From positions 1 to 64,000 of the forward strand of contig CALXKS010000008.1 in NCBI GenBank assembly GCA_944389015.1: a stretch of DNA of 64,000 bases. The letters are read 5' to 3'. Below the pieces are notes generated by a model. It was not told the DNA's origin and searched no databases. It was given only the letters and a program-made list of their open reading frames with translations. Source of the stretch: an uncultured Spirochaetaceae bacterium (GTDB lineage: Bacteria > Spirochaetota > Spirochaetia > Sphaerochaetales > Sphaerochaetaceae). Of the stretch, positions 1 to 64,000 are shown in pieces (the stretch's first letter is position 1; the number at the start of each line of letters is the position of its first letter). Both the position numbers and the translations under genes were made by a program.

Positions 1-61
1 ATTCCTGCCTCTTCTTCGCTGGAATCCTCTGCTTCCGGAGGGACTCTACTCTTTCTTCCAT
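1..61 (-). CDS. partial CDS, 5' end of an unidentified gene
   Basis: Only the first 20 codons are inside the window; the gene continues beyond position 1. Reading the minus strand from the ATG at 61 gives a very basic, hydrophilic start (MEERVESLRKQRIPAKKRQE). A strong Shine-Dalgarno sequence (AGGAGG) lies 5-10 nt upstream. It is on the same strand as and downstream of the lipoprotein gene that ends at 155, so it may be the next gene of that unit. Nothing can be said about function. Confidence 0.5.
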   Translation of the reverse strand, partial: MEERVESLRKQRIPAKKRQE

Positions 62-80
62 AGTCTTCCTCCTGGAATGG

Positions 81-106
81 GGCCCGGCCGGCATTATGAC
101 CGGGCC
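81..106 (-). terminator. GC-rich hairpin between lipoprotein gene and next gene
   Basis: A perfect 7-bp stem (81-87 with 100-106, GGCCCGG/CCGGGCC) encloses a 12-nt loop. It lies downstream of the lipoprotein stop codon on the minus strand. There is no T-run after it, so it may be an attenuating or mRNA-stabilising hairpin rather than a complete intrinsic terminator. Confidence 0.4.
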
Positions 107-154
107 TGATCAGCCTGGATCTCTCAACCCAGACCCCTCACGAAACTGGATCCC

Positions 155-2743
155 TTAGTTATCAGCAGTTACTGTAACTGTGATATCAGAAGTCGGTACG
201 GTCTTGTCTGGCGATGTGTTATCCAGATACGTCTCATTCACATATGTGATTGTGAATACAACTTTATCATTTGCAGCAAGCTCTCTCGAACCAGTCCATG
301 GTGTTGAAAGAGAATCTCCACTCTTCGTAACAGCTGCAGTCATGCTAAGAATCTTAGTATTAGGGCCTGCCCAATAAGATGTATAGGATTCTGGATTGAC
401 TTCAAAGTCACTAAAATTATATGTATCTGCAGGGATAGTGTTGTTTGAATTATTAAGGACTACATCTTTTCCGTCAATCAAAGTCTTAATTGAGAAGCCT
501 GCAGCAACTGGTTCTACATGCTCAAGTCCCTGGAATGCGGCTGTTGTAACATAGAGTACTGCATCGGAATCACCTTCCTTGCTTGTGTATGTGAAGGAAA
601 GCCTTACGGTATTGCTACCTGGGACAACGACCTTGTCAGTACCCTGCGCAAGAGCAATTTTAGGCTGATCTGAAGTTGCAACTGTTCCTTTTGCTTCATA
701 ACCAGAGATTACATATGCATTTGCAGTAGTTGGAGCAGTAATTGGCTTTCCAACAAGTTTATCAAATGCAGTACCAATAGTTGCGGAGAGATTTGTTACA
801 TCAATATATCCACTTCCTACAGGAATACCATTAGTCTTAACACCCATTTCCACAAATCCAGTGTTGTTGAGTGTTGTGTAGGCATTGTAACTCTTTGCCT
901 CAGCTCCGACTGTGACAGTCTTGTTTGCAACCTCTACGCCATCAACAACGAGTACCCAGTTGTTTGCTGCATATGCAGGATCAATCACGTTGCCGTCCGC
1001 TGCATCATATGTTACTGCAGTCCATGTGATCGGGGAATCAAGCATCGGAGTCTTTCCATCATTGTCCTTTGTATATGTATACTTAGGCGTTGCTGTGATA
1101 GCCTTGACCTCAGATGCCTCTGTATCAACAGAGAAGAATCCTACAACTTCTGTACCAGTGATAGAAACCTTCACAAAGAGCTCATCTGCATTGACATCGT
1201 AGTATGTATCTTCACCTACTTCGATAGTCTCGATGTTCTTATTATCCTTGGAAACCTTATCATCCTCATCTGCAGAGAAGTAATATGCTGTGGTATCAAG
1301 TTCAAACTTTGTTGTGGACTCTGATGTCAGAACCTGTGTTGTACCATCGTTCATCTGCACTGTGACAGAAGCAACAGCACCAGTTGCAGGCTTCAGAGCA
1401 GTAAGGTTAGTGTCTGTGTAATATGCTCTGTTAGGAAGATCAAGATCATCCTTGAATGTTACAGCAGTGATTTCCTCTACGACAGGTGTACCCTTTTCAA
1501 CGAGGCAAGCTGCCAGATCACCGGAATTCCTGATACCTCTGTATGTTGCAACGATATAGAGACTATCACCAACAGTCTCAGGAACTGTGATTGCAACGGA
1601 TGCATCTGTTACTTCAGTTGCGGAGAATGCGAATTCCACACCCTCTGTGATGAACTGTATGTCGTTGTTGATCTCAACAGTCACAACATAGTCAGAAGCA
1701 TCTGGAGCAGCAAGCTTTGACTCCTTGACGAAGCTGACACCTGTGAGAGGAGCAACTGTGAGTGTAGGAGCCTTTACTGTAGCAGTGCCAGCGCCAGCGC
1801 CATTTGTTGTGATACCACTGAAATCGCCATAGGTATAAGCAGCCCTGACCGATGTCATCTCTGTGAAATCATCGGTTGTGATTGTCTCATAATTAGCAGC
1901 ATCTACATACTCAAGCTCAAATCCAGGATCAGATGTGAGAGTATCATACTCTCCAGCCTCATAATCCTTTCCTGCATACTGGACCCTTACCACAAGGTCG
2001 TCGAAGCTAGGTGCTGGAACGCCATCATAGATCCATGCTGGAATCTCTGTGCCGTTCTTGAAGGACACAGCAACAATCTTCTCAATCACAGGAAGCTCTG
2101 CAGCCTCGAATGTAGCTGTGAATGCGAACTCGCCTGTTACAGGAGCAACTTCCGCTGTATCTCCCTGTCCAACAACAGGCTTTACTGTTGCAACAGCATC
2201 AACGCTTGTCTGGGAAGCATTAGGTCCGATGTTGTTGTTTGCATATACAACATCTGTCACCTTGAACTCATCTGAGCCAAGAACCATTGTCTTCTCTGCG
2301 TTCTTGCTGTCAAGGTATGTTGCTGTGACTGTGAGATCGGATGCCTTTGGAACAGCCTTGTTCACATAGGATGAAGGTCCTGTCACGGAAACGCTCTTGA
2401 TCATATATGCAGAGAGAGATCCCTCGGCATAGACAGGATCGCCATATACATCGTATCCGATGAGTGCCTCAAGGCGGTCTCCGATATCGGCTGTACCGTC
2501 CTGATCGACAAGCCTTACGCTCACTGCGGAATCAGCTGGAGCGATAGTGCCGTTATCATAGGTAATCTCTACAGAGAACTTCTGAGGGTCAAATGCCTGC
2601 CCGTCAAGGAAGTCTCCTGTCTGGATTATCTTTCCGCTCTTAACGCTCTGCGGGAGTCCTGTGATGGCTACTGAATCAGAGCAGCCAGCGAGGATCGCAA
2701 CAACGATGAGAGCAGCTGTCAAAAAGATTGATGTCTTTTTCAT
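155..2743 (-). CDS. large Ig-like-repeat surface lipoprotein
   Basis: An 862-residue exported protein. It starts with a basic n-region, a hydrophobic core and a lipobox ending in L-A-G-C at Cys21, so it should be a lipidated membrane-anchored protein. The rest is Thr/Val/Ala-rich, beta-strand-like and almost Cys-free. Internal repeats are visible: segments near residues 220 and 425 both begin P-V-(I/V)-E-x-I-x-A-V-(S/T)-F-K and continue into similar strand patterns, which suggests stacked bacterial Ig-like (BIG) domains of about 100 residues. No catalytic motif is seen. A surface or adhesin-like role is inferred only from this architecture. The start has AGGAGAGG upstream. The promoter contains a G10 tract between its -35 and -10 boxes (see separate entries), so expression may be phase variable. 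Confidence 0.85.
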   Translation of the reverse strand: MKKTSIFLTAALIVVAILAGCSDSVAITGLPQSVKSGKIIQTGDFLDGQAFDPQKFSVEITYDNGTIAPADSAVSVRLVDQDGTADIGDRLEALIGYDVYGDPVYAEGSLSAYMIKSVSVTGPSSYVNKAVPKASDLTVTATYLDSKNAEKTMVLGSDEFKVTDVVYANNNIGPNASQTSVDAVATVKPVVGQGDTAEVAPVTGEFAFTATFEAAELPVIEKIVAVSFKNGTEIPAWIYDGVPAPSFDDLVVRVQYAGKDYEAGEYDTLTSDPGFELEYVDAANYETITTDDFTEMTSVRAAYTYGDFSGITTNGAGAGTATVKAPTLTVAPLTGVSFVKESKLAAPDASDYVVTVEINNDIQFITEGVEFAFSATEVTDASVAITVPETVGDSLYIVATYRGIRNSGDLAACLVEKGTPVVEEITAVTFKDDLDLPNRAYYTDTNLTALKPATGAVASVTVQMNDGTTQVLTSESTTKFELDTTAYYFSADEDDKVSKDNKNIETIEVGEDTYYDVNADELFVKVSITGTEVVGFFSVDTEASEVKAITATPKYTYTKDNDGKTPMLDSPITWTAVTYDAADGNVIDPAYAANNWVLVVDGVEVANKTVTVGAEAKSYNAYTTLNNTGFVEMGVKTNGIPVGSGYIDVTNLSATIGTAFDKLVGKPITAPTTANAYVISGYEAKGTVATSDQPKIALAQGTDKVVVPGSNTVRLSFTYTSKEGDSDAVLYVTTAAFQGLEHVEPVAAGFSIKTLIDGKDVVLNNSNNTIPADTYNFSDFEVNPESYTSYWAGPNTKILSMTAAVTKSGDSLSTPWTGSRELAANDKVVFTITYVNETYLDNTSPDKTVPTSDITVTVTADN

Positions 2744-2779
2744 TCTCTCAATCCTCTCCTTTCTGAATTTTCTAAAAAC

Positions 2780-2811
2780 AGACTACCCCCCCCCCGGTAC
2801 ATTTTTGTCAA
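2780..2811 (-). promoter_or_regulatory. promoter of lipoprotein gene with G10 tract in the spacer
   Basis: Reading the minus strand: a perfect -35 TTGACA (2806-2811), a 20-nt spacer that includes ten consecutive G (2786-2795), then a -10-like TAGTCT (2780-2785). The ATG follows 36 nt downstream, with its own Shine-Dalgarno sequence. A 20-nt spacer is longer than the 17-nt optimum, which seven Gs would give. Slippage in the tract would therefore directly retune promoter strength. Confidence 0.6.
2786..2795. repeat. homopolymer C10/G10 tract
   Basis: Ten consecutive C on the plus strand, the longest homopolymer of G or C noticed in the window. It lies outside coding sequence, 43-52 nt upstream of the lipoprotein start and inside its promoter spacer. 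Such tracts are known hot spots for slipped-strand mispairing. Confidence 0.9.
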
Positions 2812-2914
2812 GTGATTTTTAGGATTGATTGGATTTTTTTGAATTCACTATCAAATCAAGAGATCTCTGGCACTGCTGCTATGCATAATTACAATTATTG
2901 TTAATATGTTTTTA

Positions 2915-2943
2915 TTGACGCTTTAGTTGTAAAGTGTTAAATA
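2915..2943 (+). promoter_or_regulatory. promoter of iron-type alcohol dehydrogenase, very short leader
   Basis: -35 TTGACG at 2915-2920, then either TTAAAT (2937-2942, 16-nt spacer) or TAAATA (2938-2943, 17-nt spacer) as -10. The ATG at 2954 is only 10-11 nt from the -10 and has no Shine-Dalgarno sequence, so the transcript would have a leader of a few bases at most. Confidence 0.5.
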
Positions 2944-2953
2944 CATTGTTGCT

Positions 2954-4174
2954 ATGAACATGCTGAAGAAAATATACTGCAGGACATTCCAGACTGCATT
3001 CAGAATCGCAATACCTCTCCTTCCATACAGGAAGCCGGAGATTCTTTCATCGATGGATGAGCTCACAGCTCTTCTGAACAGGAAGGGAATCAGATCCGTT
3101 CTTCTTGTCACTGACAGTTCAATCAGGGGACTTGGCATCACAAAGCCTCTTGAGGATTCACTGAAGGAATGCGGCATCAAGGCAGCAGTATATGACAAGA
3201 CCGTTGCAAATCCGACAACAGACAATGTAGAGGAAGCAAGAAGTCTTTATCTCAGCGAAAGCTGCGAGGCGATAATCGGCTTCGGCGGAGGATCATCGAT
3301 CGACGCCGCAAAGGCAGTAGGCGCAAGGATCGCATATCCAAGGAAGCCTCTTTCGAAGATGGAAGGAATTCTCAAGGTCCTGAAGAGAATCCCCCTTCTT
3401 ATCGCTGTTCCGACAACAGCAGGAACAGGAAGCGAGACAACGCTGGCTTCTGTTATCGTTGACAGCAGGACAAGGCATAAGTACCCGATAAACAGCTTCC
3501 CGCTCATACCGCGCTATGCGGTTCTGGATCCTGAGAATACAAAGAGCCTTCCTGCATCTATCACAGCAACGACAGGGCTTGATGCGCTGACACATGCTGT
3601 GGAGGCATTCATCGGAAGGTCAACGACAAAGGAGACAAGGGCGGAGGCAATCGAAGCGGTCTCACTTATATTCAGATACCTTCCAAGAGCTTACAGGAAT
3701 GGCTCTGATATGGAAGCAAGAAGAGGAATGCTCCGCGCGGCATATCTTGCAGGAGCGGCATTCACAAAGTCCTATGTAGGCTATGTCCATGCAGTTGCGC
3801 ACTCTCTTGGAGGCAAATACAACACCCCGCACGGGCTTGCAAATGCTGTACTCCTTCCATATGTTCTTGAGTTCTATGGGGAAAGCGCATGGAAGAAGCT
3901 TGCAATCCTTGCAGATGCTGCAGGCATCAAAGGGGAAAGCAATAAGGACAAGGCAGAATCATTCATCATCGCAATCCGGAAGATGGAGAAGGATATGAAG
4001 ATCCCATCAGAGCTTCCTGAGATAAAAGATGAGGATATTGAAGAACTCTCCGAATATGCAGCTAAGGAAGCCAATCCTCTCTATCCTGTTCCGATGCTGA
4101 TGGACAAGGATGAGCTCAGGATATTCTACAAAATGGTTGAGGCAAAGAGCCGGAAGAGAGGCGAGACAGCCTGA
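2954..4174 (+). CDS. iron-containing alcohol dehydrogenase
   Basis: A 406-residue group III (iron-type) alcohol dehydrogenase, a cytoplasmic NAD(P)-dependent enzyme that would interconvert alcohols and aldehydes in fermentation. Family hallmarks are clear: the nucleotide-binding G-F-G-G-G-S-S-I-D-A-A-K near residue 115, P-T-T-A-G-T-G-S-E-T near residue 155, and the metal-ligand region with D-A-L-T-H-A-V-E-A near residue 216 and the later His-rich H-A-V-A-H-S-L-G-G and P-H-G-L-A-N. Length is normal. The first ATG (2954) follows a promoter almost directly; the ATG two codons later is the alternative. A strong terminator follows at 4191. The substrate cannot be told from sequence; 1,3-propanediol, butanol and lactaldehyde enzymes share these motifs. 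Confidence 0.9.
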   Translation: MNMLKKIYCRTFQTAFRIAIPLLPYRKPEILSSMDELTALLNRKGIRSVLLVTDSSIRGLGITKPLEDSLKECGIKAAVYDKTVANPTTDNVEEARSLYLSESCEAIIGFGGGSSIDAAKAVGARIAYPRKPLSKMEGILKVLKRIPLLIAVPTTAGTGSETTLASVIVDSRTRHKYPINSFPLIPRYAVLDPENTKSLPASITATTGLDALTHAVEAFIGRSTTKETRAEAIEAVSLIFRYLPRAYRNGSDMEARRGMLRAAYLAGAAFTKSYVGYVHAVAHSLGGKYNTPHGLANAVLLPYVLEFYGESAWKKLAILADAAGIKGESNKDKAESFIIAIRKMEKDMKIPSELPEIKDEDIEELSEYAAKEANPLYPVPMLMDKDELRIFYKMVEAKSRKRGETA

Positions 4175-4190
4175 TTCCCATGCTCCGCAT

Positions 4191-4220
4191 GCAAGCCGCT
4201 TGATGCGGCTTGTTTCTTTT
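4191..4220 (+). terminator. intrinsic terminator after alcohol dehydrogenase
   Basis: An 8-bp stem CAAGCCGC/GCGGCTTG (4192-4199 with 4205-4212), a 5-nt loop, then TTTCTTTT. Confidence 0.85.
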
Positions 4221-4236
4221 ATCTGTGATTGCATGC

Positions 4237-4242
4237 TAGAAT
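4237..4242 (+). promoter_or_regulatory. extended -10 (TGC-TAGAAT), leaderless start for 4250
   Basis: TGC directly followed by TAGAAT, seven nt before the ATG at 4250. No Shine-Dalgarno sequence is present. It lies just after the preceding terminator, so it should drive a new unit. Confidence 0.55.
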
Positions 4243-4249
4243 CATTGCT

Positions 4250-4783
4250 ATGGATAAAAGACTTATCAAGGCTGCGACTGTCATTATCATCGTGATTCTC
4301 ATAGCGGCAGTGTATTTCATAAAGAATGAAGGAAGCATTTCCCTTATACAGGGAACGATTGATGAGAATGCAGGCATGCTCCAGAGCGGAAGGGAAAGCC
4401 TTGAGATACATGGGTTCTCGCCAGAGATGGTCACATCATCGGAAATCCCTATGATAATCGTCATCGGAGAGGACTACTGCCAGCCATGTCTGAGGATGAT
4501 GCCGGATCTTGAGGAGCTGCACCGCACCCATGATGATATTTCCATAAGGTATATCGATCTTGGAGAGAACGAGGACGCTGCGGCATTCTTCCCGATACGC
4601 GTAACACCAACGATTGCAATATACGAGAAGAATGGAATGCCTTTCGAGCCCGGAGAAGATTCGGGAATCTCCTATCTGCTCTACTCTGACAGGAATACAG
4701 GCGAGCATGTGATGACAGTCCATGAGGGCTACCTTACACGAAGCGAGCTCGAGAGCCTCATAGAGGAAGTCATAAGTGATTGA
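4250..4783 (+). CDS. membrane-anchored thioredoxin-like protein
   Basis: A 177-residue protein with an N-terminal membrane anchor (residues 8-25) and no lipobox, then a thioredoxin fold with the redox motif C-Q-P-C (Cys77/Cys80) and the cis-proline region V-T-P-T near residue 120. It should act on the outer face of the inner membrane as a thiol-disulfide reductant. The gene overlaps by 8 bp with a CcdA-type electron carrier, the usual partner that feeds electrons to such proteins. The ATG at 4250 was chosen because a -10 box ends 7 nt before it; an in-frame TTG at 4229 would add 7 residues that do not fit the leader. The target protein is unknown, and no cytochrome c genes are seen nearby. 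Confidence 0.8.
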   Translation: MDKRLIKAATVIIIVILIAAVYFIKNEGSISLIQGTIDENAGMLQSGRESLEIHGFSPEMVTSSEIPMIIVIGEDYCQPCLRMMPDLEELHRTHDDISIRYIDLGENEDAAAFFPIRVTPTIAIYEKNGMPFEPGEDSGISYLLYSDRNTGEHVMTVHEGYLTRSELESLIEEVISD

Positions 4784-5462
4784 AAGTATTCTCAGGAATA
4801 TGGCCGATATGATATCCCAGGGAGGGATATCCGCACCGCTTATTGCGTTCATAGCCGGCATCATCACCGCAGTCACCCCGTGCTCTCTATCGCAGCTCCC
4901 GCTCGTATTAGCATACGTCGGAGGGGAGGAATCACCATCCAAGGCCTTCCGTCTATCAGCAGTCTATTCGGTGGGGCTCGCAGTCACATTCACGGCATTC
5001 GGAGCAGCGGCAGCACTCCTTGGAAATCTCATTGGGAATGCTGGAAAGCTCTGGTATATGATCCTTGGGGCACTTATGGTGCTTATGTCCCTGCAGATAC
5101 TCGGCATATTCAATCCAATACCCTCAACATACCTTTCTGCTGCGAATAAAAGAAGGGGATACACAGGTGCGCTCATTGCAGGAATCCTCGGAGGAGTGTT
5201 CTCCTCCCCTTGCTCCACTCCTGTCATAATCGCACTACTGACAGTAATCGCAGCAGAAGGAACATTGGCAAGGGGAATCCTGCTGATGCTTCTCTATGCG
5301 CTGGGATCATCGGCTCTTGCGCTCGTTCTCGGCTTCTCACCTGCCCTCATCAGGAAGCTCGGGAGATCTGAGAAGATGCATAGTGTATCCAGAGTTCTGA
5401 ATGCGGTGCTCGGCATCGCTGTACTGGCCCTTGGACTATATATGCTCTATCTTGGGTTCTGA
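4776..5462 (+). CDS. CcdA-like transmembrane thiol-electron carrier
   Basis: A 228-residue polytopic membrane protein of the CcdA/DsbD-transmembrane family. Six hydrophobic helices are visible. The first conserved Cys lies in T-P-C-S near residue 35 and the second in S-S-P-C-S-T-P near residue 147; these two Cys pass electrons from cytoplasmic thioredoxin to extracytoplasmic thioredoxin-like proteins. It starts with GTG overlapping the upstream thioredoxin-like gene by 8 bp and has GAGGAAG as Shine-Dalgarno, so the two are translationally coupled. The 3' end overlaps the convergent gene by 16 bp. Confidence 0.85.
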   Translation: MIESILRNMADMISQGGISAPLIAFIAGIITAVTPCSLSQLPLVLAYVGGEESPSKAFRLSAVYSVGLAVTFTAFGAAAALLGNLIGNAGKLWYMILGALMVLMSLQILGIFNPIPSTYLSAANKRRGYTGALIAGILGGVFSSPCSTPVIIALLTVIAAEGTLARGILLMLLYALGSSALALVLGFSPALIRKLGRSEKMHSVSRVLNAVLGIAVLALGLYMLYLGF

Positions 5463-5908
5463 ATCTCCTCAGGCTCTGCAATCTCATCAAAAGTATCCAG
5501 GATGATGGAAAGGAGGAATTCAATCATGCTATCCTCATTATCCGATCCATGGTACTCACCAAGACTTTCCTTGCTTCCTTCTCCATACATGCTTATATGC
5601 ACAGGTCCATAGAAGCTCTTCACTCCATAATCCGCCTGAAGCTCTTTAAGAGACATTCCCATCAACGGAGCCATAGCCCTGAGATCATCGCGCTCAAGCC
5701 CGGCCTCAAAAAGATACCTCCCCTCTATATGGGCAGTCGCTGCCAGCGGAACATCAATCACAGAGGACTCCGATGAGAGCTCCGGCCTGCGATGGATCCT
5801 TATCTCTATATCACCAGCCTTATAGCGCTTTATCACAGCAGAATCAGGCCTTACGATTGTCTGGAATGCATTCATATCAATTTCATCGGAATTGCGATCA
5901 AGTATCAT
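5447..5908 (-). CDS. hypothetical protein, 153 aa
   Basis: A soluble, acidic 153-residue protein with no signal peptide, membrane segment or recognised motif. The middle (E-S-S-V-I-D-V-P-L-A-A-T-A-H-I-E-G-R) has a beta-strand-rich look, and the C-terminus is rich in Glu and Ile. It starts 4 bp inside the end of the YihY-family gene (ATGA-type overlap), so it is the last gene of the three-gene unit 8056-5447. No function is proposed. Confidence 0.65.
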   Translation of the reverse strand: MILDRNSDEIDMNAFQTIVRPDSAVIKRYKAGDIEIRIHRRPELSSESSVIDVPLAATAHIEGRYLFEAGLERDDLRAMAPLMGMSLKELQADYGVKSFYGPVHISMYGEGSKESLGEYHGSDNEDSMIEFLLSIILDTFDEIAEPEEIQNPR

Positions 5909-7143
5909 AGTCTCTCCAGAAGGTTCTCTATAGTAATACTGCCGGTATCACGGGTTCCCTTATCAAGAAAATCCATCGCTACGGCATCTCCCAGCGTCTC
6001 AACATCATCGCTCGTGACGCTCCCGCAGACAACAACAATCACATCCTTAACGGTGATCTGGTCAAGCGGACGTGCAGGAACGAAGGAGGAACGCCGTGTG
6101 TTAACGGCCATCACCATCTTCGCATCTTCGAAATCGGCAAGATAGGACACGAGAGTAGCGGAAGGAACACCAAGGCGCCGCATGAGTTCCTTCAATGACA
6201 TCGCTCCATCACCAGATCTGTATTTCTGGGCAATCAGGAGAAGCATGTTAACAGCTTCTGCCACCTGCATCACAGGAGGCCGTGTATGTCCGATAACGAT
6301 AGTCTTATCAGGTCTGAACTGATGGATATAGACCATCTCCCCGGAGAAGAAGATTATGAACCAGCAGACATAAAGATACAGGAGAGCGATGAAGACAGAG
6401 GCAAGCGAACCATAGATAACGGAGTATGAGACCATCATCCCTGTTATTCCCTGGAGGATGCTTGTCGCTATGAGAAGAGCCACAAGGCCTGTCGTTGCCC
6501 CGATGGATGAGGATGATGTCCTGATCTTTGCTGCAGGAACTGCTTTATACAACAGGAAAAGAAACATCCAGATCATCAGCGAAGATGAAATAAAACGTCC
6601 TAAGCTTCCTGGGGGGCCGTATCCGATTGCAATGCGGGAGAAAGTGTTCCTTACCATTGTCTGGAGGGCAAATGATGCCACTATCAGGAATGCAAGGACT
6701 ATGAGGAATGTCAGGAATGAGGAGAACCTCCTCATCGCTCCTGTGCTTGGCCTGGTGTGGAATATCTGATTGATCGATACATAGATCTTATCGACAAGAA
6801 GGATTCCTGTGATGATGAATGACACAAGGCCGACGACGCCAAGAGACATCGCGTTGGAGGAAAAGAGCGAGATATAGTCAGCAAGCTGATGACCTGTATC
6901 GGAACCGAATACATCGACAAGGAACTCCGTTATGAAATCCATGAATGGCTGTAGAACACCGAAGACAGAAAGGAATGCGACAAGAAATGTCAGACATGGA
7001 ATAAGGGCTATCAATGTAGAATAGACCATGCCGGATGATATCATCATCACATTGTCCCGCCCCATGCCACGGAATGCTGTAAGCGCAACCTTGAAGTAGT
7101 CTGTCCACCACTGGGCAAAACGCTGGAAGATATTACTCTTCAT
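5905..7143 (-). CDS. YihY/virulence-factor BrkB family membrane protein
   Basis: A 412-residue YihY (formerly 'ribonuclease BN') family protein. About six transmembrane helices occupy residues 25-275, followed by a soluble C-terminal part. That part contains a winged-helix-like segment (S-L-K-E-L-M-R-R-L-G-V-P-S-A-T-L-V-S-Y-L near residue 320). Such fusions are common in this family; the molecular role is unsettled. The start at 7143 was chosen because GGAGG lies 4 nt upstream; it overlaps the end of the hydrolase gene by 11 bp, which implies coupling. Confidence 0.8.
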   Translation of the reverse strand: MKSNIFQRFAQWWTDYFKVALTAFRGMGRDNVMMISSGMVYSTLIALIPCLTFLVAFLSVFGVLQPFMDFITEFLVDVFGSDTGHQLADYISLFSSNAMSLGVVGLVSFIITGILLVDKIYVSINQIFHTRPSTGAMRRFSSFLTFLIVLAFLIVASFALQTMVRNTFSRIAIGYGPPGSLGRFISSSLMIWMFLFLLYKAVPAAKIRTSSSSIGATTGLVALLIATSILQGITGMMVSYSVIYGSLASVFIALLYLYVCWFIIFFSGEMVYIHQFRPDKTIVIGHTRPPVMQVAEAVNMLLLIAQKYRSGDGAMSLKELMRRLGVPSATLVSYLADFEDAKMVMAVNTRRSSFVPARPLDQITVKDVIVVVCGSVTSDDVETLGDAVAMDFLDKGTRDTGSITIENLLERL

Positions 7144-8056
7144 TGATCCTCCGGAGCACATCCTGGCAGAATGCACCGATTTCATCCATTACAGCATCCC
7201 GGTCCGTCTCATTAAGAAGCTCATGCCTGTCTTCGGGGTAAAGCTTCAACCTCGGTCTGAGCCCTGCTTTCTCATAGAGCCTATGGACCTTCCTCACACC
7301 TTTTCCATAGCCGCCTACTGGATCATCCTCTCCTGAGATGATAAGCATGGGCAGATCCTTCCTTATATTCCCTGCCAGCTTACTGTCATTGGCCATCTCT
7401 ATTCCTTCTAGAAGATCAGCGAAGAACGCAGAGGAACATGTGAAACCGCAGAGAGGATCATCCTCATACTTCCTGACCTCTGCCTTGTCTTTTGTCAGCC
7501 AGCCGAAGTTGCCTTCTCCAGGAAAATGCTTCGCATAGCTTCCGAATGCAAGGACATTCATCTTCTCATCGGGCATTCTGCCTCCGGAAGCAGCTGCATT
7601 ATGCTTTGCAATCATACGCCCGACTTTGCCGATCAGCCCCTGGGAAGCACCTGTACCCATTATGATGACAGCATCGAATGCATCAGGATGCATTCCAAGA
7701 ACGCTTCTTGCCATAAACGAACCCATTGAGTGACCCATCAGAAAATGCGGCAGATACTGGTGTTCCTGTGAGATGAGCTTATCGAGAGCCCAGGAATCAG
7801 AACATACGAGCTTCCAGCCATCATGCTCAGCAAACCAGCCCTTCTCGTCCTCGGCCTTAGTGCATCCATGCCCCCGATGATCCTGGGCATATACAACGAA
7901 ACCAAGGGAATTCATATAACGTGCGAAATGATCATATCTGGCACTATGCTCTGCCATGCCGTGCAGTATATGGAGCGTTGCCTTTGCTCCGTCGGTATTC
8001 CATACCCTGAAGAACAGCGGATGCCCATCTGGAAGTGTAAGCGTTCTTTCCTCCAT
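7133..8056 (-). CDS. alpha/beta hydrolase, monoacylglycerol lipase-like
   Basis: A 307-residue cytoplasmic serine hydrolase of the lysophospholipase/monoacylglycerol lipase (PldB-like) family. The nucleophile elbow is G-H-S-M-G-S near residue 110. An oxyanion-loop pattern H-G-M-A-E-H-S occurs near residue 35. The catalytic Asp lies in G-E-D-D-P-V-G-G and the catalytic His in E-D-R-H-E-L-L-N, both in the last quarter. It should release fatty acids from monoglycerides or lysolipids. The ATG at 8056 has GAGAGG upstream, and a -10-like TAGAAT lies about 17 nt before the start, so this gene has a normal leader. It heads a unit with the YihY gene and the 153-aa protein. Confidence 0.85.
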   Translation of the reverse strand: MEERTLTLPDGHPLFFRVWNTDGAKATLHILHGMAEHSARYDHFARYMNSLGFVVYAQDHRGHGCTKAEDEKGWFAEHDGWKLVCSDSWALDKLISQEHQYLPHFLMGHSMGSFMARSVLGMHPDAFDAVIIMGTGASQGLIGKVGRMIAKHNAAASGGRMPDEKMNVLAFGSYAKHFPGEGNFGWLTKDKAEVRKYEDDPLCGFTCSSAFFADLLEGIEMANDSKLAGNIRKDLPMLIISGEDDPVGGYGKGVRKVHRLYEKAGLRPRLKLYPEDRHELLNETDRDAVMDEIGAFCQDVLRRINEE

Positions 8057-8095
8057 AGTCACCTCTCAGCACAATTCTAGCCGGAGGGCAGGATA

Positions 8096-8124
8096 TTGGC
8101 AATAATCGCAATCTGGTGCATTAT
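8096..8124 (+). promoter_or_regulatory. promoter giving a leaderless start at 8131
   Basis: -35 TTGGCA (8096-8101), 17-nt spacer, -10 CATTAT (8119-8124), then only six nt to the ATG at 8131. There is no Shine-Dalgarno sequence. Transcription would start at or next to the start codon. Confidence 0.6.
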
Positions 8125-8130
8125 CTCGGT

Positions 8131-8622
8131 ATGCCGATCCTCATCACCTCAGACATCCATGGAAGCCGGGAAGGCGTGAAGCTTCTTGAGAGCGCTATCA
8201 GGGAATACAAGCCTGAAATGATAATCTCCGCAGGAGATCAATGCCCTGATGAGGAGAATGCCGCATTCTATTCATCGCTGAAAGCTGTACGTGGCAATTG
8301 CGACAGATTCTACGAGTATGGGAATATCCCATTCCCGCCGCTATCGCTGACACTGAAAGCCTATGGACGGAGCATCACGGTAACGCATGGCGACAGACTA
8401 TACTATGATGATTTCTCTCTCGCTTCCGGTGATATATTCATATCAGGACATACACATGTACCTGTACTGGAGGAGAAGGATGGGATCTATATATGCAATC
8501 CGGGGTCACCTTCACGGCCAAGATCCTCTGAAGGACCGTCAGCAGTGCTTCTGACGGAATCCGGAATATCCCTTCTGTCTCTCTTATCCCTGGATTTCCT
8601 CCGTACGCTTTCCTTCCGCTGA
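8131..8622 (+). CDS. YfcE/MJ0936-type metallophosphodiesterase
   Basis: A 163-residue calcineurin-like metallophosphoesterase of the small YfcE/Vps29 family. Metal ligands are visible as D-I-H-G near residue 8, G-D-Q near residue 40, R-G-N-C-D near residue 60, T-H-G-D near residue 90 and G-H-T-H-V-P near residue 112. It should hydrolyse phosphodiesters in the cytoplasm. The start at 8131 was preferred over GTG at 8116 because a -35/-10 pair places the transcript start next to it. The last 136 bp overlap the 3' end of the convergent gene; the true family fold ends near L-L-T-E-S-G-I. Confidence 0.85.
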   Translation: MPILITSDIHGSREGVKLLESAIREYKPEMIISAGDQCPDEENAAFYSSLKAVRGNCDRFYEYGNIPFPPLSLTLKAYGRSITVTHGDRLYYDDFSLASGDIFISGHTHVPVLEEKDGIYICNPGSPSRPRSSEGPSAVLLTESGISLLSLLSLDFLRTLSFR

Positions 8623-10205
8623 GATCTGCTGCAGCGTTCCTCAAGACGTCCAAGCTCCGAAAGGTAGTATGAGAAGAGACGTGCAGCGGGCACGGTGCGC
8701 CCATTGAAATCAGAGATGAAATGATCCGGAAGCTTATCAGGTTCCTGAAGGCTCAGAGCTTTAAGAAGCTCCAGTCCCTTTTCCAGAATCTCCTTTCCTT
8801 TCTTCCCGTATGCGCTGAATGACAGTGCAGCAATTCTAAGCACCCCCGGGAAGCGATATACTATCGAAGGAAATCTCCCAAACCATGAGACGAGGGCAGG
8901 AAAAGGCGAATAACCCATGGAAATAAGATACAGCGAGTAAACACCTTCATATAGAGCCATGACAGCACTGGCCTCAGGGGATAGAGGCTTATCCGGAAGA
9001 TAATCGGAGGCCAGAGGCATGAAGGGAAATGCGAATGCCGTAGCGATGGCATCAGGGAAGGATCCTCTGAGATCTGATGGAACGGGCCTTCCGTCTACGC
9101 ATCTGATTTCCCCGATGATTCCCTTTGTCAGCTTTCTGCTGTAATCGCTGCCGCTGCCTATCATATGGATTATCCTTGCATAGTCATCAGCACCTCTGTT
9201 CTTAAGAGAAGGGAGCATAGGATCATCCGTTTTGGAAAGCTCGTATAGCACAGAGCTCAGATAGGCTATATCAAGGCCCTCTTCTATCGCAGCATCTCTT
9301 AGCTTCTTTACGCTCTCCGGGGAGAAGAAACCGAGATTCGAACCGAGAAATGCCGAATCCCTCCAGCTTGGAAGCAATGCTCCATCCTGTGTTTTCCTGA
9401 GGCATGACACGATGCAGTCATTGCAGCGGTGGGGAAGAATGCCATATCTATCCATAAGCGCTTTTCCATCCAGCAGATATGCTCTTGGATCAAAACGGTC
9501 CCTATAACCATATACAGGAAGCCATCCCAGGCGGAGAGCACTGTCAATCATCCTGCAGCTTCCCTCGATCTTCAGAGCCCTGAGGGCCCTGGATCTTTCA
9601 ATCTTCCTATTGTATGCGTTGCTATCCTTCTCCGCAGAAGACCTGCGGAAGCATGGCATCGATATTCCCTTGAGATTCCTTACTCCGAAAAGATATCCAA
9701 GACCATCAGAAGGAATCTCCATCCCGTCGGAAATGAGAGAAGAATAAACGACGCCATTCTCCCCTGCTCTTCCTATTGCAAGATAGGAATCTGTACTGCT
9801 GTCAGAGAATGCTGAACCGAATCCTGCGGCGCTCATTCCTGCAGTCTTCTCTGCAGATACGACACAAGCCCCCGCGGATGAAAGCGCAATAGCAGAGAGC
9901 CTCCTGGCTCTTCCTGTTACCACCAGAGAACTGATCCCAAGCCTAAGGAGGGAATATCCCGGCGAAAGATTTGAGAAAACCACGGCTCGCCTTGAAGTGA
10001 CAGGGGAACGGAAGACTATGGAAAAGAATGAGGAACCCCGGAAAGCAGTGCTTTCTGGAGATGGAGCGGAGATTACGATAGGATCATCCTGCTGGAATCT
10101 ATCATAGAGTTTCAGACCAAGCTCAAGCGCAGAGCTATTGCTATATTCCCCAGCCTCAATGTCTTCATATGTTCCACTATCCAGAGCTATATGGATTATG
10201 CGCAT
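8487..10205 (-). CDS. degenerate aldehyde:ferredoxin oxidoreductase-like protein
   Basis: A 572-residue relative of tungsten-dependent aldehyde ferredoxin oxidoreductase (AOR). The N-terminal AOR domain is recognisable (R-S-P-V-T-S near residue 66, I-G-R-A-G-E-N near residue 145). Three Fe-S ligands are kept as C261-x2-C264-x3-C268, and an E-E-G-L-D segment resembles the pterin-binding D-x-x-G-L-D. The distal fourth Cys motif and the second pterin motif of active AORs are not seen, and the expected Cys before G-L-D is replaced. It may be non-catalytic or use an altered cofactor. The last ~45 residues are Arg/Ser/Asp-rich and lie inside the convergent phosphodiesterase gene, so they are probably a read-through tail. 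The start at 10205 was chosen because a perfect TATAAT ends six nt upstream; an upstream in-frame ATG (10286) would add 27 residues unlike the family. Confidence 0.65.
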   Translation of the reverse strand: MRIIHIALDSGTYEDIEAGEYSNSSALELGLKLYDRFQQDDPIVISAPSPESTAFRGSSFFSIVFRSPVTSRRAVVFSNLSPGYSLLRLGISSLVVTGRARRLSAIALSSAGACVVSAEKTAGMSAAGFGSAFSDSSTDSYLAIGRAGENGVVYSSLISDGMEIPSDGLGYLFGVRNLKGISMPCFRRSSAEKDSNAYNRKIERSRALRALKIEGSCRMIDSALRLGWLPVYGYRDRFDPRAYLLDGKALMDRYGILPHRCNDCIVSCLRKTQDGALLPSWRDSAFLGSNLGFFSPESVKKLRDAAIEEGLDIAYLSSVLYELSKTDDPMLPSLKNRGADDYARIIHMIGSGSDYSRKLTKGIIGEIRCVDGRPVPSDLRGSFPDAIATAFAFPFMPLASDYLPDKPLSPEASAVMALYEGVYSLYLISMGYSPFPALVSWFGRFPSIVYRFPGVLRIAALSFSAYGKKGKEILEKGLELLKALSLQEPDKLPDHFISDFNGRTVPAARLFSYYLSELGRLEERCSRSQRKESVRRKSRDKRDRRDIPDSVRSTADGPSEDLGREGDPGLHI

Positions 10206-10211
10206 AGGTCG

Positions 10212-10217
10212 ATTATA
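10212..10217 (-). promoter_or_regulatory. -10 box TATAAT, leaderless start for 10205
   Basis: Perfect TATAAT on the minus strand, six nt from the ATG at 10205. No Shine-Dalgarno sequence lies between. It is back to back with the promoter of the divergent kinase gene. Confidence 0.6.
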
Positions 10218-10290
10218 CTCCAAATATCCATCAGCGTCCCCTCTCCATGCAGCAAACAGGAAATTAACACATTCATTTCCATCCATCTGC

Positions 10291-10296
10291 TATCAT
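10291..10296 (+). promoter_or_regulatory. extended -10 (TGC-TATCAT), leaderless start for 10303
   Basis: TGC followed directly by TATCAT, six nt before the ATG at 10303. No convincing -35 or Shine-Dalgarno sequence is seen. Confidence 0.55.
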
Positions 10297-10302
10297 TAGG
10301 AC

Positions 10303-11955
10303 ATGGAAAAGATCAAAGTACTGATTGATGGCGTGGAGATTGCCGCAGAAGCGGGAACAGAGCTCCTGAGCCTTGTCGACAGATACAGCATAAGCTATAT
10401 GGATAATCCTATAGCTGCGGCATATGTCAATGGCTATATAGTCTCCCTCCGAGAAAGAGTCGAAGGCAATGCTGAGATAAAGACCATCAGGGTGATATCG
10501 CAGGAGGGAAAGCGGGTATACAGGAAGTCCCTCTGCTTCCTTCTCTGCTATGCTTCCGCCCTTATTGCGCCGGAAAGGACTCTGATCATAGGGCACAGCC
10601 TTGGAGATGGCTTCTTCTTCCGCTACAGAGATGGAATGAAGCCTGATACGGATAAACTCAGGAAAGCCATGCAGGATGCTGTCAGGGACAATCTTCCGAT
10701 AGATATAGTAACGCTCTCTGCGGAGGAGGCAATCGCCTACTCTGAGAACAGGAGACTGGATGAGACAAAGAAGCTTCTGATGACAGAGAATGGGAGCGAT
10801 TACAGATTCGCGAAGATGGGGACATGCTATGAACTGTACCATGAGCCGATGCTTCCCTCTGCAGGGTATATAGGATTATGGGAACTGATGGATTATCAGG
10901 GGGGCCTGCTCCTAAGGTATCCACAATCAAGAAGCCCATTCCAGATCATGCCCTTTTCTGATAATCCCCTGCTCTTCTCCGTATTCAGGGAGAACAAGAG
11001 AATATCGGAAATCCTTGAGATCAGATCCCTCGGAGATCTTAATATGAAGATTGCTGATGGTACGATAACGGAGACCATAAGGCTCTCCGAATCGCTTCAG
11101 AGACAGAGAATTGCCTCGATTGCCTCTGCAATAAAGGAGAAAGGGTCGGTAAAAGCGGTATTCATCGCAGGGCCATCATCATCAGGGAAGACAACATCAT
11201 CGATGAAGCTGACAGATGAGCTGAAGATTCTCGGATATGAACCCATAAGGCTTTCTCTTGACGATTACTATCTTTCAGAACCGGATATCCCAGTGGATGA
11301 GAACGGGGAAAAGGACTTCGATGTCCTTCATTCGCTGGATATCCCTCTATTCAGGAGCCAGCTTTCCGACCTGACTGTAGGAAAAGAGATCCACCCTGCT
11401 TCACATTCATTCAAGGAAAAGAAAACAGTTCTCAGTGAAAACACTATCAGGATGGGAGATAAATCAATACTGATCATTGAGGGCATCCATGGACTTAACC
11501 CCGCTCTGATAGCTGATTTCCCTGAGGATCTTGTTTTCCGCGTATACATCTCAGCGCTGACACAGGTAAATCTGGATACAAGGCTGAGGATAAGCACTAC
11601 AGATAACCGTATTCTGAGAAGAATGGTCCGCGACAATAGAACAAGAGGGATAACAGCATCTGAAACACTGAAAAGATGGCCTCAGGTCGAACGAGGGGAG
11701 AAAAACAATATCTTTCCCTTCCAGAACAACGCAGATGTTATGATAAACAGTGCTCTTGAGTATGAACTGCCTGTCCTCTCTGTTTATGCGATCCCACTCC
11801 TGAAATCCGTAAAGAAGGAGGATGGCGAACCATATGCCGTTGCAAGAAGACTCATAGATTTCCTGAGTCTTATCTATCCGATGCCATCTGAGCAGGTGCC
11901 TCCAGACTCAACGCTCAGGGAATTCATCGGAGGATCTATTTACGGTGCTATCTGA
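10303..11955 (+). CDS. TGS-like/uridine-kinase-like fusion (nucleoside kinase)
   Basis: A 550-residue cytoplasmic protein. Residues 1-60 resemble a TGS/ThiS-type beta-grasp domain, and residues 60-220 resemble the second (editing-like) domain of threonyl-tRNA synthetase. From about 280 there is a phosphoribulokinase/uridine kinase domain with Walker A G-P-S-S-S-G-K-T-T near residue 290, a substrate segment S-L-D-D-Y-Y, and the family's E-G-I-H-G-L-N-P. This three-part layout is known in bacterial 'nucleoside kinase' annotations. The substrate is unproven; uridine or cytidine phosphorylation is the family's activity. It is transcribed divergently from the AOR-like gene and starts directly after a -10 box. 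Confidence 0.8.
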   Translation: MEKIKVLIDGVEIAAEAGTELLSLVDRYSISYMDNPIAAAYVNGYIVSLRERVEGNAEIKTIRVISQEGKRVYRKSLCFLLCYASALIAPERTLIIGHSLGDGFFFRYRDGMKPDTDKLRKAMQDAVRDNLPIDIVTLSAEEAIAYSENRRLDETKKLLMTENGSDYRFAKMGTCYELYHEPMLPSAGYIGLWELMDYQGGLLLRYPQSRSPFQIMPFSDNPLLFSVFRENKRISEILEIRSLGDLNMKIADGTITETIRLSESLQRQRIASIASAIKEKGSVKAVFIAGPSSSGKTTSSMKLTDELKILGYEPIRLSLDDYYLSEPDIPVDENGEKDFDVLHSLDIPLFRSQLSDLTVGKEIHPASHSFKEKKTVLSENTIRMGDKSILIIEGIHGLNPALIADFPEDLVFRVYISALTQVNLDTRLRISTTDNRILRRMVRDNRTRGITASETLKRWPQVERGEKNNIFPFQNNADVMINSALEYELPVLSVYAIPLLKSVKKEDGEPYAVARRLIDFLSLIYPMPSEQVPPDSTLREFIGGSIYGAI

Positions 11956-11990
11956 TTCCGGATCAGGAAACCTGTGAAGAAGGAGCAATG

Positions 11991-13322
11991 AGCCTGTAAG
12001 ATTCTTTGTGTAATTGGAAAATGCTACTGTTATAAAGGAGAGACAGCAGATGACCAAGAAAGGCACGAAGGAAAAGGATGTAATCGATCAGATCATCGAT
12101 CAGCTTGACCTGCATGGAATGACACAGGAAGAGCTGTTCGGAGCAGATGGACTAGCAAAGAAGCTCACAGCAAGGCTGCTTAATAAGGCACTCGAGGCCG
12201 AGATGGATACGCACCTCGGCTACAAGAAGCATTCCAGCGAAGGGGATGGCAGCGGGAACAGCCGGAACGGCTACTCGGAGAAGACCGTCATCACCGGAGA
12301 TGGAGAGGCGCAGATAAAGGTGCCCAGGGACCGCAACGGGGAGTTTGAGCCTGAGATCGTGAAGAAACAAGAAAGAAGGCTTCCGCTGTTCAATGAGCAG
12401 ATCATCTCGCTCTACTCCCGGGGAATGACGACAAGGGACATACAGTCGCACCTGAAGGAGATCTACGATGTGGATGTCTCCCCGGAGCTCATAAGCAATG
12501 TTACGGACGCGGTGCATGAGGATGTCCGCTCATGGCGCACCAGGCCCCTTGAGGGCATGTATCCGATCATCTATCTGGATGCGGTGAGAGTGAACAGCAG
12601 GGAGAGCGGGAAGAGCGTGAACAAGGCGCTCTACATCGCATTGGCCATTACGATGGAAGGACATAAGGATGTCCTTGGGTTCTACCTGTCGGACAATGAG
12701 GATGCGAAGTTCTGGATGAGCGTGCTTACGGACCTGAGGAACCGCGGAGTGCAGGACATACTCATCGCCTGCATGGATGGGCTCACAGGCTTCCCTGACG
12801 CAGTCAGAGCGGTATTCCCGGAGACAAGGATCCAGCTGTGCATAGTGCACATGGTTAGAAACAGCACGAAGTATGTGAGCTACAAGGACCTCAAGGCCGT
12901 ATGCCGCGACCTGAAGAGGATATACAGCGCTCCGACAGAGGATGAGGCGCTCCTCGCCCTCAAGGACTTCGGAGCAGCCTGGGATTCCAAGTATCCGATG
13001 ATCCGCAGATCCTGGGAAAGCCGCTGGAACGATCTGAACGAGTTCTTCCAGTACCCGGATGAGATACGCAGGGTCATCTATACCACGAATGCCATCGAGA
13101 GCCTGAACTACTCTCTGCGGAAGGTGACGAAGAACCGGTCGGCATTCCCTGATGATGACTCAATCTACAAGATCATGTATCTTGCGATTGACAAGGCAAG
13201 CCAGAAATGGACTCAGCCGATCAGGAACTGGGGGCTTGCCCTTAACCAGTTCTCCATTGTCTTTGGAGATAGGGTCAAGCTATGAATGAGAAATTCAATT
13301 ACACAGAATTCTTGACAAGCCT
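11991..13322 (+). mobile_element. IS256-family insertion sequence
   Basis: A single transposase gene is flanked by imperfect inverted repeats: 11991-12016 on the left and 13296-13322 on the right. They share the inner 10-mer TGTGTAATTG exactly and an AAGA-TTCT core with small gaps. The right end (ACACAGAATTCTTGAC) is typical of IS256-family termini. The element is about 1.33 kb. No 8-bp target duplication could be found: GAGCAATG lies to the left and AGAAACAA to the right. The true ends may differ by a few bases, or the flanks have changed since insertion. It sits between the nucleoside kinase and Nudix genes and does not visibly break either. Confidence 0.75.
12050..13285 (+). CDS. IS256-family (mutator-type) DDE transposase
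   Basis: A 411-residue transposase, full length for IS256. The DDE residues fall in Y-L-D-A-V near residue 180, C-M-D-G-L-T-G-F-P near residue 245, and T-N-A-I-E-S-L-N near residue 350, with the family's R-x-V-I-Y-T-T-N-A-I-E context. The N-terminal half holds the DNA-binding region with G-N-S-R-N-G-Y and the Y-S-R-G-M-T-T-R-D-I helix-turn-helix. No frameshift or stop is present, so it should be active. The start at 12050 has AAGGAG 9 nt upstream; an in-frame TTG at 12014 lies inside the left inverted repeat and was rejected. Confidence 0.9.
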   Translation: MTKKGTKEKDVIDQIIDQLDLHGMTQEELFGADGLAKKLTARLLNKALEAEMDTHLGYKKHSSEGDGSGNSRNGYSEKTVITGDGEAQIKVPRDRNGEFEPEIVKKQERRLPLFNEQIISLYSRGMTTRDIQSHLKEIYDVDVSPELISNVTDAVHEDVRSWRTRPLEGMYPIIYLDAVRVNSRESGKSVNKALYIALAITMEGHKDVLGFYLSDNEDAKFWMSVLTDLRNRGVQDILIACMDGLTGFPDAVRAVFPETRIQLCIVHMVRNSTKYVSYKDLKAVCRDLKRIYSAPTEDEALLALKDFGAAWDSKYPMIRRSWESRWNDLNEFFQYPDEIRRVIYTTNAIESLNYSLRKVTKNRSAFPDDDSIYKIMYLAIDKASQKWTQPIRNWGLALNQFSIVFGDRVKL

Positions 13323-13392
13323 AGAAACAACTGGCATTGATACAGCATTCACTGTGGCAATCGGCAAATTGCACATGGCCGCTGTTGGTAGC

Positions 13393-13881
13393 TCATTCAT
13401 CCAGATAAGCATTCAGAAAATATGCGGCAAGACTGCCAGGTTTTATATTCTTTCTTGCCTCATCCTTCGTGAACCATTCATATGCATCCACTTCCTGATT
13501 GACACATAATTCACTATCATCATCGACAAATGCAGTGAAATTGCACATCAGCGTATCGGAAGGCTCAAAGAACTTCGTTCTGTTGAATCTGAGAAAAGAG
13601 ACTGTCATGCCGGTTTCTTCTTTGATTTCCCTTATAGCCGCCTGTTCCAGCTGTTCTGTCCGATTCACATATCCTGCCACAAGGATGAAGAACGGCCTTC
13701 CGTATTGCTTTATCAGCAATATCCTGTCTGTCTGCTTATTGACTACAATCATGCTAACAGCAACATTGTACATCGGGAAACGATACTGATTGCACTTTGG
13801 GCAGAAAGGTATCATTCCTTCATTCTCAAGATATTTCCCGACTAACGCTGTTCCGCATTCCTGACAGTATTTACCATTCAT
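13393..13881 (-). CDS. Nudix hydrolase with N-terminal zinc ribbon (NudC-like)
   Basis: A 162-residue protein. Residues 1-30 form a zinc ribbon with two C-x2-C pairs (C-Q-E-C and C-P-K-C). The Nudix box G-x5-E-x7-R-E-I-K-E-E-T-G is complete near residue 80. The layout is like a short NADH pyrophosphatase without its N-terminal domain. It would hydrolyse a nucleoside diphosphate linked to another group. The start at 13881 was chosen because it begins at the zinc ribbon and has AAAGGA about 10 nt upstream. Confidence 0.8.
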   Translation of the reverse strand: MNGKYCQECGTALVGKYLENEGMIPFCPKCNQYRFPMYNVAVSMIVVNKQTDRILLIKQYGRPFFILVAGYVNRTEQLEQAAIREIKEETGMTVSFLRFNRTKFFEPSDTLMCNFTAFVDDDSELCVNQEVDAYEWFTKDEARKNIKPGSLAAYFLNAYLDE

Positions 13882-13986
13882 GCTTTTTGATTCCTTTGGC
13901 AATAATCCATTTCTTTTCCGGCTCGCATCATACACCGCAAAGGCTTTTATACCTGCAGAGACGGTCTGGGAACATCATAGAAACAA

Positions 13987-14015
13987 CTGCTGCAGAAGAC
14001 TTGCTCCTACAGCAG
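13987..14015 (-). terminator. intrinsic terminator after ilvE
   Basis: On the minus strand, stem CTGCTGTAG/CTGCAGCAG (one G-U pair, 9 bp), an 11-nt loop, then TTGTTTCT. It lies 25 nt downstream of the ilvE stop. Confidence 0.55.
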
Positions 14016-14040
14016 CTATCAATTGCAGAAGAGTCTGCTA

Positions 14041-15066
14041 TCAGCAGATTCTGTGGATCCAGCCAGCAGGTCCTTCGATATTGCCTTCCTGGATTCCTGT
14101 TATAGTCTCACGGAGCTTCGTAAGGACAGGTCCCATCTTCTCCATGCCGGAAGGAACAAGGATCTCTCCGCCATCATATGTGATCGATCCGACAGGCGAG
14201 ATAACGGCAGCTGTTCCGCAGAGACCTACCTCTGCGAAATCCTTGACCTCTGTGAACAGTACAGGACGCTCCTCCACCTCCATGCCAAGCATCTCGGATG
14301 CAACGACAACGATTGAACGGCGGGTGATTGAAGGAAGGATTGTTCCAGACTTCGGAGTAACAAGCTTTCCATCCTTTGTGATGAATATGAAATTAGCACC
14401 GCCTGTCTCCTCGACATAGGTTCTTGTAGCCGCATCAAGATACATATTCTCGCTGAAGCCATGCTTATGGGCATAGTCCCCTGGATAGAGGGACATGGCA
14501 TAATTGAGACCAGCCTTGATATGGCCTGTTCCATGAGGAGCAGCTCTGTCGAAATCACTGACCATGATTCTGATAGGCTTTACACCACCTTTGAAATATG
14601 GACCAACAGGAGTTGCGAACATCCTGAACTCGTACTCCGGAGCCGGAGCGACACCGATGACAGGACCGGAACCGAAAAGGAATGGCCTGATATAAAGCGT
14701 AGCTCCAGATCCATATGGAGGGACCCACGCAGCATTGGCTTTGACAATCTCATCAAGGGCCCTGATGAACATCTCCTCAGGGACTTTAGGCATCAGGAGC
14801 CTCTCAGCGCTATCCTGAAGACGCTTTGCATTCATATCAGGGCGGAAAGCTACGATATCATCATTTTTCTGTGTATAGACCTTAAGGCCTTCAAAACATG
14901 TCTGAGCATACTGAAGGACACCAGCGCTTTCAGAGATAGTGACAGACGCATTCTCCGTCAGACCGCCTTCATCCCAGCTGCCATCCTTCCAATGAGCAAC
15001 GAAACGATAATCCACCGGCATATAGCCGAAGCCGAGCTTGGACCATTCGATATTCTTCTTTTCCAT
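14041..15066 (-). CDS. ilvE: branched-chain amino acid aminotransferase
   Basis: A 341-residue class IV PLP aminotransferase of the long (IlvE type II) form. Visible hallmarks: Q-T-C-F-E-G near residue 55, R-P-D-M-N-A-K-R-L near residue 75, the PLP lysine in H-I-K-A-G-L-N-Y-A near residue 182, and E-E-T-G-G-A-N-F-I-F near residue 220. It interconverts Leu, Ile and Val with their 2-oxo acids, using glutamate/2-oxoglutarate. It has AGAGG upstream of the ATG. A hairpin terminator follows, so it is likely monocistronic. Confidence 0.92.
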   Translation of the reverse strand: MEKKNIEWSKLGFGYMPVDYRFVAHWKDGSWDEGGLTENASVTISESAGVLQYAQTCFEGLKVYTQKNDDIVAFRPDMNAKRLQDSAERLLMPKVPEEMFIRALDEIVKANAAWVPPYGSGATLYIRPFLFGSGPVIGVAPAPEYEFRMFATPVGPYFKGGVKPIRIMVSDFDRAAPHGTGHIKAGLNYAMSLYPGDYAHKHGFSENMYLDAATRTYVEETGGANFIFITKDGKLVTPKSGTILPSITRRSIVVVASEMLGMEVEERPVLFTEVKDFAEVGLCGTAAVISPVGSITYDGGEILVPSGMEKMGPVLTKLRETITGIQEGNIEGPAGWIHRIC

Positions 15067-15116
15067 AGTTAAGCCTCTTTGTTGATTAGAGTAATAATAG
15101 TCTTCTGGAGAATGCT

Positions 15117-15509
15117 CTACAAGATTTCAGAGGTTATATACTCAGCAATTTTCCTATCAGAAGGGCCAAAGTCGTATCCAAGAAGCTCTTCCTTAGGAAC
15201 ATAGGCCGTCCCTGTATGTACAGAAAGGGAGAAGGTATCAGAGAGAGGATGCACAAGACAGCACTTCAGATGATAGAGCTTTCCGTTATTGGTGAAATCA
15301 AAAGCAAGGACCTCCTCTCCTACCTCGATTCCCACTCCAAGCTCTTCATCCCATTCCCTTATGAGAGTGTCTGCAACAGATTCGCCATAACGGTTCTTTC
15401 CTCCGGGAAACTCCCATTTGCCGGAAAGGGATCCTCCGGGGATTCTGTGGGCGATAAGAACCTTACCATCTTTGATTGCAATTCCAGCTGTAGTGATTCT
15501 TTCTTCCAT
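15117..15509 (-). CDS. MutT-type Nudix hydrolase (8-oxo-dGTP diphosphatase-like)
   Basis: A 130-residue Nudix protein that starts exactly at the conserved T-A-G-I-A-I strand. The motif G-K-W-E-F-P-G-G-K precedes a complete Nudix box G-x5-E-x7-R-E-W-D-E-E-L-G. This is the MutT arrangement, which sanitises oxidised dGTP. The ATG at 15509 is six nt from a perfect TATAAT (15516-15521) preceded by TGC, with no Shine-Dalgarno sequence, so it is probably translated from a leaderless mRNA. That promoter overlaps the 3' end of the upstream gene. Confidence 0.85.
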   Translation of the reverse strand: MEERITTAGIAIKDGKVLIAHRIPGGSLSGKWEFPGGKNRYGESVADTLIREWDEELGVGIEVGEEVLAFDFTNNGKLYHLKCCLVHPLSDTFSLSVHTGTAYVPKEELLGYDFGPSDRKIAEYITSEIL

Positions 15510-15515
15510 ATGACC

Positions 15516-15524
15516 ATTATAGCA
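15516..15524 (-). promoter_or_regulatory. extended -10 (TGC-TATAAT), leaderless start for 15509
   Basis: Minus-strand TGCTATAAT, perfect in both elements, ending six nt before the ATG at 15509. It overlaps the last codons of the upstream membrane-protein gene, so it would be an internal promoter of that string of genes. Confidence 0.65.
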
Positions 15525-15921
15525 GTACAAACTGCGGAAAGATGAAATGCATAACGGCAATTGCCGCAGTTATCCATCCAAGGCGTGTCGTCCGATCAAG
15601 CGTCGAGGTCTCAAAATAGGCTTCACCCTGCTCTATCCTCTTCTCAGAGTAACGGAAGCGGAAGAAGAATGCGGAATAGAATATCCAGACTGATGGAACA
15701 AGATCCCCCAGTATGACAGGACCAGGATCCATCGGAAAGAAGAAAGCCAGAAGAGAGATGATGATCCCGGAAATGAAGAATGCATCAAGAAGCTTACGGT
15801 TTTCCATCAATGCACCTTTTATCCTTATGGCAAAGGATATCTGCCGCCTGTAAGTATCAACGAGGAAAAGCAAGGACACGATAATCAGATATGATAATGA
15901 TAGGAAATACTGCTGTATCAT
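15517..15921 (-). CDS. small membrane protein, function unknown
   Basis: A 134-residue protein with three likely transmembrane helices (about residues 5-22, 47-63 and 113-130). A basic/aromatic loop with Y-R-R-Q-I-S-F-A-I-R lies between the first two, and F-F-F-R-F-R-Y-S-E-K-R-I-E-Q before the third. No family is recognised. It overlaps the end of nnrD by 4 bp and has GGAAGG upstream, so the two are co-translated; what it does there is unknown. Confidence 0.65.
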   Translation of the reverse strand: MIQQYFLSLSYLIIVSLLFLVDTYRRQISFAIRIKGALMENRKLLDAFFISGIIISLLAFFFPMDPGPVILGDLVPSVWIFYSAFFFRFRYSEKRIEQGEAYFETSTLDRTTRLGWITAAIAVMHFIFPQFVLL

Positions 15922-17282
15922 CTTACCTTCCCTACTGAGAGAATCAGCTCATCAGCTGAATAGAATCCATAATCTTCATGCGCTCTCCTTCCAGCCCTCT
16001 GATGAAGGATAACTCCATCAACAGCAGCCTGCATAGGCTCTTCCCCCTGAGCCAGAAGCGTTGCGATTATTCCAGACAGGACATCTCCGGAACCTGCGAC
16101 TCCAAGGGAAGGGTTTGCTCCATCATAGATATAGATATCATCCCCGGAGGTTATCCATACTGTCGATGATTTAAGAACGATCACAGCGGAAAGCTTCCTC
16201 GCAAGATTCCTAAGTGCAGCGGAAAGCTCTGTCACAGATGAGAGCCCGTCATCCATGCCGATTGATTCCATAAGCCTTCTATACTCCCCGATATGAGGAG
16301 TGAGCACAGCCCGATTGCCGAAATCATGTCCGGCTGCGAATTTCAGGCCATCTGCATCAAGCACCATATTCTTCCCTGAAGCTATAGCACTATCAAGCAG
16401 ATCGGGATCACCGCAGCCCCATCCTGGTCCGACGAGAAGCGCATCATAGCGTGAAAGATCCGAGCTAGGTTTCCTTATCATGAATGAGGGATTATCATCA
16501 CGTATCTTCTCGGAAGAAGTCATGACCGTCACAAGGCCACAGCCGGAGAAGAAAGCAGCGCGGCCTGCAAGCCTTGGAGCTCCTGTATATTCATCAGATC
16601 CTCCGATGATGGCTATATGCCCTCTGCTGTTCTTGAAATCAGCAGTCCCGATTCTGTGGATATGGCTATCATTATCTGAAAGAAGATAAGTTCCAGAAGG
16701 ACTGAACGCCAACTCCGCCGGAGGGAAACCCGGATTGAATATATGGATATCCCCAGCAATGCCACGCAATGACGGAAGATACAATTCAAGCTTCGGTGTC
16801 ATGAAAGATACAGTGATATCAGCACGTATTATCCCGCCGGAAGGAACATCCATTGCAATCCTGAGAGCACCGGCACCGATCTCCGAATCCAGCTTCCTTA
16901 TGATTCCATCGCTTCCCTCTCGATATGAAAATCCGAAAAGCGCATCAATAACAACATCAAATCCAGAAGGAGAATCCTCGATATCAACACATGAAGGAAG
17001 CCTCCTTCTCCTTTCCAGATTCTCCCTGTTTCCATTCGCATAGGGAAGAATAACCGAAACATCATAGCCATCTGCTGCCATAAGGCAAGCCAGCTCCAAT
17101 CCATCGCAGCCATTGTTGCCAGGGCCGATCATAACAGCAATGCGGCCTCTCAGTACTGACCGGATAATCCCATAAGCACCTTTTGCTGCACTATCAATCA
17201 GCGCAGAAGATGAAAGACCATACTGCTCTATCAGCAAACGGTCTTTATTTCCGGCATCAGATAGCGAATAAATGGCATCCAT
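15918..17282 (-). CDS. nnrD: bifunctional NAD(P)H-hydrate epimerase/dehydratase
   Basis: A 454-residue two-domain repair enzyme. The N-terminal YjeF_N (NnrE) epimerase domain has G-P-G-N-N-G-C-D-G near residue 50. The C-terminal carbohydrate-kinase-like NnrD domain has G-G-S-D-E-Y-T-G-A-P near residue 230, G-P-G-W-G-C near residue 290 and the nucleotide motif N-P-S-L-G-V-A-G-S-G-D-V-L-S-G near residue 400. It converts damaged NAD(P)H hydrates back to NAD(P)H. The start at 17282 begins at the conserved region, and a TAGAAT box lies seven nt upstream with no Shine-Dalgarno sequence. Confidence 0.9.
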   Translation of the reverse strand: MDAIYSLSDAGNKDRLLIEQYGLSSSALIDSAAKGAYGIIRSVLRGRIAVMIGPGNNGCDGLELACLMAADGYDVSVILPYANGNRENLERRRRLPSCVDIEDSPSGFDVVIDALFGFSYREGSDGIIRKLDSEIGAGALRIAMDVPSGGIIRADITVSFMTPKLELYLPSLRGIAGDIHIFNPGFPPAELAFSPSGTYLLSDNDSHIHRIGTADFKNSRGHIAIIGGSDEYTGAPRLAGRAAFFSGCGLVTVMTSSEKIRDDNPSFMIRKPSSDLSRYDALLVGPGWGCGDPDLLDSAIASGKNMVLDADGLKFAAGHDFGNRAVLTPHIGEYRRLMESIGMDDGLSSVTELSAALRNLARKLSAVIVLKSSTVWITSGDDIYIYDGANPSLGVAGSGDVLSGIIATLLAQGEEPMQAAVDGVILHQRAGRRAHEDYGFYSADELILSVGKVR

Positions 17283-17289
17283 ATCAGTT

Positions 17290-17295
17290 ATTCTA
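17290..17295 (-). promoter_or_regulatory. -10 box TAGAAT, leaderless start for 17282
   Basis: Minus-strand TAGAAT, seven nt before the ATG of nnrD. No ribosome-binding sequence lies between. Confidence 0.5.
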
Positions 17296-17349
17296 CTCAG
17301 TAGCCAACTACATGTCAGCAATTAATAAGAATCAGGAATATAAAGCCTG

Positions 17350-17375
17350 TTGACTCGTTCATGGCATGCTATAAT
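17350..17375 (+). promoter_or_regulatory. promoter of the toxin-antitoxin pair (extended -10)
   Basis: Perfect TGC-TATAAT (17367-17375). A TTGACT lies upstream at 17350-17355, but its 14-nt spacing is short, so the extended -10 is the stronger evidence. Unlike the leaderless genes, it leaves about 40 nt of leader with a normal GGAGG site. Confidence 0.6.
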
Positions 17376-17421
17376 ATTTATTGGCAGGTAGGGCTGAAAA
17401 GCTAGCACAACGGAGGACGTA

Positions 17422-18072
17422 ATGAAAGATGTAATGGATTATGCCAAGTTCTTTCTTAAGAATGAAGACAAAAACATCTCCAATACATTTGATGGAAACA
17501 TGAAACTCCAGAAGCTTTTGGTACTGGCAGATATGATTTCCATAGCAAAATATGGAACGCCCTTATTCAGTGAGAAGATACTCGCTTTCAAAAATGGATT
17601 CGTTGTCGAGCCTGTTAGATTAAGGTATAAAAACGACTATGAAGGATTTAAGAAAGATAGCGAGAATTTCAATCCCGATTTCACCGAACAAGAATACAAA
17701 ATACTCAATGCTACATCTGGAATATTTGAGAAGCTGACTGCAAAAGAGCTGTCTGAATTTTCCCACTTATTCAAGTCGTGGGAAAAGGCATACAAAAACG
17801 GATTTACTGGAAATTTTCATGATAAAGACAGATCTGTCGTCAATTTAACAGATGCAACAGATGATATAAAGAAAATATTGGAAACCGTTAATGCATGGGA
17901 ACATATCCAGAGCGTCCCCCATAAGACAGAAATAGTAAATGGATCTACATTCTATTTCTTTGATATCGTCCCTGATGATGAGATAATGCAGGAGCTGGAA
18001 GAGTTTACAGAAAACTGCGAACCGGATTCTTATACCGTTACCCGAGATGGGGATGAGCTGGTGATTTTCTGA
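17422..18072 (+). CDS. Panacea-domain (DUF4065/SocA-like) antitoxin
   Basis: A 216-residue protein whose residues 10-120 match the Panacea fold: M-K-L-Q-K-L-L-V-L-A-D near residue 28, then Y-G-T-P-L-F-S-E-K-I-L-A-F-K-N-G-F-V-V near residue 45, the family's 'lower-your-partner' core. Panacea proteins act as antitoxins against many unrelated toxin folds. The stop codon overlaps the start of the next gene (TGATG). The rest (130-216) is acidic and could be the toxin-neutralising tail. It has a clear GGAGG ribosome site. Role as antitoxin is inferred from family and context. Confidence 0.7.
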   Translation: MKDVMDYAKFFLKNEDKNISNTFDGNMKLQKLLVLADMISIAKYGTPLFSEKILAFKNGFVVEPVRLRYKNDYEGFKKDSENFNPDFTEQEYKILNATSGIFEKLTAKELSEFSHLFKSWEKAYKNGFTGNFHDKDRSVVNLTDATDDIKKILETVNAWEHIQSVPHKTEIVNGSTFYFFDIVPDDEIMQELEEFTENCEPDSYTVTRDGDELVIF

Positions 18073-18431
18073 TGCACAATATTCATCCTGGCCAGATTAT
18101 CCTTACAGGTATGATGCCATATCCGGATGGCACAATGCCTGCATACAGATTCCGGCCATATCTTGTTATAGGAATATCATCAACCCATATTGAGACTCTT
18201 ATAGTCTCATCGCTGGCGGGAAAAGAACATAAAGCCTCTTTTCCCAGTAATTATCGCATAAAGCAGTTCAATCCACCATTGTTGTTTGAATCATTTGTAA
18301 AACTTGATTCATATCAGAAAACTGAATTATCCAAACTCACAGATCTGCGGATTGCAAGCAATGGAATAACACTCAATCAAGCTGAATTCCAGATAATATT
18401 GAAACGGTTGAAGAATTACAAAACAGAATAA
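18072..18431 (+). CDS. probable toxin, MazF/PemK-like fold
   Basis: A 119-residue protein. The N-terminal G-Q-I-I-L, the R-P-Y-L-V-I-G near residue 30 and the following T-L-I-V-S-S-L resemble MazF/PemK endoribonucleases (R-P-x-x-V-I and a pit of small strands). Similarity is weak and judged by eye. It overlaps the Panacea antitoxin by one base, as toxin genes do in these pairs. The order antitoxin-toxin is the common one. If correct, it would cleave mRNA when unneutralised. Confidence 0.5.
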   Translation: MHNIHPGQIILTGMMPYPDGTMPAYRFRPYLVIGISSTHIETLIVSSLAGKEHKASFPSNYRIKQFNPPLLFESFVKLDSYQKTELSKLTDLRIASNGITLNQAEFQIILKRLKNYKTE

Positions 18432-18461
18432 TGTTAAATCCCAGAATATATGGAGGATAAA

Positions 18462-19484
18462 GTGAAAATTATTGTAACAGGAGGCGCAGGTTTCATAGGG
18501 TCTAATTTTATTTTCTATATGCTAAGAAATCATCCTGATTATGAAATTATCTGTATAGATTCACTTACATACGCAGGAAATCTTTCTACCCTATCATCTG
18601 TTATCAATGATCCGCATTTCCGTTTTTATAAAGCTGATATCCGTGATAGAGAGGCAATAGATAGGATATTTGCTGAAAATAATCCTAATATAATTGTGAA
18701 CTTCGCAGCTGAAAGCCATGTTGACAGGTCCATAAGCAATCCTGGAATTTTCCTTGAGACAAACATTATCGGTACATCTGTATTAATGGATGCTGCAAGG
18801 AAATATAAAGTGTCACGCTTTCATCAAGTTTCAACCGATGAAGTTTACGGGGACCTGCCTTTAGATAGACCGGATATGCTTTTTACCGAAAGCACTCCGC
18901 TCCACACTAGCTCTCCATACAGTGCATCGAAAGCTTCTGCGGATTTATTGGTACTTGCATACCATAGAACATACAACCTACCAGTAACTATTTCACGATG
19001 CTCAAATAATTATGGTCCGTACCAGTTTCCGGAGAAGCTTATTCCCCTGATGATAATCAATGCTCTTAATAACAAAAAGCTACCTGTATATGGACAAGGA
19101 CTCAATGTCCGGGATTGGCTTTATGTAGAAGATCATTGCAAAGCAATAGATTTGATTATCCATAATGGGAAAATCGGAGAAGTATACAATATCGGCGGAC
19201 ACAATGAAATGCATAATATCGACATTGTAAAGCTGATATTGAAAAAGCTGAAAAAGTCTGAGAGCCTGATTGAATTCGTGACTGATCGAAAAGGACATGA
19301 TCTACGGTATGCAATCAATCCGGAGAAAATACATAATGAATTAGGCTGGCTTCCTGAAACATCATTTGCAATAGGAATTAACAAAACAATAGATTGGTAT
19401 CTATCAAACTGTGGATGGTGGCAGGAAATTGTGTCAGGAGAATATCAGAATTATTATAAAAAAATGTACGGAGATAACAAATGA
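18462..19484 (+). CDS. rfbB: dTDP-glucose 4,6-dehydratase
   Basis: A 340-residue extended short-chain dehydrogenase, second enzyme of dTDP-L-rhamnose synthesis. It has the Rossmann motif T-G-G-A-G-F-I-G near residue 7, the catalytic region S-T-D-E-V-Y-G-D near residue 130, and Y-S-A-S-K-A-S-A-D near residue 160 (Tyr and Lys). A GTG start at 18462 is preferred: GGAGG lies 5 nt before it, and the alternative ATG (18450) contains that same site. The following gene overlaps by 4 bp. It opens the AT-richer polysaccharide locus. Confidence 0.92.
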   Translation: MKIIVTGGAGFIGSNFIFYMLRNHPDYEIICIDSLTYAGNLSTLSSVINDPHFRFYKADIRDREAIDRIFAENNPNIIVNFAAESHVDRSISNPGIFLETNIIGTSVLMDAARKYKVSRFHQVSTDEVYGDLPLDRPDMLFTESTPLHTSSPYSASKASADLLVLAYHRTYNLPVTISRCSNNYGPYQFPEKLIPLMIINALNNKKLPVYGQGLNVRDWLYVEDHCKAIDLIIHNGKIGEVYNIGGHNEMHNIDIVKLILKKLKKSESLIEFVTDRKGHDLRYAINPEKIHNELGWLPETSFAIGINKTIDWYLSNCGWWQEIVSGEYQNYYKKMYGDNK

Positions 19485-20350
19485 AGATCCTGATTACAGG
19501 TGCAGATGGTCAGCTCGGCTACGACTTACAGATTGCACTGAAAAACAGAGGGTATGAAATATTTCCAACAGATGCAGATACTATGGATATCACAGATGTT
19601 GATATGATCAAAGCAGTATTATCCTCAATCAGACCAGATGTAATAATACATGCAGCAGCCTGGACCGCAGTTGATGCAGCTGAGGATAATAAAGATATCT
19701 GCCTGAAAATCAATGCAGACGGAACAGAGAATATTGCTATTGCAGCCTCTTCCATAGGAGCAAAATTGATTTATATTTCAACCGATTATGTTTTCGATGG
19801 ATATGGAATAGCTCCTTGGAAACCCGAAGACCCGGTAACTGCCCCTTTGAATATTTATGGATTGTCAAAATACAAAGGTGAATTATCCATAAAGGAACAT
19901 GTCAATAAATTCTTTATTGTCCGTATATCTTGGGTATTTGGGTCTCATGGAAAGAATTTTATCAAAACTATGCTGCGTGTTGGCAAAGAGCGGAAAGAGA
20001 TAAAAGTAGTTGATGATCAGATAGGCTCTCCTACATATACAAAAGACCTTTCTGACCTTCTTGCAGATATGGTCGAGAGTGAAAAATATGGCATATACCA
20101 TGCAACCAATGAAGGTTATTGTTCTTGGTATGAGTTTGCAAAAAAGATCTTCGCTGCAGCAATCTCAAAAGGCCATCATGAATATGATGATGTCAACGTG
20201 ATTCCGGTTTCATCTGCGGAGTATCCGACAAAAGCAAAACGACCATTCAATAGCAGAATGGATAAATCAAAACTTGAGCAGAATGGATTCAAAAGACTTC
20301 CTTCATGGGAGAATGCTCTTGATAGATTTCTCGAGGAGATTGAATATTGA
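19481..20350 (+). CDS. rfbD: dTDP-4-dehydrorhamnose reductase
   Basis: A 289-residue NADPH-dependent reductase that makes dTDP-L-rhamnose. Motifs: T-G-A-D-G-Q-L-G-Y-D near residue 6, H-A-A-A-W-T-A-V-D-A-A-E near residue 64, S-T-D-Y-V-F-D-G near residue 105, Y-G-L-S-K near residue 128. Starts in an ATGA overlap with rfbB and ends overlapping rfbC by one base, so rfbBDC are translated as one unit. Confidence 0.92.
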   Translation: MKILITGADGQLGYDLQIALKNRGYEIFPTDADTMDITDVDMIKAVLSSIRPDVIIHAAAWTAVDAAEDNKDICLKINADGTENIAIAASSIGAKLIYISTDYVFDGYGIAPWKPEDPVTAPLNIYGLSKYKGELSIKEHVNKFFIVRISWVFGSHGKNFIKTMLRVGKERKEIKVVDDQIGSPTYTKDLSDLLADMVESEKYGIYHATNEGYCSWYEFAKKIFAAAISKGHHEYDDVNVIPVSSAEYPTKAKRPFNSRMDKSKLEQNGFKRLPSWENALDRFLEEIEY

Positions 20351-20949
20351 TGAGTCAGATCAAAGTTACAGAATGCCCTATCAAAGGACTATATATAATA
20401 GAACCTACAGTACATGGTGATGACAGAGGATATTTCATGGAAACCTATAATTTCCATGATATGCAGGAAAACGGCCTAAGCATGACTTTTGTTCAAGACA
20501 ATCAGTCAATGTCTTCAAAAGGTGTTCTGCGAGGTCTGCATTATCAAATCAATCATCCACAGGGAAAGCTTGTCCGGGTAATAAAGGGAACAGTATTTGA
20601 TGTAGCAGTAGATATAAGAAAGAATTCCCAGACTTTTGGAAAATGGTTCGGCATAGAATTATCCGAAGAGAATAAACTGCAGTTCTATATTTCCCCGGGT
20701 TTCGCTCATGGTTTCCTTGTTCTATCGGATAAAGCCGAATTCTGCTACAAATGTACAGATTTCTATCATCCAGGAGATGAAGGAGGAATAGCCTGGAATG
20801 ATCCTGAAATCGGTATCGCATGGCCGGAAATGAAAGGACTATACCAAGGGTCAGCCTCAGCAGCAGGATATTCCCTGGATGATGGGACATGCATTCTTCT
20901 AAGCGAAAAGGATCAGAACTGGAAAACCCTAAAGGAGACTATTTTCTAG
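20350..20949 (+). CDS. rfbC: dTDP-4-dehydrorhamnose 3,5-epimerase
   Basis: A 199-residue cupin-fold epimerase. The conserved [10 protein letters not shown] near residue 22, [16 protein letters not shown] near residue 48 (catalytic His), and the P-G-F-A-H-G-F near residue 118 are present. It converts dTDP-4-keto-6-deoxyglucose to the L-lyxo isomer. The ATG at 20350 shares one base with the rfbD stop. Its 3' end overlaps the convergent rfbA by 11 bp. Confidence 0.9.
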
Positions 20950-21835
20950 ATATATCAATATAGCGTCCATCAAGAACTGCTTTAAGATACTGGCCATACT
21001 GATTATTCTTCATAGTCTCGGCAATCGATGAAAGCTCATTGCGGGTAATCCATCCATTGATGTAGGCTATCTCCTCCAGGCACCCTATTTTTCTATGCTG
21101 ATGAGATTCGATTGTCCTCACAAACTCCGTTGCATCAGCTAGACTGTCATGAGTCCCGGTATCAAGCCAAGTAAAACCCTGCCCAAGAATTTCTACATTC
21201 AACAGCCCTGCCTCCAGATATAGTCTATTGAGGTCTGTTATTTCGAGCTCTCCCCTTTGGGATGGCCTCAAAGAAGATGCCAGTTTGCAGACCTTATTAT
21301 CATAGAAATACAAACCAGTAATACAGTAATTGCTCTTTGGTTTCTGCGGCTTCTCCTCTATCGAGATGACCTTTCCGCATTCGTCAAATTCGACAATTCC
21401 AAATCGTTCTGGATCATCTACATAATAACCAAAGATGGTCGCACGCCCATTCAACGCACTTTCAACAGCATTATGCAAACGCAAACTAAGACCATGGCCT
21501 GCAAATATATTATCACCCAAAACCATAGCTGCTGTGTCGTTGCCAATGAAATCCCTTCCTATTATGAAAGCTTCTGCAAGACCATTGGGGGCGTCCTGAA
21601 TCGCATAGGAAAGCGATAGCCCAAATTGATGTCCAGTACCTAACAGCCTTTCAAAACGAGGCAAATCCTCTGGAGTGGAAATTATAAGAATCTCTCTTAT
21701 CCCTGCACTCATAAGAACAGATAAAGGATAATAGATCATTGGTTTATCAAAAACAGGCAATAGCTGCTTACTAGTAACCAAAGTCAATGGATACAACCTG
21801 GTTCCTGCCCCACCCGCAAGTACAATACCTTTCAT
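20939..21835 (-). CDS. rfbA: glucose-1-phosphate thymidylyltransferase
   Basis: A 298-residue nucleotidyltransferase that makes dTDP-glucose, the first step of rhamnose synthesis. The N-terminus carries the signature [28 protein letters not shown] and [10 protein letters not shown] follow. It lies opposite to rfbBDC and downstream of three glycosyltransferase genes on its own strand. A TAGAAT sequence (21842-21847) lies six nt upstream of the ATG, but it includes the upstream gene's stop codon and could be chance. Confidence 0.93.
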
Positions 21836-21844
21836 TTGTCAATT

Positions 21845-22789
21845 CTACCCTCGCTTGTCCCTGTTTCTCCTAAATATCCATTGGAAATCCCCTAGGATCA
21901 CCCATATATTCTCACAATATCGAAAATATGGAATCATACGAATCCAATGTCTTATATTATGATACTCGAAAAATTCAGCTCGTAATTGACAATATTTATG
22001 GAACAATTCCAATTTATTTATTATATCAGCATCACTACCGATTTGATTTTTATAAAAGGTAAGATTTCTTAAGGCAACCTCCACATCCTCTTGCCGATAT
22101 TGTATTTCTTTTGAATAAGGAACAGGACGATTGCTCGCATTTTTACTATGACGTCTCCATTTAATCATATTTCCCGGATAAAGAAATAATCCTCTTGATA
22201 AAAGAGCTATTCGATAAAAAAAGGCGTCGTGAGACTCAAATTCCAACATATACTCTGACGAGTACTGAAGAATATTACGATTAATACAATAGGTACAACC
22301 TGGTCTAATTACTCCAAAAATATTCCTGATGTTACTAAACCGCCACAATCCATTGACAATATCATGTCTAAAATTTAACAAACGAACATGAAAGGCACCT
22401 GATTCATAAAATGGTTCAAAATTTGAACAAAGAACAAGACAGTTTTTTTGGGCATCAATTGCCTTATACATTAATTCGATTTTATTCGGCATCCATATGT
22501 CATCTTGATCACAGAGGAAGATATATTCACCTTTGGTAGCTTTTATTGCCTCCCAAAAAGTCAATATATACCCCTTATTCTCTTTGTGTTCAATGATTGT
22601 CCAATTTTTTAATTTATTATTCTTTATATATTCATCAATTAAATCAAAAGATCCATCTGTTGAACAATCATCGATAATAATCACTTCTTCAGGTTGTAAA
22701 GATTGCGTACGAATCGAATCTAATTGTTGTAAGACATATTTGCTACCATTATATACAGCCATTGCAATACTTATATTTTTCACATTCAT
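21845..22789 (-). CDS. family 2 glycosyltransferase
   Basis: A 314-residue GT-A glycosyltransferase. The N-terminus has S-I-A-M-A-V-Y-N-G-S-K-Y, D-D-C-S-T-D-G-S near residue 42, and the metal-binding L-C-D-Q-D-D near residue 94 (a D-x-D variant). It would add a sugar to a growing surface glycan from a nucleotide-sugar donor at the cytoplasmic face. It is separated by 9 bp from rfbA. The acceptor and linkage cannot be deduced. Confidence 0.85.
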   Translation of the reverse strand: MNVKNISIAMAVYNGSKYVLQQLDSIRTQSLQPEEVIIIDDCSTDGSFDLIDEYIKNNKLKNWTIIEHKENKGYILTFWEAIKATKGEYIFLCDQDDIWMPNKIELMYKAIDAQKNCLVLCSNFEPFYESGAFHVRLLNFRHDIVNGLWRFSNIRNIFGVIRPGCTYCINRNILQYSSEYMLEFESHDAFFYRIALLSRGLFLYPGNMIKWRRHSKNASNRPVPYSKEIQYRQEDVEVALRNLTFYKNQIGSDADIINKLELFHKYCQLRAEFFEYHNIRHWIRMIPYFRYCENIWVILGDFQWIFRRNRDKRG

Positions 22790-22806
22790 AATTTATCCTA
22801 AATAAT

Positions 22807-23748
22807 TCAGTAATTCCAAAATTTTCCAATATTGTTCAAAGCCCACGCTCTGATTTCGTAATTGAAATATCCACGAATTATATCGATTTTGTGTTTTTTT
22901 GTTCTTTGCAGATAAGGAATTAAATTCCTAGGTATTTTTTTATTATATTTTCTGCACATCTTCTTATAATACTTTACAGAACGTACATACCACCGTTTTG
23001 CCCCCCAAACCAATATCCTATCATTTTCTTTCCCGCCAAAATCAATCAATTGCTGATATGAATCCATCTCATCTATTCGTTTTTCTGAATATGAATTCAT
23101 TATACTTCCCTCTCGTACTCGATAATACCATAATGGTGCATAACAGAATGTAATAACTTTTTTAGAGTAAAGAATATAAGGAATAACCATCGCATCTTCC
23201 CATAACCGACCCACGGGAAATCTTACACCATCAAAATCAGAAGCATTGAATAGCTTTCCCCAGGCATAGGAACCAATTGATAAGAAACCGACAATTCTTC
23301 TGACATAATCCACCCCTGTCATGGAAACAATCTTAGAATTCTCTTTATATCTTTTGCATAATGGCTCTTTATTTTCATTTACTCGTATAAATGAAACCAC
23401 AGATATATCAGCAGAAAAACACTCTTTCATCGATACTAGACGATAAAGACAATCAGAAGCGATATAATCATCAGAATCCAGAAAAATCACATAGTCACCT
23501 TCCATATGGTCTAAACCAAAGTTCCTAGCGGAAGAAAGACCTCCATTTGGTTTCGAAAACATTCTTATTCTGGAATCAGTATCAGAGTATTGCTGACAAA
23601 TCCTTTCCGTATCATCTGTTGAACCATCATTGATAATAAGCAATTCAAAGTTCCTATAAGTCTGAGCCAAAACACTCTGAATAGCATCTTCAATGTATTT
23701 CTCTACATTGTAGGCAGGCATTATGATTGATACTTTTTTATCTTCCAT
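22807..23748 (-). CDS. family 2 glycosyltransferase
   Basis: A 313-residue GT-A enzyme starting V-S-I-I-M-P-A-Y-N-V-E-K-Y, with I-N-D-G-S-T-D-D-T near residue 40 and F-L-D-S-D-D-Y near residue 90 (D-x-D). Start at 23748 lies one base after the upstream stop, with AAGGTAAG as ribosome site; an in-frame ATG nine codons earlier overlaps that stop. The C-terminal part is Lys/Tyr-rich. Part of the minus-strand glycan unit 24721-20939. Confidence 0.85.
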   Translation of the reverse strand: MEDKKVSIIMPAYNVEKYIEDAIQSVLAQTYRNFELLIINDGSTDDTERICQQYSDTDSRIRMFSKPNGGLSSARNFGLDHMEGDYVIFLDSDDYIASDCLYRLVSMKECFSADISVVSFIRVNENKEPLCKRYKENSKIVSMTGVDYVRRIVGFLSIGSYAWGKLFNASDFDGVRFPVGRLWEDAMVIPYILYSKKVITFCYAPLWYYRVREGSIMNSYSEKRIDEMDSYQQLIDFGGKENDRILVWGAKRWYVRSVKYYKKMCRKYNKKIPRNLIPYLQRTKKHKIDIIRGYFNYEIRAWALNNIGKFWNY

Positions 23749-23749
23749 A

Positions 23750-24721
23750 TTACTTACCTTCTGCATGAAAGCCATTCAATTCAAGTAAATGCATATAATT
23801 TGTTTTCTTTGAAATATGTTCCGTATTATGTTTCTGATTCCACACTAATTTGGAGAAAAGATTCTCTGAAAGGACCTGCTCAAGCATTGCAGGACTATAC
23901 TCTGCATCAAGGATCTCTACTAATTGATACAGCCCTTCACTTGTATAATCCAGGGAATCGATTGTCTCATGCACATCAGAGAACGTCCAATATGCAAGCA
24001 TAATGGAATAATCAAGAAGATAATAATCAACGATCACATCATGAGTCTTCCAATATGCTGAGAGCAATGACTTCTCAAACTGGATGATTTTTGAACCGGG
24101 ATTTCCTCCAAGGACGAAGCAGTGGATTCTGTCATTCTGTACAAATGGAGTACGCCTAAATTTCGTATGCAATGAATAGAACGATTTGTGGAATATTGTT
24201 TGCGGTATTGGCTGTGAAACATATATAGTAGAATCAAGCCATAAACCGCCATGCTTTGATATCAGGAATATGCGCATGATATCCGATAGCTGTGCAAATG
24301 ATATATATCCTTTTATATGTTTCTCAATTATATAATCAGGAATATCAGCCCATTTTTTATAATTATCCTTATTGATCACTATGACTTCAGCACCGTTTGC
24401 ATTTTTCCGCATGCTCGAAATGCAGAGCTTGACGAGTTCAGGGGCTTTCTCCTCTCCTTGCCACCACATCACCCATATAAATTTTCTATTTAGAGGGACG
24501 GGCTCATCCTTAACAGATTCAAATTGAGAAAGGACTTCCGGACAATTTGACTTAAGATAGTCCAAAACAAACCTGTGCTTCTTCTCAACAATGCGGTATA
24601 TAAAATCATTCTGAAAATGAGGATTGAAATAAAGAAGTGAAATAAGTGTTTCAAAACTCAGTTTCCATGAAATCTTATGCCCTACTCTGAACCAGTTTTT
24701 TATAAGCCACTTCGTATTCAT
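23750..24721 (-). CDS. capsular polysaccharide synthesis-type glycosyltransferase
   Basis: A 323-residue enzyme of the Caps_synth/GT32-like family. The conserved start of the fold W-V-M-W-W-Q-G-E near residue 80 and the catalytic patch H-G-G-L-W-L-D-S-T near residue 155 (D-x-D-like) are present. It is homologous to the divergent gene at 24799, so the locus holds a duplicated pair in opposite directions. The start has AGGATTG upstream. Nucleotide-sugar donor unknown. Confidence 0.8.
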   Translation of the reverse strand: MNTKWLIKNWFRVGHKISWKLSFETLISLLYFNPHFQNDFIYRIVEKKHRFVLDYLKSNCPEVLSQFESVKDEPVPLNRKFIWVMWWQGEEKAPELVKLCISSMRKNANGAEVIVINKDNYKKWADIPDYIIEKHIKGYISFAQLSDIMRIFLISKHGGLWLDSTIYVSQPIPQTIFHKSFYSLHTKFRRTPFVQNDRIHCFVLGGNPGSKIIQFEKSLLSAYWKTHDVIVDYYLLDYSIMLAYWTFSDVHETIDSLDYTSEGLYQLVEILDAEYSPAMLEQVLSENLFSKLVWNQKHNTEHISKKTNYMHLLELNGFHAEGK

Positions 24722-24798
24722 CTATCAATCCTAAAATACATCTATTATTTTGCAATCTTAACAACTACAATATGCATTATAACAAGCAGGAGCTGAAT

Positions 24799-25746
24799 AT
24801 GGCATTGCCTATACCAAATAAAATTCCAAATCGGGTTTTCTATGCTATTGCAAAGAATTTTGTAATGCAGAAAATAGGAAGCAGCAATGCAAAATATGAC
24901 TCTGCAATCCAACTTCAGGAAATACTCCTCAGCTTTCTAAAAGAAGATTGCTGGAAAGAAATTGAAGAATATAAAACATGTAAAGCAGAACAGCCCGGGA
25001 CAATTCCCAGAATCATCTGGATTATGTGGTGGCAGGGAATTGATACAGCAAATCCATTGATAAGTAAATGCATTGAAAGATTCAGAGCTATCCCTGGATT
25101 CCAGATAAATATCCTCGATAAATCAAATGTAAGCAATTTTGTTGATATCAGCGATGTACTTCCTTTATTTGAAAAGGGCAAACTGCTGATTCAGCATTTA
25201 GCAGACATAATACGAATACGATTGCTCCGTAAATATGGGGGAATCTGGTGCGATGCATCGATAATCGTTCTTGATCTGAATTATTTTGGGAGGTTGATTA
25301 GTTCATATTATTTTCTGACTAATCATTTCCTGAATTTCAATGATTCATTAAGCGTTTCTCATGGAAAATGCTCTACTTACTTCTGGGCAACATTTCCGGA
25401 TAACCCTTTTTTTGCTTTCGTAGATGATGCATTCACTGGTTTTCTGAATCGGCATGAAGGAGTGATTGATTATACACATTTTGATTATACAATCATGCTG
25501 GGGTATTACAATATTCCGTATATTCAAACTCTACTGGATGCTGTTCCTCCTAACAACCTGAGCATCTGGTGGTTAGATGAACATTACATCGAAGAATTCG
25601 ATAAGAATATCTGGAATAATGTAATTGCGGATACTTATCTTATGAAACTATCATCGAAAGGAGCTGCTGGAAGATGCAGATCTATTGAAAAAAACACCTT
25701 TCTTGACTATGTTTGGAATACCTATTTGGAAGAGAGTTCTATATGA
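24799..25746 (+). CDS. capsular polysaccharide synthesis-type glycosyltransferase
   Basis: A 315-residue Caps_synth-family enzyme related to the one on the other strand. Shared motifs: P-R-I-I-W-I-M-W-W-Q-G near residue 75, H-L-A-D-I-I-R-I-R-L-L near residue 135, and Y-G-G-I-W-C-D-A-S near residue 152. The ATG at 24799 is chosen because CAGGAG lies 7 nt upstream; the ATG at 24772 directly abuts a TACAAT -10-like box and has no such site. The gene overlaps the next glycosyltransferase by 4 bp. Confidence 0.8.
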   Translation: MALPIPNKIPNRVFYAIAKNFVMQKIGSSNAKYDSAIQLQEILLSFLKEDCWKEIEEYKTCKAEQPGTIPRIIWIMWWQGIDTANPLISKCIERFRAIPGFQINILDKSNVSNFVDISDVLPLFEKGKLLIQHLADIIRIRLLRKYGGIWCDASIIVLDLNYFGRLISSYYFLTNHFLNFNDSLSVSHGKCSTYFWATFPDNPFFAFVDDAFTGFLNRHEGVIDYTHFDYTIMLGYYNIPYIQTLLDAVPPNNLSIWWLDEHYIEEFDKNIWNNVIADTYLMKLSSKGAAGRCRSIEKNTFLDYVWNTYLEESSI

Positions 25747-26795
25747 GTCCAGAAAAAAAGCCTTTCTTCTCCATCATCGTGCCTGTATACAACACTGAAT
25801 CCTTTCTGAATAAGTGCATCGACAGCATTCTTGCACAGACTTTTACTGATTTCGAGCTTATTCTCGTCGATGATGGTTCCAAAGATAACTCACTTGCTAT
25901 CTGCAGGGACTTTGAAGAGATCGATAGCCGTGTTTCCGTAATAATCCACCCTGAGAATAAAGGATTATGCAAGTCTAGAGATGATGGCCTTTGCAAAGCC
26001 TCCGGAGATTACATTGTCTGGGTTGATTCAGATGACTTCATCGATGAAAACCGCTTATCAACACTATACAATGAAATTCAGAAAACCAAATGTGATGTAG
26101 TAATAACAAAATACATTCATGAATGTGAAAATGGAAAACAGATCATTTTCTCTGATAGCATTCCAAATGGTTTCTATTCTGGTGAGAAATATGAAGAAAT
26201 AAAACCTCATATTATGGAATTCAACCGTAAATCAGGAATGAGAAATATACATACTGTTCTATGGAATAAAGCATTCAAATCGGAGCTGATGAAAATCTCA
26301 AAATACAAGATCCCTCTATCTGTTAAGATAGGAGAAGACACTCCCAGAACCTTCATAGCTCTGCTTATGGCAAAATCTATTTCATTGATCAGTGACTCTT
26401 CATACCACTATGTTCAGCGCCCCGGGCAGATGATGAAAGTACGGTATGAAAACAATTACTGGGAAAATGCAATGTCAATCTATTCGCTTATCAGGGATAT
26501 GAACAACGAATACAAGTTTGCTAACCGGGATATAAGCTACGAAATAAACCAGAATATCTGCATAGACTCCCTCAATTCAGTGATAATGGAAATAAATCAT
26601 TCAGGCAAATCCAAAGAGCAGATTATTTCCAGGATAAATGAAATATGCGATTCCAGCATTTTCAATATGGCTGCATCAAAAGACCTAATAAAGAAACAGG
26701 CCTTTTATTTTAAACCAGGTCTACATGCTATGAAGAATTCTTCATTGAAAACACTTCGAGCCTACGCTATGGTCTGGAAGCTTCTAATGGGATAG
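25743..26795 (+). CDS. family 2 glycosyltransferase
   Basis: A 350-residue GT-A enzyme: F-S-I-I-V-P-V-Y-N-T-E near residue 12, V-D-D-G-S-K-D-N-S near residue 45, W-V-D-S-D-D-F near residue 95. The C-terminal 120 residues form a helical extension typical of capsule glycosyltransferases. ATGA overlap with the upstream gene indicates one operon. Confidence 0.85.
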   Translation: MSPEKKPFFSIIVPVYNTESFLNKCIDSILAQTFTDFELILVDDGSKDNSLAICRDFEEIDSRVSVIIHPENKGLCKSRDDGLCKASGDYIVWVDSDDFIDENRLSTLYNEIQKTKCDVVITKYIHECENGKQIIFSDSIPNGFYSGEKYEEIKPHIMEFNRKSGMRNIHTVLWNKAFKSELMKISKYKIPLSVKIGEDTPRTFIALLMAKSISLISDSSYHYVQRPGQMMKVRYENNYWENAMSIYSLIRDMNNEYKFANRDISYEINQNICIDSLNSVIMEINHSGKSKEQIISRINEICDSSIFNMAASKDLIKKQAFYFKPGLHAMKNSSLKTLRAYAMVWKLLMG

Positions 26796-26820
26796 AAAGA
26801 CTTTTCAGCACTAAATGTGA

Positions 26821-26826
26821 TATATT
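26821..26826 (+). promoter_or_regulatory. extended -10 (TGA-TATATT), leaderless start for 26835
   Basis: TGA followed by TATATT, eight nt before the ATG at 26835. No Shine-Dalgarno sequence is present in the 39-nt gap after the preceding gene. Confidence 0.45.
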
Positions 26827-26834
26827 GTTAACCG

Positions 26835-28397
26835 ATGGATAATCTGGCAGCAAAACGATTGAATAGAATCAATAAATCAAAGCTGAATACGACTATTGCT
26901 CTGACAACTTCTGTATTGATGGGTGTATTAAGCTTCGCTGAAAGAACAGTATTCAATCACTGTTTTATTGCAGACTATCTTGGACTATATAGTTTCTTTT
27001 ACAATATTATTGGTATCTTAAGTACAATAGAACTTGGGGTAACAAGTGCAATATCTTTTGCCCTTTATGCTCCAATTGAATATAAGCAATATGATCAGAT
27101 TGCTGCTATATTACGTTTATTCAAACGCACTTACAGATTAATTGGAACAATAATATTATTTGCTGGCCTTTGTTTATTTCCAATACTTGGAACACTAATT
27201 AAAACTGAAATTCCAATTGAGGATGTCAGACTTTACTTCTCTTTTTTCCTGATCAAAACTGTCGTTATATATTATGTAACGTACAAGGGTATTCTTATTA
27301 CCGCCAATCAAAATCAATATAAATCATCTATCATCACCAATTCTGCATGGTCAATTTTATATATTGCAGAAATGATTATCTCAATTACAACACATAATTT
27401 TTTATTATATTGTGTTGCAATCTTTGTTTTCGAAACATTGCGATGTGTAGCAATGTACATCGTTGGAGGAAGAGAATTCCCTGAAATAAGAAAATACAAA
27501 AAAGCTAAATTATCATCTGATAATGCTAAAATTATAATAAAGAACGTTAAAGGTTTGATAATAACTAGAATCAGTTCCGTGCTTGTAACATCGACAGACT
27601 CGTTACTGATCAGTGCAATGGTCGGAACTGCTTTTCTTGGTAAATATTCAAACTATCAGATGATAACAACCGGACTCATGACGATAACGGCTCTGGTGCC
27701 TCAATCAATAACTGCAAGTGTTGGCAATGCTGGCGTAACAGAAACAAAGAGAACGATGTCAAAAAGCTTTGAGATCCTGAACATGGCATCATTCTTCGTG
27801 TATGGGCCAATGATAATCGTACTGATAAATATCATTAATCCGATCATATCCACTTTTTTCGGAGCAGACAGAGTAATAGACATTTTCTCTGTAGCCCTTG
27901 TATGTACCAGCTTTTATTTATCAAACCAGAGAGAAATCATTCTTACATTCAAGTCCTCTCTTGGATTGTATTGGGAGGATCGCAAGCGTCCGGTAGTCGA
28001 AGGGCTTACCAATCTGATTGTATCCATCATCCTTGGGAAGTTCTGGGGATTCGATGGGATAATCATCGGCACAATCGTATCACAGGTTTTCGTGAACCTG
28101 ACTATCGAACCTCGGGTTATCTATCATGAAGGACTGCATAGCTCGGCTTTCTGGTATTACATAGTAACATCAGGAAGATGCCTCCTGACAATCTTCCTAT
28201 CATTGATATGCTTTATCATCAACAGCCACATTGAATTGTCAGGAATACCCCAGATTATTGTTTATACTTTGGTTTCTATTTTGATTACTGTACCAGCGTT
28301 TCTCTTGCTATATCACAGAAACGAAGACGCCAGGACGATATTCAGAACAGTGAGAATAGCTTTCCAGAAAAGAAAGAACAAGACTAAATCAGATTGA
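26835..28397 (+). CDS. polysaccharide flippase (Wzx-like, MOP superfamily)
   Basis: A 520-residue integral membrane protein with 12-14 hydrophobic segments and the polysaccharide-transporter look of Wzx/MATE relatives (N-terminal R-x-x-K-x-x-x-x-x-x-x-L-T-T-S-V-L-M-G). It would flip undecaprenyl-linked glycan units to the outer face. It follows the glycosyltransferases in the same direction. The gene's 3' end overlaps the convergent GT28-like gene by 9 bp. No Wzy polymerase is seen in the window. Confidence 0.8.
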   Translation: MDNLAAKRLNRINKSKLNTTIALTTSVLMGVLSFAERTVFNHCFIADYLGLYSFFYNIIGILSTIELGVTSAISFALYAPIEYKQYDQIAAILRLFKRTYRLIGTIILFAGLCLFPILGTLIKTEIPIEDVRLYFSFFLIKTVVIYYVTYKGILITANQNQYKSSIITNSAWSILYIAEMIISITTHNFLLYCVAIFVFETLRCVAMYIVGGREFPEIRKYKKAKLSSDNAKIIIKNVKGLIITRISSVLVTSTDSLLISAMVGTAFLGKYSNYQMITTGLMTITALVPQSITASVGNAGVTETKRTMSKSFEILNMASFFVYGPMIIVLINIINPIISTFFGADRVIDIFSVALVCTSFYLSNQREIILTFKSSLGLYWEDRKRPVVEGLTNLIVSIILGKFWGFDGIIIGTIVSQVFVNLTIEPRVIYHEGLHSSAFWYYIVTSGRCLLTIFLSLICFIINSHIELSGIPQIIVYTLVSILITVPAFLLLYHRNEDARTIFRTVRIAFQKRKNKTKSD

Positions 28398-29513
28398 TCT
28401 GAAATCGTCGATAAGCAATTGGGCAAGATCCTTTGCGCTATACTTTATCGGGACTTTTCCGAAAGCCAGATCGAGATCATCAAGCTTCAAAGGGTTCTCA
28501 GTGTAATACTTCACGACTTCCAAAGCCTTCTCTGGATTATCGGAGCAATTCCACCCTACTTTATACTTCTCAATATAGTCAGCAGAAGGGATTACGGTAT
28601 AAACAAGTTCAGTGATGAGGAAAGGTCTATGAGCATAAATAGCTTCAACTATTGTATTGATTCCAGCTCTTCCTGCTATGATATCCGACGCCGCAAGGTA
28701 ATCATTGACATTATTCACAAATCCTGGGACATGGACTGTGGTTCTGCTATTCTGCCTGATGATTTTCTCAATTCTGGACCTTTCTTTCTTATCGATTCCT
28801 CCGATAATCACAATCTGCATATCCAAATCATGTCTGATTATTCCTTTAAGAAGCGAAAGGGATCCTATTCCCTCTCCTCCAAGATTCAATTGCAGAGTGA
28901 ATCGATTCTCGTCCAATCCAAGCTTCTGTCTTGCCTCTCGTTTTGTAAGAACAGGACTTTCCGCTATTGACTGCTGCAAGGGAAACGGAGAAAGCCTGAT
29001 GGTCTCAGGCTTCTGCCCCATCTTCCCAACAACATCCATTCCTTCCTGTGTAGCAATCAAAAATCCCCTGAGCTTATCACAGATTGATGCAACTGGTGCA
29101 GAAAACACATCTGTAGCAAAGTAGTATACCGGAATATCAATACCTGCATATGAAAGCATCTCTGCTATTATTGTGCTGGCATATGGATGGGTAGCGAATA
29201 TGAAATCCGGCCGAAAGTCTTCGAGATTGGCATGAAGCATACGCTGACAATGCCGGTTCGCGAATCTTATTGCGTATTCCATGCCATTGGAGTCACTGTC
29301 ATTATGCTTCGATATACGTCTTTCAAGATCAGGGAATTTAAGCATTGTCCGCCAGAACATCTTATTGATACGCCCCATCCATCGTATATCAAGATAATCA
29401 AAGAACTCATCAAACTCACAGTCCACACCTAAATCGATAAGTGCATCATGCACTGCTTTAGCGGGAACATAATGACCTTTTCCACCATCAACATAAAGGC
29501 ACAGACATTTCAT
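28389..29513 (-). CDS. MGDG-synthase-like glycolipid glycosyltransferase
   Basis: A 374-residue GT-B enzyme of the monogalactosyldiacylglycerol synthase family. The N-terminal glycine loop G-G-K-G-H-Y-V-P-A-K-A near residue 10 and the donor-site part (L-G-G-E-G-I-G-S-L near residue 195 and A-G-R-A-G-I-N-T-I-V-E-A near residue 285) fit. It would transfer galactose or glucose onto diacylglycerol, a known membrane lipid type in spirochaetes. ATG 29513 begins the conserved strand and has GGAG 5 nt upstream, with a TATAAT about 19 nt before the start. Confidence 0.8.
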   Translation of the reverse strand: MKCLCLYVDGGKGHYVPAKAVHDALIDLGVDCEFDEFFDYLDIRWMGRINKMFWRTMLKFPDLERRISKHNDSDSNGMEYAIRFANRHCQRMLHANLEDFRPDFIFATHPYASTIIAEMLSYAGIDIPVYYFATDVFSAPVASICDKLRGFLIATQEGMDVVGKMGQKPETIRLSPFPLQQSIAESPVLTKREARQKLGLDENRFTLQLNLGGEGIGSLSLLKGIIRHDLDMQIVIIGGIDKKERSRIEKIIRQNSRTTVHVPGFVNNVNDYLAASDIIAGRAGINTIVEAIYAHRPFLITELVYTVIPSADYIEKYKVGWNCSDNPEKALEVVKYYTENPLKLDDLDLAFGKVPIKYSAKDLAQLLIDDFRSI

Positions 29514-29567
29514 AGCAACTCCAAACAGCATGATTATATCATCATTGCCCAACAGCAGGAATAACGA

Positions 29568-29573
29568 TATCAT
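29568..29573 (+). promoter_or_regulatory. -10 box TATCAT, leaderless start for 29581
   Basis: TATCAT ends seven nt before the ATG at 29581. No Shine-Dalgarno sequence. It is divergent from the promoter of the galactolipid-synthase-like gene. Confidence 0.45.
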
Positions 29574-29580
29574 TGTTCCA

Positions 29581-32085
29581 ATGAAGGGCAATAATAATTA
29601 CATGGTGAAAATCATGGGATTTATCATGAAGCATTCGGCTGCTGTCCTGATAGCAATTCTCCTGATAACGGTTTTCTTTTTCATAAATCTTTTCAAGTTA
29701 CAGATGAATGCAGATGTTTTTGCATATGCAGCATATGCTCCGCCTTCGGAAATAATCACAACACCTGAGAATAAACCCAAAGAACGTCTTCATGTCAGCG
29801 GAATAGATGAAGATACGTCAGCAATATATCCTGACAGGGGGGAGGTAGTCGAAGTACCGGAACGTGTCAATTCTATCTTGGCTGAAGATCTATCCGGAAC
29901 ATCGGAATTCTCTCCGGTTGAACCGATAATCAATGAGTATGAAGGTGACAAAGGCGATGGCAATTTCTATGACGGATATGTCATCATATTCACCTCAGAC
30001 AGGATGTTCGATCCAGAGGTTCTGAATACAATCTATGATGTCCGGAGCAACCTTGAGAAGCGATGGGAAATCGGCACATGCCTTTCACCATTTGATTATG
30101 TTACAGTCGATAAAAAAGGATCCAGATTATCGGTGACTCCAATCGCTCCCGTAAAACCTGGGGAGACATGGACAGAAGAAGATGCAGAAATATTCCGTGA
30201 AAGGCTGATGAACGACTCTGTTGCAAAAAACTATCTGTATACAGATGATGGCTCAACCATAATGATATATTACAGGGCACGGGATCTGAATCAGCAATCA
30301 ATCGCAGAACTTGATACATTGGTCAATCCACTTAGGGAGTATGGTCATGTTGCGCTTAACGGAGGAGGATTGATCAACAGCGCAGTAATGAAGTATCTCA
30401 ATAGGGATCTTATAACATTGCTTATTCTCTGCTTTGCTGTGATCCTCATTGTATTCTATCTATCCTTCAGATCATTGAAATCCATGCTGCTTCCTGCATC
30501 GCTTTCATTGATTGGAATAATCTGGACTCTGGGGACAATGGCCATTGCAGGTTATCAGCTGACCATCGTAACAATTCTCACACCATGTCTTGTTCTCACA
30601 TTGGGTTCATCCTATTCAATACACATGGTCAGTGAATACTTCGAGACACTGGCACAGAATGACAAGGAGAATCTGGCTGCGCACTTTGCAAAGATCTCAA
30701 AGACAATATTCTTCGCAATGGCTACAACAATCGCAGGTTTCCTTTCTCTATTGATCTGCAGGACTCCATTGTTCAAGGACTTTGGCGTTACGATATCAAT
30801 CGGAGTGCTTTATTGTGCAATACTGGCATTCACCTACCTTCCTGCCATGCTGACAAGAATGAAAATGCCGGCACAGAAGAAGATCAAGTCCGTGCACGAT
30901 GGAATTCTTGTCAGAATTATACGCAGATTCTCTGTCATCATCACAGAGAAATGGTGGATATTCCTGATTATCACATTGCTTATAATCATTCTTTTCGCTT
31001 TTGTGAATGACAAAATCGGCTTTGATTCCAATTATATGTCATATTTCCCCGCAGATGATCCTATTGTCAAAGATTCAATCTATTTTGCTAAGACACTTGG
31101 AGGTACGGATCCATACTATCTGACAATCACTGCTCCGGATAATGAATCAGGGTTCTTCCTTAACCATGATAATCTGAAACTTGTCTATGCTTATGAAAGC
31201 GCTATAAGAGCAGCATGTCCTGATATTGTCCAGATTCTATCCTTCAGTCAGTACGTAAGTTTCCTCAATGAAGTATATAATGGATCACCAGGAATCCCTG
31301 ACAGCGATGGACTTCTTAATCTGCTTTCCCGTGTCCTCAAGCAGATAAGCGCACAGATTGGTTCCGATGTCCTGAATGTTCTGATAAACGAAGATGCTTC
31401 ACAGATTACTCTTTCGATGCGGAATTATGATTCTGTAGAACAGGATCTTCAGACAACAGCCAGCGCACGGCGATTGGAGACTGTCCTTGATTACTACAGA
31501 TATATGCTGCCAACAGGAACTACCAGCGAGATCCACTGTCCTGCCTCGAATGGCTTAAGAGCCAGTAATATGATAATGGTCGATCAGAACAGATCTACAG
31601 TGCTTTCAATGGTTATAATCCTGATTCTGGCATCCTGCGCAGTCGGATCGATCAAATATGGAATATCTGCTCTTATACCAGTCATGGTAGGAGTCATGAT
31701 CAACTACATATTCATGTGGGCTGCAGGAATTCCTTTTGACATCGTCACAGTAGGATTCTCTTCAGTAGCAATCGGATCAGGAATTGATGATGCCCTGCAT
31801 TTTATAATCAGATACAGGCTGAAACAAAAAGAACATCTGGCTTTGCCCACAAAGGAATTGCTTAAGCAGAATATCATAGAAACAGGCAGACCGATCATAT
31901 TGACATCGCTCAGCATTGATGCAGGTTTGATTATGCTTGTCTTTGCATCGTATACACCGATTCAGTATTTTGGAATATTGATGTGTATTGCACTTACAGT
32001 TGCGATGCTCGCTACGCTCTGTATTTTGCCACCAACGATTATCCTTTCTGATAAGATAGGTGAAAAGCTAAAGAAATCACATTGA
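29581..32085 (+). CDS. RND-superfamily transporter, MMPL-like
   Basis: An 834-residue membrane protein with the twofold RND layout: one transmembrane helix, a large extracytoplasmic loop, five helices, then a repeat of helix, loop and five helices. The conserved S-I-D-D-A-L-H-F-type motif appears as G-S-G-I-D-D-A-L-H-F-I-I-R-Y near residue 735, and T-I-A-G-F-L-S-L after helix 4 of the first half. It resembles MMPL/hopanoid-type exporters that move lipids or lipid-linked compounds using proton motive force. The neighbouring glycolipid synthase suggests a lipid cargo. The start at 29581 is favoured by the adjacent -10 box; an in-frame ATG at 29530 lies in the divergent promoter. Confidence 0.8.
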   Translation: MKGNNNYMVKIMGFIMKHSAAVLIAILLITVFFFINLFKLQMNADVFAYAAYAPPSEIITTPENKPKERLHVSGIDEDTSAIYPDRGEVVEVPERVNSILAEDLSGTSEFSPVEPIINEYEGDKGDGNFYDGYVIIFTSDRMFDPEVLNTIYDVRSNLEKRWEIGTCLSPFDYVTVDKKGSRLSVTPIAPVKPGETWTEEDAEIFRERLMNDSVAKNYLYTDDGSTIMIYYRARDLNQQSIAELDTLVNPLREYGHVALNGGGLINSAVMKYLNRDLITLLILCFAVILIVFYLSFRSLKSMLLPASLSLIGIIWTLGTMAIAGYQLTIVTILTPCLVLTLGSSYSIHMVSEYFETLAQNDKENLAAHFAKISKTIFFAMATTIAGFLSLLICRTPLFKDFGVTISIGVLYCAILAFTYLPAMLTRMKMPAQKKIKSVHDGILVRIIRRFSVIITEKWWIFLIITLLIIILFAFVNDKIGFDSNYMSYFPADDPIVKDSIYFAKTLGGTDPYYLTITAPDNESGFFLNHDNLKLVYAYESAIRAACPDIVQILSFSQYVSFLNEVYNGSPGIPDSDGLLNLLSRVLKQISAQIGSDVLNVLINEDASQITLSMRNYDSVEQDLQTTASARRLETVLDYYRYMLPTGTTSEIHCPASNGLRASNMIMVDQNRSTVLSMVIILILASCAVGSIKYGISALIPVMVGVMINYIFMWAAGIPFDIVTVGFSSVAIGSGIDDALHFIIRYRLKQKEHLALPTKELLKQNIIETGRPIILTSLSIDAGLIMLVFASYTPIQYFGILMCIALTVAMLATLCILPPTIILSDKIGEKLKKSH

Positions 32086-32092
32086 ACAAATC

Positions 32093-32132
32093 AGAGTCCT
32101 CTCTGCATCACATCTAAATGAGGACTCTTTCT
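32093..32132 (+). terminator. intrinsic terminator after RND transporter
   Basis: Perfect 9-bp stem AGAGTCCTC/GAGGACTCT (32093-32101 with 32120-32128), 18-nt loop, then TTTC. Confidence 0.65.
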
Positions 32133-32149
32133 CACCACAATCTTCTGCA

Positions 32150-32192
32150 AAATAAATACCCTCCGGATTGTTTCAAACACAGATCAGGAGGG
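32150..32192 (-). terminator. intrinsic terminator of the feo operon
   Basis: 10-bp stem with one mismatch (32159-32168 with 32183-32192), an inner TGTTT/AAACA stem, and a T-rich tail on the minus strand (TATTTATTTT). It follows the last gene of the feo operon. Confidence 0.7.
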
Positions 32193-32209
32193 CATTCATG
32201 CCTTCTTCA

Positions 32210-32569
32210 TCAGCTCATTGATACTACCCTGTATCCAGCATTCTCAATGGCTTTCCTGACAAGGAAATCATCTGTATCACGATCGAACTTAACATCTGCG
32301 ACCCCAGACTTATAGTCAACGAACTCAGCAGCCGCTCCATCGACGGAATTGACAGCTGCCTTAACACGTTCCGCGCAGTTCTGGCAATGCATGCCATCTA
32401 TCTTCAAAGTCCGTCTTTTCATCACAGGGCCGCTTAGTGTCTTCTCCCCTGCCTTCGCAGATGAACCGCCACCGCAGCATGGTCCCTCACCTTTGAAGTG
32501 TCTGACGCTGCCACGGGCTGCAAAGATGATAAGAACGGCAACGATCAGGACTATTATCACATCAACCAT
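32210..32569 (-). CDS. membrane-anchored heavy-metal-associated (HMA) domain protein
   Basis: A 119-residue protein. Residues 1-18 form a membrane helix. After a short linker with a Cys pair (G-P-C-C-G-G-G) comes a 65-residue HMA fold with the metal-binding G-M-H-C-Q-N-C-A near residue 60. It should bind a soft metal ion (Cu, Zn or Fe/S-type) near the membrane. It starts one base after the stop of the 49-residue gene, with GGGGAAG upstream. As the last gene of the feo operon it may chaperone or sense metal for FeoB. Confidence 0.75.
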   Translation of the reverse strand: MVDVIIVLIVAVLIIFAARGSVRHFKGEGPCCGGGSSAKAGEKTLSGPVMKRRTLKIDGMHCQNCAERVKAAVNSVDGAAAEFVDYKSGVADVKFDRDTDDFLVRKAIENAGYRVVSMS

Positions 32570-32570
32570 A

Positions 32571-32720
32571 TCAATCTTCCCCGAAACGGCCATCCCGTTT
32601 CTTCTCATTAATCCTCTTTATCTTCTGGACAATGAGATAAACACCCATTCCAATGACATAGACGCCAAGGAATATGGCGACCATATAGAACATTGAGCTT
32701 CCGGAGTATCCACCTGTCAT
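32571..32720 (-). CDS. small membrane protein, 49 aa, in the feo operon
   Basis: A short gene found by reading the gap between its neighbours. The 49-residue product starts M-T-G-G-Y-S-G-S-S, has one hydrophobic helix (about residues 11-32) and a strongly basic tail (K-I-K-R-I-N-E-K-K-R). Its ATG overlaps the previous stop (ATGA) and the next gene starts one base after its stop, so translation is coupled on both sides. Function unknown; position suggests a FeoB accessory. Confidence 0.7.
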   Translation of the reverse strand: MTGGYSGSSMFYMVAIFLGVYVIGMGVYLIVQKIKRINEKKRDGRFGED

Positions 32721-32908
32721 CGATTATCCTTCCTTTCCGCAGCACTCTTCAGAAGATCATCGATATAAGCAGAAGAGCAGCCGGTGCATCCTGAGCAGGA
32801 TCCGGATGCACAGCCAGAACATCCTCCCCTCCTCTTCTTTCTGATGATTCTGCAGATGACATATGCCGAATAAAGCGCTACAAGCAGAAGCACTGCAATA
32901 TCTGCCAT
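32717..32908 (-). CDS. FeoB-associated Cys-rich membrane protein
   Basis: A 63-residue protein: one N-terminal helix (residues 4-20), a basic R-R-K-K-R-R segment, then seven residues of Cys in a G-C-x-G-C / S-C-x-G-C pattern (residues 29-45), and a charged tail. This is the known small Cys-rich protein that follows feoB in many anaerobes, thought to serve FeoB function in place of FeoC. Lies 77 bp after feoB. Confidence 0.85.
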   Translation of the reverse strand: MADIAVLLLVALYSAYVICRIIRKKRRGGCSGCASGSCSGCTGCSSAYIDDLLKSAAERKDNR

Positions 32909-32985
32909 ATTGACTCCTTATAAGGGAGGCGGGAGTAACCCCCGCCTCCAGGTTAGCTATATAATGCGGTAGACCGCATGTTTGC

Positions 32986-35172
32986 TTATACAGCTGCCGC
33001 CTGAACAGATCTCTTCGAGTAAGTCTTGAGATCCTTATACGGATCAGGACGGAAGAGCATATAGAGCATGACTGCAAGAAGAATCAGTGCTACTACTGTT
33101 CCGGCACCGAAGCCTCCGCCGGCGAAGAGCATTCCAAGCTGATACACGATAAGCGTGACAACATAGGCGAACATATTCTGGAAGATGATTGCGAACCAGA
33201 ACCACTTTCTTGACTGAAGCTGCTGGGCCATTGTAGCTATTGCTGCAAGACATGGAGAATCAAGCAGGTTGAACATCAGGAAGCAGAATGCGGCAAGCGC
33301 TGTAGGGAACCACGAGCCTATGACAGATGCAACTGCTACCGCATCCTCCTCCATTCCGGCCTCTACATTCGCAAGGACTCCCATCGTCGATACAATAGCT
33401 TCCTTTGCGGTAAAGCCGGAAAGAGAAGCCGCGACAGGCTGCCACTGGCCGAAACCAAGAGGTGCGAATATCGGGGCAATGGCTCCTCCGATAACAGCAA
33501 GAAGGCTGTCGGAGCTATCATCAACCATTCCGAATCCATCTGGGCCGAATCCGAATCCGGAGAGGAACCACATCACAACACAGGCAAGGAAGAGTATCGT
33601 ACCGGCTTTGATGATGAAGCCCTTAAGTCTCTCCCATACATGAAGAAGAACAGTCTTTGCCGATGGCACATGATAAGCAGGAAGCTCCATGACAAACGGT
33701 GCGGGCTTTCCGCTGAAGGGCTTCGTCTTCTTAAGCATGATTGCAGATACAAGAACTGCAGCGATCCCGATGAAATACATAGCAGGAGCTACCCATGCGC
33801 TTCCGGCATAACCTGTTGCAGCGCCGGCCATGACACCGCCCATAAGAGCGATTACAGGCAGTTTTGCACCGCAGGGAACAAAAGTGGACGTCATTATCGT
33901 GAGCCTTCTGTCATTATCCTGCTCGATAGTGCGCGATGCCATTATACCCGGGATTCCGCAGCCTGAGGATATAAGGAGAGGAATGAAGCTCTTTCCGGAA
34001 AGGCCGAAGTGCCTGAACACCCGGTCCATAACGAATGCGATGCGCACCATATACCCGCAGTCCTCAAGGATAGACAGGAACAGGAACAGGATAGCCATCT
34101 GAGGAACAAATCCGAGAACCGCGACGAGACCGCCGACAATGCCATCCACGACAAGACTGGTGGCAAGATCCCCAGCCCCGATTGCTGCCAGTCCATTGGA
34201 AAAGAGATCAGCAACCCAGCCTCCGAATGTATCATTCGTCCAGTCCGTGACCCATGTCCCGACAGTTGTGACTGAAACATAATAGACAATGAACATCACT
34301 GCGATGAAGATTGGGATACCAAGGATCCTGTTGGTGACAATACGGTCGATCTTATCCGTTGTGGACATCTCGGCCTTGCCCTTCTTGACGCAGGTAGAGA
34401 CGATCTTCTGGATATATCTGTATCTGGCGTCCGTGATGATGGACTCCATATCGTCATCATGATTCTTCTCTATCTCCTTCCTGAGCTCCTCTGCTTTCTT
34501 CATCTGATCAGCAGTGAGGGCAAGCTCTGTTATAGCTTTCTCATCATTCTCAAGGAGTTTGACAGCGAACCATCTCTGCTTTTCAGGCATGACAGATGAT
34601 GGAAGAAGCTTCCTGGCCTCCTCGATTGCTCTCTCGAGTTCTTCCGGGAAAATCTCAGCAGGGAGCTTTCCCGTCTTCTCCTGAGCAGTCTTCTCTGCTT
34701 CCCTGATGACAGCATCAAGACCTGTCTTCTTCAGGGCAGAAGTCTCCACCACAGGACATCCAAGGACCATCGAAAGCCTTTTGGTATCGATCTTCAGGCC
34801 TTTCTTCTCAATCAGATCTGCCATATTGAGCGCGATGACTACAGGAACACCAGTCTCGATCAGCTGAGTTGTGAGATAGAGATTCCTCTCAATATTGGTC
34901 GCATCGACAAGATCAATGATCACATCCGGATTATCATGAAGGATATAATTGCGGCTTACAACCTCCTCAAGCGTATAAGGAGAAAGGGAATAGATTCCGG
35001 GAAGATCGGTAACAACCACGCTTCCGCCTTTTCTGTCCCTGACTTTACCTTCCTTCTTCTCAACAGTCACCCCTGGCCAGTTGCCTACATACTGATTAGC
35101 GCCGGTGAGCGCATTGAACATCGTTGTCTTTCCGCAGTTCGGATTGCCTGCAAGTGCGAATCTGTAGCTCAT
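32986..35172 (-). CDS. feoB: ferrous iron transporter FeoB
   Basis: A 728-residue ferrous iron permease with an N-terminal GTPase domain: G1 G-N-P-N-C-G-K-T near residue 9, G3 D-L-P-G-I-Y near residue 54, N-x-x-D-like A-L-N-M-A-D near residue 118, then membrane helices with the gate motifs and conserved Cys in V-P-C-G-A-K-L-P (second gate) and G-C-G-I-P-G. It imports Fe2+ across the inner membrane, typical of anaerobes. The start at 35172 has GGAGG upstream; an in-frame ATG at 35217 overlaps feoA. Confidence 0.95.
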   Translation of the reverse strand: MSYRFALAGNPNCGKTTMFNALTGANQYVGNWPGVTVEKKEGKVRDRKGGSVVVTDLPGIYSLSPYTLEEVVSRNYILHDNPDVIIDLVDATNIERNLYLTTQLIETGVPVVIALNMADLIEKKGLKIDTKRLSMVLGCPVVETSALKKTGLDAVIREAEKTAQEKTGKLPAEIFPEELERAIEEARKLLPSSVMPEKQRWFAVKLLENDEKAITELALTADQMKKAEELRKEIEKNHDDDMESIITDARYRYIQKIVSTCVKKGKAEMSTTDKIDRIVTNRILGIPIFIAVMFIVYYVSVTTVGTWVTDWTNDTFGGWVADLFSNGLAAIGAGDLATSLVVDGIVGGLVAVLGFVPQMAILFLFLSILEDCGYMVRIAFVMDRVFRHFGLSGKSFIPLLISSGCGIPGIMASRTIEQDNDRRLTIMTSTFVPCGAKLPVIALMGGVMAGAATGYAGSAWVAPAMYFIGIAAVLVSAIMLKKTKPFSGKPAPFVMELPAYHVPSAKTVLLHVWERLKGFIIKAGTILFLACVVMWFLSGFGFGPDGFGMVDDSSDSLLAVIGGAIAPIFAPLGFGQWQPVAASLSGFTAKEAIVSTMGVLANVEAGMEEDAVAVASVIGSWFPTALAAFCFLMFNLLDSPCLAAIATMAQQLQSRKWFWFAIIFQNMFAYVVTLIVYQLGMLFAGGGFGAGTVVALILLAVMLYMLFRPDPYKDLKTYSKRSVQAAAV

Positions 35173-35188
35173 TTTCCCATCCTCCGGT

Positions 35189-35407
35189 CTATCTGACGAC
35201 GACGCATGTTGCATCATTCTTCCTGACGCTGAGCTCGTAGCCTCTTACAGTGATCTCAACAGGATCTCCAAGCGGAGCAACCTTCCTGATGAAAAGCTCA
35301 GTTCCTTTCGTAATACCCATGTCCATAATGCGACGCTTGTACGCACTATCTCCATCGATCTTCAGCACCGTGACAGTGCTTCCGACCTTTGCTTCCCCTA
35401 GTGTCAT
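35189..35407 (-). CDS. feoA: FeoA family protein
   Basis: A 72-residue SH3-like FeoA protein that binds and regulates FeoB. Typical core: L-x-x-A-x-x-G-S-x-V-x-V, then R-R-I-M-D-M-G-I-T-K-G-T near residue 30 and D-P-V-E-I-T-V-R-G-Y-E-L-S-V-R near residue 50. AAGGAG lies upstream of the ATG at 35407. It lies between the second FeoA-like gene and feoB. Confidence 0.9.
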   Translation of the reverse strand: MTLGEAKVGSTVTVLKIDGDSAYKRRIMDMGITKGTELFIRKVAPLGDPVEITVRGYELSVRKNDATCVVVR

Positions 35408-35424
35408 ATCTATACTCCTTCCAG

Positions 35425-35640
35425 TCATACGAGAATATGACTGGCCATATCCTTGTTTATTGCGATGCGGGAATCCTTGATGTTCACAATCACATTCCCT
35501 CCGATCTCGGATACCACATGGACCTCTGCTCCATTCACAAAGCCAAGATTGCCAAGATATCTCCTTGTCTCCTCATTGCCGCTTACGCGTCTTACGAAAG
35601 CAGAACAGCCCGTACCTATCATGTTCAGTGGCATCATCAT
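35425..35640 (-). CDS. second FeoA-like protein
   Basis: A 71-residue FeoA-fold protein, more diverged than the neighbour: V-S-G-N-E-E-T-R-R-Y-L-G-N-L-G-F-V-N-G-A-E near residue 20 and N-I-K-D-S-R-I-A-I-N-K near residue 55. First gene of the feo operon, with AAAGGGG upstream of the ATG. Tandem feoA genes upstream of feoB are common in Firmicutes-like anaerobes. Confidence 0.85.
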   Translation of the reverse strand: MMMPLNMIGTGCSAFVRRVSGNEETRRYLGNLGFVNGAEVHVVSEIGGNVIVNIKDSRIAINKDMASHILV

Positions 35641-35666
35641 TCCCCTTTGATGGTCATCCATCGCTA

Positions 35667-35698
35667 GTTAGTCTACTCTAACCATAATTAACAGTCAA
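35667..35698 (-). promoter_or_regulatory. feo promoter with DtxR/MntR-like operator over the -10
   Basis: Minus-strand -35 TTGACT (35693-35698), 17-nt spacer, -10 TAGACT (35670-35675). A perfect inverted repeat GTTAG-N6-CTAAC (35667-35682) covers the -10. The half-site resembles the T-T-A-G-x-x-T-A-G-x-C-T-A-A boxes bound by DtxR/IdeR/MntR metalloregulators. Binding of an iron-loaded repressor here would block the polymerase. Confidence 0.65.
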
Positions 35699-35754
35699 CA
35701 ACCATAGCTAGCTTTTGCTTACTGATTCTCGATGCAAAAGAGATGCTTTTCTGC

Positions 35755-35760
35755 TATATT
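35755..35760 (+). promoter_or_regulatory. extended -10 (TGC-TATATT), leaderless start for 35767
   Basis: TGC followed by TATATT, six nt before the ATG at 35767, with no Shine-Dalgarno sequence. Confidence 0.55.
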
Positions 35761-35766
35761 CAGGTT

Positions 35767-36564
35767 ATGAATGATCCACGAGACAACGATTTCCAGTCTA
35801 TGGCAGTGCTTATAGATGCAGATAACACACAGCTCCCGAAGATCGAGAGCGTTCTCCATGAGCTCTCTGCGTATGGCAGGATAATAGTCAAGAAAGCATA
35901 TGGGAACTGGAAGAAGCAGATCCTCTCAAAGTGGGAGGATGAGATAAAGAGACTCGCAATCAAGGCTGAGCAGCAGTTCGACTATGTGGCAGGAAAGAAT
36001 ACTACGGATATAGCAATGGTGATAGATGCAATGGATCTGCTGCATACTGGCATGTATGATGCTGTTGCCTTAGTATCAAGCGACAGTGATTTCACCCCAC
36101 TTGCTGTCAGGCTGAGGGAATCAGGCATGTATGTCATAGGTGTCGGGGAGAAGAAGACCCCTGAAGCGTTCTGCAATGCCTGTGATGACTTCATCTATCT
36201 TGAGTATCTCAAATCATCAGAGCCTAAGAAGGAGAAGAAGACCGAGAAGAAGAGCCAGAAGTCAAAGAAACAGGCGAATGCGGTCTCTGACAGCTTAGAT
36301 GAAAAGGATAATGACACCCCTGACCTCGATGAGATCCATACGCTTCTGCGCATTGCATATGAGAAATACCAGGATGATGATGGCTTCATAAACGTCAGCA
36401 GCGCCGGGACATATATCAAGCGAGTGAAGCCGGAGTTCAATACATATCTCTACGGATTCCAGAAGCTGTCGGACCTGATCAGGGCTTTCCCCGACAGATA
36501 CGAGGTCAAGCGGTACTCAACAAACGGCAATGCCGGTGTCGTCATGTACCGCTGCAGGAACTAG
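35767..36564 (+). CDS. NYN-domain (LabA/DUF88-like) protein with C-terminal LOTUS domain
   Basis: A 265-residue protein. Residues 1-150 are a NYN/PIN-like nuclease fold with the acidic triad region: L-I-D-A-D-N near residue 15, K-N-T-T-D-I-A-M-V-I-D near residue 80, S-S-D-S-D-F near residue 105. A Lys-rich linker (160-185) follows, then a LOTUS/OST-HTH domain (195-265). Bacterial NYN-LOTUS proteins are thought to act on RNA. The start at 35767 is six nt from an extended -10, so the mRNA may be leaderless. The 3' end overlaps hydF by 4 bp in convergent orientation. Confidence 0.8.
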   Translation: MNDPRDNDFQSMAVLIDADNTQLPKIESVLHELSAYGRIIVKKAYGNWKKQILSKWEDEIKRLAIKAEQQFDYVAGKNTTDIAMVIDAMDLLHTGMYDAVALVSSDSDFTPLAVRLRESGMYVIGVGEKKTPEAFCNACDDFIYLEYLKSSEPKKEKKTEKKSQKSKKQANAVSDSLDEKDNDTPDLDEIHTLLRIAYEKYQDDDGFINVSSAGTYIKRVKPEFNTYLYGFQKLSDLIRAFPDRYEVKRYSTNGNAGVVMYRCRN

Positions 36565-37766
36565 AGCAGGCTCTGGATATCAGGGAAGACGGAGAGACTG
36601 CGCTTAAGAATCCCGTTGATGTACGCAATCAGGATTCCATAGTTCGTCATTGGTACACCGCTCTTTCCGGCTTCAGCCCTTCTTGCCCCCATCTCCCCCT
36701 CCGTCAGCATGCATCCTCCGCAATGGACGATAAGGCTATACGGGGAGAGATCCTCTGGGAATCCTGTACCGGATGAGAAATCAAAGGAAAACTTCTTCCC
36801 GGTCTTCGCTTCAAGCCAGCGTGGGATCTTATCCCTCCCTATATCGCCGCACTGTCTGTGGTGCGTACAGCCCTCTGCTATCAGTATTCTGTCTCCATCC
36901 TCAAGGCTCTCAACGCTCTTCACACCCCTTACAGAGCTCTCCAGACCGCCTTTGAAACGCGCAAAGAGAATGGAGAACGATGTAAGAGGAATAGATTCAG
37001 GTACAATCTTCGAAACTGGGCCGAATACCTGGCTATCGGTGATCACAAGCGAAGGATTGGAAGAAAGAGCCCTTTCCAGGCCATCCTCCTTGACCATAAC
37101 CACTTCGCCATTGCCATCCAGGATATCCCTGATAGTCTGCTGCTGCGGAAGTATAAGACGTCCTTTCGGTGCAGATTTATCGATAGGAATCACAAGGAGC
37201 ACCGTCTCTCCTGGAGAGAAGAGATCTCGGACAAGAGGCTTATCATCCCCTCCTGCAAGGATCCTCCCAAGAGCGGTTCTGAGCTCATCGATGCCTTTCA
37301 TACCAGCGGCACTGACTTCCATTATCAGGGAATCGGAAGGGAACATGGCTTTATAGCCATACTCCCCCTTCAGCGTATCGCTCTTATTGATGACCACAAT
37401 ATACGGGATAGAACGCTCCTTAACAGCCCTGATGATTCCAAGATCAGTGGAATCAGGAGCAGTCCCTGCATCAATGACGACCAATGCCGCGTCAACTGCA
37501 GAGAGAGCCTTTCTTGCCCTCTTCACACGTTCAGATCCTATGATTCCATCATCATCGAGCCCCGGTGTATCAAGAAGAAGGACCGGCCCTGCGGGAAGGA
37601 TCTCCATTGCCTTGGATACGACATCGGTAGTCGTGCCCTTGACAGGAGACACAACCGCAAGATCCTGAGCGGCAATTGCATTCAGGAGACTGGATTTGCC
37701 AGCATTCCTCCTGCCGAATATGCCTATGTGCTTCCTTACGGAAGATGGAGTACCGGACAGTGCCAT
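36561..37766 (-). CDS. hydF: [FeFe]-hydrogenase maturation GTPase HydF
   Basis: A 401-residue scaffold on which the H-cluster diiron unit is assembled. N-terminal GTPase: G-R-R-N-A-G-K-S-S near residue 18, D-T-P-G near residue 60, N-K-S-D near residue 125. The C-terminal part keeps the [4Fe-4S] ligands C-T-H near residue 300 and H-C-G-G-C near residue 350. Its ATG lies one base after the hydG stop, so the two are translated together. HydE and the hydrogenase itself are not in this window. Confidence 0.93.
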   Translation of the reverse strand: MALSGTPSSVRKHIGIFGRRNAGKSSLLNAIAAQDLAVVSPVKGTTTDVVSKAMEILPAGPVLLLDTPGLDDDGIIGSERVKRARKALSAVDAALVVIDAGTAPDSTDLGIIRAVKERSIPYIVVINKSDTLKGEYGYKAMFPSDSLIMEVSAAGMKGIDELRTALGRILAGGDDKPLVRDLFSPGETVLLVIPIDKSAPKGRLILPQQQTIRDILDGNGEVVMVKEDGLERALSSNPSLVITDSQVFGPVSKIVPESIPLTSFSILFARFKGGLESSVRGVKSVESLEDGDRILIAEGCTHHRQCGDIGRDKIPRWLEAKTGKKFSFDFSSGTGFPEDLSPYSLIVHCGGCMLTEGEMGARRAEAGKSGVPMTNYGILIAYINGILKRSLSVFPDIQSLL

Positions 37767-37767
37767 A

Positions 37768-39180
37768 TCAGAACCTGAAATCCCTTTCGCCCTTCTCTAT
37801 AAGACCGAGGCGCTCCTTGACAATGCGTCTTGCATTCTCATTCGGGATTGTCTCAACCTCACGGAGGATCATCTCATCTCCAGCCTTCTTCGTCTCTGGG
37901 GATGCATAATCAATCAGATACTCCTTCAGCGTCATCAGTGCATTCGGGAGACAGCAGTTCTGTATCTGACCGGATTTGCATAGCGACATGAATCTGTCCC
38001 CGGTACGCCCCTCTCTGTAGCATGCAGTGCAGAAAGATGGAGTATATCCCATTCCGATGAGCCATCTCACGACCTCATCAAGGGATCTCCTGTCAGAGAC
38101 CTCGAACTGCGAGGAATCCTCCTCTTCCTCCTCTGCGTATCCTCCGACACTCGTTCTGGAACCTCCTGAGATCTGGGAAATGCCGAGATGCAGGACCCTT
38201 TCCCTCGTTGCCTGGGATTCACGGGTGGAGATGATCATTCCTGTATACGGGACAGCGATGCGGATACAGGCTACGATCTTTGCGAATGTATCGTCATCGA
38301 TGCCATTGTCGAATGCAGATGGATCGATATCATCAGCACGGCGGATACGCGGAACGGAGATCGTGTGGGGACCGACTCCATGCACTGCCTCAAGATGCTC
38401 TGCGTGCATGAGAAGGCCGGTGAACTCATAGCGGTAGAGCTCAAGACCGAAGAGGACTCCGCATCCGACATCATCGATTCCTCCTTCCATCGCTCTGTCC
38501 ATGGCTTCTGTATGGTAGTTATAGTCATGCTTCGGCCCAGTCGGATGGAGCTTGAGATAGCTTTCCTTGTTATATGTCTCCTGAAAAAGGATATATGTGC
38601 CGATACCCGCTTCCTTGAGCTTCCTGTAGTTCTCGACAGTAGTTGCCGCTATATTGACATTTACACGTCTGATCTCTCCATTCTTATGCTTTATCGAGTA
38701 GATTGTCTTAATCGATTCAAGAACATAGTCAATCGGGCAGTTTACGGGATCCTCCCCCGTCTCAAGAGCAAGACGCTTATGGCCCATATCCATCAAGGCA
38801 ATCACCTCCTGCTTGATTTCCTCCTGGGTCAGCTTTTTTCTTGGGATATGCTTGTTCTTCGCATGGTATGGACAATAGACGCAGCCGTTCACACAGTAAT
38901 TTGAAAGATAAAGAGGGGCAAACATGACGATCCTGTTGCCGTAGAAATCATTCTTGATCTCATTCGCAAGACGGAAGATCTCCTCATTAAGATCGGGAAT
39001 CGTGCAATCAAGAAGAACTGCAGCCTCCCTGTGCTCCAGCCCCTTCCTCTTCTTCGCTTTCTCGATCAGACTCTCGATGAGCTCTCTGTTATTCTTATTC
39101 GCCTCTGCATAGCTCAGCGTCTCCATGATCTCATCATGATTGATGAAATCATCGGCCTTCATTGATTTTCTGTCGTACAT
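37768..39180 (-). CDS. hydG: [FeFe]-hydrogenase maturation radical SAM enzyme HydG
   Basis: A 470-residue radical SAM tyrosine lyase that makes CO and cyanide for the H-cluster. The SAM cluster motif is C96-x3-C100-x2-C103. The C-terminal Fe-S motif is seen as C-T-A-C-Y-R near residue 390 and a further pair of Cys. The characteristic P-R-x-R-x-A-D and Q-I-S-G-G-S-R-T-S-V-G-G-Y segments are also present. AAGGAG upstream of the ATG. Together with HydF it shows that the organism makes an [FeFe]-hydrogenase. Confidence 0.95.
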   Translation of the reverse strand: MYDRKSMKADDFINHDEIMETLSYAEANKNNRELIESLIEKAKKRKGLEHREAAVLLDCTIPDLNEEIFRLANEIKNDFYGNRIVMFAPLYLSNYCVNGCVYCPYHAKNKHIPRKKLTQEEIKQEVIALMDMGHKRLALETGEDPVNCPIDYVLESIKTIYSIKHKNGEIRRVNVNIAATTVENYRKLKEAGIGTYILFQETYNKESYLKLHPTGPKHDYNYHTEAMDRAMEGGIDDVGCGVLFGLELYRYEFTGLLMHAEHLEAVHGVGPHTISVPRIRRADDIDPSAFDNGIDDDTFAKIVACIRIAVPYTGMIISTRESQATRERVLHLGISQISGGSRTSVGGYAEEEEEDSSQFEVSDRRSLDEVVRWLIGMGYTPSFCTACYREGRTGDRFMSLCKSGQIQNCCLPNALMTLKEYLIDYASPETKKAGDEMILREVETIPNENARRIVKERLGLIEKGERDFRF

Positions 39181-39268
39181 ATCTCTCTCCTTAACGGGTC
39201 AGGCTCTTTCCCTTCAGCACAATGAAAATATCGGACCTAGCGTCGGAAAACCTGGCTTCGGTACCTCA

Positions 39269-39277
39269 ATCATAGCA
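39269..39277 (-). promoter_or_regulatory. extended -10 candidate for hydGF
   Basis: Minus-strand TGC-TATGAT. It would give a leader of about 80 nt before the hydG ATG. No clear -35. The 223-bp gap to the next gene shows no other structure I can name. Confidence 0.4.
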
Positions 39278-39403
39278 AAAGAGGGAAAAGAATGGAACAT
39301 TGGAATGTCTCCATATCATAGGAAGGCGTTCTTTTCAGGAAAGCATCTTTCACTTTCATGGTTTTTCTGAGAAAGTATTGGATACGGATAGACTGGAGGG
39401 TTT

Positions 39404-40195
39404 ATGAATACATTTGCAATTGCAGGCTGCGGCCATCTTGGAAAGATCGTATGCAAGGCATATAAGGAAGGACTGCTCAACGGATACAAGCTGATAGCCG
39501 CATATTCGCGGAAGAAAGAGGATGCGGAAGCTCTTATTGAAGGAACAGAAGGAGCGGCTCTCTCTTCTATGGATGAAGTCATCTCACTCAGACCTGACTT
39601 CATCGTGGAAACGGCATCGATTGCCCTTCTGAAGGAATTCGCAATCAAGGCGCTGGAGAATGGAAGCTCCATCATACCGCTGTCAATCGGAGCTTTCGCA
39701 GACAATGATTTCAGAGGAAAGGCCCTGAATGCTGCAGAGAAAGGCAGCTCTAGGATATTCATTCCATCGGGAGCTGTCGGAGGCTTTGATGTGCTGAGGA
39801 CAATCGCTTTAATGGCAGAATCCAACAAATGGGATATAAAAGCAGGAATCCATACCCATAAAGGACCGGATTCACTGAAGAATACCCCATTGTATTCAGA
39901 GGATCTGCAGAATGCGGAAAGAACTGTCTTCTCAGGTTCAACGAAGGAAGCTATCGCACTTCTTCCAACGAAGGTCAACGTTGCTGTCGCTTCGGCTCTG
40001 GCGACAATCGGTCCGGAGAACGCAAGAGCGGAGATCACAAGCGTTCCGGGATTTATCGGAGATGACCATTTCATCACAGTCGAGACCAATGGACTGAAAG
40101 CTGTTGCTGATATCTACTCCGCAACCAGCGACATAGCAGCATGGTCAGCTGTAGCACTGATGAGGAATCTCTCATCACCAATGATGTTCTTCTAA
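39404..40195 (+). CDS. aspartate dehydrogenase-like (NadX/DUF108 family)
   Basis: A 263-residue NAD(P)-dependent oxidoreductase. Rossmann motif A-G-C-G-H-L-G near residue 7; the DUF108/aspartate dehydrogenase core P-S-G-A-V-G-G-F-D near residue 125 and the P-x-x-x-N-V-A-V-A-S-A-L near residue 190 with a catalytic-type His (D-D-H-F) near residue 225. It could feed iminoaspartate to NAD synthesis or interconvert aspartate and oxaloacetate. No nadA/nadC is next to it; the following gene is a hydroxyacid dehydrogenase, so a catabolic role is possible. GGAGG upstream. Confidence 0.8.
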   Translation: MNTFAIAGCGHLGKIVCKAYKEGLLNGYKLIAAYSRKKEDAEALIEGTEGAALSSMDEVISLRPDFIVETASIALLKEFAIKALENGSSIIPLSIGAFADNDFRGKALNAAEKGSSRIFIPSGAVGGFDVLRTIALMAESNKWDIKAGIHTHKGPDSLKNTPLYSEDLQNAERTVFSGSTKEAIALLPTKVNVAVASALATIGPENARAEITSVPGFIGDDHFITVETNGLKAVADIYSATSDIAAWSAVALMRNLSSPMMFF

Positions 40196-40205
40196 GAGGA
40201 TGCAT

Positions 40206-41108
40206 ATGATGAAATTCAGGAAACTTGCAGAGATCGGGCCTATAGGACTTCAGCCATGGGCGGAGGAAAAGCTAAGCGGATATGCTTCAGAGATCATCCG
40301 CTACAGCACGCTGCCGGAAAGCGAGGATGAGCTTGTCGGGATGATCGGGGATGCTGATGCCATACTTGTAAGGACACAGCCCCTGGTACCTGCATCGGTT
40401 CTCTCAAGATGCCCGCATCTGAAGTATGTAGGAATGTGCTGTTCCCTGTATTCCAAGGAGAGCGCGAATGTTGATATCGATTATGCAGAGAAGCATGGCA
40501 TCACGGTCTACGGGATAAGGGATTATGGGGACAAAGGCGTTACGGAGTTCGTCGTATACTCATTAGTGAAAGTCCTCCATGGCTATGACTGGCCGATGTG
40601 GAGAAAGAGACCGAAGGAGATAACAGGGCTCAGGATCGGTTTCGTCGGATTCGGCACAAGCGGACAGATGACGGCAAGGCTTCTGAAGACAATGGGAGCT
40701 GAAATAACATACTATGCACGCTCTGCAAAAGAAGACTGCGAGAAAGAGGGAATGCACTACAGGCCTCTTGATGATCTTCTCGAAGAGTCCGAGGTCATCA
40801 TCTCCTGCCTCAACAAAGGAGTGATCCTGCTGCATGATGAGGAATTCAGCCATATCGGAAGCGGAAAGATAATGATCAATACATCAATCGGACCTGCCTC
40901 TGACATGACTGCCCTGAGAAGATGGATACTTGATGACAGCAATACATTCATCTCAGATACCGCTGCTGGCATCGGCGATATCTACCAGGAGGTGAAGGAC
41001 CGAAAGAATGTACTGTGCCCGGACGCCTCTGCAGGGATGACAGAGGAAGCCTATGACCTGATGAGCAGGAAGGTTCTGGACAATATAGAGAGAATGCTTT
41101 CCATGTGA
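40206..41108 (+). CDS. D-2-hydroxyacid dehydrogenase family protein
   Basis: A 300-residue D-isomer-specific 2-hydroxyacid dehydrogenase. The nucleotide-binding G-F-V-G-F-G-T-S-G-Q near residue 143 (G-x-G-x-x-G variant), an I-N-T-S-I-G segment near residue 225 and the D-T-A near residue 250 fit the family; the usual catalytic Arg-Glu-His are less clear by eye. Begins 11 bp after aspartate dehydrogenase with AAGAGGA upstream. It may reduce a 2-oxo acid to a D-2-hydroxy acid, which the downstream LarA-like protein could racemise. Confidence 0.75.
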   Translation: MMKFRKLAEIGPIGLQPWAEEKLSGYASEIIRYSTLPESEDELVGMIGDADAILVRTQPLVPASVLSRCPHLKYVGMCCSLYSKESANVDIDYAEKHGITVYGIRDYGDKGVTEFVVYSLVKVLHGYDWPMWRKRPKEITGLRIGFVGFGTSGQMTARLLKTMGAEITYYARSAKEDCEKEGMHYRPLDDLLEESEVIISCLNKGVILLHDEEFSHIGSGKIMINTSIGPASDMTALRRWILDDSNTFISDTAAGIGDIYQEVKDRKNVLCPDASAGMTEEAYDLMSRKVLDNIERMLSM

Positions 41109-41221
41109 ACCGGATCCCGGAAACACAGGATAACCATACGGAGGAAGGATCATCATGGATATATCATGTCTTCCTTCCACCGCTGGCTGATAGATGAAAT
41201 CAGTGCATCACACCCCTGATT

Positions 41222-41260
41222 TGCTGACTGCGGTTCCTGCTATCAGGTTCCCGGTCAGCA
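41222..41260 (+). ncRNA. structured hairpin, candidate leader RNA or terminator
   Basis: Outer stem TGCTGAC/GTCAGCA (7 bp, perfect; 41222-41228 with 41254-41260), inner pairs GG/CC and CCTG/CAGG closing a CTAT loop with symmetric TT/TT internal loop. A competing 6-bp pairing (41215-41220 with 41242-41247, CCTGAT/ATCAGG) would give a pseudoknot or a switch. No T-run follows directly. No known riboswitch class was recognised. Confidence 0.3.
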
Positions 41261-41420
41261 TCATTATCGGATCAGCGTCGACAGGCAGTACCCATATGCA
41301 TATTTATGCATGATTGATTTTTTATTTTATTTCTTCCTTTAAAATCCTTGCATTACTTTGATTAAAATCCTAAAGAAAATCGGAAGCGCATGAAAAAGAT
41401 TAAAAATCCTGGTCATTGCT

Positions 41421-41459
41421 ATTGAATAATAATGCCGAATATATGTATAAATATTCACG
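41421..41459 (+). promoter_or_regulatory. two tandem ARG boxes (ArgR/AhrC operator)
   Basis: Two 18-bp boxes, 41421-41438 and 41442-41459, separated by 3 bp (21 bp centre to centre). Box 1 has TGAAT-AATA-ATGCC and box 2 TGTAT-AAAT-ATTCA against TGAAT-N4-ATTCA. The spacing equals that of classic double ArgR sites. They cover a likely -35 TTGCTA (41416-41421) and -10 TATATG. Confidence 0.65.
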
Positions 41460-41483
41460 AATTTATCCAAAGGAGAATTTGTG

Positions 41484-42299
41484 ATGAAGAAATTCCTTAA
41501 AGTTCTTGGTTTCATGTTTGTTCTCTTAGCTGTTTCAGCTACTGTTTTCGCTTCCGGATCAAAAGAAAACGGCACAGTCCTTGCAGATATAAAGGAGAGA
41601 GGAAGGCTTATCGTAGGAACAGAAGCCCAGTATGCTCCATATGAGTTCAAGGATATGGATGCGAATATCGTCGGCTGCGATATGTTCCTTGCAGCAGAGA
41701 TCGCAGAGGCGCTCGGCGTCAAGCTTGAGATCGTCGACATGGCATTCGATGGAATCATCCCAGCTGTGCAGTCTGGTCAGGTTGATCTCGGCATCGCTGC
41801 ATTCACCAACACACCGGAGAGAGCTGAAGTAATCGACTTCTCCGCAATCTATGAAGAGAGTCTCCAGTACCTTGTCGTTGCTGCAGGAAATGAGGATGTC
41901 TATACAACCCCAGAGTCTGTTGCAGGCCTCAAGGTCGGTGCACAGAGGGGAACGATCCAGTCACAGCTGATCGTCAAGGCCATGCCTGATGCAGAGCTCT
42001 TCGAGCTTGCAAAATATCCTGAGCTTGCAATCGAAGTCCAGAATGGGAATATCGCAGGTCTCGTAGTCGATGCAGCTGTAGGTGATTCGATCATCGCATC
42101 AAGCGAAGGAAAGCTTGTGAAGGCAAACTACACATTCGACTCTGCTGAAGCTACATTCGGAAAGTCAATCGTAGTGCAGAAAGGCAATCCTGATCTTCTT
42201 GCTGAGATCAACAAAGTCGTAGAGAGAGTCGTAGACGATGGCTCATATATTGAAGCATATAACGAAGCTGTCGCACTCCAGAAGGAACTCGGTCTCTGA
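41484..42299 (+). CDS. amino-acid ABC transporter substrate-binding protein
   Basis: A 271-residue periplasmic binding protein of the polar amino-acid family (PF00497). Signal peptide ends A-T-V-F-A before S-G-S-K-E-N, without a lipobox, as is usual in spirochaetes. Core motifs G-R-L-I-V-G-T-E-A-Q-Y-A-P-Y-E-F near residue 35 and the G-C-D-M-F-L-A-A-E-I-A near residue 63 fit. It should capture an amino acid such as arginine, glutamine or a related one. AAGGAG precedes both the ATG and a GTG one codon earlier. Tandem ARG boxes lie directly upstream. Confidence 0.9.
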   Translation: MKKFLKVLGFMFVLLAVSATVFASGSKENGTVLADIKERGRLIVGTEAQYAPYEFKDMDANIVGCDMFLAAEIAEALGVKLEIVDMAFDGIIPAVQSGQVDLGIAAFTNTPERAEVIDFSAIYEESLQYLVVAAGNEDVYTTPESVAGLKVGAQRGTIQSQLIVKAMPDAELFELAKYPELAIEVQNGNIAGLVVDAAVGDSIIASSEGKLVKANYTFDSAEATFGKSIVVQKGNPDLLAEINKVVERVVDDGSYIEAYNEAVALQKELGL

Positions 42300-42301
42300 T
42301 T

Positions 42302-42997
42302 ATGGGCTTCTTCGAGCAGATTGTAGTTATACTGCAGCGGTATTATCCGTATTTTCTCGAAGGTGTGAAGAACACCCTCATCATCGCCGCCATGAGCGTC
42401 GTGCTGGGGGTGGTCTTCGGCACTTTGATGGCAATCATGAGAATGTGCAGGATAAAACCACTGAAATGGATCGCTGTTGCATATATTGAATTCGTGCGCG
42501 GAACTCCATTGATGGTCCAGCTGATGTTCATCTTCTATGGACTCCCGATGGTGGGAATTGAATTCCCTGACGTCCCATGGATTCCGAACTTCTCAAGATT
42601 CATGGCAGGCATTGTCGCGATGAGCATCAACAGCTGTGCCTATGTCGCAGAGGTCATACGATCCGGCATCCAGTCAGTCGACGAGGGGCAGATGGAGGCA
42701 GCGAGAAGCATCGGATTCAAATACGGCGAATCGATGAAGCTGGTCATACTTCCGCAGGCTATCAGGAATATCCTTCCCGCTCTCGGCAACGAGTTCGTCA
42801 CTGTCATCAAGGAGTCCTCCATTGTATCGGTAATAGGAATCTCCGATCTGATGTATGGAACAAACGGTGTCATTGCCCTCACCTACAGGAGCCTGCCATG
42901 TCTGGCTGTTGCCGCATGTCTCTACTTTATCCTGACATTCATCAGCAGCCGTCTCGTCGCATTACTTGAAAAGAGGATGAAACATGGAAGGAAATAA
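42302..42997 (+). CDS. amino-acid ABC transporter permease
   Basis: A 231-residue HisM/GlnP-type permease with four to five transmembrane helices. The EAA loop E-A-A-R-S-I-G-F near residue 137 and R-G-T-P-L-M-V-Q near residue 63 are present. Works as a homodimer with the downstream ATPase. Starts 2 bp after the binding protein gene. Confidence 0.92.
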   Translation: MGFFEQIVVILQRYYPYFLEGVKNTLIIAAMSVVLGVVFGTLMAIMRMCRIKPLKWIAVAYIEFVRGTPLMVQLMFIFYGLPMVGIEFPDVPWIPNFSRFMAGIVAMSINSCAYVAEVIRSGIQSVDEGQMEAARSIGFKYGESMKLVILPQAIRNILPALGNEFVTVIKESSIVSVIGISDLMYGTNGVIALTYRSLPCLAVAACLYFILTFISSRLVALLEKRMKHGRK

Positions 42998-43718
42998 CAT
43001 CATTCAAGTCCGGAATCTATGCAAGAGCTTCGGGAATCTCAATGTCCTCAATGACATCTCGGCGGACTTCAAGGAAAAGAAGGTCGTATCCATCATAGGT
43101 CCGTCTGGAGGAGGAAAGAGCACATTCCTGCGCTGTCTTAACCTCCTTGAGATGCCGACATCGGGCAAGATCATATTCAATGGTGTCGATCTCTGCTCGA
43201 ATGTGGATATCAACGTGCAGAGGCAGAAGATAGGAATGGTCTTCCAGCACTTCAACCTCTTCAACAACATGAATGTCATGAAGAACCTCACCATCGCTCC
43301 GATGAGGATCAAAGGAAAGAGCAAGGAGGAAGCCGAGGAGAAAGCCATCGGATTCCTGAAGCGCATGGGGCTTGAGGACAAGGCCAATGCCTACCCTGCC
43401 CAGCTTTCCGGAGGCCAGAAGCAGAGAATAGCAATCGTCAGGTCACTGATGATGGAGCCCGAACTGATGCTTTTTGATGAGCCTACATCAGCTCTTGATC
43501 CCGAGATGATCGGAGAAGTGCTGGATGTTATCAAGCAGCTTGCTTACGAGGGAATGACCATGCTCATCGTCACCCATGAAATGCGTTTTGCCCGTGAAGT
43601 AAGCGACAGGATACTCTTCCTGGATGGAGGAAGAATCGACGAGGACAGGACTGCCGATGAGTTCTTCGATGATCCGCACAGTCCTCGCCTGATAAGCTTC
43701 CTGCAGAAGGTTCTCTGA
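42984..43718 (+). CDS. amino-acid ABC transporter ATPase
   Basis: A 244-residue ATPase of the GlnQ/HisP family. Walker A G-P-S-G-G-G-K-S near residue 38, signature L-S-G-G-Q-K-Q-R near residue 139, Walker B L-M-L-F-D-E-P-T near residue 160, H-loop T-H-E near residue 200. Overlaps the permease by 14 bp. Confidence 0.95.
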   Translation: MEGNNIIQVRNLCKSFGNLNVLNDISADFKEKKVVSIIGPSGGGKSTFLRCLNLLEMPTSGKIIFNGVDLCSNVDINVQRQKIGMVFQHFNLFNNMNVMKNLTIAPMRIKGKSKEEAEEKAIGFLKRMGLEDKANAYPAQLSGGQKQRIAIVRSLMMEPELMLFDEPTSALDPEMIGEVLDVIKQLAYEGMTMLIVTHEMRFAREVSDRILFLDGGRIDEDRTADEFFDDPHSPRLISFLQKVL

Positions 43719-43725
43719 GGAATAT

Positions 43726-45006
43726 ATGAAAAAGAATTTCCAATTCAGATACGGGAGCACTACTGTCACGCTCCCGATTGAGGATAGTCAGATCATAGAT
43801 GTGATAGAGGGACATGAGACAAAGCCTCTTGATGATATAAAAGGAGCCTTGTACTCATCCCTGGACAATCCGATTGAATCAGCGTCCCTTGAAAGCATTG
43901 CCTCCAAGGCATCGAGGATCGTCATTGTCGTCAGCGATATGACACGCTTCTGGATGAGGCAGGACATAATAGTACCGCTCATCGTCGAATATCTCATAAA
44001 GCAATGCGGGAAATCCTATTCCGATCTTGAGATCGTAATCGCTACAGGAACGCACATCGGAGGGAATGAAGAGGAACTGAGGACTCTTGTCACTTCTGAT
44101 ATCTTCGACAAGGTGAAGACCGTCAACCACGACTGCAGAGCAGATGATCTTGTCTATCTCGGAACTACGGGATATGGAACGGAGGTCAGGATAAACAAGG
44201 ATGCAGCAGATGCTGATCTTGTCATATGCCTTGGAGCTGCGACATACCATGTGATGGCTGGCTTCGGAGGCGGAAGGAAGAGCATCCTTCCGGGAATCTC
44301 CGGACTTGATACCATCAAGCACAACCATGCATACAGTCTGGCTCCGGATGAATTCATAACAAATCCAGCCATCGGCAACGGTATACTAGAAGGCAATCCG
44401 CTGAACGAGGATATGCTGGAAGCGGCAGGCATGATGAAGAATCTCTTCATGATCACCCTTGTCACAGATACAGAGTTCCGTCTTGCCTCGATATTCTCCG
44501 GACACTGGAAGAAATCATGGCTTGCAGCATGCGATGAAGTGAGGAAGATCTACACAGTCCCTATAAAGGAAAAGGCTGATGTGGTGATAACAAGCTGCGG
44601 AGGATTCCCGAAGGATGAATCGCTCTATCAGGGAACGAAAGCTGTCGACAATGTGATTTCCGCGCTGAAGGACGGAGGTACCCTTATTCTTCTTCTTGAA
44701 GGGCGCAACGGAGGAGGCAGCCCAGATTACTTTGATTGGATAAAGCCTCTTGTCGGAGGGACCTTCGAGAAAGAGCTGAGAGAGAACTTCACCGTAGGCG
44801 GATACATATTCTTCCTGAACTGCGAGCAGGCACATAGATTCAGGATCCTTATGTATTCATCAATCCCGGCAGAGACCGTTGCCCCTATGGGAATAAAGGC
44901 ATATAGCGATCTTGATAAACTCATGAGCGATGCCGATCTTGAGGGAAAATCAATCTATGTAATACCTACAGGCTCAACAGTGCTGCCTGAGGTCATTGAA
45001 AACTGA
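43726..45006 (+). CDS. nickel-dependent lactate racemase-like (LarA) protein
   Basis: A 426-residue LarA/DUF2088 protein. The residues that hold the nickel-pincer cofactor and act in catalysis are in place: G-T-H110, Y-H175, G-R-K185 and I-K-H199-N-H201, matching H108, H174, K184 and H200 of the Lactobacillus enzyme. LarA relatives racemise various 2-hydroxy acids. The cofactor genes larBCE are not in the window. Located 7 bp after the ABC ATPase and followed by an aminotransferase, so it may handle a hydroxy acid made from the imported amino acid. Confidence 0.85.
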   Translation: MKKNFQFRYGSTTVTLPIEDSQIIDVIEGHETKPLDDIKGALYSSLDNPIESASLESIASKASRIVIVVSDMTRFWMRQDIIVPLIVEYLIKQCGKSYSDLEIVIATGTHIGGNEEELRTLVTSDIFDKVKTVNHDCRADDLVYLGTTGYGTEVRINKDAADADLVICLGAATYHVMAGFGGGRKSILPGISGLDTIKHNHAYSLAPDEFITNPAIGNGILEGNPLNEDMLEAAGMMKNLFMITLVTDTEFRLASIFSGHWKKSWLAACDEVRKIYTVPIKEKADVVITSCGGFPKDESLYQGTKAVDNVISALKDGGTLILLLEGRNGGGSPDYFDWIKPLVGGTFEKELRENFTVGGYIFFLNCEQAHRFRILMYSSIPAETVAPMGIKAYSDLDKLMSDADLEGKSIYVIPTGSTVLPEVIEN

Positions 45007-45019
45007 ATGAGGTAACAAT

Positions 45020-46201
45020 ATGCCAGAACTTAGCAGAAGGGTCGGAACATTCACCGACTCAGTCATAAGACGCATGACACGTATAAGCGATGCAAAGCCA
45101 GGAAGCATCAATCTCTCACAGGGGTTTCCTGATTTCGATCCACCGAAGCCCCTTCTCGATGCTCTCAGCAAAGTCGCATATGCTGGTCCGCACCAGTACT
45201 CTGTGACATTCGGTGCCGAGAACTTCCGTGAGGCCCTTGCAAAAAAGGCAGAGAGAACAATCAAGAGAAAGATCAATCCGGAAACGGAGATCGTTGTCAC
45301 ATGCGGCGGCACAGAAGCAATGATGTGCGCGATGATGACAATATGCAATCCAGGGGATAAGGTCATGGTATTCTCGCCTTTCTATGAGAACTACGGCGCA
45401 GATGCGATTCTTTCAGGTGCAGAGCCTATCTTCATTCCTCTGGTTCCCCCTACGTACTCGTTTGATATCAATCTGATTGAAAAAGGATTCAAGGATGGAG
45501 CCAAGGCAATAATCGTATGCAATCCATCGAATCCATGCGGCAAGGTCTTCACAGCAGAGGAGCTTACTGCTATCGGAGAGCTTGCACTGAAGTACGATGC
45601 ATTCGTTGTCACAGATGAGGTCTATGAGCACATCATCTATGCTCCTAACGTGCATATTGCAGCGGCATCCCTTCCAGGAATGTTCGACCATACGATCACT
45701 TGCAACTCTCTTTCGAAGACCTATTCGATAACAGGTTGGAGGCTTGGATACCTCATCGGATCTGAGAATGTGATTGAAGCCGCGAAGAAAGTCCATGACT
45801 TCCTCACAGTAGGAGCGGCAGCCCCTCTCCAGGAAGCCGCTGTTGCTGGCCTCACGATGCCTGAAAGCTACTATGAGGAGCTGGGCGCTCTATATACAGA
45901 GAAGAGGGATTACTTCCTGGAAGGCCTCGACAGGATCGGGCTCAAGCACAATGTGCCGCAGGGCTCCTACTTCGTTCTTGTCGATATCCAGGATTTCCTC
46001 GATCTTCCGCAGTTCAGCGGATGGACTGACCTTCAGTTCTGCGAATGGATGGTGGAGAATATCGGAGTCGCAGCAGTGCCAGGCTCCAGTTTCTTCAGGG
46101 AGAATGTCAATAATCTCATAAGACTGCACTTTGCCCGTTCAAAAGAGACCCTGGACCAGGCGCTTGAACGCCTTTCGAAGCTGAAGGATATACTTAGCTG
46201 A
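45020..46201 (+). CDS. class I/II PLP aminotransferase
   Basis: A 393-residue aminotransferase of the AspC/kynurenine-type subgroup. N-L-S-Q-G-F-P-D-F near residue 30, N-P-S-N-P-C-G near residue 165, D-E-V-Y-E near residue 200 and the PLP lysine in N-S-L-S-K-T-Y-S-I-T-G-W-R near residue 237 are clear. Would transfer the amino group of an amino acid to 2-oxoglutarate or another oxo acid. Last gene of the transporter operon; followed by a terminator. Confidence 0.88.
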   Translation: MPELSRRVGTFTDSVIRRMTRISDAKPGSINLSQGFPDFDPPKPLLDALSKVAYAGPHQYSVTFGAENFREALAKKAERTIKRKINPETEIVVTCGGTEAMMCAMMTICNPGDKVMVFSPFYENYGADAILSGAEPIFIPLVPPTYSFDINLIEKGFKDGAKAIIVCNPSNPCGKVFTAEELTAIGELALKYDAFVVTDEVYEHIIYAPNVHIAAASLPGMFDHTITCNSLSKTYSITGWRLGYLIGSENVIEAAKKVHDFLTVGAAAPLQEAAVAGLTMPESYYEELGALYTEKRDYFLEGLDRIGLKHNVPQGSYFVLVDIQDFLDLPQFSGWTDLQFCEWMVENIGVAAVPGSSFFRENVNNLIRLHFARSKETLDQALERLSKLKDILS

Positions 46202-46211
46202 AAAATCACAG

Positions 46212-46240
46212 AGGCCATCTCTCTGGGGATGGCCTTAATC
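46212..46240 (+). terminator. hairpin terminator after aminotransferase
   Basis: Perfect 8-bp stem AGGCCATC/GATGGCCT (46212-46219 with 46228-46235), 8-nt loop, then TAATC. The stop codon of the convergent membrane gene begins at its edge, so the hairpin may serve both directions. Confidence 0.6.
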
Positions 46241-46845
46241 ATGGAACATGATTCTCCCTATGAAGGAGACTGCAGGTCCGATAGTGAATGCAAGAATCAC
46301 AGTGCCGATTGTCAGCACCCCGCCTGCGATTGTCCCGATGAGTATAGCGGTGAAATCCCAGCACATCCTCACAGCAAAGAAAGGAAGATGAAGCTTGCTG
46401 CTGATCATTGTCGGAACAGAGTCAAATGGAGACAGGCCCGATTTTGAGTTCATATAGATGGATACAGATAGAAGGAAGAATAGCAATGCGCCGATGAAGA
46501 CTGCTTCCCGATATGGATGGAGGGAGAACAGCTCCGGTGGAAGAAAGCGATCCTCTCCAGCATCATGCAGAAATCAGAGATGTATCCTATGCAGAGCATA
46601 TTGAGAACAGTTCCCGGACCAATATGCTCCCTTCCCCATAAAAGCTCCGGAATGAACAGGATAATATTTGAACATGCCATCACTGTTCCGAGGGATATGC
46701 CCAGTCTTGATGACAAAGAGGCATTCATGAAAGAGCAGGTATCCGTACCATATCCTGTCTTCAGAAGGAATGAGAGGAAGACTCCCATTCCAAGAACTCC
46801 TATGAACATCAGACCTGTTCTGGATCTTACGGCAGAGCATCTCAT
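46235..46845 (-). pseudogene. YczE/YitT-like membrane protein, frameshifted
   Basis: Two minus-strand frames together make one protein. The 5' part reads from M-R-C-S-A-V at 46845 through L-E-R-I-A-F-F, then runs out of frame. The second frame continues sensibly as L-P-P-E-L-F-S-L-H-P-Y-R-E-A-V-F-I-G-A-L-L-F-F and ends at 46235. The join lies around 46528-46540, within CTTTCTTCC, and needs a single-base shift. The combined product (about 203 residues, five to six helices, G-x-x-x-x-x-F-x-x-V-P and I-G-P-A-V-S-F motifs) is like YczE-family membrane proteins. It may be a real mutation, programmed frameshift or sequencing error. Confidence 0.6.
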
Positions 46846-46860
46846 TGCATAGGAAAGACA

Positions 46861-46880
46861 ATGGCCTCCGAAGAGGCCAT
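46861..46880 (-). terminator. UUCG-loop hairpin after ygeW
   Basis: Perfect 8-bp stem ATGGCCTC/GAGGCCAT closing a TTCG tetraloop on the minus strand, followed by TGTCTTTCC. Very stable; 14 nt downstream of the ygeW stop. Confidence 0.75.
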
Positions 46881-46893
46881 GAAGCATAGAACC

Positions 46894-48096
46894 CTACAGG
46901 ATCCTTGGCTGAGCCCTGTCAAGAAGAGTCTGGAGCTTCGATGAAGGATCCTTGAACTTGGCAAGGAAGATCATCGCTGCAATAACATATGGCTTATAGG
47001 AAGCTTCCTTATAAAGCGGATCGAGATAGCGGTCGAATACAGAAGCCTCAACCTCTCCTTCCTTGCAGGACACTCCTGTGATATCAGCAGGGAGACAGTG
47101 CATATAGAGAGCCTTTCCATCCTTTGTCGTCTTCATAAGCTCTTCTGTACACGTCCAGTTCTTGAATCTTGCATTGTTCTCAAGACATCTCTTCTCAAGA
47201 TCCTTCAGCTCATCGAACTTACCTTCGCCGACGAGCTTTGTCCTCTCCTCCATCACAGCAAACGGAGCCCATGACTTCGGATAAACGATATCGGCATCCT
47301 TGAATGCCTCTTCCATGGAAGCGACCTTCTTATAGGAACCGCCGGAAGCAGCCGCGTTCTTCTTTGCGACCTCCTCGACATCGCCCATGACATCATACCC
47401 CTCAGGATGCGCAAGCACGACATCCATGCCGAAGCGTGTGAAAAGACCGATGACGCCCTGAGGAACGGACAGAGGCTTGCCATATGACGGGGAATATGCC
47501 CATGTCATGGCGACCTTCTTTCCTTTGAGTTTATCGACGCCTCCGAAGTGATTGATTACATGGAGAAGATCCGCCATGCACTGTGTAGGATGATCGATAT
47601 CGCACTGGAGATTCACAAGAGTAGGCCTCTGCTCAAGGATTCCATCCTTATAACCCTGATCGACCGCATCAGCGACACTCTTCATGTATGTATATCCTTT
47701 GCCGATATACATATCATCGCGGATACCGATGACATCAGCCATGAATGAGACCATGTTGGCTGTTTCCCTGACAGTCTCGCCATGGGCAATCTGGGAAACC
47801 TTCTCATCAAGATCCTGGACTTCAAGTCCAAGAAGATTGCAGGCCGAAGCGAATGAGAATCTTGTTCTGGTGGAATTATCGCGGAAGATCGATATGCCAA
47901 GACCGGAATCGAACACCTTCGCAGAGATATTGTTCTCCCTCATTCCCCTGAGAATCTCTGCTACCTTGAACACAGCAGCAAGCTCATCATCGCTCTCCTT
48001 CCATGTATGGAAGAAATCATTAAGATACATTCTGTGGGTATCGAGAGCCTTAAGCTCCTCGATCATACGCTTGATATCGCCCTTGTCTCTGGCCAT
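46894..48096 (-). CDS. ygeW: knotted carbamoyltransferase YgeW
   Basis: A 400-residue YgeW-type carbamoyltransferase. The carbamoyl-phosphate loop appears as S-T-R-T-R-F-S near residue 76, with I-D-H-P-T-Q near residue 178 and H-C-L-P-A near residue 345. YgeW proteins carry a trefoil knot like the acetylornithine/succinylornithine transcarbamylases and occur in purine/urate degradation clusters, where they would act on an amide such as oxamate or a ureido compound to give carbamoyl phosphate. AGGAGG lies upstream. Its promoter region shares a 19-bp motif with the xdh operon of this window. Confidence 0.9.
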   Translation of the reverse strand: MARDKGDIKRMIEELKALDTHRMYLNDFFHTWKESDDELAAVFKVAEILRGMRENNISAKVFDSGLGISIFRDNSTRTRFSFASACNLLGLEVQDLDEKVSQIAHGETVRETANMVSFMADVIGIRDDMYIGKGYTYMKSVADAVDQGYKDGILEQRPTLVNLQCDIDHPTQCMADLLHVINHFGGVDKLKGKKVAMTWAYSPSYGKPLSVPQGVIGLFTRFGMDVVLAHPEGYDVMGDVEEVAKKNAAASGGSYKKVASMEEAFKDADIVYPKSWAPFAVMEERTKLVGEGKFDELKDLEKRCLENNARFKNWTCTEELMKTTKDGKALYMHCLPADITGVSCKEGEVEASVFDRYLDPLYKEASYKPYVIAAMIFLAKFKDPSSKLQTLLDRAQPRIL

Positions 48097-48122
48097 AGCC
48101 GTCCTCCTATGAGATCAATAAT

Positions 48123-48151
48123 ACTTTACCACAGCATACTGGAGGGCGCAA
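48123..48151 (-). promoter_or_regulatory. ygeW promoter
   Basis: Minus-strand -35 TTGCGC (48146-48151), 17-nt spacer, -10 TAAAGT (48123-48128). The shared motif lies immediately upstream of the -35, the position expected for an activator. Confidence 0.45.
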
Positions 48152-48153
48152 GA

Positions 48154-48172
48154 CATGTTGCAATTTGTTGCA
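48154..48172. promoter_or_regulatory. 19-bp motif shared with the xdh promoter region
   Basis: CATGTTGCAATTTGTTGCA, identical at 17 of 19 positions to the minus strand of 63117-63135 (CATGTTGCATTTTGATGCA). The motif is built of two TGTTGCA-like halves ten bp apart. Candidate operator for a purine-catabolism regulator. Confidence 0.55.
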
Positions 48173-48186
48173 CTGCTCCTCTCTGT

Positions 48187-48417
48187 TCATCTCAGATGCT
48201 CCGGAACCTCGCTCCCATCGCTGATATGTCCATTGTAGTACTCAACATCCTCGACTGTCATATTGTATCCATGCTCTCTGGCAAAAGGCACAAGAACATT
48301 CTCCGTGATCTCAGAGGATCCGCCTTTATACTCCATTATCCTTCTATCCAGCTCTTCTCTCACGTCATCGTTCTCATCGACATACAGAAGAAACGCATCC
48401 ATGATGTTGTCCGCCAT
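48187..48417 (-). CDS. Nif11-like small protein, 76 aa
   Basis: A 76-residue acidic protein without Cys. Its pattern, an N-terminal helix ending F-L-L-Y-V-D-E-N-D-D-V-R-E-E-L, then F-A-R-E-H-G-Y-N-M-T-V-E-D-V, is that of the Nif11 family, which usually serves as leader of ribosomal peptides. There is no double-glycine cleavage site and no modifying enzyme nearby, so a stand-alone role is possible. GGAGGATGAT gives a good ribosome site. Similarity is judged by eye. Confidence 0.6.
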   Translation of the reverse strand: MADNIMDAFLLYVDENDDVREELDRRIMEYKGGSSEITENVLVPFAREHGYNMTVEDVEYYNGHISDGSEVPEHLR

Positions 48418-48481
48418 ATCATCCTCCAGTGAAATTCTAACAGCACAGCAGAAATCTGAACAGAAGAAAGCTCCGGAGGTA

Positions 48482-48487
48482 TATTAT
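48482..48487 (+). promoter_or_regulatory. -10 box TATTAT, leaderless start for 48494
   Basis: TATTAT, six nt before the ATG at 48494. A GGAGGT further upstream (13 nt away) is too distant to serve as a normal ribosome site. TATACT (48485-48490) overlaps it as an alternative -10. Confidence 0.45.
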
Positions 48488-48493
48488 ACTGGT

Positions 48494-49294
48494 ATGGAAC
48501 GATATGCGGAATTCGCAGGGAACTGGTACCCTGAAAACGGGGATGAACTCGATGAATATGTCCGTCCTGATCTTTTCGGATATGGCGGCATAATGGATGC
48601 TGTGCTTCCACATGCAGGCCTGTACTACAGCAGAGATATTATAAGGCAGTACTTCGAGAAGATGGATGAGAAGATATGCAGAATAGTCATAATATCCCCA
48701 TCGCACTATTTCAGGCTTCCTCCAGACATGCTGTGCACTGCCAGATTCACCTCATCCCGGACGCCATATGGAAGCATAGAGACCATACCGCTTGAAACGG
48801 AGGAAAGCATAGTTTCCGAGGCTGCGCTGCAGAAGGAGCATGGCATTGAGATGTTCCTGCCATTCATCAAAGCCGCAGGAGTCGCTGTATCCTACGCCCT
48901 TATAAACGAAGTATCGGGGATGGAAAGCATAAACAGAATAGCAGAAGAGCTTATTGGGATAACAGATGGGAATACTGGATTCATTGCCTCATCAGACTTC
49001 ACTCACTATGGAAGACGCTTTGGATACATGCCATATGGCAATGAGGCAGAGAGCAGAGTCAGGGAGCGCGACTGCGAATGCGCAAGGCTTCTGAGCCGGA
49101 TGGAGACAGAGGAAGTCCTCAGGAGATTCACAGGAGGGACTATCTGCGGCATCACCCCTGCGATGATCATAAGCCGGGTTGCCGAGCTGAAAGGGAGAAC
49201 GGGCTGTACAGGCCTTTTCTGCACATCAGATGATATCACAGGAAGCAGATCCGAGAACTTCGTTTCATACCAGAGCGTACTATGGAGGAGATGA
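48494..49294 (+). CDS. AmmeMemoRadiSam system protein B (Memo-like)
   Basis: A 266-residue Memo-family protein. It has A-G-x-W-Y-P near residue 8, P-H-A-G-L-Y-Y-S near residue 37 (His), I-I-S-P-S-H-Y near residue 65 and S-S-D-F-T-H-Y-G near residue 160, the His/Asp set of Memo/extradiol-dioxygenase-like folds. First of three genes that always occur together as the AmmeMemoRadiSam system; its biological role is unknown. Overlaps the next gene. Confidence 0.9.
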   Translation: MERYAEFAGNWYPENGDELDEYVRPDLFGYGGIMDAVLPHAGLYYSRDIIRQYFEKMDEKICRIVIISPSHYFRLPPDMLCTARFTSSRTPYGSIETIPLETEESIVSEAALQKEHGIEMFLPFIKAAGVAVSYALINEVSGMESINRIAEELIGITDGNTGFIASSDFTHYGRRFGYMPYGNEAESRVRERDCECARLLSRMETEEVLRRFTGGTICGITPAMIISRVAELKGRTGCTGLFCTSDDITGSRSENFVSYQSVLWRR

Positions 49295-49827
49295 TGGAAA
49301 GGAAAGAGAGGATCGAGCTGCTGGAAACAGCGAGGAAATCGATAGAGGATGCATTCAAGGGAATTGCACCGGATGGCTTTCCCGATGATGGAAGGAGAAA
49401 CGGGGCATTTGTCACTCTAAGGAAGGGAAAGGCTCTACGCGGCTGTATCGGATACATGACCGGGATGTGTGATCTCAAACGGCAGATAGCCCTCCTTGCC
49501 CGTGATGCAGCATTCTCCGATTACCGCTTTCCTCCTCTATCTGAAGATGAGCTGCCGCTATGCACTATCGAGATATCTGTCCTGACAGAGCCTGAAAAGA
49601 TCAAAGGACCGGAGGAATTCATTCCTGGCCGCGATGGCATAATCCTTACAGCCAGAGGAAGAAGAGCTGTATTCCTTCCCCAGGTTGCTGATGAGACAGG
49701 ATGGTCCAGGGAGGAGATGCTCTCTGCCCTTGCAGAGAAAGCAGGGCTTGAACGCAATGCATGGAAAGATGAAGATGCACTTCTCATGACATTCAGAGCG
49801 GAGGTCTTCAGTGAAGATGATCTGTGA
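49294..49827 (+). CDS. AmmeMemoRadiSam system protein A (AMMECR1 domain)
   Basis: A 177-residue AMMECR1 protein. The signature L-R-G-C-I-G-Y near residue 45 and the A-L-A-E-K-A-G-L near residue 148 are present. The ATG at 49294 is chosen because GGAGG ends 5 nt before it; an ATG one codon earlier overlaps the Memo stop. Middle gene of the trio. Confidence 0.9.
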   Translation: MERKERIELLETARKSIEDAFKGIAPDGFPDDGRRNGAFVTLRKGKALRGCIGYMTGMCDLKRQIALLARDAAFSDYRFPPLSEDELPLCTIEISVLTEPEKIKGPEEFIPGRDGIILTARGRRAVFLPQVADETGWSREEMLSALAEKAGLERNAWKDEDALLMTFRAEVFSEDDL

Positions 49828-50737
49828 TTTCTGCTACAGGCACTGCAATCTGGCAGAGGGAATGAAGGGCTGGTGCAGAAGCCGTATCGCATCAGGAGGC
49901 ATTATCAGGGATGCAGCATATGGCCATCTTGCCGCGATTGCCGACGATCCAATAGAGAAAAAACCGCTTTATCACTTCCTGCCAGGAACAAGAACGCTGT
50001 CCATTGCAATGGAAGGATGCTCTCTTGACTGTGATTTCTGCCAGAACTTCCATATAGCAAAAGGACATCACGATAATCTGGAATTCCATACTCCGGAATC
50101 TATAGCAGGATTCGCCGCTGAAAACGGGTATGAATCAATCAGCTTCACATATACAGAGCCTATCGTATGGCAGGACTACATGCTGGAGACGGCAAAGGAA
50201 GCAAGGAAGCATTCCATAAAGACAGTCATGGTTTCCAATGGGACATTCTCCGATGAGGCGCTGGACAGGATACTTCCTGCAATCGATGCCTATAACATCG
50301 ATCTCAAAGGCGATGCACAGTTCTACAGCTCAGTCTGCCATGGATCGATTGAGCCAGTTCTGGATGGCATAGGAAGAATCGTGGAATACGGCTCTCACCT
50401 GGAGGTCACGACACTTGTCATCGAAGGTATCCATACGAAGACGATGATCAGTGAACTGGGAAGAAGGCTCAGGGACATGTCGGTAATGGTCTGGCATATC
50501 ACACCGTTCTATCCGATGAGAAGAATGGCGGAAATGGAAGCGACATCCAGATCGTTCCTCATGTCGATGGCAGATGAAGCAATGAAAACAGGTATACCTC
50601 ACGTGTATGCCCTTGATGATAGCCTGAAGTGCCCGGAATGCGGGAAGAGGATCAGAAGACAGGAATCCAATGGCATCTGCCCAGAATGCGGAACAGCAAT
50701 ATACGGGGTATGGAAAATACAGGACCCTACCGCATAA
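49811..50737 (+). CDS. AmmeMemoRadiSam system radical SAM enzyme
   Basis: A 308-residue radical SAM enzyme. Residues 1-25 hold a Cys-rich lead (C-D-F-C-Y-R-H-C). The SAM cluster motif is C-x3-C-x2-C in G-C-S-L-D-C-D-F-C near residue 74. The C-terminus ends with two C-P-E-C-G zinc-ribbon-like pairs. A GTG at 49811 has GGAGG 6 nt upstream, so it is preferred to the ATG two codons later; it overlaps the AMMECR1 gene by 17 bp. Confidence 0.9.
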   Translation: MKMICDFCYRHCNLAEGMKGWCRSRIASGGIIRDAAYGHLAAIADDPIEKKPLYHFLPGTRTLSIAMEGCSLDCDFCQNFHIAKGHHDNLEFHTPESIAGFAAENGYESISFTYTEPIVWQDYMLETAKEARKHSIKTVMVSNGTFSDEALDRILPAIDAYNIDLKGDAQFYSSVCHGSIEPVLDGIGRIVEYGSHLEVTTLVIEGIHTKTMISELGRRLRDMSVMVWHITPFYPMRRMAEMEATSRSFLMSMADEAMKTGIPHVYALDDSLKCPECGKRIRRQESNGICPECGTAIYGVWKIQDPTA

Positions 50738-50825
50738 GCGATAAGGTCCACTCATCCCCAATTTCTGATATTCTACCCTATTTTTCTCTTTCTGTGGTCT
50801 TTCTGTTCACTCCATGCCTGATTAT

Positions 50826-51854
50826 TCATATCGAGACTGAAACAGGCTTTACCCCTTCTGGGGAAACGAAGCCTATTTTCCAGGCCTGTCCTTCCATTCT
50901 CCTGATATACTCGGCAGCATCGCGCTCCGGCATTGAGAGCAGAAGACCTCCCGATGTCTCAGGAGAAAACATAACATCTCTGAGAACAGGATCGAAATCC
51001 GGAGGAAAAGAAACTTTATCACCAATGTAATCCTCATTGGTATACCGGCCTTCAGGCAGGAATCCGAAGGATGCAAGCTCATACACCGCTCCATGGACAG
51101 GGAGAGCAGATGAAAGCAAGGTTATCATGCACCCTGATGCCTCTGCCATCTCAGCTGCATGGCCAAGGAGGGAAAAACCTGTGACGTCAGTGGCAGCATG
51201 GACACGATACTCCAAAGCTGTATCACGGGCATGCTTATTCAGAGTCCTCATCGCTGATACAGCATCATTGTACGCATCCTCCGGGCATTCTCCACCCTTG
51301 GATGCAGTCATCAGAATCCCGACACCGAGCTTCTTGGTAAGGACCAGAGAATCCCCTACATCTGCTCCGCCATTCGTCCAGACTCTGTACTTATCATGGA
51401 TAGCAGTGACAGCAAGGCCGAATTTCGGTTCTCTGTCAGAGATCGTATGACCACCTGCTATGGCGCACCCCGCTTCATCTGTCCTGCTTCTTGCCCCCAG
51501 CATGATCTTTCTAAGCACATCCAGATCAAGGCATGATGGGAAACAGGCAATGGACAGCGCGACAGCTGGTTCTGCTCCCATTGCATAGATATCCGAGAGA
51601 GCATTTGCAGCGGCGATCTCGCCGAAAAGGAACGGATCATCAACCATCGGAGGAAAGAAATCCACAGTCTCTATAAGCACCTTCCCGGACCCGATATCAT
51701 ATACAAACGCATCATCCGCACTCTCATACCCTGCGATCAGGGCCTCAGAATGGAAAGGAGGCAATCCGGAAAGGACCTTATGGAGATCTCCTGGAGGTAG
51801 CTTTGCATTGCACCCTGAGCTCCTTACAAGCGATGTCAGCTTTGTTCCTTCCAT
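50826..51854 (-). CDS. selD: selenide, water dikinase
   Basis: A 342-residue SelD that makes selenophosphate from selenide and ATP. The active-site Cys15-x-x-Lys18 (S-G-C-N-A-K) corresponds to Cys17/Lys20 of the E. coli enzyme; Cys is used, not selenocysteine, and the second Cys of the usual C-x-C-K is Ala. D-D-A and G-G-H-T-I-S motifs of the AIRS fold are present. The start at 51854 has GGAGG upstream and overlaps DUF3343 by 19 bp. Final gene of the yedE-yedF-DUF3343-selD operon. Confidence 0.93.
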   Translation of the reverse strand: MEGTKLTSLVRSSGCNAKLPPGDLHKVLSGLPPFHSEALIAGYESADDAFVYDIGSGKVLIETVDFFPPMVDDPFLFGEIAAANALSDIYAMGAEPAVALSIACFPSCLDLDVLRKIMLGARSRTDEAGCAIAGGHTISDREPKFGLAVTAIHDKYRVWTNGGADVGDSLVLTKKLGVGILMTASKGGECPEDAYNDAVSAMRTLNKHARDTALEYRVHAATDVTGFSLLGHAAEMAEASGCMITLLSSALPVHGAVYELASFGFLPEGRYTNEDYIGDKVSFPPDFDPVLRDVMFSPETSGGLLLSMPERDAAEYIRRMEGQAWKIGFVSPEGVKPVSVSI

Positions 51855-52072
51855 ATCATCCTCCATCCTTCCCCATCCTTCTCATACACAGCCTCAGCCC
51901 CATCAAGGAGCTTTGCATCTACATTCCCGCTCACGAATGCAGCGGTACCGCACGAAGAGGAGAGAGCGCGGGGAACAGGCCTGAGCACGCATCCATCGCC
52001 GTATCGCCTCCGGAAAAGGAAGGCAGCATACTGACTATGGAATGTGATTACCTTCTGATCTCTATCCTCCAT
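51836..52072 (-). CDS. DUF3343 protein, putative Se/S carrier
   Basis: A 78-residue small protein of the DUF3343 family, often found beside SelD and YedF and thought to shuttle selenium. One conserved Cys sits in S-S-C-G-T. Overlaps its neighbours on both sides (25 bp with yedF, 19 bp with selD), so the operon is tightly coupled. Confidence 0.75.
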   Translation of the reverse strand: MEDRDQKVITFHSQYAAFLFRRRYGDGCVLRPVPRALSSSCGTAAFVSGNVDAKLLDGAEAVYEKDGEGWRMIWKEQS

Positions 52073-52251
52073 CCGTTCCCTTCTTCCTTCGCGGATACAT
52101 TCTTCTTCATTGCCCTGCCAAAACGCTGGACATTCTCAAGAGAAGCCCTGTTGTCCACAAGCACATCGATCTCATCGCTCTCCTTGAGCGCTCTCTTGGT
52201 CATGATCACAGGCTCGGGACATGAACGGCCTCTGGCATCAACCTCTCTCAT
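52048..52251 (-). CDS. yedF: TusA/YedF-type sulfur-selenium carrier
   Basis: A 67-residue TusA-fold protein. It starts V-D-A-R-G and has the active C-P-E-P motif near residue 11. Such proteins carry persulfide or perselenide. In SDMH clusters YedF is the selenium form. Overlaps yedE by 14 bp. Confidence 0.9.
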   Translation of the reverse strand: MREVDARGRSCPEPVIMTKRALKESDEIDVLVDNRASLENVQRFGRAMKKNVSAKEEGNGWRIEIRR

Positions 52252-53314
52252 AGTTCCTCCTCTCCTTCACTGTAACAATGGATGCAATTGCCAGAAGAAT
52301 CACAATACCGATGATCACAGCAGCTTTCCCATTCACTCCGGGGCCCGTGCCAGCCGAAGAGGCAAGCGAGAAATTATGGGCAGCTGCGGCACCGAAAAGC
52401 ATGCCAAGGACTGCAGCAGCACTATCTCCAGACCCCTCTCCTGCTAGTATAAGCTGCCTCAATGGACATCCTCCGAGCATGACAGATCCAAGTCCTACGA
52501 GAACCATCCCGAGGAAATTCCAGAGATGCTTATCATGGGAGACAGGCTGATCGGCAAAGCCGATGCTGAACGATCCTGTGATAAGATTGCCTATCAGAGC
52601 AGCGAGGAATATGGCAATGAAGCCAAGTATGAGCGTGAAGTCCCTGATAAGGAATATATCCCTTATGCCCCCTGCCATGCATAGCCGTGAACGCTGGGCA
52701 AGTATTCCTACAGCCAGTCCTGCTGCAAGAGAAGCTGCTATAGGTGCATGCATAGATCCCGGACCGGACTCAGAGAAAAGGAAAAGAGAAGGAAACGCTA
52801 TGAAGACAACGAAGACAAAGACCGTTGCTGCAGGAAAAGCTGCTCCCTCAATGCGTGTTGCCCCCCCTGCCCTGCCAAGAGAGAAACCATTGGCTATGAA
52901 TATGCATCCGATACCTATACCTGCGATGAAGCCCAGAAGCGCGACGAATGCATTCAGATCACCGCCAGCAAGGCGGAGAACCATCCTCAGAGGGCATCCA
53001 AGGAATACCAGAGCACCTATCATGACGAAGAACCCTATGATGAATCTCAGCACGGGGCTCGAGCCTGAACGCGGCCTGAAATCGCCTGTAATAACGCTGA
53101 TGGCAAAAGATCCGAGTATGATTCCTATGATCTCCGGCCTCATATACTCTACAATCGGTGCCGTATGGAGATGCATGCTCCCTGCGATATCGCGGATGAA
53201 GCATGCAATGCAGAATCCCATATTCTTCGGATTCCCGAGCACTACAAGCAGGACGCTTATCGCTCCGATAAACAATCCAGTAACAGCAAGCTTATGTTTC
53301 TCTCTGAGTTCCAT
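52238..53314 (-). CDS. yedE: YedE-type selenium transporter
   Basis: A 358-residue membrane protein with two repeated YeeE/YedE blocks and about nine to ten helices. Each half ends in a G-C-P-x-R motif (G-C-P-L-R near residues 125 and 305) where the conserved Cys would guide the Se/S compound. SDMH-linked YedE is the proposed selenium uptake protein. The ATG at 53314 follows a TGG-TAGAAT box by seven nt without a Shine-Dalgarno sequence. A run of seven Gs occurs in the coding strand near 52861-52867. Confidence 0.9.
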   Translation of the reverse strand: MELREKHKLAVTGLFIGAISVLLVVLGNPKNMGFCIACFIRDIAGSMHLHTAPIVEYMRPEIIGIILGSFAISVITGDFRPRSGSSPVLRFIIGFFVMIGALVFLGCPLRMVLRLAGGDLNAFVALLGFIAGIGIGCIFIANGFSLGRAGGATRIEGAAFPAATVFVFVVFIAFPSLFLFSESGPGSMHAPIAASLAAGLAVGILAQRSRLCMAGGIRDIFLIRDFTLILGFIAIFLAALIGNLITGSFSIGFADQPVSHDKHLWNFLGMVLVGLGSVMLGGCPLRQLILAGEGSGDSAAAVLGMLFGAAAAHNFSLASSAGTGPGVNGKAAVIIGIVILLAIASIVTVKERRNYERG

Positions 53315-53321
53315 AACGCAG

Positions 53322-53330
53322 ATTCTACCA
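53322..53330 (-). promoter_or_regulatory. extended -10 (TGG-TAGAAT), leaderless start for yedE
   Basis: Minus-strand TGG directly before TAGAAT, ending seven nt before the yedE ATG at 53314. Confidence 0.6.
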
Positions 53331-53359
53331 TCTGCTTTTCTATAAAACAATGGGAAATA

Positions 53360-53368
53360 TGGTATAAT
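53360..53368 (+). promoter_or_regulatory. extended -10 (TGG-TATAAT), leaderless start for 53376
   Basis: TGG followed by a perfect TATAAT, seven nt before the ATG at 53376. Only 61 bp separate the two divergent start codons, so the yedE and desulfurase-like promoters overlap and are probably co-regulated. Confidence 0.65.
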
Positions 53369-53375
53369 CAATCAC

Positions 53376-54512
53376 ATGCGTATTTATCTCGACAATGCCG
53401 CAACATCCTTTCCGAAAGCTCCGGGAACTGGAGATGCCATAAAGCATTTCATTGAGAAGGATGGCGTCAATCTCTACAGAACAGCCTCAAGAAAAGCAGA
53501 TGAGGTCTGGGACAGGATCTTCTCTCTCAGGATGCTGATAGCAGGACTGTACTACTACCCCCACCCTGAATGCATCGCATTCACGATGAATGTCACAGAG
53601 GCTTTGAATATGATGATAAAAGCCGTCGTCCCGGAAGGAGGTCATGTCATCACGACATCATCTGAGCACAACGCTGTGATGAGGCCTCTTTCCCAGCTCA
53701 GGGCTGTGGTATCAAGAATACCGGCGGATAGATATGGCTTTTCAGATATGGCCAGGATCCCGGAGCTGATAACTCCAGGGACCAAGGCCGTGATAATCAA
53801 CGCTGCAGGCAATGTATCAGGAGCGGTACAGGATATAGCTGCTGCTGGGGAAATTGCCGATGAATATGGAATACCGCTTATCATTGATGCCGCACAGGCC
53901 TCCCCTGCTGTAGATATCAATATGGAGGAAACAAAGGCTGCCGCCATATGCTTTACAGGGCACAAAGGCTTTCTTGGTCCACAGGGAACAGGAGGTGCCG
54001 TTATCCGGAAAGACATAGCGGAAAGCATCTCCCCCCTTATTGCTGGAGGAACCGGAACGGAGAGCGATGATGAGGGAATACCCAGCACAATTCCGGAAAG
54101 GCTGAGAGCTGGAACAGAGAACCTTCCAGGCCTCATCGGGCTATATCATGCATTGTCATATACTCTCCGCAACAGAGGCAGCATCGAAAAGCACATTGAA
54201 TGCATTTCGGAAAGATTGTATGAGGGGCTGAGATCAATCGATGGTATTACAATCCACGGGCCGGGCATTGATGCACCACGCGTAGCGGTATTCTCAGTAA
54301 CGATGAAGGACAGGGACCCAGCGGAGGTTGCTGCCGCCCTTCTTAAAAGAGGGAGCATCGAGACAAGGGTTGGACTGCATTGTGCGCCATCTGCACACAA
54401 GACACTCGGGACATTCCCTGAAGGCACTCTCAGAATCTCTCCGGGGCCGTTCACAACCGCAGATGAGATCGATGCCCTCCTTGCTCTTCTGAAGGAGATT
54501 TCCAATGAATAA
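53376..54512 (+). CDS. class V aminotransferase, cysteine/selenocysteine desulfurase-like
   Basis: A 378-residue PLP enzyme. L-D-N-A-A-T-S near residue 5, S-S-E-H-N-A near residue 88, D-A-A-Q near residue 172, the PLP lysine in T-G-H-K-G near residue 196, and the catalytic Cys loop G-L-H-C-A-P-S-A-H near residue 333. It is the type of desulfurase seen with SDMH genes and would release selenium or sulfur for the labile selenium cofactor. Overlaps the next gene by 8 bp. Confidence 0.88.
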   Translation: MRIYLDNAATSFPKAPGTGDAIKHFIEKDGVNLYRTASRKADEVWDRIFSLRMLIAGLYYYPHPECIAFTMNVTEALNMMIKAVVPEGGHVITTSSEHNAVMRPLSQLRAVVSRIPADRYGFSDMARIPELITPGTKAVIINAAGNVSGAVQDIAAAGEIADEYGIPLIIDAAQASPAVDINMEETKAAAICFTGHKGFLGPQGTGGAVIRKDIAESISPLIAGGTGTESDDEGIPSTIPERLRAGTENLPGLIGLYHALSYTLRNRGSIEKHIECISERLYEGLRSIDGITIHGPGIDAPRVAVFSVTMKDRDPAEVAAALLKRGSIETRVGLHCAPSAHKTLGTFPEGTLRISPGPFTTADEIDALLALLKEISNE

Positions 54513-55437
54513 TGATTTCTACATTGAAATGGAAAGGATGCTTGCCTGCTATGGCATGGCAGAGCGGAAAACGGATACAGAGACGGGTAAAGAGGCTCTT
54601 TTCATAGATGGACGTCTCGTAATAGGTGACGACGGAAGCTTTGATCTCGTGGAGAAAATAAAATCAGAGCCTGTGATCGTGATGTTCGGAGCTGGGCATG
54701 TAGGCAAGGCCCTTTATGATCTTGCTGTACTTCAGGGAATGAGAACGATAGTCCTTGATGACCGTCCGGAACTCCTTACTGAAGAGCGATTCCCGCTTGC
54801 AGAGCGGCATGTCGGACCGTTCAGTTCGTTGCTTGAAGATGAGTATGATGCAATCTCACCATACTTTGCGATCTTCACCCACGGCCATTCGAACGATAAG
54901 GACTGCCTGAGGTATGCGCTTTCCCATAGTTCGCAGTATATCGGCATGATAGGATCGGAGAAGAAGGCCAGATCCCAGCTTGATGCAATGATCGAGGAAG
55001 GATTTCCAGAGGAGAAAGTCAGAAGCGTGCATAGCCCGATCGGGCTTGGTATCAATGCGGCGACTCCTGCTGAGATTGCTGTCGCTATAATGGCTGAGAT
55101 GATCTCCGTTTTCAGAAGCGACAGGAATGCTATCACAATAGACAGCACTATGCTTGAAGCAATGACGGAAGAAAGAGGCATCGCAGTACGGATAATAGAG
55201 AAGAAAGGATCAGCCCCAAGGGGAGAGGGAACGATGATGTTCGTCACCCCTGACAGGATATTCTCAACCATCGGAGGGGGCAATGTGGAGATGCTGGCAA
55301 TAGAGCATGCAAGGAAAATGCTCTCAGATGGTCAGGATGCCGATATCGTAAGCTATGACCTCGAGACAGGCGGCAATACGGGAATGATCTGCGGAGGGAA
55401 TCTCAGGCTGCTTTTCAAAGCTGTTCAGGAAAGATAG
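54505..55437 (+). CDS. XdhC/CoxI-family molybdenum hydroxylase maturation protein, domain order reversed
   Basis: A 310-residue XdhC-type chaperone that would insert sulfur or selenium into the molybdenum cofactor. Its Rossmann domain comes first (M-F-G-A-G-H-V-G-K-A near residue 55, D-D-R-P-E near residue 77, T-H-G-H-S-N-D near residue 117, G-M-I-G-S near residue 140). The CoxI-like domain comes second (K-G-S-A-P-R near residue 228, I-G-G-G-N-V-E near residue 252, C-G-G near residue 290). In classical XdhC the CoxI domain is N-terminal. Ends 13 bp inside the convergent flavodoxin gene. Confidence 0.85.
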   Translation: MNNDFYIEMERMLACYGMAERKTDTETGKEALFIDGRLVIGDDGSFDLVEKIKSEPVIVMFGAGHVGKALYDLAVLQGMRTIVLDDRPELLTEERFPLAERHVGPFSSLLEDEYDAISPYFAIFTHGHSNDKDCLRYALSHSSQYIGMIGSEKKARSQLDAMIEEGFPEEKVRSVHSPIGLGINAATPAEIAVAIMAEMISVFRSDRNAITIDSTMLEAMTEERGIAVRIIEKKGSAPRGEGTMMFVTPDRIFSTIGGGNVEMLAIEHARKMLSDGQDADIVSYDLETGGNTGMICGGNLRLLFKAVQER

Positions 55438-55937
55438 TCGACTATCGGATCGAGATAACGTCCATCCACCCAGGAAGCACCGCCTGCGGCTTCTATCACG
55501 GTCTTCTCGATATCCGTAAGCTCTTCCGGTGTTCTTCGCCCTGCCATCTTCCGTATTGCATTGATCATAAACCTATCGGCAAATGACAGTGTTCTGAGAT
55601 CCATCTCTCCGCGTCCATAGAACAGAGGGATATCATCCAGTCCATTGACCCGTCTGAGCCTTGCGATATACTCAGTGCTGAACTCCATGCATCCGACTGC
55701 GAAAACGAAGATATTCTTATCCAGCAGATCTCTACGGAACCTGCGTATGAAATCTAGCCCATTGATCCTATCGCGGTAGACTCCTCCGATTATGACTATG
55801 TTGGAGAAATCCCTGATAAGCTCAGGCTTCATATTCTCATTCTCGATTGCATCTGCTCCGATACGCTCTTTCAGCATAAGCGCGTACTTCCTCGATGCCC
55901 CGTATTTCGATCTGAAAAGCACTGCAGTTTCCGACAT
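55425..55937 (-). CDS. flavodoxin-domain protein
   Basis: A 170-residue protein starting with a flavodoxin FMN-loop pattern (V-L-F-R-S-K-Y-G-A-S-R-K-Y-A near residue 6), then I-I-G-G-V-Y-R near residue 50 and F-A-V-G-C-M near residue 80. It resembles the HemG-like flavodoxins. It could be an electron partner for the molybdenum hydroxylases just upstream on the same strand; that role is inference from position. Confidence 0.75.
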   Translation of the reverse strand: MSETAVLFRSKYGASRKYALMLKERIGADAIENENMKPELIRDFSNIVIIGGVYRDRINGLDFIRRFRRDLLDKNIFVFAVGCMEFSTEYIARLRRVNGLDDIPLFYGRGEMDLRTLSFADRFMINAIRKMAGRRTPEELTDIEKTVIEAAGGASWVDGRYLDPIVDYLS

Positions 55938-55955
55938 GTGTCAATGATAACATGA

Positions 55956-55986
55956 AATGCGGTACCGATGAGAACAGTACCGCATT
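55956..55986 (-). terminator. hairpin after xdhD
   Basis: Perfect 10-bp stem AATGCGGTAC/GTACCGCATT (55956-55965 with 55977-55986), 11-nt loop, then TTCATG. Lies just after the xdhD stop on the minus strand; weak T-run. Confidence 0.6.
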
Positions 55987-55991
55987 GATCA

Positions 55992-58865
55992 TCAGAATCT
56001 TCCTAGTGCTTTGAGGATCTTCTCCCCTGTTATCGGCCAGGATCTGACCCATACCCCTGTTGCATCGGCTATAGCCATCGCTATAGCAGGGGCCGCACCG
56101 TTGCAGGCAATCTCCGAAATGGACTTAGCACCGAATGGCCCATAATCATCATTCACATCGATCAGCACTGCCTTCATATCATCAGGTGCATCCTGGATCA
56201 TAGGAACTCCATAATCCGTGAATGTGGTTGTAATGCACTTGCCATTCTTGTCCAGCACCATATCCTCATAAAGCGTGTGGCCAATGCTCTTAAGCACCGC
56301 TCCATACATCTGGCATAGCGCAAGCTCAGGATTGATAGGAGTTGCTGCATCCTGAAGCGCATAGAACTTCCTGACCTTTATCTCTCCTGTTCTGATGTTT
56401 ACAGCCACTTCCGCGAAGTGCGCTCCATACGGAACCGCGAAGTTCGGAGTCGTGAACGATCCAGTACCTATCAGCTGTCCCCGACCGGTACCCGATGTTG
56501 CCGTATGGGATATCTCATAGTATGAAAGCTTCCTGCCGTCCTTTGCCACGACATAGCCCGGATACTCTACTGAAAGCTCATCTTCAGCAACCCCAAGCTG
56601 GAGCGAAGCCTCAGCGATGGTTTTCTTCAGAAGATCCTTTGCCGCATTGAGCGATGCATTGCCGGAGAAATATGTCCCGGAGGATGCATATGCACCGGTA
56701 TCGAACATACAGGCATCCGTGTCTCCGGAGACAACAGACACACTCTCAAGAGGTACTTTCATTATCTCTGAAACACACTTGGCAGAGATCGTATCGAGTC
56801 CGGTTCCTATATCCGCGCCCCCTGAGAGTACGAGGAAAGTACCATCTGTAAGAAGCTTTACCTGCGCATTGGAATGATCAAGACCAGGAAGTCCTGAACC
56901 TTGCTGGATCATCGCAAAGCCCTTGCCGATCTTCCAGTCCGGATCATCAGCGACCTCTTTCTTTCCCCATCCTATCATCTCAGCTCCCTTATCGAGAGCT
57001 TCCCTGAGGCCACAGGATCCGACAGGGACAACAACGCCTTCCCTTCCCTCGCCAAGACCCCTTAGGATCTCAAGCATATACCCCTTCTCGACGATATTCT
57101 TCCGCGCCATCTCAAGCGGATCGATACCGAGCTTCATTGCAAGCTCTCCCATCGCCGAAACGATTGCGAAATAGCCTTTAGGAGCCCCATACCCCTGATA
57201 GGCTCCTGCCGGAGGAGTATTGGTATAGTAGGTGAAGAGGTCGTAATACATATTGTCTACACGGAAGATCGGCAGAGTCTTCGAAGAAGCATTCATCGGA
57301 ACTGTAAGGCAGTGGTTGCCATACGGACCTGTATTTGCCCTTACATCCATGTAGATAGCGGTAATCGTTCCATCCTTCTTACCGCCCATCTTCACGCGGA
57401 TGCGCATAGGATGGCGCGTTGAGTTGGCATAGAACTCCTCCGCCCTTGTATTGCGGTAATAGATCGATTTCCCCGTCTTCCAGACCGCATAGCCGACGAG
57501 ATCCTCAACAAGAATATCCTGCTTGGATCCATATCCTCCGCCGACACGTTCCTTTATCACGTGGACCTTATGCTCTGGGATCTGGCAGACTGTCGCAACG
57601 ATGCGCCTTACATGGTATGGAACCTGCGTAGAGCAGTTGAGCGTAAGTCGTCCGCCATCGATATGCCCATAGCACACATGGGGCTCCAGTGGTGTGCACT
57701 GGATCTGGCTCGTCTGATAGGTCTCATCTACAATCGCATCCGCTTCACTGAAGCCTCTATCGATATCCCCAATACCGCCATGGGCTGCAGCTGCGATGTT
57801 CTTCCTGATATCCCCATGGAGCGGGAACTGGTAGATGACCTTCTCCTCATCATGATCAGCGCTTCTGTTGTACTCTGCAAGATCATCAGGAGCGCCTGAG
57901 ACATATTCGACAACGCCATTATGGACAAGAGGAGCCCCCTCGGCCATCGCCTCCTCCACAGTGAATACAGGCTCTATAGGATCGTATACGACCTTGATGA
58001 GCGAAGCAGCCTTCTCGGCAGTCTCCATATCCTTTGCGATTATCGCGGCGACCCTGTCACCTACATGGCGCACCTTCCTGTTTATTAGGCGTCTGTCGTA
58101 CGGGGAAGGCTCAGGATTTCCCTGTCCTGCCTGCATATAGTAGACATCAGGGCAATTGAATGCGGTGATGATATCCTCAACACCATCGACCCCCAATGCT
58201 TCCGTCACATCCACGGAACGCACATAGGCATGGGCAAATGGAGAGCGGAGTATGTGCATGACAAAGGCACCAGGCTCCACACGGTCCTCAACAAACAGCT
58301 TCCCTCCTGCTACAAGAGGCTCTGCATCGATTTTCCCTGAAGGCTTGCCGACAACGCGCAGAGAGGAACGGAATGATGGAGACACTGCTGTCCTGTAGCT
58401 TCCATGAATTCTCTTCTCCCTGACAAGCTGCACAGCAAGATAATAGTGCTCATAGCCCGCATCGCGGATGAAGATTCCTGAAAGGGCATTCTTTATATCA
58501 TCCTTCGAAGGATCAGGATTCTTCTCAAGAAGATATGTCAGTATAAGGGCTGCTTCAGGAGCATTGTATGCGCTCTGTACAACCCCCGCATCGATCATCG
58601 CCTGCTGAACATCATTTATCCTTCTCCCATCCATAAGGGATTCAGGAGTCCGTATCGAAGCCCCTTCAGCCTGATACAGCAGAATCAGATTGGAGTATGC
58701 AAGACGATCGTTGAAGATGATCGTATCGGAGCCTGCAAAGCCCTCCCTGTCATCGGAATCGCGGACTGAAGTGTATCCTGATCTGTAAAGAACATCCCTA
58801 AGCCTTTCATCAGCAGCTCCTGAAAGGACAACACTGCGGCCATTGATCTCAGCTCTGATTTCCAT
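55992..58865 (-). CDS. xdhD: molybdenum hydroxylase XdhD with Cys-less N-terminal domain
   Basis: A 957-residue XdhD ortholog (E. coli XdhD is 956). Residues 1-160 have the shape of the [2Fe-2S] subunit but all cluster Cys are replaced: where C-x4-C-x2-C is expected one reads F-A-G-S-D-T-I-I-F, and near residue 150 I-F-I-R-D-A-G-Y instead of the C-R-C-T-G-Y motif. The remaining part is a full molybdopterin domain (G-G-G-Y-G-S-K near residue 445, catalytic Glu in A-K-S-I-S-E near residue 918). In urate degradation clusters XdhD acts with FAD and Fe-S partners. The C-terminus is intact. Overlaps the FAD subunit by 17 bp. Confidence 0.93.
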   Translation of the reverse strand: MEIRAEINGRSVVLSGAADERLRDVLYRSGYTSVRDSDDREGFAGSDTIIFNDRLAYSNLILLYQAEGASIRTPESLMDGRRINDVQQAMIDAGVVQSAYNAPEAALILTYLLEKNPDPSKDDIKNALSGIFIRDAGYEHYYLAVQLVREKRIHGSYRTAVSPSFRSSLRVVGKPSGKIDAEPLVAGGKLFVEDRVEPGAFVMHILRSPFAHAYVRSVDVTEALGVDGVEDIITAFNCPDVYYMQAGQGNPEPSPYDRRLINRKVRHVGDRVAAIIAKDMETAEKAASLIKVVYDPIEPVFTVEEAMAEGAPLVHNGVVEYVSGAPDDLAEYNRSADHDEEKVIYQFPLHGDIRKNIAAAAHGGIGDIDRGFSEADAIVDETYQTSQIQCTPLEPHVCYGHIDGGRLTLNCSTQVPYHVRRIVATVCQIPEHKVHVIKERVGGGYGSKQDILVEDLVGYAVWKTGKSIYYRNTRAEEFYANSTRHPMRIRVKMGGKKDGTITAIYMDVRANTGPYGNHCLTVPMNASSKTLPIFRVDNMYYDLFTYYTNTPPAGAYQGYGAPKGYFAIVSAMGELAMKLGIDPLEMARKNIVEKGYMLEILRGLGEGREGVVVPVGSCGLREALDKGAEMIGWGKKEVADDPDWKIGKGFAMIQQGSGLPGLDHSNAQVKLLTDGTFLVLSGGADIGTGLDTISAKCVSEIMKVPLESVSVVSGDTDACMFDTGAYASSGTYFSGNASLNAAKDLLKKTIAEASLQLGVAEDELSVEYPGYVVAKDGRKLSYYEISHTATSGTGRGQLIGTGSFTTPNFAVPYGAHFAEVAVNIRTGEIKVRKFYALQDAATPINPELALCQMYGAVLKSIGHTLYEDMVLDKNGKCITTTFTDYGVPMIQDAPDDMKAVLIDVNDDYGPFGAKSISEIACNGAAPAIAMAIADATGVWVRSWPITGEKILKALGRF

Positions 58866-59550
58866 CTCTGTCCTCCTTGAAGATCACGGAAAGAAGATAG
58901 CGCTTATACTCTGCAGATCCTGTAAGATCGCTCTCCAGATCCATGTCCTTATAGCAGTCGCGGTTTCCATACATGATTGATGATGGGGATGCGGTATAGG
59001 CATAGCTATCTCCGCATACTGCGGCAGTCACAGCAGCATGCATATGGGATGCACGGGATATGCGCTTCACAGAGCCATCCTTGCTTCCAGCTATGGAAAG
59101 AGAGAGAATAATCCATTCAGGGCTGTGCTTCTCCGCATAAACACGATAAGGCATGTTCACAGTGCTATCTCCATCATACAGAAGAACATGGGCATCGGCT
59201 GCAAGGAGAGCAGCTGTCATGTATCCATCAGCCAGGCATAGTGCAGCATTTCCCCCGATTGTTGCCATGTTGCGCTGCTGAAGCGATGGACAGCCTGCTG
59301 CAGCCTTCCTGATGATCGGTGGAACGGCAGAGGATGCAGAGACATCCTCGAGCTTTGCGCCTGCTCCAATGATTATACTGTCCCCCTCTTCCGATATACC
59401 TGATGTGATAAAGCCATTGAGATCGATCAGATCCTCCCGCTCATGGCCGATTGAAAGAACATATGTGCCTCCGAGAAGGTAGGAGGAAGCTCTGCATTCC
59501 TTCCTTATTCCATAGGCCTCTTCCGGCGTCAAGGGACGGTGTATCCTCAT
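58849..59550 (-). CDS. FAD-binding subunit of molybdenum hydroxylase (YgfM-like)
   Basis: A 233-residue CO-dehydrogenase-flavoprotein-like subunit. L-L-G-G-T-Y near residue 26 (first FAD loop) and R-N-M-A-T-I-G-G-N-A near residue 93 (second loop) are present. It is shorter than the XdhB-like neighbour and resembles YgfM, which goes with XdhD. It overlaps xdhD, so the pair are probably a complex. Confidence 0.85.
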   Translation of the reverse strand: MRIHRPLTPEEAYGIRKECRASSYLLGGTYVLSIGHEREDLIDLNGFITSGISEEGDSIIIGAGAKLEDVSASSAVPPIIRKAAAGCPSLQQRNMATIGGNAALCLADGYMTAALLAADAHVLLYDGDSTVNMPYRVYAEKHSPEWIILSLSIAGSKDGSVKRISRASHMHAAVTAAVCGDSYAYTASPSSIMYGNRDCYKDMDLESDLTGSAEYKRYLLSVIFKEDRDGNQS

Positions 59551-59558
59551 AAAACCTC

Positions 59559-60419
59559 CTACTCGATGATTCCAGGCTCTGCCCCGTTTACGATAGCTTC
59601 AAGGAAGTATGTAAGCATCCGGGCTGTTGTATGCCGTCTATACATTGGCATTGCGTGCGGTGATATCGCATGATCCCACGCCGTAAGGAAATCCGGCACT
59701 ATCTCAGCAAGTTCCTCAACAGGACGGCGCACAATCATTGACTCGGCTTCCCTGCTTCTTATCACCTTCGGGCCGGCAGCTCCTGACGAGGCACGGAAAT
59801 CAGAGATTATGCCATCCTTTACTGTGCATGCGGCTGAAAACGAGAGCTTTGAAATGGCATTGGCCTTCCTCATGCCTATCTTCCTGTAATAAGAATAAGT
59901 GAAATCATGCGGAGGGATTATAACGCTCTTGATGATCTCGTTGCTCTGAAGCGCAGTCTTCTTCGACCCGAGTATGAACTCATCGAGAAGCATTCTGCGC
60001 TCACCATCAAATGATGCAAGAACAACCTCTGCATCAAGAAGGATCAGAGGCTGGGGAAGATCACCCTTAGGAGATGCATTCCCGATATTCCCGCCTATAG
60101 TGGCTGTGTTGCGCAGAGCTATTGCCCCCATTCCGGAGGCAGCTTTCCTGACATGCCATGGGACTATATCGGAAGCAGCGATCTCAGCTGCTGTCGTCAG
60201 TGCCATGATCTCAACCGATCCGTCCTCAAGCTTTCTTATGCCTTTCAGCTCCTTTAGCCCGGATATGACCATGACAGGGAATCCTGGATCGGGAGCAATA
60301 CCCTGAGCACGTCTATGCTGCACCATGATATCCGTCCCGCCTGCAAGCGGAACAGCTCCCTCTGCCTTTCTCAGAAGAAGAGCCTCCTCCAGTGTCTCAG
60401 GTATATAATTCACCGCCAT
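59559..60419 (-). CDS. xdhB: FAD-binding subunit of xanthine dehydrogenase (XdhB)
   Basis: A 286-residue FAD subunit. P-L-A-G-G-T-D-I-M-V-Q near residue 22, R-N-T-A-T-I-G-G-N-I-G-N near residue 105, and the C-terminal CO_deh_flav_C domain. Length agrees with E. coli XdhB (292). It moves electrons from the Fe-S subunit to its acceptor. Overlaps the Fe-S subunit by 10 bp. Confidence 0.9.
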   Translation of the reverse strand: MAVNYIPETLEEALLLRKAEGAVPLAGGTDIMVQHRRAQGIAPDPGFPVMVISGLKELKGIRKLEDGSVEIMALTTAAEIAASDIVPWHVRKAASGMGAIALRNTATIGGNIGNASPKGDLPQPLILLDAEVVLASFDGERRMLLDEFILGSKKTALQSNEIIKSVIIPPHDFTYSYYRKIGMRKANAISKLSFSAACTVKDGIISDFRASSGAAGPKVIRSREAESMIVRRPVEELAEIVPDFLTAWDHAISPHAMPMYRRHTTARMLTYFLEAIVNGAEPGIIE

Positions 60420-60889
60420 AGATCACCTCCACGCTCAGCTGCGAGCCTGATGCTGGCAACAATCAGATCATATCCTGTGCATCTGCAGATATTCCCGCTT
60501 ATCGCCCTCCGGATAGCATCCTCATCCGGATCGGGATTGACAGAAAGGAGAGCATAAGCGGCCATCACCATGCCAGGAATGCAGAAACCGCACTGAACAG
60601 CTCCTCCATCGCGGAAAGCCTCGACGATGCATCTGCCCTTGTCTGTATCCTTTATTCCCTCAATCGTATAGATACGGCTTCCTTCACAGGCTCCGACAGG
60701 AAGAATGCAGCTTGTGACAAGCTTTCCATCCTTCAGTATTGAACATGCACCGCACTCACCCTCTCCGCATCCTTCCTTCACGCCGGTAAGCTTAAGCTCA
60801 TCCCTGAGCACATCGATAAGCCGTGTGAGCGGATTTCCGGTAAAGACGACACGGGCATCATTGACAGAGAAAACAATCTTCCTAAGCAT
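60410..60889 (-). CDS. xdhC: [2Fe-2S] subunit of xanthine dehydrogenase (XdhC)
   Basis: A 159-residue subunit, the same length as E. coli XdhC. Plant-type cluster ligands Cys41, 46, 49 and 61; second-cluster ligands Cys100, 103, 135 and 137. All eight are present. This is the only intact Fe-S subunit in the cluster, so it may also serve the Cys-less XdhD. Starts with the ATG at 60889 inside the end of the molybdenum subunit gene. Confidence 0.95.
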   Translation of the reverse strand: MLRKIVFSVNDARVVFTGNPLTRLIDVLRDELKLTGVKEGCGEGECGACSILKDGKLVTSCILPVGACEGSRIYTIEGIKDTDKGRCIVEAFRDGGAVQCGFCIPGMVMAAYALLSVNPDPDEDAIRRAISGNICRCTGYDLIVASIRLAAERGGDLWR

Positions 60890-63020
60890 TCTCAAGTGCC
60901 TCCTCGATATCCTCAGGTGGGATAGGTATCTTAGTAACTGTTATTCCAAGAGCCCTCTCAACGGCATCTACATATGCAGCATCAGCGCCATTGAATACAA
61001 GCTCTCCCATGCCTTTTGCTCCCTGCGGGCCCCACTGATAAGGATTATCCTCAAGGAACCATTCCTGATGCGGGAAATCCATAGAAGTCGGAATAACATA
61101 ATCGGACATTGATGACTGTTTGAAATGCCCCTTCCTGTTCTCCATCTTCTCCATGGAAGCATACCCAAGGGACTGGATCACACCGCCATTGACCTGGCCA
61201 TGCACAATCAGCTCATCAATCGCATGCCCGATATCATGGCATGTCCAGATACCGGTCGTCCTGACTTCATTCGTAAGCCTGTCGACCTCTACCTCCACGC
61301 ATGCCGCGCCCCAGCCATAGCCAAGGTACGCATCACCGCGGAATGTCTCCTGATTCCATGGATGCCCTTCCGGATGCTGATACTCCTTCTCAACGGAGAA
61401 GTCACCCTCAGCCCATCTTTCCTTCATCTCAAGGGCGCAATCCTCTGCGATCTTCCCGACGATCATCGTCGATCTGGAAGCTGCAGTAGGTCCTGAATCA
61501 GGGACAAGGGAAGTATCAGGATTATCATAATCGACATGGTCCATATCGAGACCGAGCGCATTGGCGACAATCTTGCGCAGTGCTGTCTGGAACCCCTGTC
61601 CCATCTCCGTCGAACCGACCTCTATTCTGACCCTGTCCCCGGTTTTCACAAGCCTTGCATGGGCCTTGATGATAGCCTGCTCGCCATTTCCTGTGAATGC
61701 GCCGCCATGGTTGTAGAAGGACATTCCGATGCCTTTGCCTGAACCTATGCCATATTCCCTTGCCTTGCGGTAATAGTCAGAAGCGTCAGCGATCTTCTTC
61801 ATCATCTCAGGAAGCTTCACTTCCTCAATGATATGGCCATTCGTTACAGTCTCTCCTCCTTTCCTGATGAAATACCTTGCCTTGTACTCAGCTGGATCGA
61901 AACCGAACTTATGAGCGATATGGTCGAGATGTGTCTCAATCGCGAAAAGCGTCTGAGGAGCACCGAAGCCACGGAATGCATCGGATGGGAACGTATTCGT
62001 TGCAACACCAATACCCTTTAGATATGTCGCAGGGAAATCATAAACGCCATTAGCATGGAATACACCGCGCTGGAGAACGACATAGGAAGCAGAGAGATAT
62101 GCACCGCAGTTGTAATATATCGTACCTTCGATGCCCAGTATATTTCCTTCCTTGTCCAGAGCTGTCCTGAATACAGTCTTGGAAGGATGGCGCTTCACTG
62201 AATAAAGCATATCCTCCTCTCTGGTGAATATGAGCTTTATAGGCTTCCTGATCACGCTTTCAGCAACAAGCAGAGGACCTGCAAGGACATCAGGGAAGTG
62301 CTCCTTTCCGCCGAATGCACCTCCTGTTGTGGTCTGTCTTATCACTATGTCCTCAGGATTGAGCCCCAACAGTCCTGCAATGGATTTCCTGACATAGAAC
62401 GGACACTGTGCTGATACATAGATGACATATCTTCCATCCTCGATTGTTATCAGAGCGCCGTTGGTCTCAAGATGGACATGCTCCTGGAAACCTGTCTCGA
62501 TTGTCTCTGTGAATACGGAATCGGCCCTGTCCATGATGCTCTGCATCTTCTCGCCCTTCTCGCAGAAAAGCGAACAGAGGACATTATCCTCACCGACTAT
62601 CGGGCCGCCCTTCAATGAAAGGGCATCATCGATCGTGACCGCAGGCTCCTGCTCCGTGTAGCTGATCTTCACCCGACCTGCAAGGTAATCGAGCATATTC
62701 CTGTCAGGACCTACAAGAAGGCCGATGGTCTCACCGACATACCTTACATCGCCATCTGCAAAGCATCTCCAGTCCTTTGCTATCATCCAGAGTTCATTCT
62801 TTCCGCCTTCAGGAATATCCTTTGCGGAAATGAAATAATATCCATCAGGAAGCTGGGGCACCGATATGCTGTCTATGGTTCCACGCGGGATATCAGAACG
62901 AATCATCCTGGCATAGAGCATATCAGGGAAGGAATAATCAGAGACATACATCGCCTCTCCCCTCGCCTTGGCCTCTGCATCGACCCTGACAACTTTGTCA
63001 TCAATGCAATTTATAGGCAT
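60882..63020 (-). CDS. xdhA: molybdenum-binding subunit of xanthine dehydrogenase (XdhA-like)
   Basis: A 712-residue molybdopterin subunit. T-T-G-G-A-F-G-G-K-E near residue 240 contacts the cofactor; F-R-G-F-G-A-P-Q near residue 350; the catalytic Glu is in G-A-K-G-M-G-E near residue 675. SDMH enzymes carry a labile selenium on the molybdenum instead of sulfur; the sequence alone cannot show this, but the linked Se genes suggest it. The ATG at 63020 has GGAAGGAGG upstream; an in-frame ATG at 63083 extends into the promoter. First gene of the five-gene xdh operon. Confidence 0.92.
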   Translation of the reverse strand: MPINCIDDKVVRVDAEAKARGEAMYVSDYSFPDMLYARMIRSDIPRGTIDSISVPQLPDGYYFISAKDIPEGGKNELWMIAKDWRCFADGDVRYVGETIGLLVGPDRNMLDYLAGRVKISYTEQEPAVTIDDALSLKGGPIVGEDNVLCSLFCEKGEKMQSIMDRADSVFTETIETGFQEHVHLETNGALITIEDGRYVIYVSAQCPFYVRKSIAGLLGLNPEDIVIRQTTTGGAFGGKEHFPDVLAGPLLVAESVIRKPIKLIFTREEDMLYSVKRHPSKTVFRTALDKEGNILGIEGTIYYNCGAYLSASYVVLQRGVFHANGVYDFPATYLKGIGVATNTFPSDAFRGFGAPQTLFAIETHLDHIAHKFGFDPAEYKARYFIRKGGETVTNGHIIEEVKLPEMMKKIADASDYYRKAREYGIGSGKGIGMSFYNHGGAFTGNGEQAIIKAHARLVKTGDRVRIEVGSTEMGQGFQTALRKIVANALGLDMDHVDYDNPDTSLVPDSGPTAASRSTMIVGKIAEDCALEMKERWAEGDFSVEKEYQHPEGHPWNQETFRGDAYLGYGWGAACVEVEVDRLTNEVRTTGIWTCHDIGHAIDELIVHGQVNGGVIQSLGYASMEKMENRKGHFKQSSMSDYVIPTSMDFPHQEWFLEDNPYQWGPQGAKGMGELVFNGADAAYVDAVERALGITVTKIPIPPEDIEEALENA

Positions 63021-63091
63021 ACATCCTCCTTCCATTATATTTTTCTTTACATAATGAGGAATTAGCTTTTCACATTCCTCCACTATCTACG

Positions 63092-63097
63092 ATTATA
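63092..63097 (-). promoter_or_regulatory. -10 candidate (TATAAT) of the xdh operon
   Basis: Minus-strand TATAAT 72 nt from the xdhA ATG. A second TATAAT is 14 nt upstream of the ATG (63034-63039), right before the ribosome site. With the first, the shared 19-bp motif would centre near -41, where activators bind. Confidence 0.4.
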
Positions 63098-63116
63098 TAT
63101 CAGATTCGGAGAAAGA

Positions 63117-63135
63117 TGCATCAAAATGCAACATG
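63117..63135. promoter_or_regulatory. 19-bp motif shared with the ygeW promoter region
   Basis: Minus strand CATGTTGCATTTTGATGCA, 17 of 19 identical to 48154-48172. Lies next to the candidate -10 of the xdh operon and would overlap its -35 region. Candidate operator of a common regulator. Confidence 0.55.
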
Positions 63136-63300
63136 CTGAGCAAAAGCACGGATATCATTGCTTCAGGTGGTATCTTCTCGTCTTATCATTTCCGTACGAG
63201 GAAATCATTTTCAAATCGCGCATTCTCTGAGGATCCAGAATCACCACACAAGCCAGACCTCCTTTTGCAGCCTCTGACCTTTCCTCAGAATCTGATTCAA

Positions 63301-63346
63301 TTTTGCGCTGATTTTGCGCTGATTTTACCGCTCGTTTTACCGCTCG
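63301..63346. repeat. four short direct repeats, 2 x 11 bp and 2 x 12 bp
   Basis: TTTTGCGCTGA twice (63301-63322) followed by TTTTACCGCTCG twice (63323-63346), with no gap. The two types are related as TTTT-x-x-(C)GCT. They stand in the 608-bp gap upstream of the xdh operon. Apart from these repeats, the shared motif and a small hairpin (63497-63513), I see no gene or RNA in 63140-63628. Confidence 0.8.
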
Positions 63347-63628
63347 TTGCAGACTGCATGCTTTCCATCAGAATATCTGCCGATTCTTATATAGGATTAT
63401 TCTTTGCATAAAAGGATTCTTTGATAAGCCTATCAGGATTCCCCGGACTGAAAAAGGATATCCAGAATTCAGGCATTGTGGTCTTGATATGGAAATCCAA
63501 GAATAAATCTTGGGCACATGCAGGCCACAGTTTCTCTGGTATCATGATGAAAAACCATTGCATACTTCCTATTTTCTTGCTTTATCCACATGCCGCTGTT
63601 ACGATTTCAATCATAGGATGAGAGAAAA

Positions 63629-63889
63629 ATGACAAACGAGGAAATCTATGACTTCATCGGTGAGCTTGCGATAGCACTGTACTCCAAGAAGATACAGATA
63701 TCGCTAGGATCCCTGAGAGCAATCATGCTCGATAAGGGAAAGGACTATGTGAACAACCGAGGTATGGCATCGGCTGTGTCCGCAGCGTACAGGAGATGGA
63801 AGGAAAAGGATCCGATCATCTACTATGCGATTGCCTATACATACACAGACAAGGAAGGCAATCTTGCCTGGGATAAGCCACAGAACTGA
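63629..63889 (+). CDS. hypothetical protein, 86 aa
   Basis: An 86-residue soluble protein. Helix-rich N-terminus (E-E-I-Y-D-F-I-G-E-L-A-I-A-L-Y), a basic stretch with A-A-Y-R-R-W-K-E-K-D, and an aromatic end (Y-Y-A-I-A-Y-T-Y-T-D). No recognised motif. Upstream AGGATGAG can serve as a weak ribosome site. It precedes a partial gene on the same strand by 19 bp, possibly its operon partner. Confidence 0.65.
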   Translation: MTNEEIYDFIGELAIALYSKKIQISLGSLRAIMLDKGKDYVNNRGMASAVSAAYRRWKEKDPIIYYAIAYTYTDKEGNLAWDKPQN

Positions 63890-63908
63890 TTGCAGGGATC
63901 TCCCTGAG

Positions 63909-64000
63909 ATGCCGATTCTGGACACACTCGCTTCCTCATTCATCACTATCGGAGCTGAGGCTGTTGTCCTCTCAGGCTCACGCCAAGGCATACTGAATGA
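63909..64000 (+). CDS. partial CDS, nucleotidyltransferase-like N-terminus
   Basis: An open frame of 30 codons that runs off the window end. It reads through V-V-L-S-G-S-R-Q-G-I-L-N, close to the G-S-x-x-x-G entry motif of pol-beta-type nucleotidyltransferases. Only the start is visible, so the call is tentative. Confidence 0.45.
   Translation, partial: MPILDTLASSFITIGAEAVVLSGSRQGILN

What the first reader, a model, noticed from the sequence alone, without database searches (positions are those of the whole stretch)
4237..53378. A recurring leaderless-start layout: extended -10 box ending 6-8 nt before the ATG
Most first genes of transcription units in the window lack a Shine-Dalgarno sequence but have a -10 hexamer at a fixed distance from the ATG. 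Start / -10 / gap: 4250 / TAGAAT 4237 / 7; 8131 / CATTAT 8119 / 6; 10303 / TATCAT 10291 / 6; 10205(-) / TATAAT 10212 / 6; 15509(-) / TATAAT 15516 / 6; 17282(-) / TAGAAT 17290 / 7; 26835 / TATATT 26821 / 8; 29581 / TATCAT 29568 / 7; 35767 / TATATT 35755 / 6; 48494 / TATTAT 48482 / 6; 53314(-) / TAGAAT 53322 / 7; 53376 / TATAAT 53363 / 7. Seven of the twelve also carry TGn just before the hexamer. Operon-internal genes mostly have good AGGAGG sites. The geometry places +1 on or beside the A of ATG. Leaderless mRNAs are well known in Actinobacteria and Deinococcus; I do not know of a description of such a systematic use in spirochaetes.
Basis: partly seen in the sequence, partly recalled or inferred. 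Interest (0 to 1): 0.75.

Follow-up and report, generated by a model that had tools for sequence, protein, structure and literature searches.

The report
Leaderless genes common in a spirochaete
In this uncultured spirochaete, and in at least some close relatives, roughly a third of the genes that begin a transcription unit look as if they are transcribed starting at their start codon, with no ribosome-binding leader; this way of starting genes is known in other bacteria but seems unusually frequent here.

Summary
It is not chance. In 627 kb of the same genome not selected for the motif, with starts chosen blind to upstream signals, TAnnnT ends 6 or 7 nt before the start in 45 hits among 224 unit-first genes (about 11 expected from the upstream background); internal genes show 11 in 204 (about 5 expected). 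Held-out mixture models put 35-38% of unit-first genes in the -10 class, so 'most' overstates it. Features not used for selection agree: pyrimidine at -1 (62 of 76), TTG 17 bp upstream of the hexamer (15 of 76). The same pipeline gives 0% for E. coli and 15-29% for Deinococcus deserti. Same-genus orthologues tend to keep the mode (13 of 20 against 9 of 40). Best reading: sigma-70-type promoters whose +1 is the A of ATG. Leaderless mRNAs in spirochaetes are already in print (Leptospira, ~440 mRNAs; earlier predictions up to 6.9% of genes). New is the high level in this lineage. No RNA data were available.

The parts
4237..4252 (+). -10 TAGAAT (4237-4242, TGn before it), gap 7, ATG 4250 (thioredoxin-like gene)
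   Evidence: exact match, L 0.94; Pfam Thioredoxin
8119..8133 (+). -10 CATTAT (8119-8124), gap 6, ATG 8131 (metallophosphoesterase gene); TTGGCA 17 bp upstream
   Evidence: exact match, L 0.60; Metallophos_2 from residue 1
10291..10305 (+). -10 TATCAT (10291-10296, TGn), gap 6, ATG 10303 (uridine kinase-like gene)
   Evidence: L 0.96; orthologues in G105 and G081 also class L, G046 not
10203..10217 (-). -10 TATAAT (10212-10217), gap 6, ATG 10205 (aldehyde ferredoxin oxidoreductase-like gene)
   Evidence: L 0.97; orthologues in G105, G081, G046 also class L
15507..15521 (-). -10 TATAAT (15516-15521, TGn), gap 6, ATG 15509 (NUDIX gene)
   Evidence: L 0.98; Pfam NUDIX
17280..17295 (-). -10 TAGAAT (17290-17295), gap 7, ATG 17282 (YjeF_N / Carb_kinase gene); CTGACA 17 bp upstream
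   Evidence: L 0.94; Pfam
26821..26837 (+). -10 TATATT (26821-26826, TGn), gap 8, ATG 26835; weak case
   Evidence: L 0.84, model prefers gap 6; same-strand ORF ends 26795
29568..29583 (+). -10 TATCAT (29568-29573), gap 7, ATG 29581 (MMPL family gene); start uncertain (ATG 29530 in frame)
   Evidence: L 0.95
35755..35769 (+). -10 TATATT (35755-35760, TGn), gap 6, ATG 35767 (NYN domain-like gene)
   Evidence: L 0.91; the motif-blind start was 35800
48482..48496 (+). -10 TATTAT (48482-48487), gap 6, ATG 48494 (AmmeMemoRadiSam B gene); GGAGG ends 14 nt before the ATG
   Evidence: L 0.88, S 0.07; NCBIfam TIGR04336
53312..53327 (-). -10 TAGAAT (53322-53327, TGn), gap 7, ATG 53314 (Sulf_transp gene)
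   Evidence: L 0.96; Pfam
53363..53378 (+). -10 TATAAT (53363-53368, TGn), gap 7, ATG 53376 (cysteine desulfurase family-like gene)
   Evidence: L 0.98
2942..2956 (+). additional site: -10 TACATT (2942-2947), gap 6, ATG 2954 (iron-containing alcohol dehydrogenase gene)
   Evidence: L 0.87 at 2954; the motif-blind start was 2960; Pfam
55935..55949 (-). additional site: -10 TATCAT (55944-55949, TGn), gap 6, ATG 55937; the upstream same-strand gene lies 54 nt away
   Evidence: L 0.96

Best explanation
The layout is a set of genuine sigma-70-type promoters (TATAAT-like -10, often TGn before it, some with TTG 17 bp upstream) placed so that RNA polymerase starts on or beside the A of the ATG. The mRNA then begins with AUG and has no leader; ribosomes carrying initiator tRNA bind the 5' AUG directly, while downstream cistrons and the other large group of first genes start by Shine-Dalgarno pairing. 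About 30-40% of unit-first genes in this genome, and a similar share in two of three same-genus genomes sampled, use this mode. Shown: motif, spacing, -1 pyrimidine, -35 element, lack of SD, restriction to unit-first genes, conservation among same-genus orthologues. Inferred: the position of the 5' ends and the ribosomal step.
For: TAnnnT peak at gaps 6 and 7 (25 and 20 hits, 224 first genes, background 5.7 per position). Held-out L share 35% of 106 and 38% of 118 first genes, 0% after shuffling; internal genes 8% of 204. -1 pyrimidine 62 of 76 against 50 of 89 in SD-led first genes, p = 7e-4; TTG at spacer 17 in 15 of 76 against 0-5 at other spacers from 8 to 31; TG directly before the hexamer 21 of 76 against 1-12 at other offsets. 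Exact TGNTATAATN{5,8}ATG 22 times in this genome against 0 for the reversed pattern. Orthologues keep the mode: 13 of 20 against 9 of 40, p = 0.002. Negative control E. coli 0% (63 motif-blind, 43 annotated starts), positive control D. deserti 15% (58) and 29% (67).
Against: No transcript data. The model was fitted on this genome, which favours it against the comparison genomes; only the held-out 35-38% is free of that. The window slid 20 nt upstream still gives 6-8%. The -10 class is not conserved per gene in two other genera of the family (0 of 6), and one same-genus genome, G046, does not exceed its own control (20% against 18%). Raw counts of TANAATN{6,7}ATG exceed TANAATN{18,19}ATG only modestly (199 against 166). 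In the comparative paper PMC5397173 the six spirochaete species show no sign of the AT-rich upstream signal tied to leaderless genes (negative third component in the passage seen).
Confidence: 0.85

Rival explanations
1. The promoters are real, but the true start codons lie further downstream, so the mRNAs do have leaders and the ATG at +1 is an annotation artefact.
For: Starts were chosen by coding potential and are uncertain for some genes (29581, 35767 and 2954 shift between runs or candidates).
Against: A leader would need an SD before a downstream start, yet in most of the 12 genes no downstream in-frame start within 120 nt scores as SD-led. The 8131 protein matches its domain from residue 1. 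Orthologues carry an L start at the aligned position in 13 of 20.
Confidence: 0.06
2. The mRNAs start further upstream and have real leaders without SD; the TAnnnT near the ATG is an AT-rich translation element, such as a bS1-binding or unstructured region.
For: AT-rich non-SD signals of this kind are proposed in PMC5397173 (passages). A bS1-like protein is present.
Against: The signal has promoter grammar: -10 consensus, TGn, -35 TTG at 17 bp, pyrimidine at -1. L genes show no excess of other strong -10 hits further upstream, while SD-led first genes do (the lack of hits at gap 5-9 in the SD class is partly by construction).
Confidence: 0.06
3. Chance: AT-rich upstream regions produce TAnnnT near some ATGs.
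For: Single sites such as 26835 and 8131 are weak; whole-genome raw counts are only modestly above the longer-spacer control.
Against: Gene-based test on unselected stretches, held-out estimates, shuffles, and features not used for selection.
Confidence: 0.02

Closest known systems
TA-led (leaderless) genes of bacteria, Zheng et al. 2011 (PMC3160421; passages and one section with Table 2 read)
   Same: A -10-like TA signal about 10 bp before the start codon, read there as a leaderless gene; spirochaetes are among the groups with such genes.
   Different: There, spirochaetes have 1.8-6.9% of genes leaderless in 6 of 18 genomes. Here the L class of first genes alone amounts to roughly 14-18% of the 491 genes scored (my arithmetic: 39% of 224, with and without subtracting the 8% control).
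Leaderless mRNAs of Leptospira interrogans, Zhukova et al. 2017 (PMC5243855; abstract and passages read)
   Same: Same phylum; about 440 mRNAs with leaders under 10 nt, half of them under 2 nt, mapped by dRNA-seq.
   Different: Experimental, in another part of the phylum. That paper found no promoter motif beyond the sigma-54 type; here the -10, TGn and -35 are clear.
Deinococcus deserti leaderless transcriptome (1174 leaderless mRNAs as quoted in PMC5243855; original not read)
   Same: -10 hexamer 6-7 nt before the ATG of unit-first genes, SD for internal genes; seen here with the same model (29% of 67 first genes with annotated starts).
   Different: Unrelated phylum; the spirochaete share with the same model is similar or higher (35-38% held-out), but the model was fitted on the spirochaete and only part of one D. 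deserti plasmid was sampled.
Bacteria with predicted leaderless transcription, GeneMarkS-2 (Lomsadze 2018, not held; figures from PMC9581028, passages)
   Same: 21.6% of bacterial species predicted to use it, in up to 40% of transcripts.
   Different: Whether any spirochaete is among them could not be seen ('spirochaet' does not occur in PMC9581028).

Membership tests
Leaderless (TA-led) genes | -10-like signal about 10 bp before the start codon, above chance | tested here: met
   gaps 6 and 7: 25 and 20 hits, 224 first genes, background 5.7 per position; held-out 35-38%
Leaderless (TA-led) genes | no Shine-Dalgarno sequence | tested here: met
   of 52 first genes with TAnnnT at -14..-12, 47 lack an SD core; among the 12 sites 10 lack one at -18..-5, and 10205 and 48494 have one
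Leaderless (TA-led) genes | found at unit-first genes, not at internal genes | tested here: met
   first 39% of 224, internal 8% of 204
Leaderless (TA-led) genes | transcript 5' end at the start codon | not testable with these tools
   no RNA data; -1 pyrimidine (62 of 76) is indirect support
Leaderless (TA-led) genes | translation from a 5'-terminal AUG without a leader | not testable with these tools
   needs reporter or in vitro translation
Sigma-70-type promoter | -35 element at about 17 bp from the -10 | tested here: met
   TTG at spacer 17 in 15 of 76, 0-5 at other spacers 8-31; met for the set, most single sites lack a good -35
Leptospira-type leaderless transcriptome | same lineage and same promoter type | tested here: inconclusive

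The most novel reading that the evidence does not exclude
An uncultured lineage of Spirochaetia has expanded leaderless initiation to levels like those of Deinococcus while keeping an ordinary Shine-Dalgarno system, and genes switch between the two modes between neighbouring genera. The layout also occurs at varying levels in Treponema-named gut and termite genomes, so part of Spirochaetia is a dual-mode group that start-site annotation built on SD models would handle poorly.
Probability: 0.6. Interest if true: 0.52.

Novelty: new member of a known kind. Interest (0 to 1): 0.42.

Why it matters
Leaderless initiation in bacteria is best known from Actinobacteria and Deinococcus. A spirochaete lineage with a comparable share, an intact SD system, and orthologues that switch mode gives a natural series for asking why genes lose or gain leaders. 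In practice, gene starts in these genomes can be corrected with the -10/ATG spacing. Treponema bryantii NK4A124, whose single locus here shows the layout at 4 of 9 first genes, is a named strain, so the prediction can be tested directly.

Tried and rejected
Raw pattern counts over whole genomes (TANAATN{6,7}ATG against TANAATN{18,19}ATG) were too diluted by background, and the longer-spacer control holds real promoters; they were replaced by gene-based tests. A fresh EM fit on shuffled or shifted sequence always finds some motif (22-38% on shuffles, 62% on the shifted window), so only fixed-model and held-out values are used. The stretches came mostly from contigs with exact motif hits and are left out of every rate; they enter only the orthologue tests, which condition on the own gene. 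Contigs C28 and C30 are therefore missing from the unselected set, which works slightly against the finding. G052, G101 and G069 were picked for their pattern excess; G057, G045, G060 and G038 for their single long contig; this is no random sample of families. The named loci surround one gene; with that gene removed, Treponema-named loci fall from L 33% (66 first genes) to 25% (58). Of the 80 loci, 74 were put into groups; 6 from other phyla were left out, and loci under 4,000 bases were skipped. In one search the Bacteroidota internal genes gave L 16% of 28, an unexplained value against the simple picture. The expectation that other genera of the family keep the mode per gene failed (0 of 6). 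The first gene-calling run missed the genes of 17.4-26.8 kb, so first genes there are under-counted.
Full report
Setting. The window is contig C8 of a 2.03-Mb draft genome in 83 contigs, 83% complete, with no 16S rRNA found. Its class was sampled with 98 genomes in 36 families. The five best named records by one conserved protein are Spirochaetales, Spirochaetae and Sphaerochaetaceae metagenome bins at 45-48% identity (records nearest the window may be left out there). So this is a spirochaete, probably of or near Sphaerochaetaceae (inference); the genus name is not known to me.

Check of the observation. All twelve hexamers lie at the stated coordinates with the stated gaps, and seven carry TGn. 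Eleven score 0.84 or more in the -10 class of the model described below; 8131 scores 0.60, but its protein matches Metallophos_2 from residue 1 and TTGGCA lies 17 bp upstream of its hexamer. Sites 26835, 29581 and 48494 are individually weak. Two further sites of the same kind, 2954(+) and 55937(-), were not in the list. Among 25 unit-first genes called in the window the mixture gives 42% -10 class and 45% SD class: about as many leaderless as SD-led, not most.

Is it more than chance? I took the first 20 kb (or the whole, if shorter) of contigs C1-C40 without regard to content, plus the rest of C2, and with the window had 39 stretches, 627 kb (C8 is the window; C28 and C30 had been taken in the selected set and are left out). 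Genes were called from coding potential alone, with no upstream signal used for the start (script). In 224 unit-first genes (upstream neighbour divergent, or 80 nt or more away) TAnnnT ends 6 nt before the start 25 times and 7 nt before 20 times; the mean per position from -60 to -31 is 5.7. In 204 internal genes: 6 and 5, mean 2.4. A three-class mixture (-10 class L, SD class S, background B) gives for first genes L 39%, S 45%, B 15%; for intermediate spacing L 24% (63 genes); for internal genes L 8%, S 71% (204). The fitted L matrix reads TAtaaT, and gaps 6 and 7 hold 70% of its weight. Ten dinucleotide shuffles under the fixed model give 0-2.6%; the window slid 20 nt upstream gives 8%. Training on one half and testing on the other gives L 35% (106 first genes) and 38% (118), with 0% on shuffled and 6-8% on slid test sets.

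Features that were not used to pick the class (all). Base -1 is a pyrimidine in 62 of 76 L genes against 50 of 89 SD-led first genes (Fisher p = 7e-4). TTG stands 17 bp upstream of the hexamer in 15 of 76, and 0-5 times at every other spacer from 8 to 31. TG directly before the hexamer: 21 of 76, against 1-12 at other offsets. L genes show no excess of strong -10 hits further upstream. SD-led first genes have most such hits at gaps 15-24 and 30-39; their lack of hits at gaps 5-9 is partly by construction, since such genes would fall in L. Of the 76 L genes, 55 are first, 10 intermediate and 11 internal. This is promoter grammar with +1 at the A of ATG, where a pyrimidine-purine step is the usual preference (established knowledge).

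Conservation. Reciprocal best hits were made against 76-99 kb each of three same-genus genomes. When the own first or intermediate gene is class L, an L start is found within 15 codons of the aligned start in 13 of 20 pairs; when it is not, in 9 of 40 (p = 0.002). The divergent pair 10205(-)/10303(+) keeps the layout on the 10205 side in three of three genomes and on the 10303 side in two of three, at 27-60% protein identity. In two other genera of the family it is 0 of 6 against 1 of 19. Divergent regions between two L genes have a median of 91 bp (10 pairs), between two S genes 186 bp (9 pairs), L with S 105 bp (11) (small numbers, no test made). Whole-genome counts of the exact extended motif TGNTATAATN{5,8}ATG exceed the reversed pattern in this genome (22 against 0) and in all 12 same-genus genomes of that search, though G011 has only 1 against 0.

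Comparison with the same pipeline (L share of first genes, number of genes in brackets; 'control' is the slid window). Own: 28% (91; one search set), 40% (108; one search set), window 42% (25); these are not held out. Same genus: G105 39% (43; control 11%), G081 41% (41; control 0%), G046 20% (30; control 18%). Same family: G021 15% (42), G065 19% (25; control 19%). Other families of the class: G052 29% (39), G060 22% (37), G101 20% (38), G057 11% (46), G038 8% (35), G069 2% (37), G045 0% (27) (all). Other classes of the phylum: G128 11% (43; control 19%), G143 4% (38), G145 0% (33), G152 0% (43). E. coli K-12 0% (63); Deinococcus deserti plasmid 2, 15% (58). With annotated starts D. deserti gives 29% (67) and E. 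coli 0% (43). With per-locus models on the named loci: nearest Spirochaetales/Sphaerochaetaceae 16% (46), or 11% (43) once the query gene is removed; Treponema-named 33% (66), or 25% (58); other spirochaetes 17% (120), or 15% (110); Bacteroidota 1% (178; but 16% of 28 internal genes, unexplained); Clostridia and others 4% (79); own sample 36% (216). -1 pyrimidine in the L genes of those groups: 3 of 3, 11 of 13 and 10 of 16. The orthologue of 10303 itself is class L in some spirochaetes and SD-led in others. The model was fitted on this genome, which favours it in all these comparisons.

Mechanism. Most likely the mRNA starts with AUG and is bound by initiator-tRNA-loaded ribosomes at its 5' end, while internal cistrons rely on SD pairing. 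A bS1-like match (TIGR00717) occurs in 21 of 21 genomes searched, own included, above the curated cut-off in 3 of 21, and only as a weak partial match in G009, so the translation apparatus gives no sign of being unusual. The 5' ends and the ribosomal step are inferred.

Literature. Full-text searches of the held library: leaderless + spirochaet (17 papers), leaderless + spirochete (14), leaderless + Leptospira + transcription start site (3), leaderless + Borrelia burgdorferi + transcriptome (15), leaderless + gene prediction + Treponema (2), leaderless mRNA + Treponema (1), leaderless + Sphaerochaeta (0), leaderless transcription + GeneMarkS-2 + upstream (15). Leptospira interrogans has about 440 leaderless mRNAs (PMC5243855), and 6 of 18 spirochaete genomes were predicted to have 1.8-6.9% leaderless genes (PMC3160421). 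Against this, PMC5397173 gives six spirochaete species a negative value for the component tied to leaderless or bS1 signals (passages). From the listings and the passages read, I saw no paper describing such use in Sphaerochaetaceae or gut Treponema; most subscription papers are not held, and most listed papers were seen only in the listing.

Verdict. A correct and careful observation; the phenomenon is of a known kind, present at an unusually high level in this lineage.

Noticed in passing
window 17422-26795: A run of polysaccharide-type genes (GDP-mannose dehydratase-like, nucleotidyl transferase, capsular polysaccharide synthesis, glycosyltransferase), headed by a SocA/Panacea antitoxin-like gene at 17422, had codon usage too atypical for the gene caller; probably foreign.
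   Followed up: partly
own genome, SD-led first genes: Strong -10 hits of SD-led first genes cluster 15-24 nt and 30-39 nt before the start, which would mean many leaders of only about 9-17 nt, little more than the SD itself.
   Followed up: no
window 53312-53378: Two divergent genes, both of class L, share a 61-bp intergenic region, so their -35 regions must overlap.
   Followed up: partly
G156:C1 (another class of the phylum): The string TGTTATAATATTCTTATG, and near copies, recurs many times over a contig of at least 2.4 Mb in this low-GC-looking genome: a repeated element or a fixed promoter-start unit.
   Followed up: no
window 12050-13285: A Mutator-family transposase gene with a good SD.
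   Followed up: no
L049-L121, orthologues of the gene at 10303: The same uridine kinase-like gene is class L in some spirochaetes and SD-led in others, a ready-made case for following a switch of initiation mode.
   Followed up: partly
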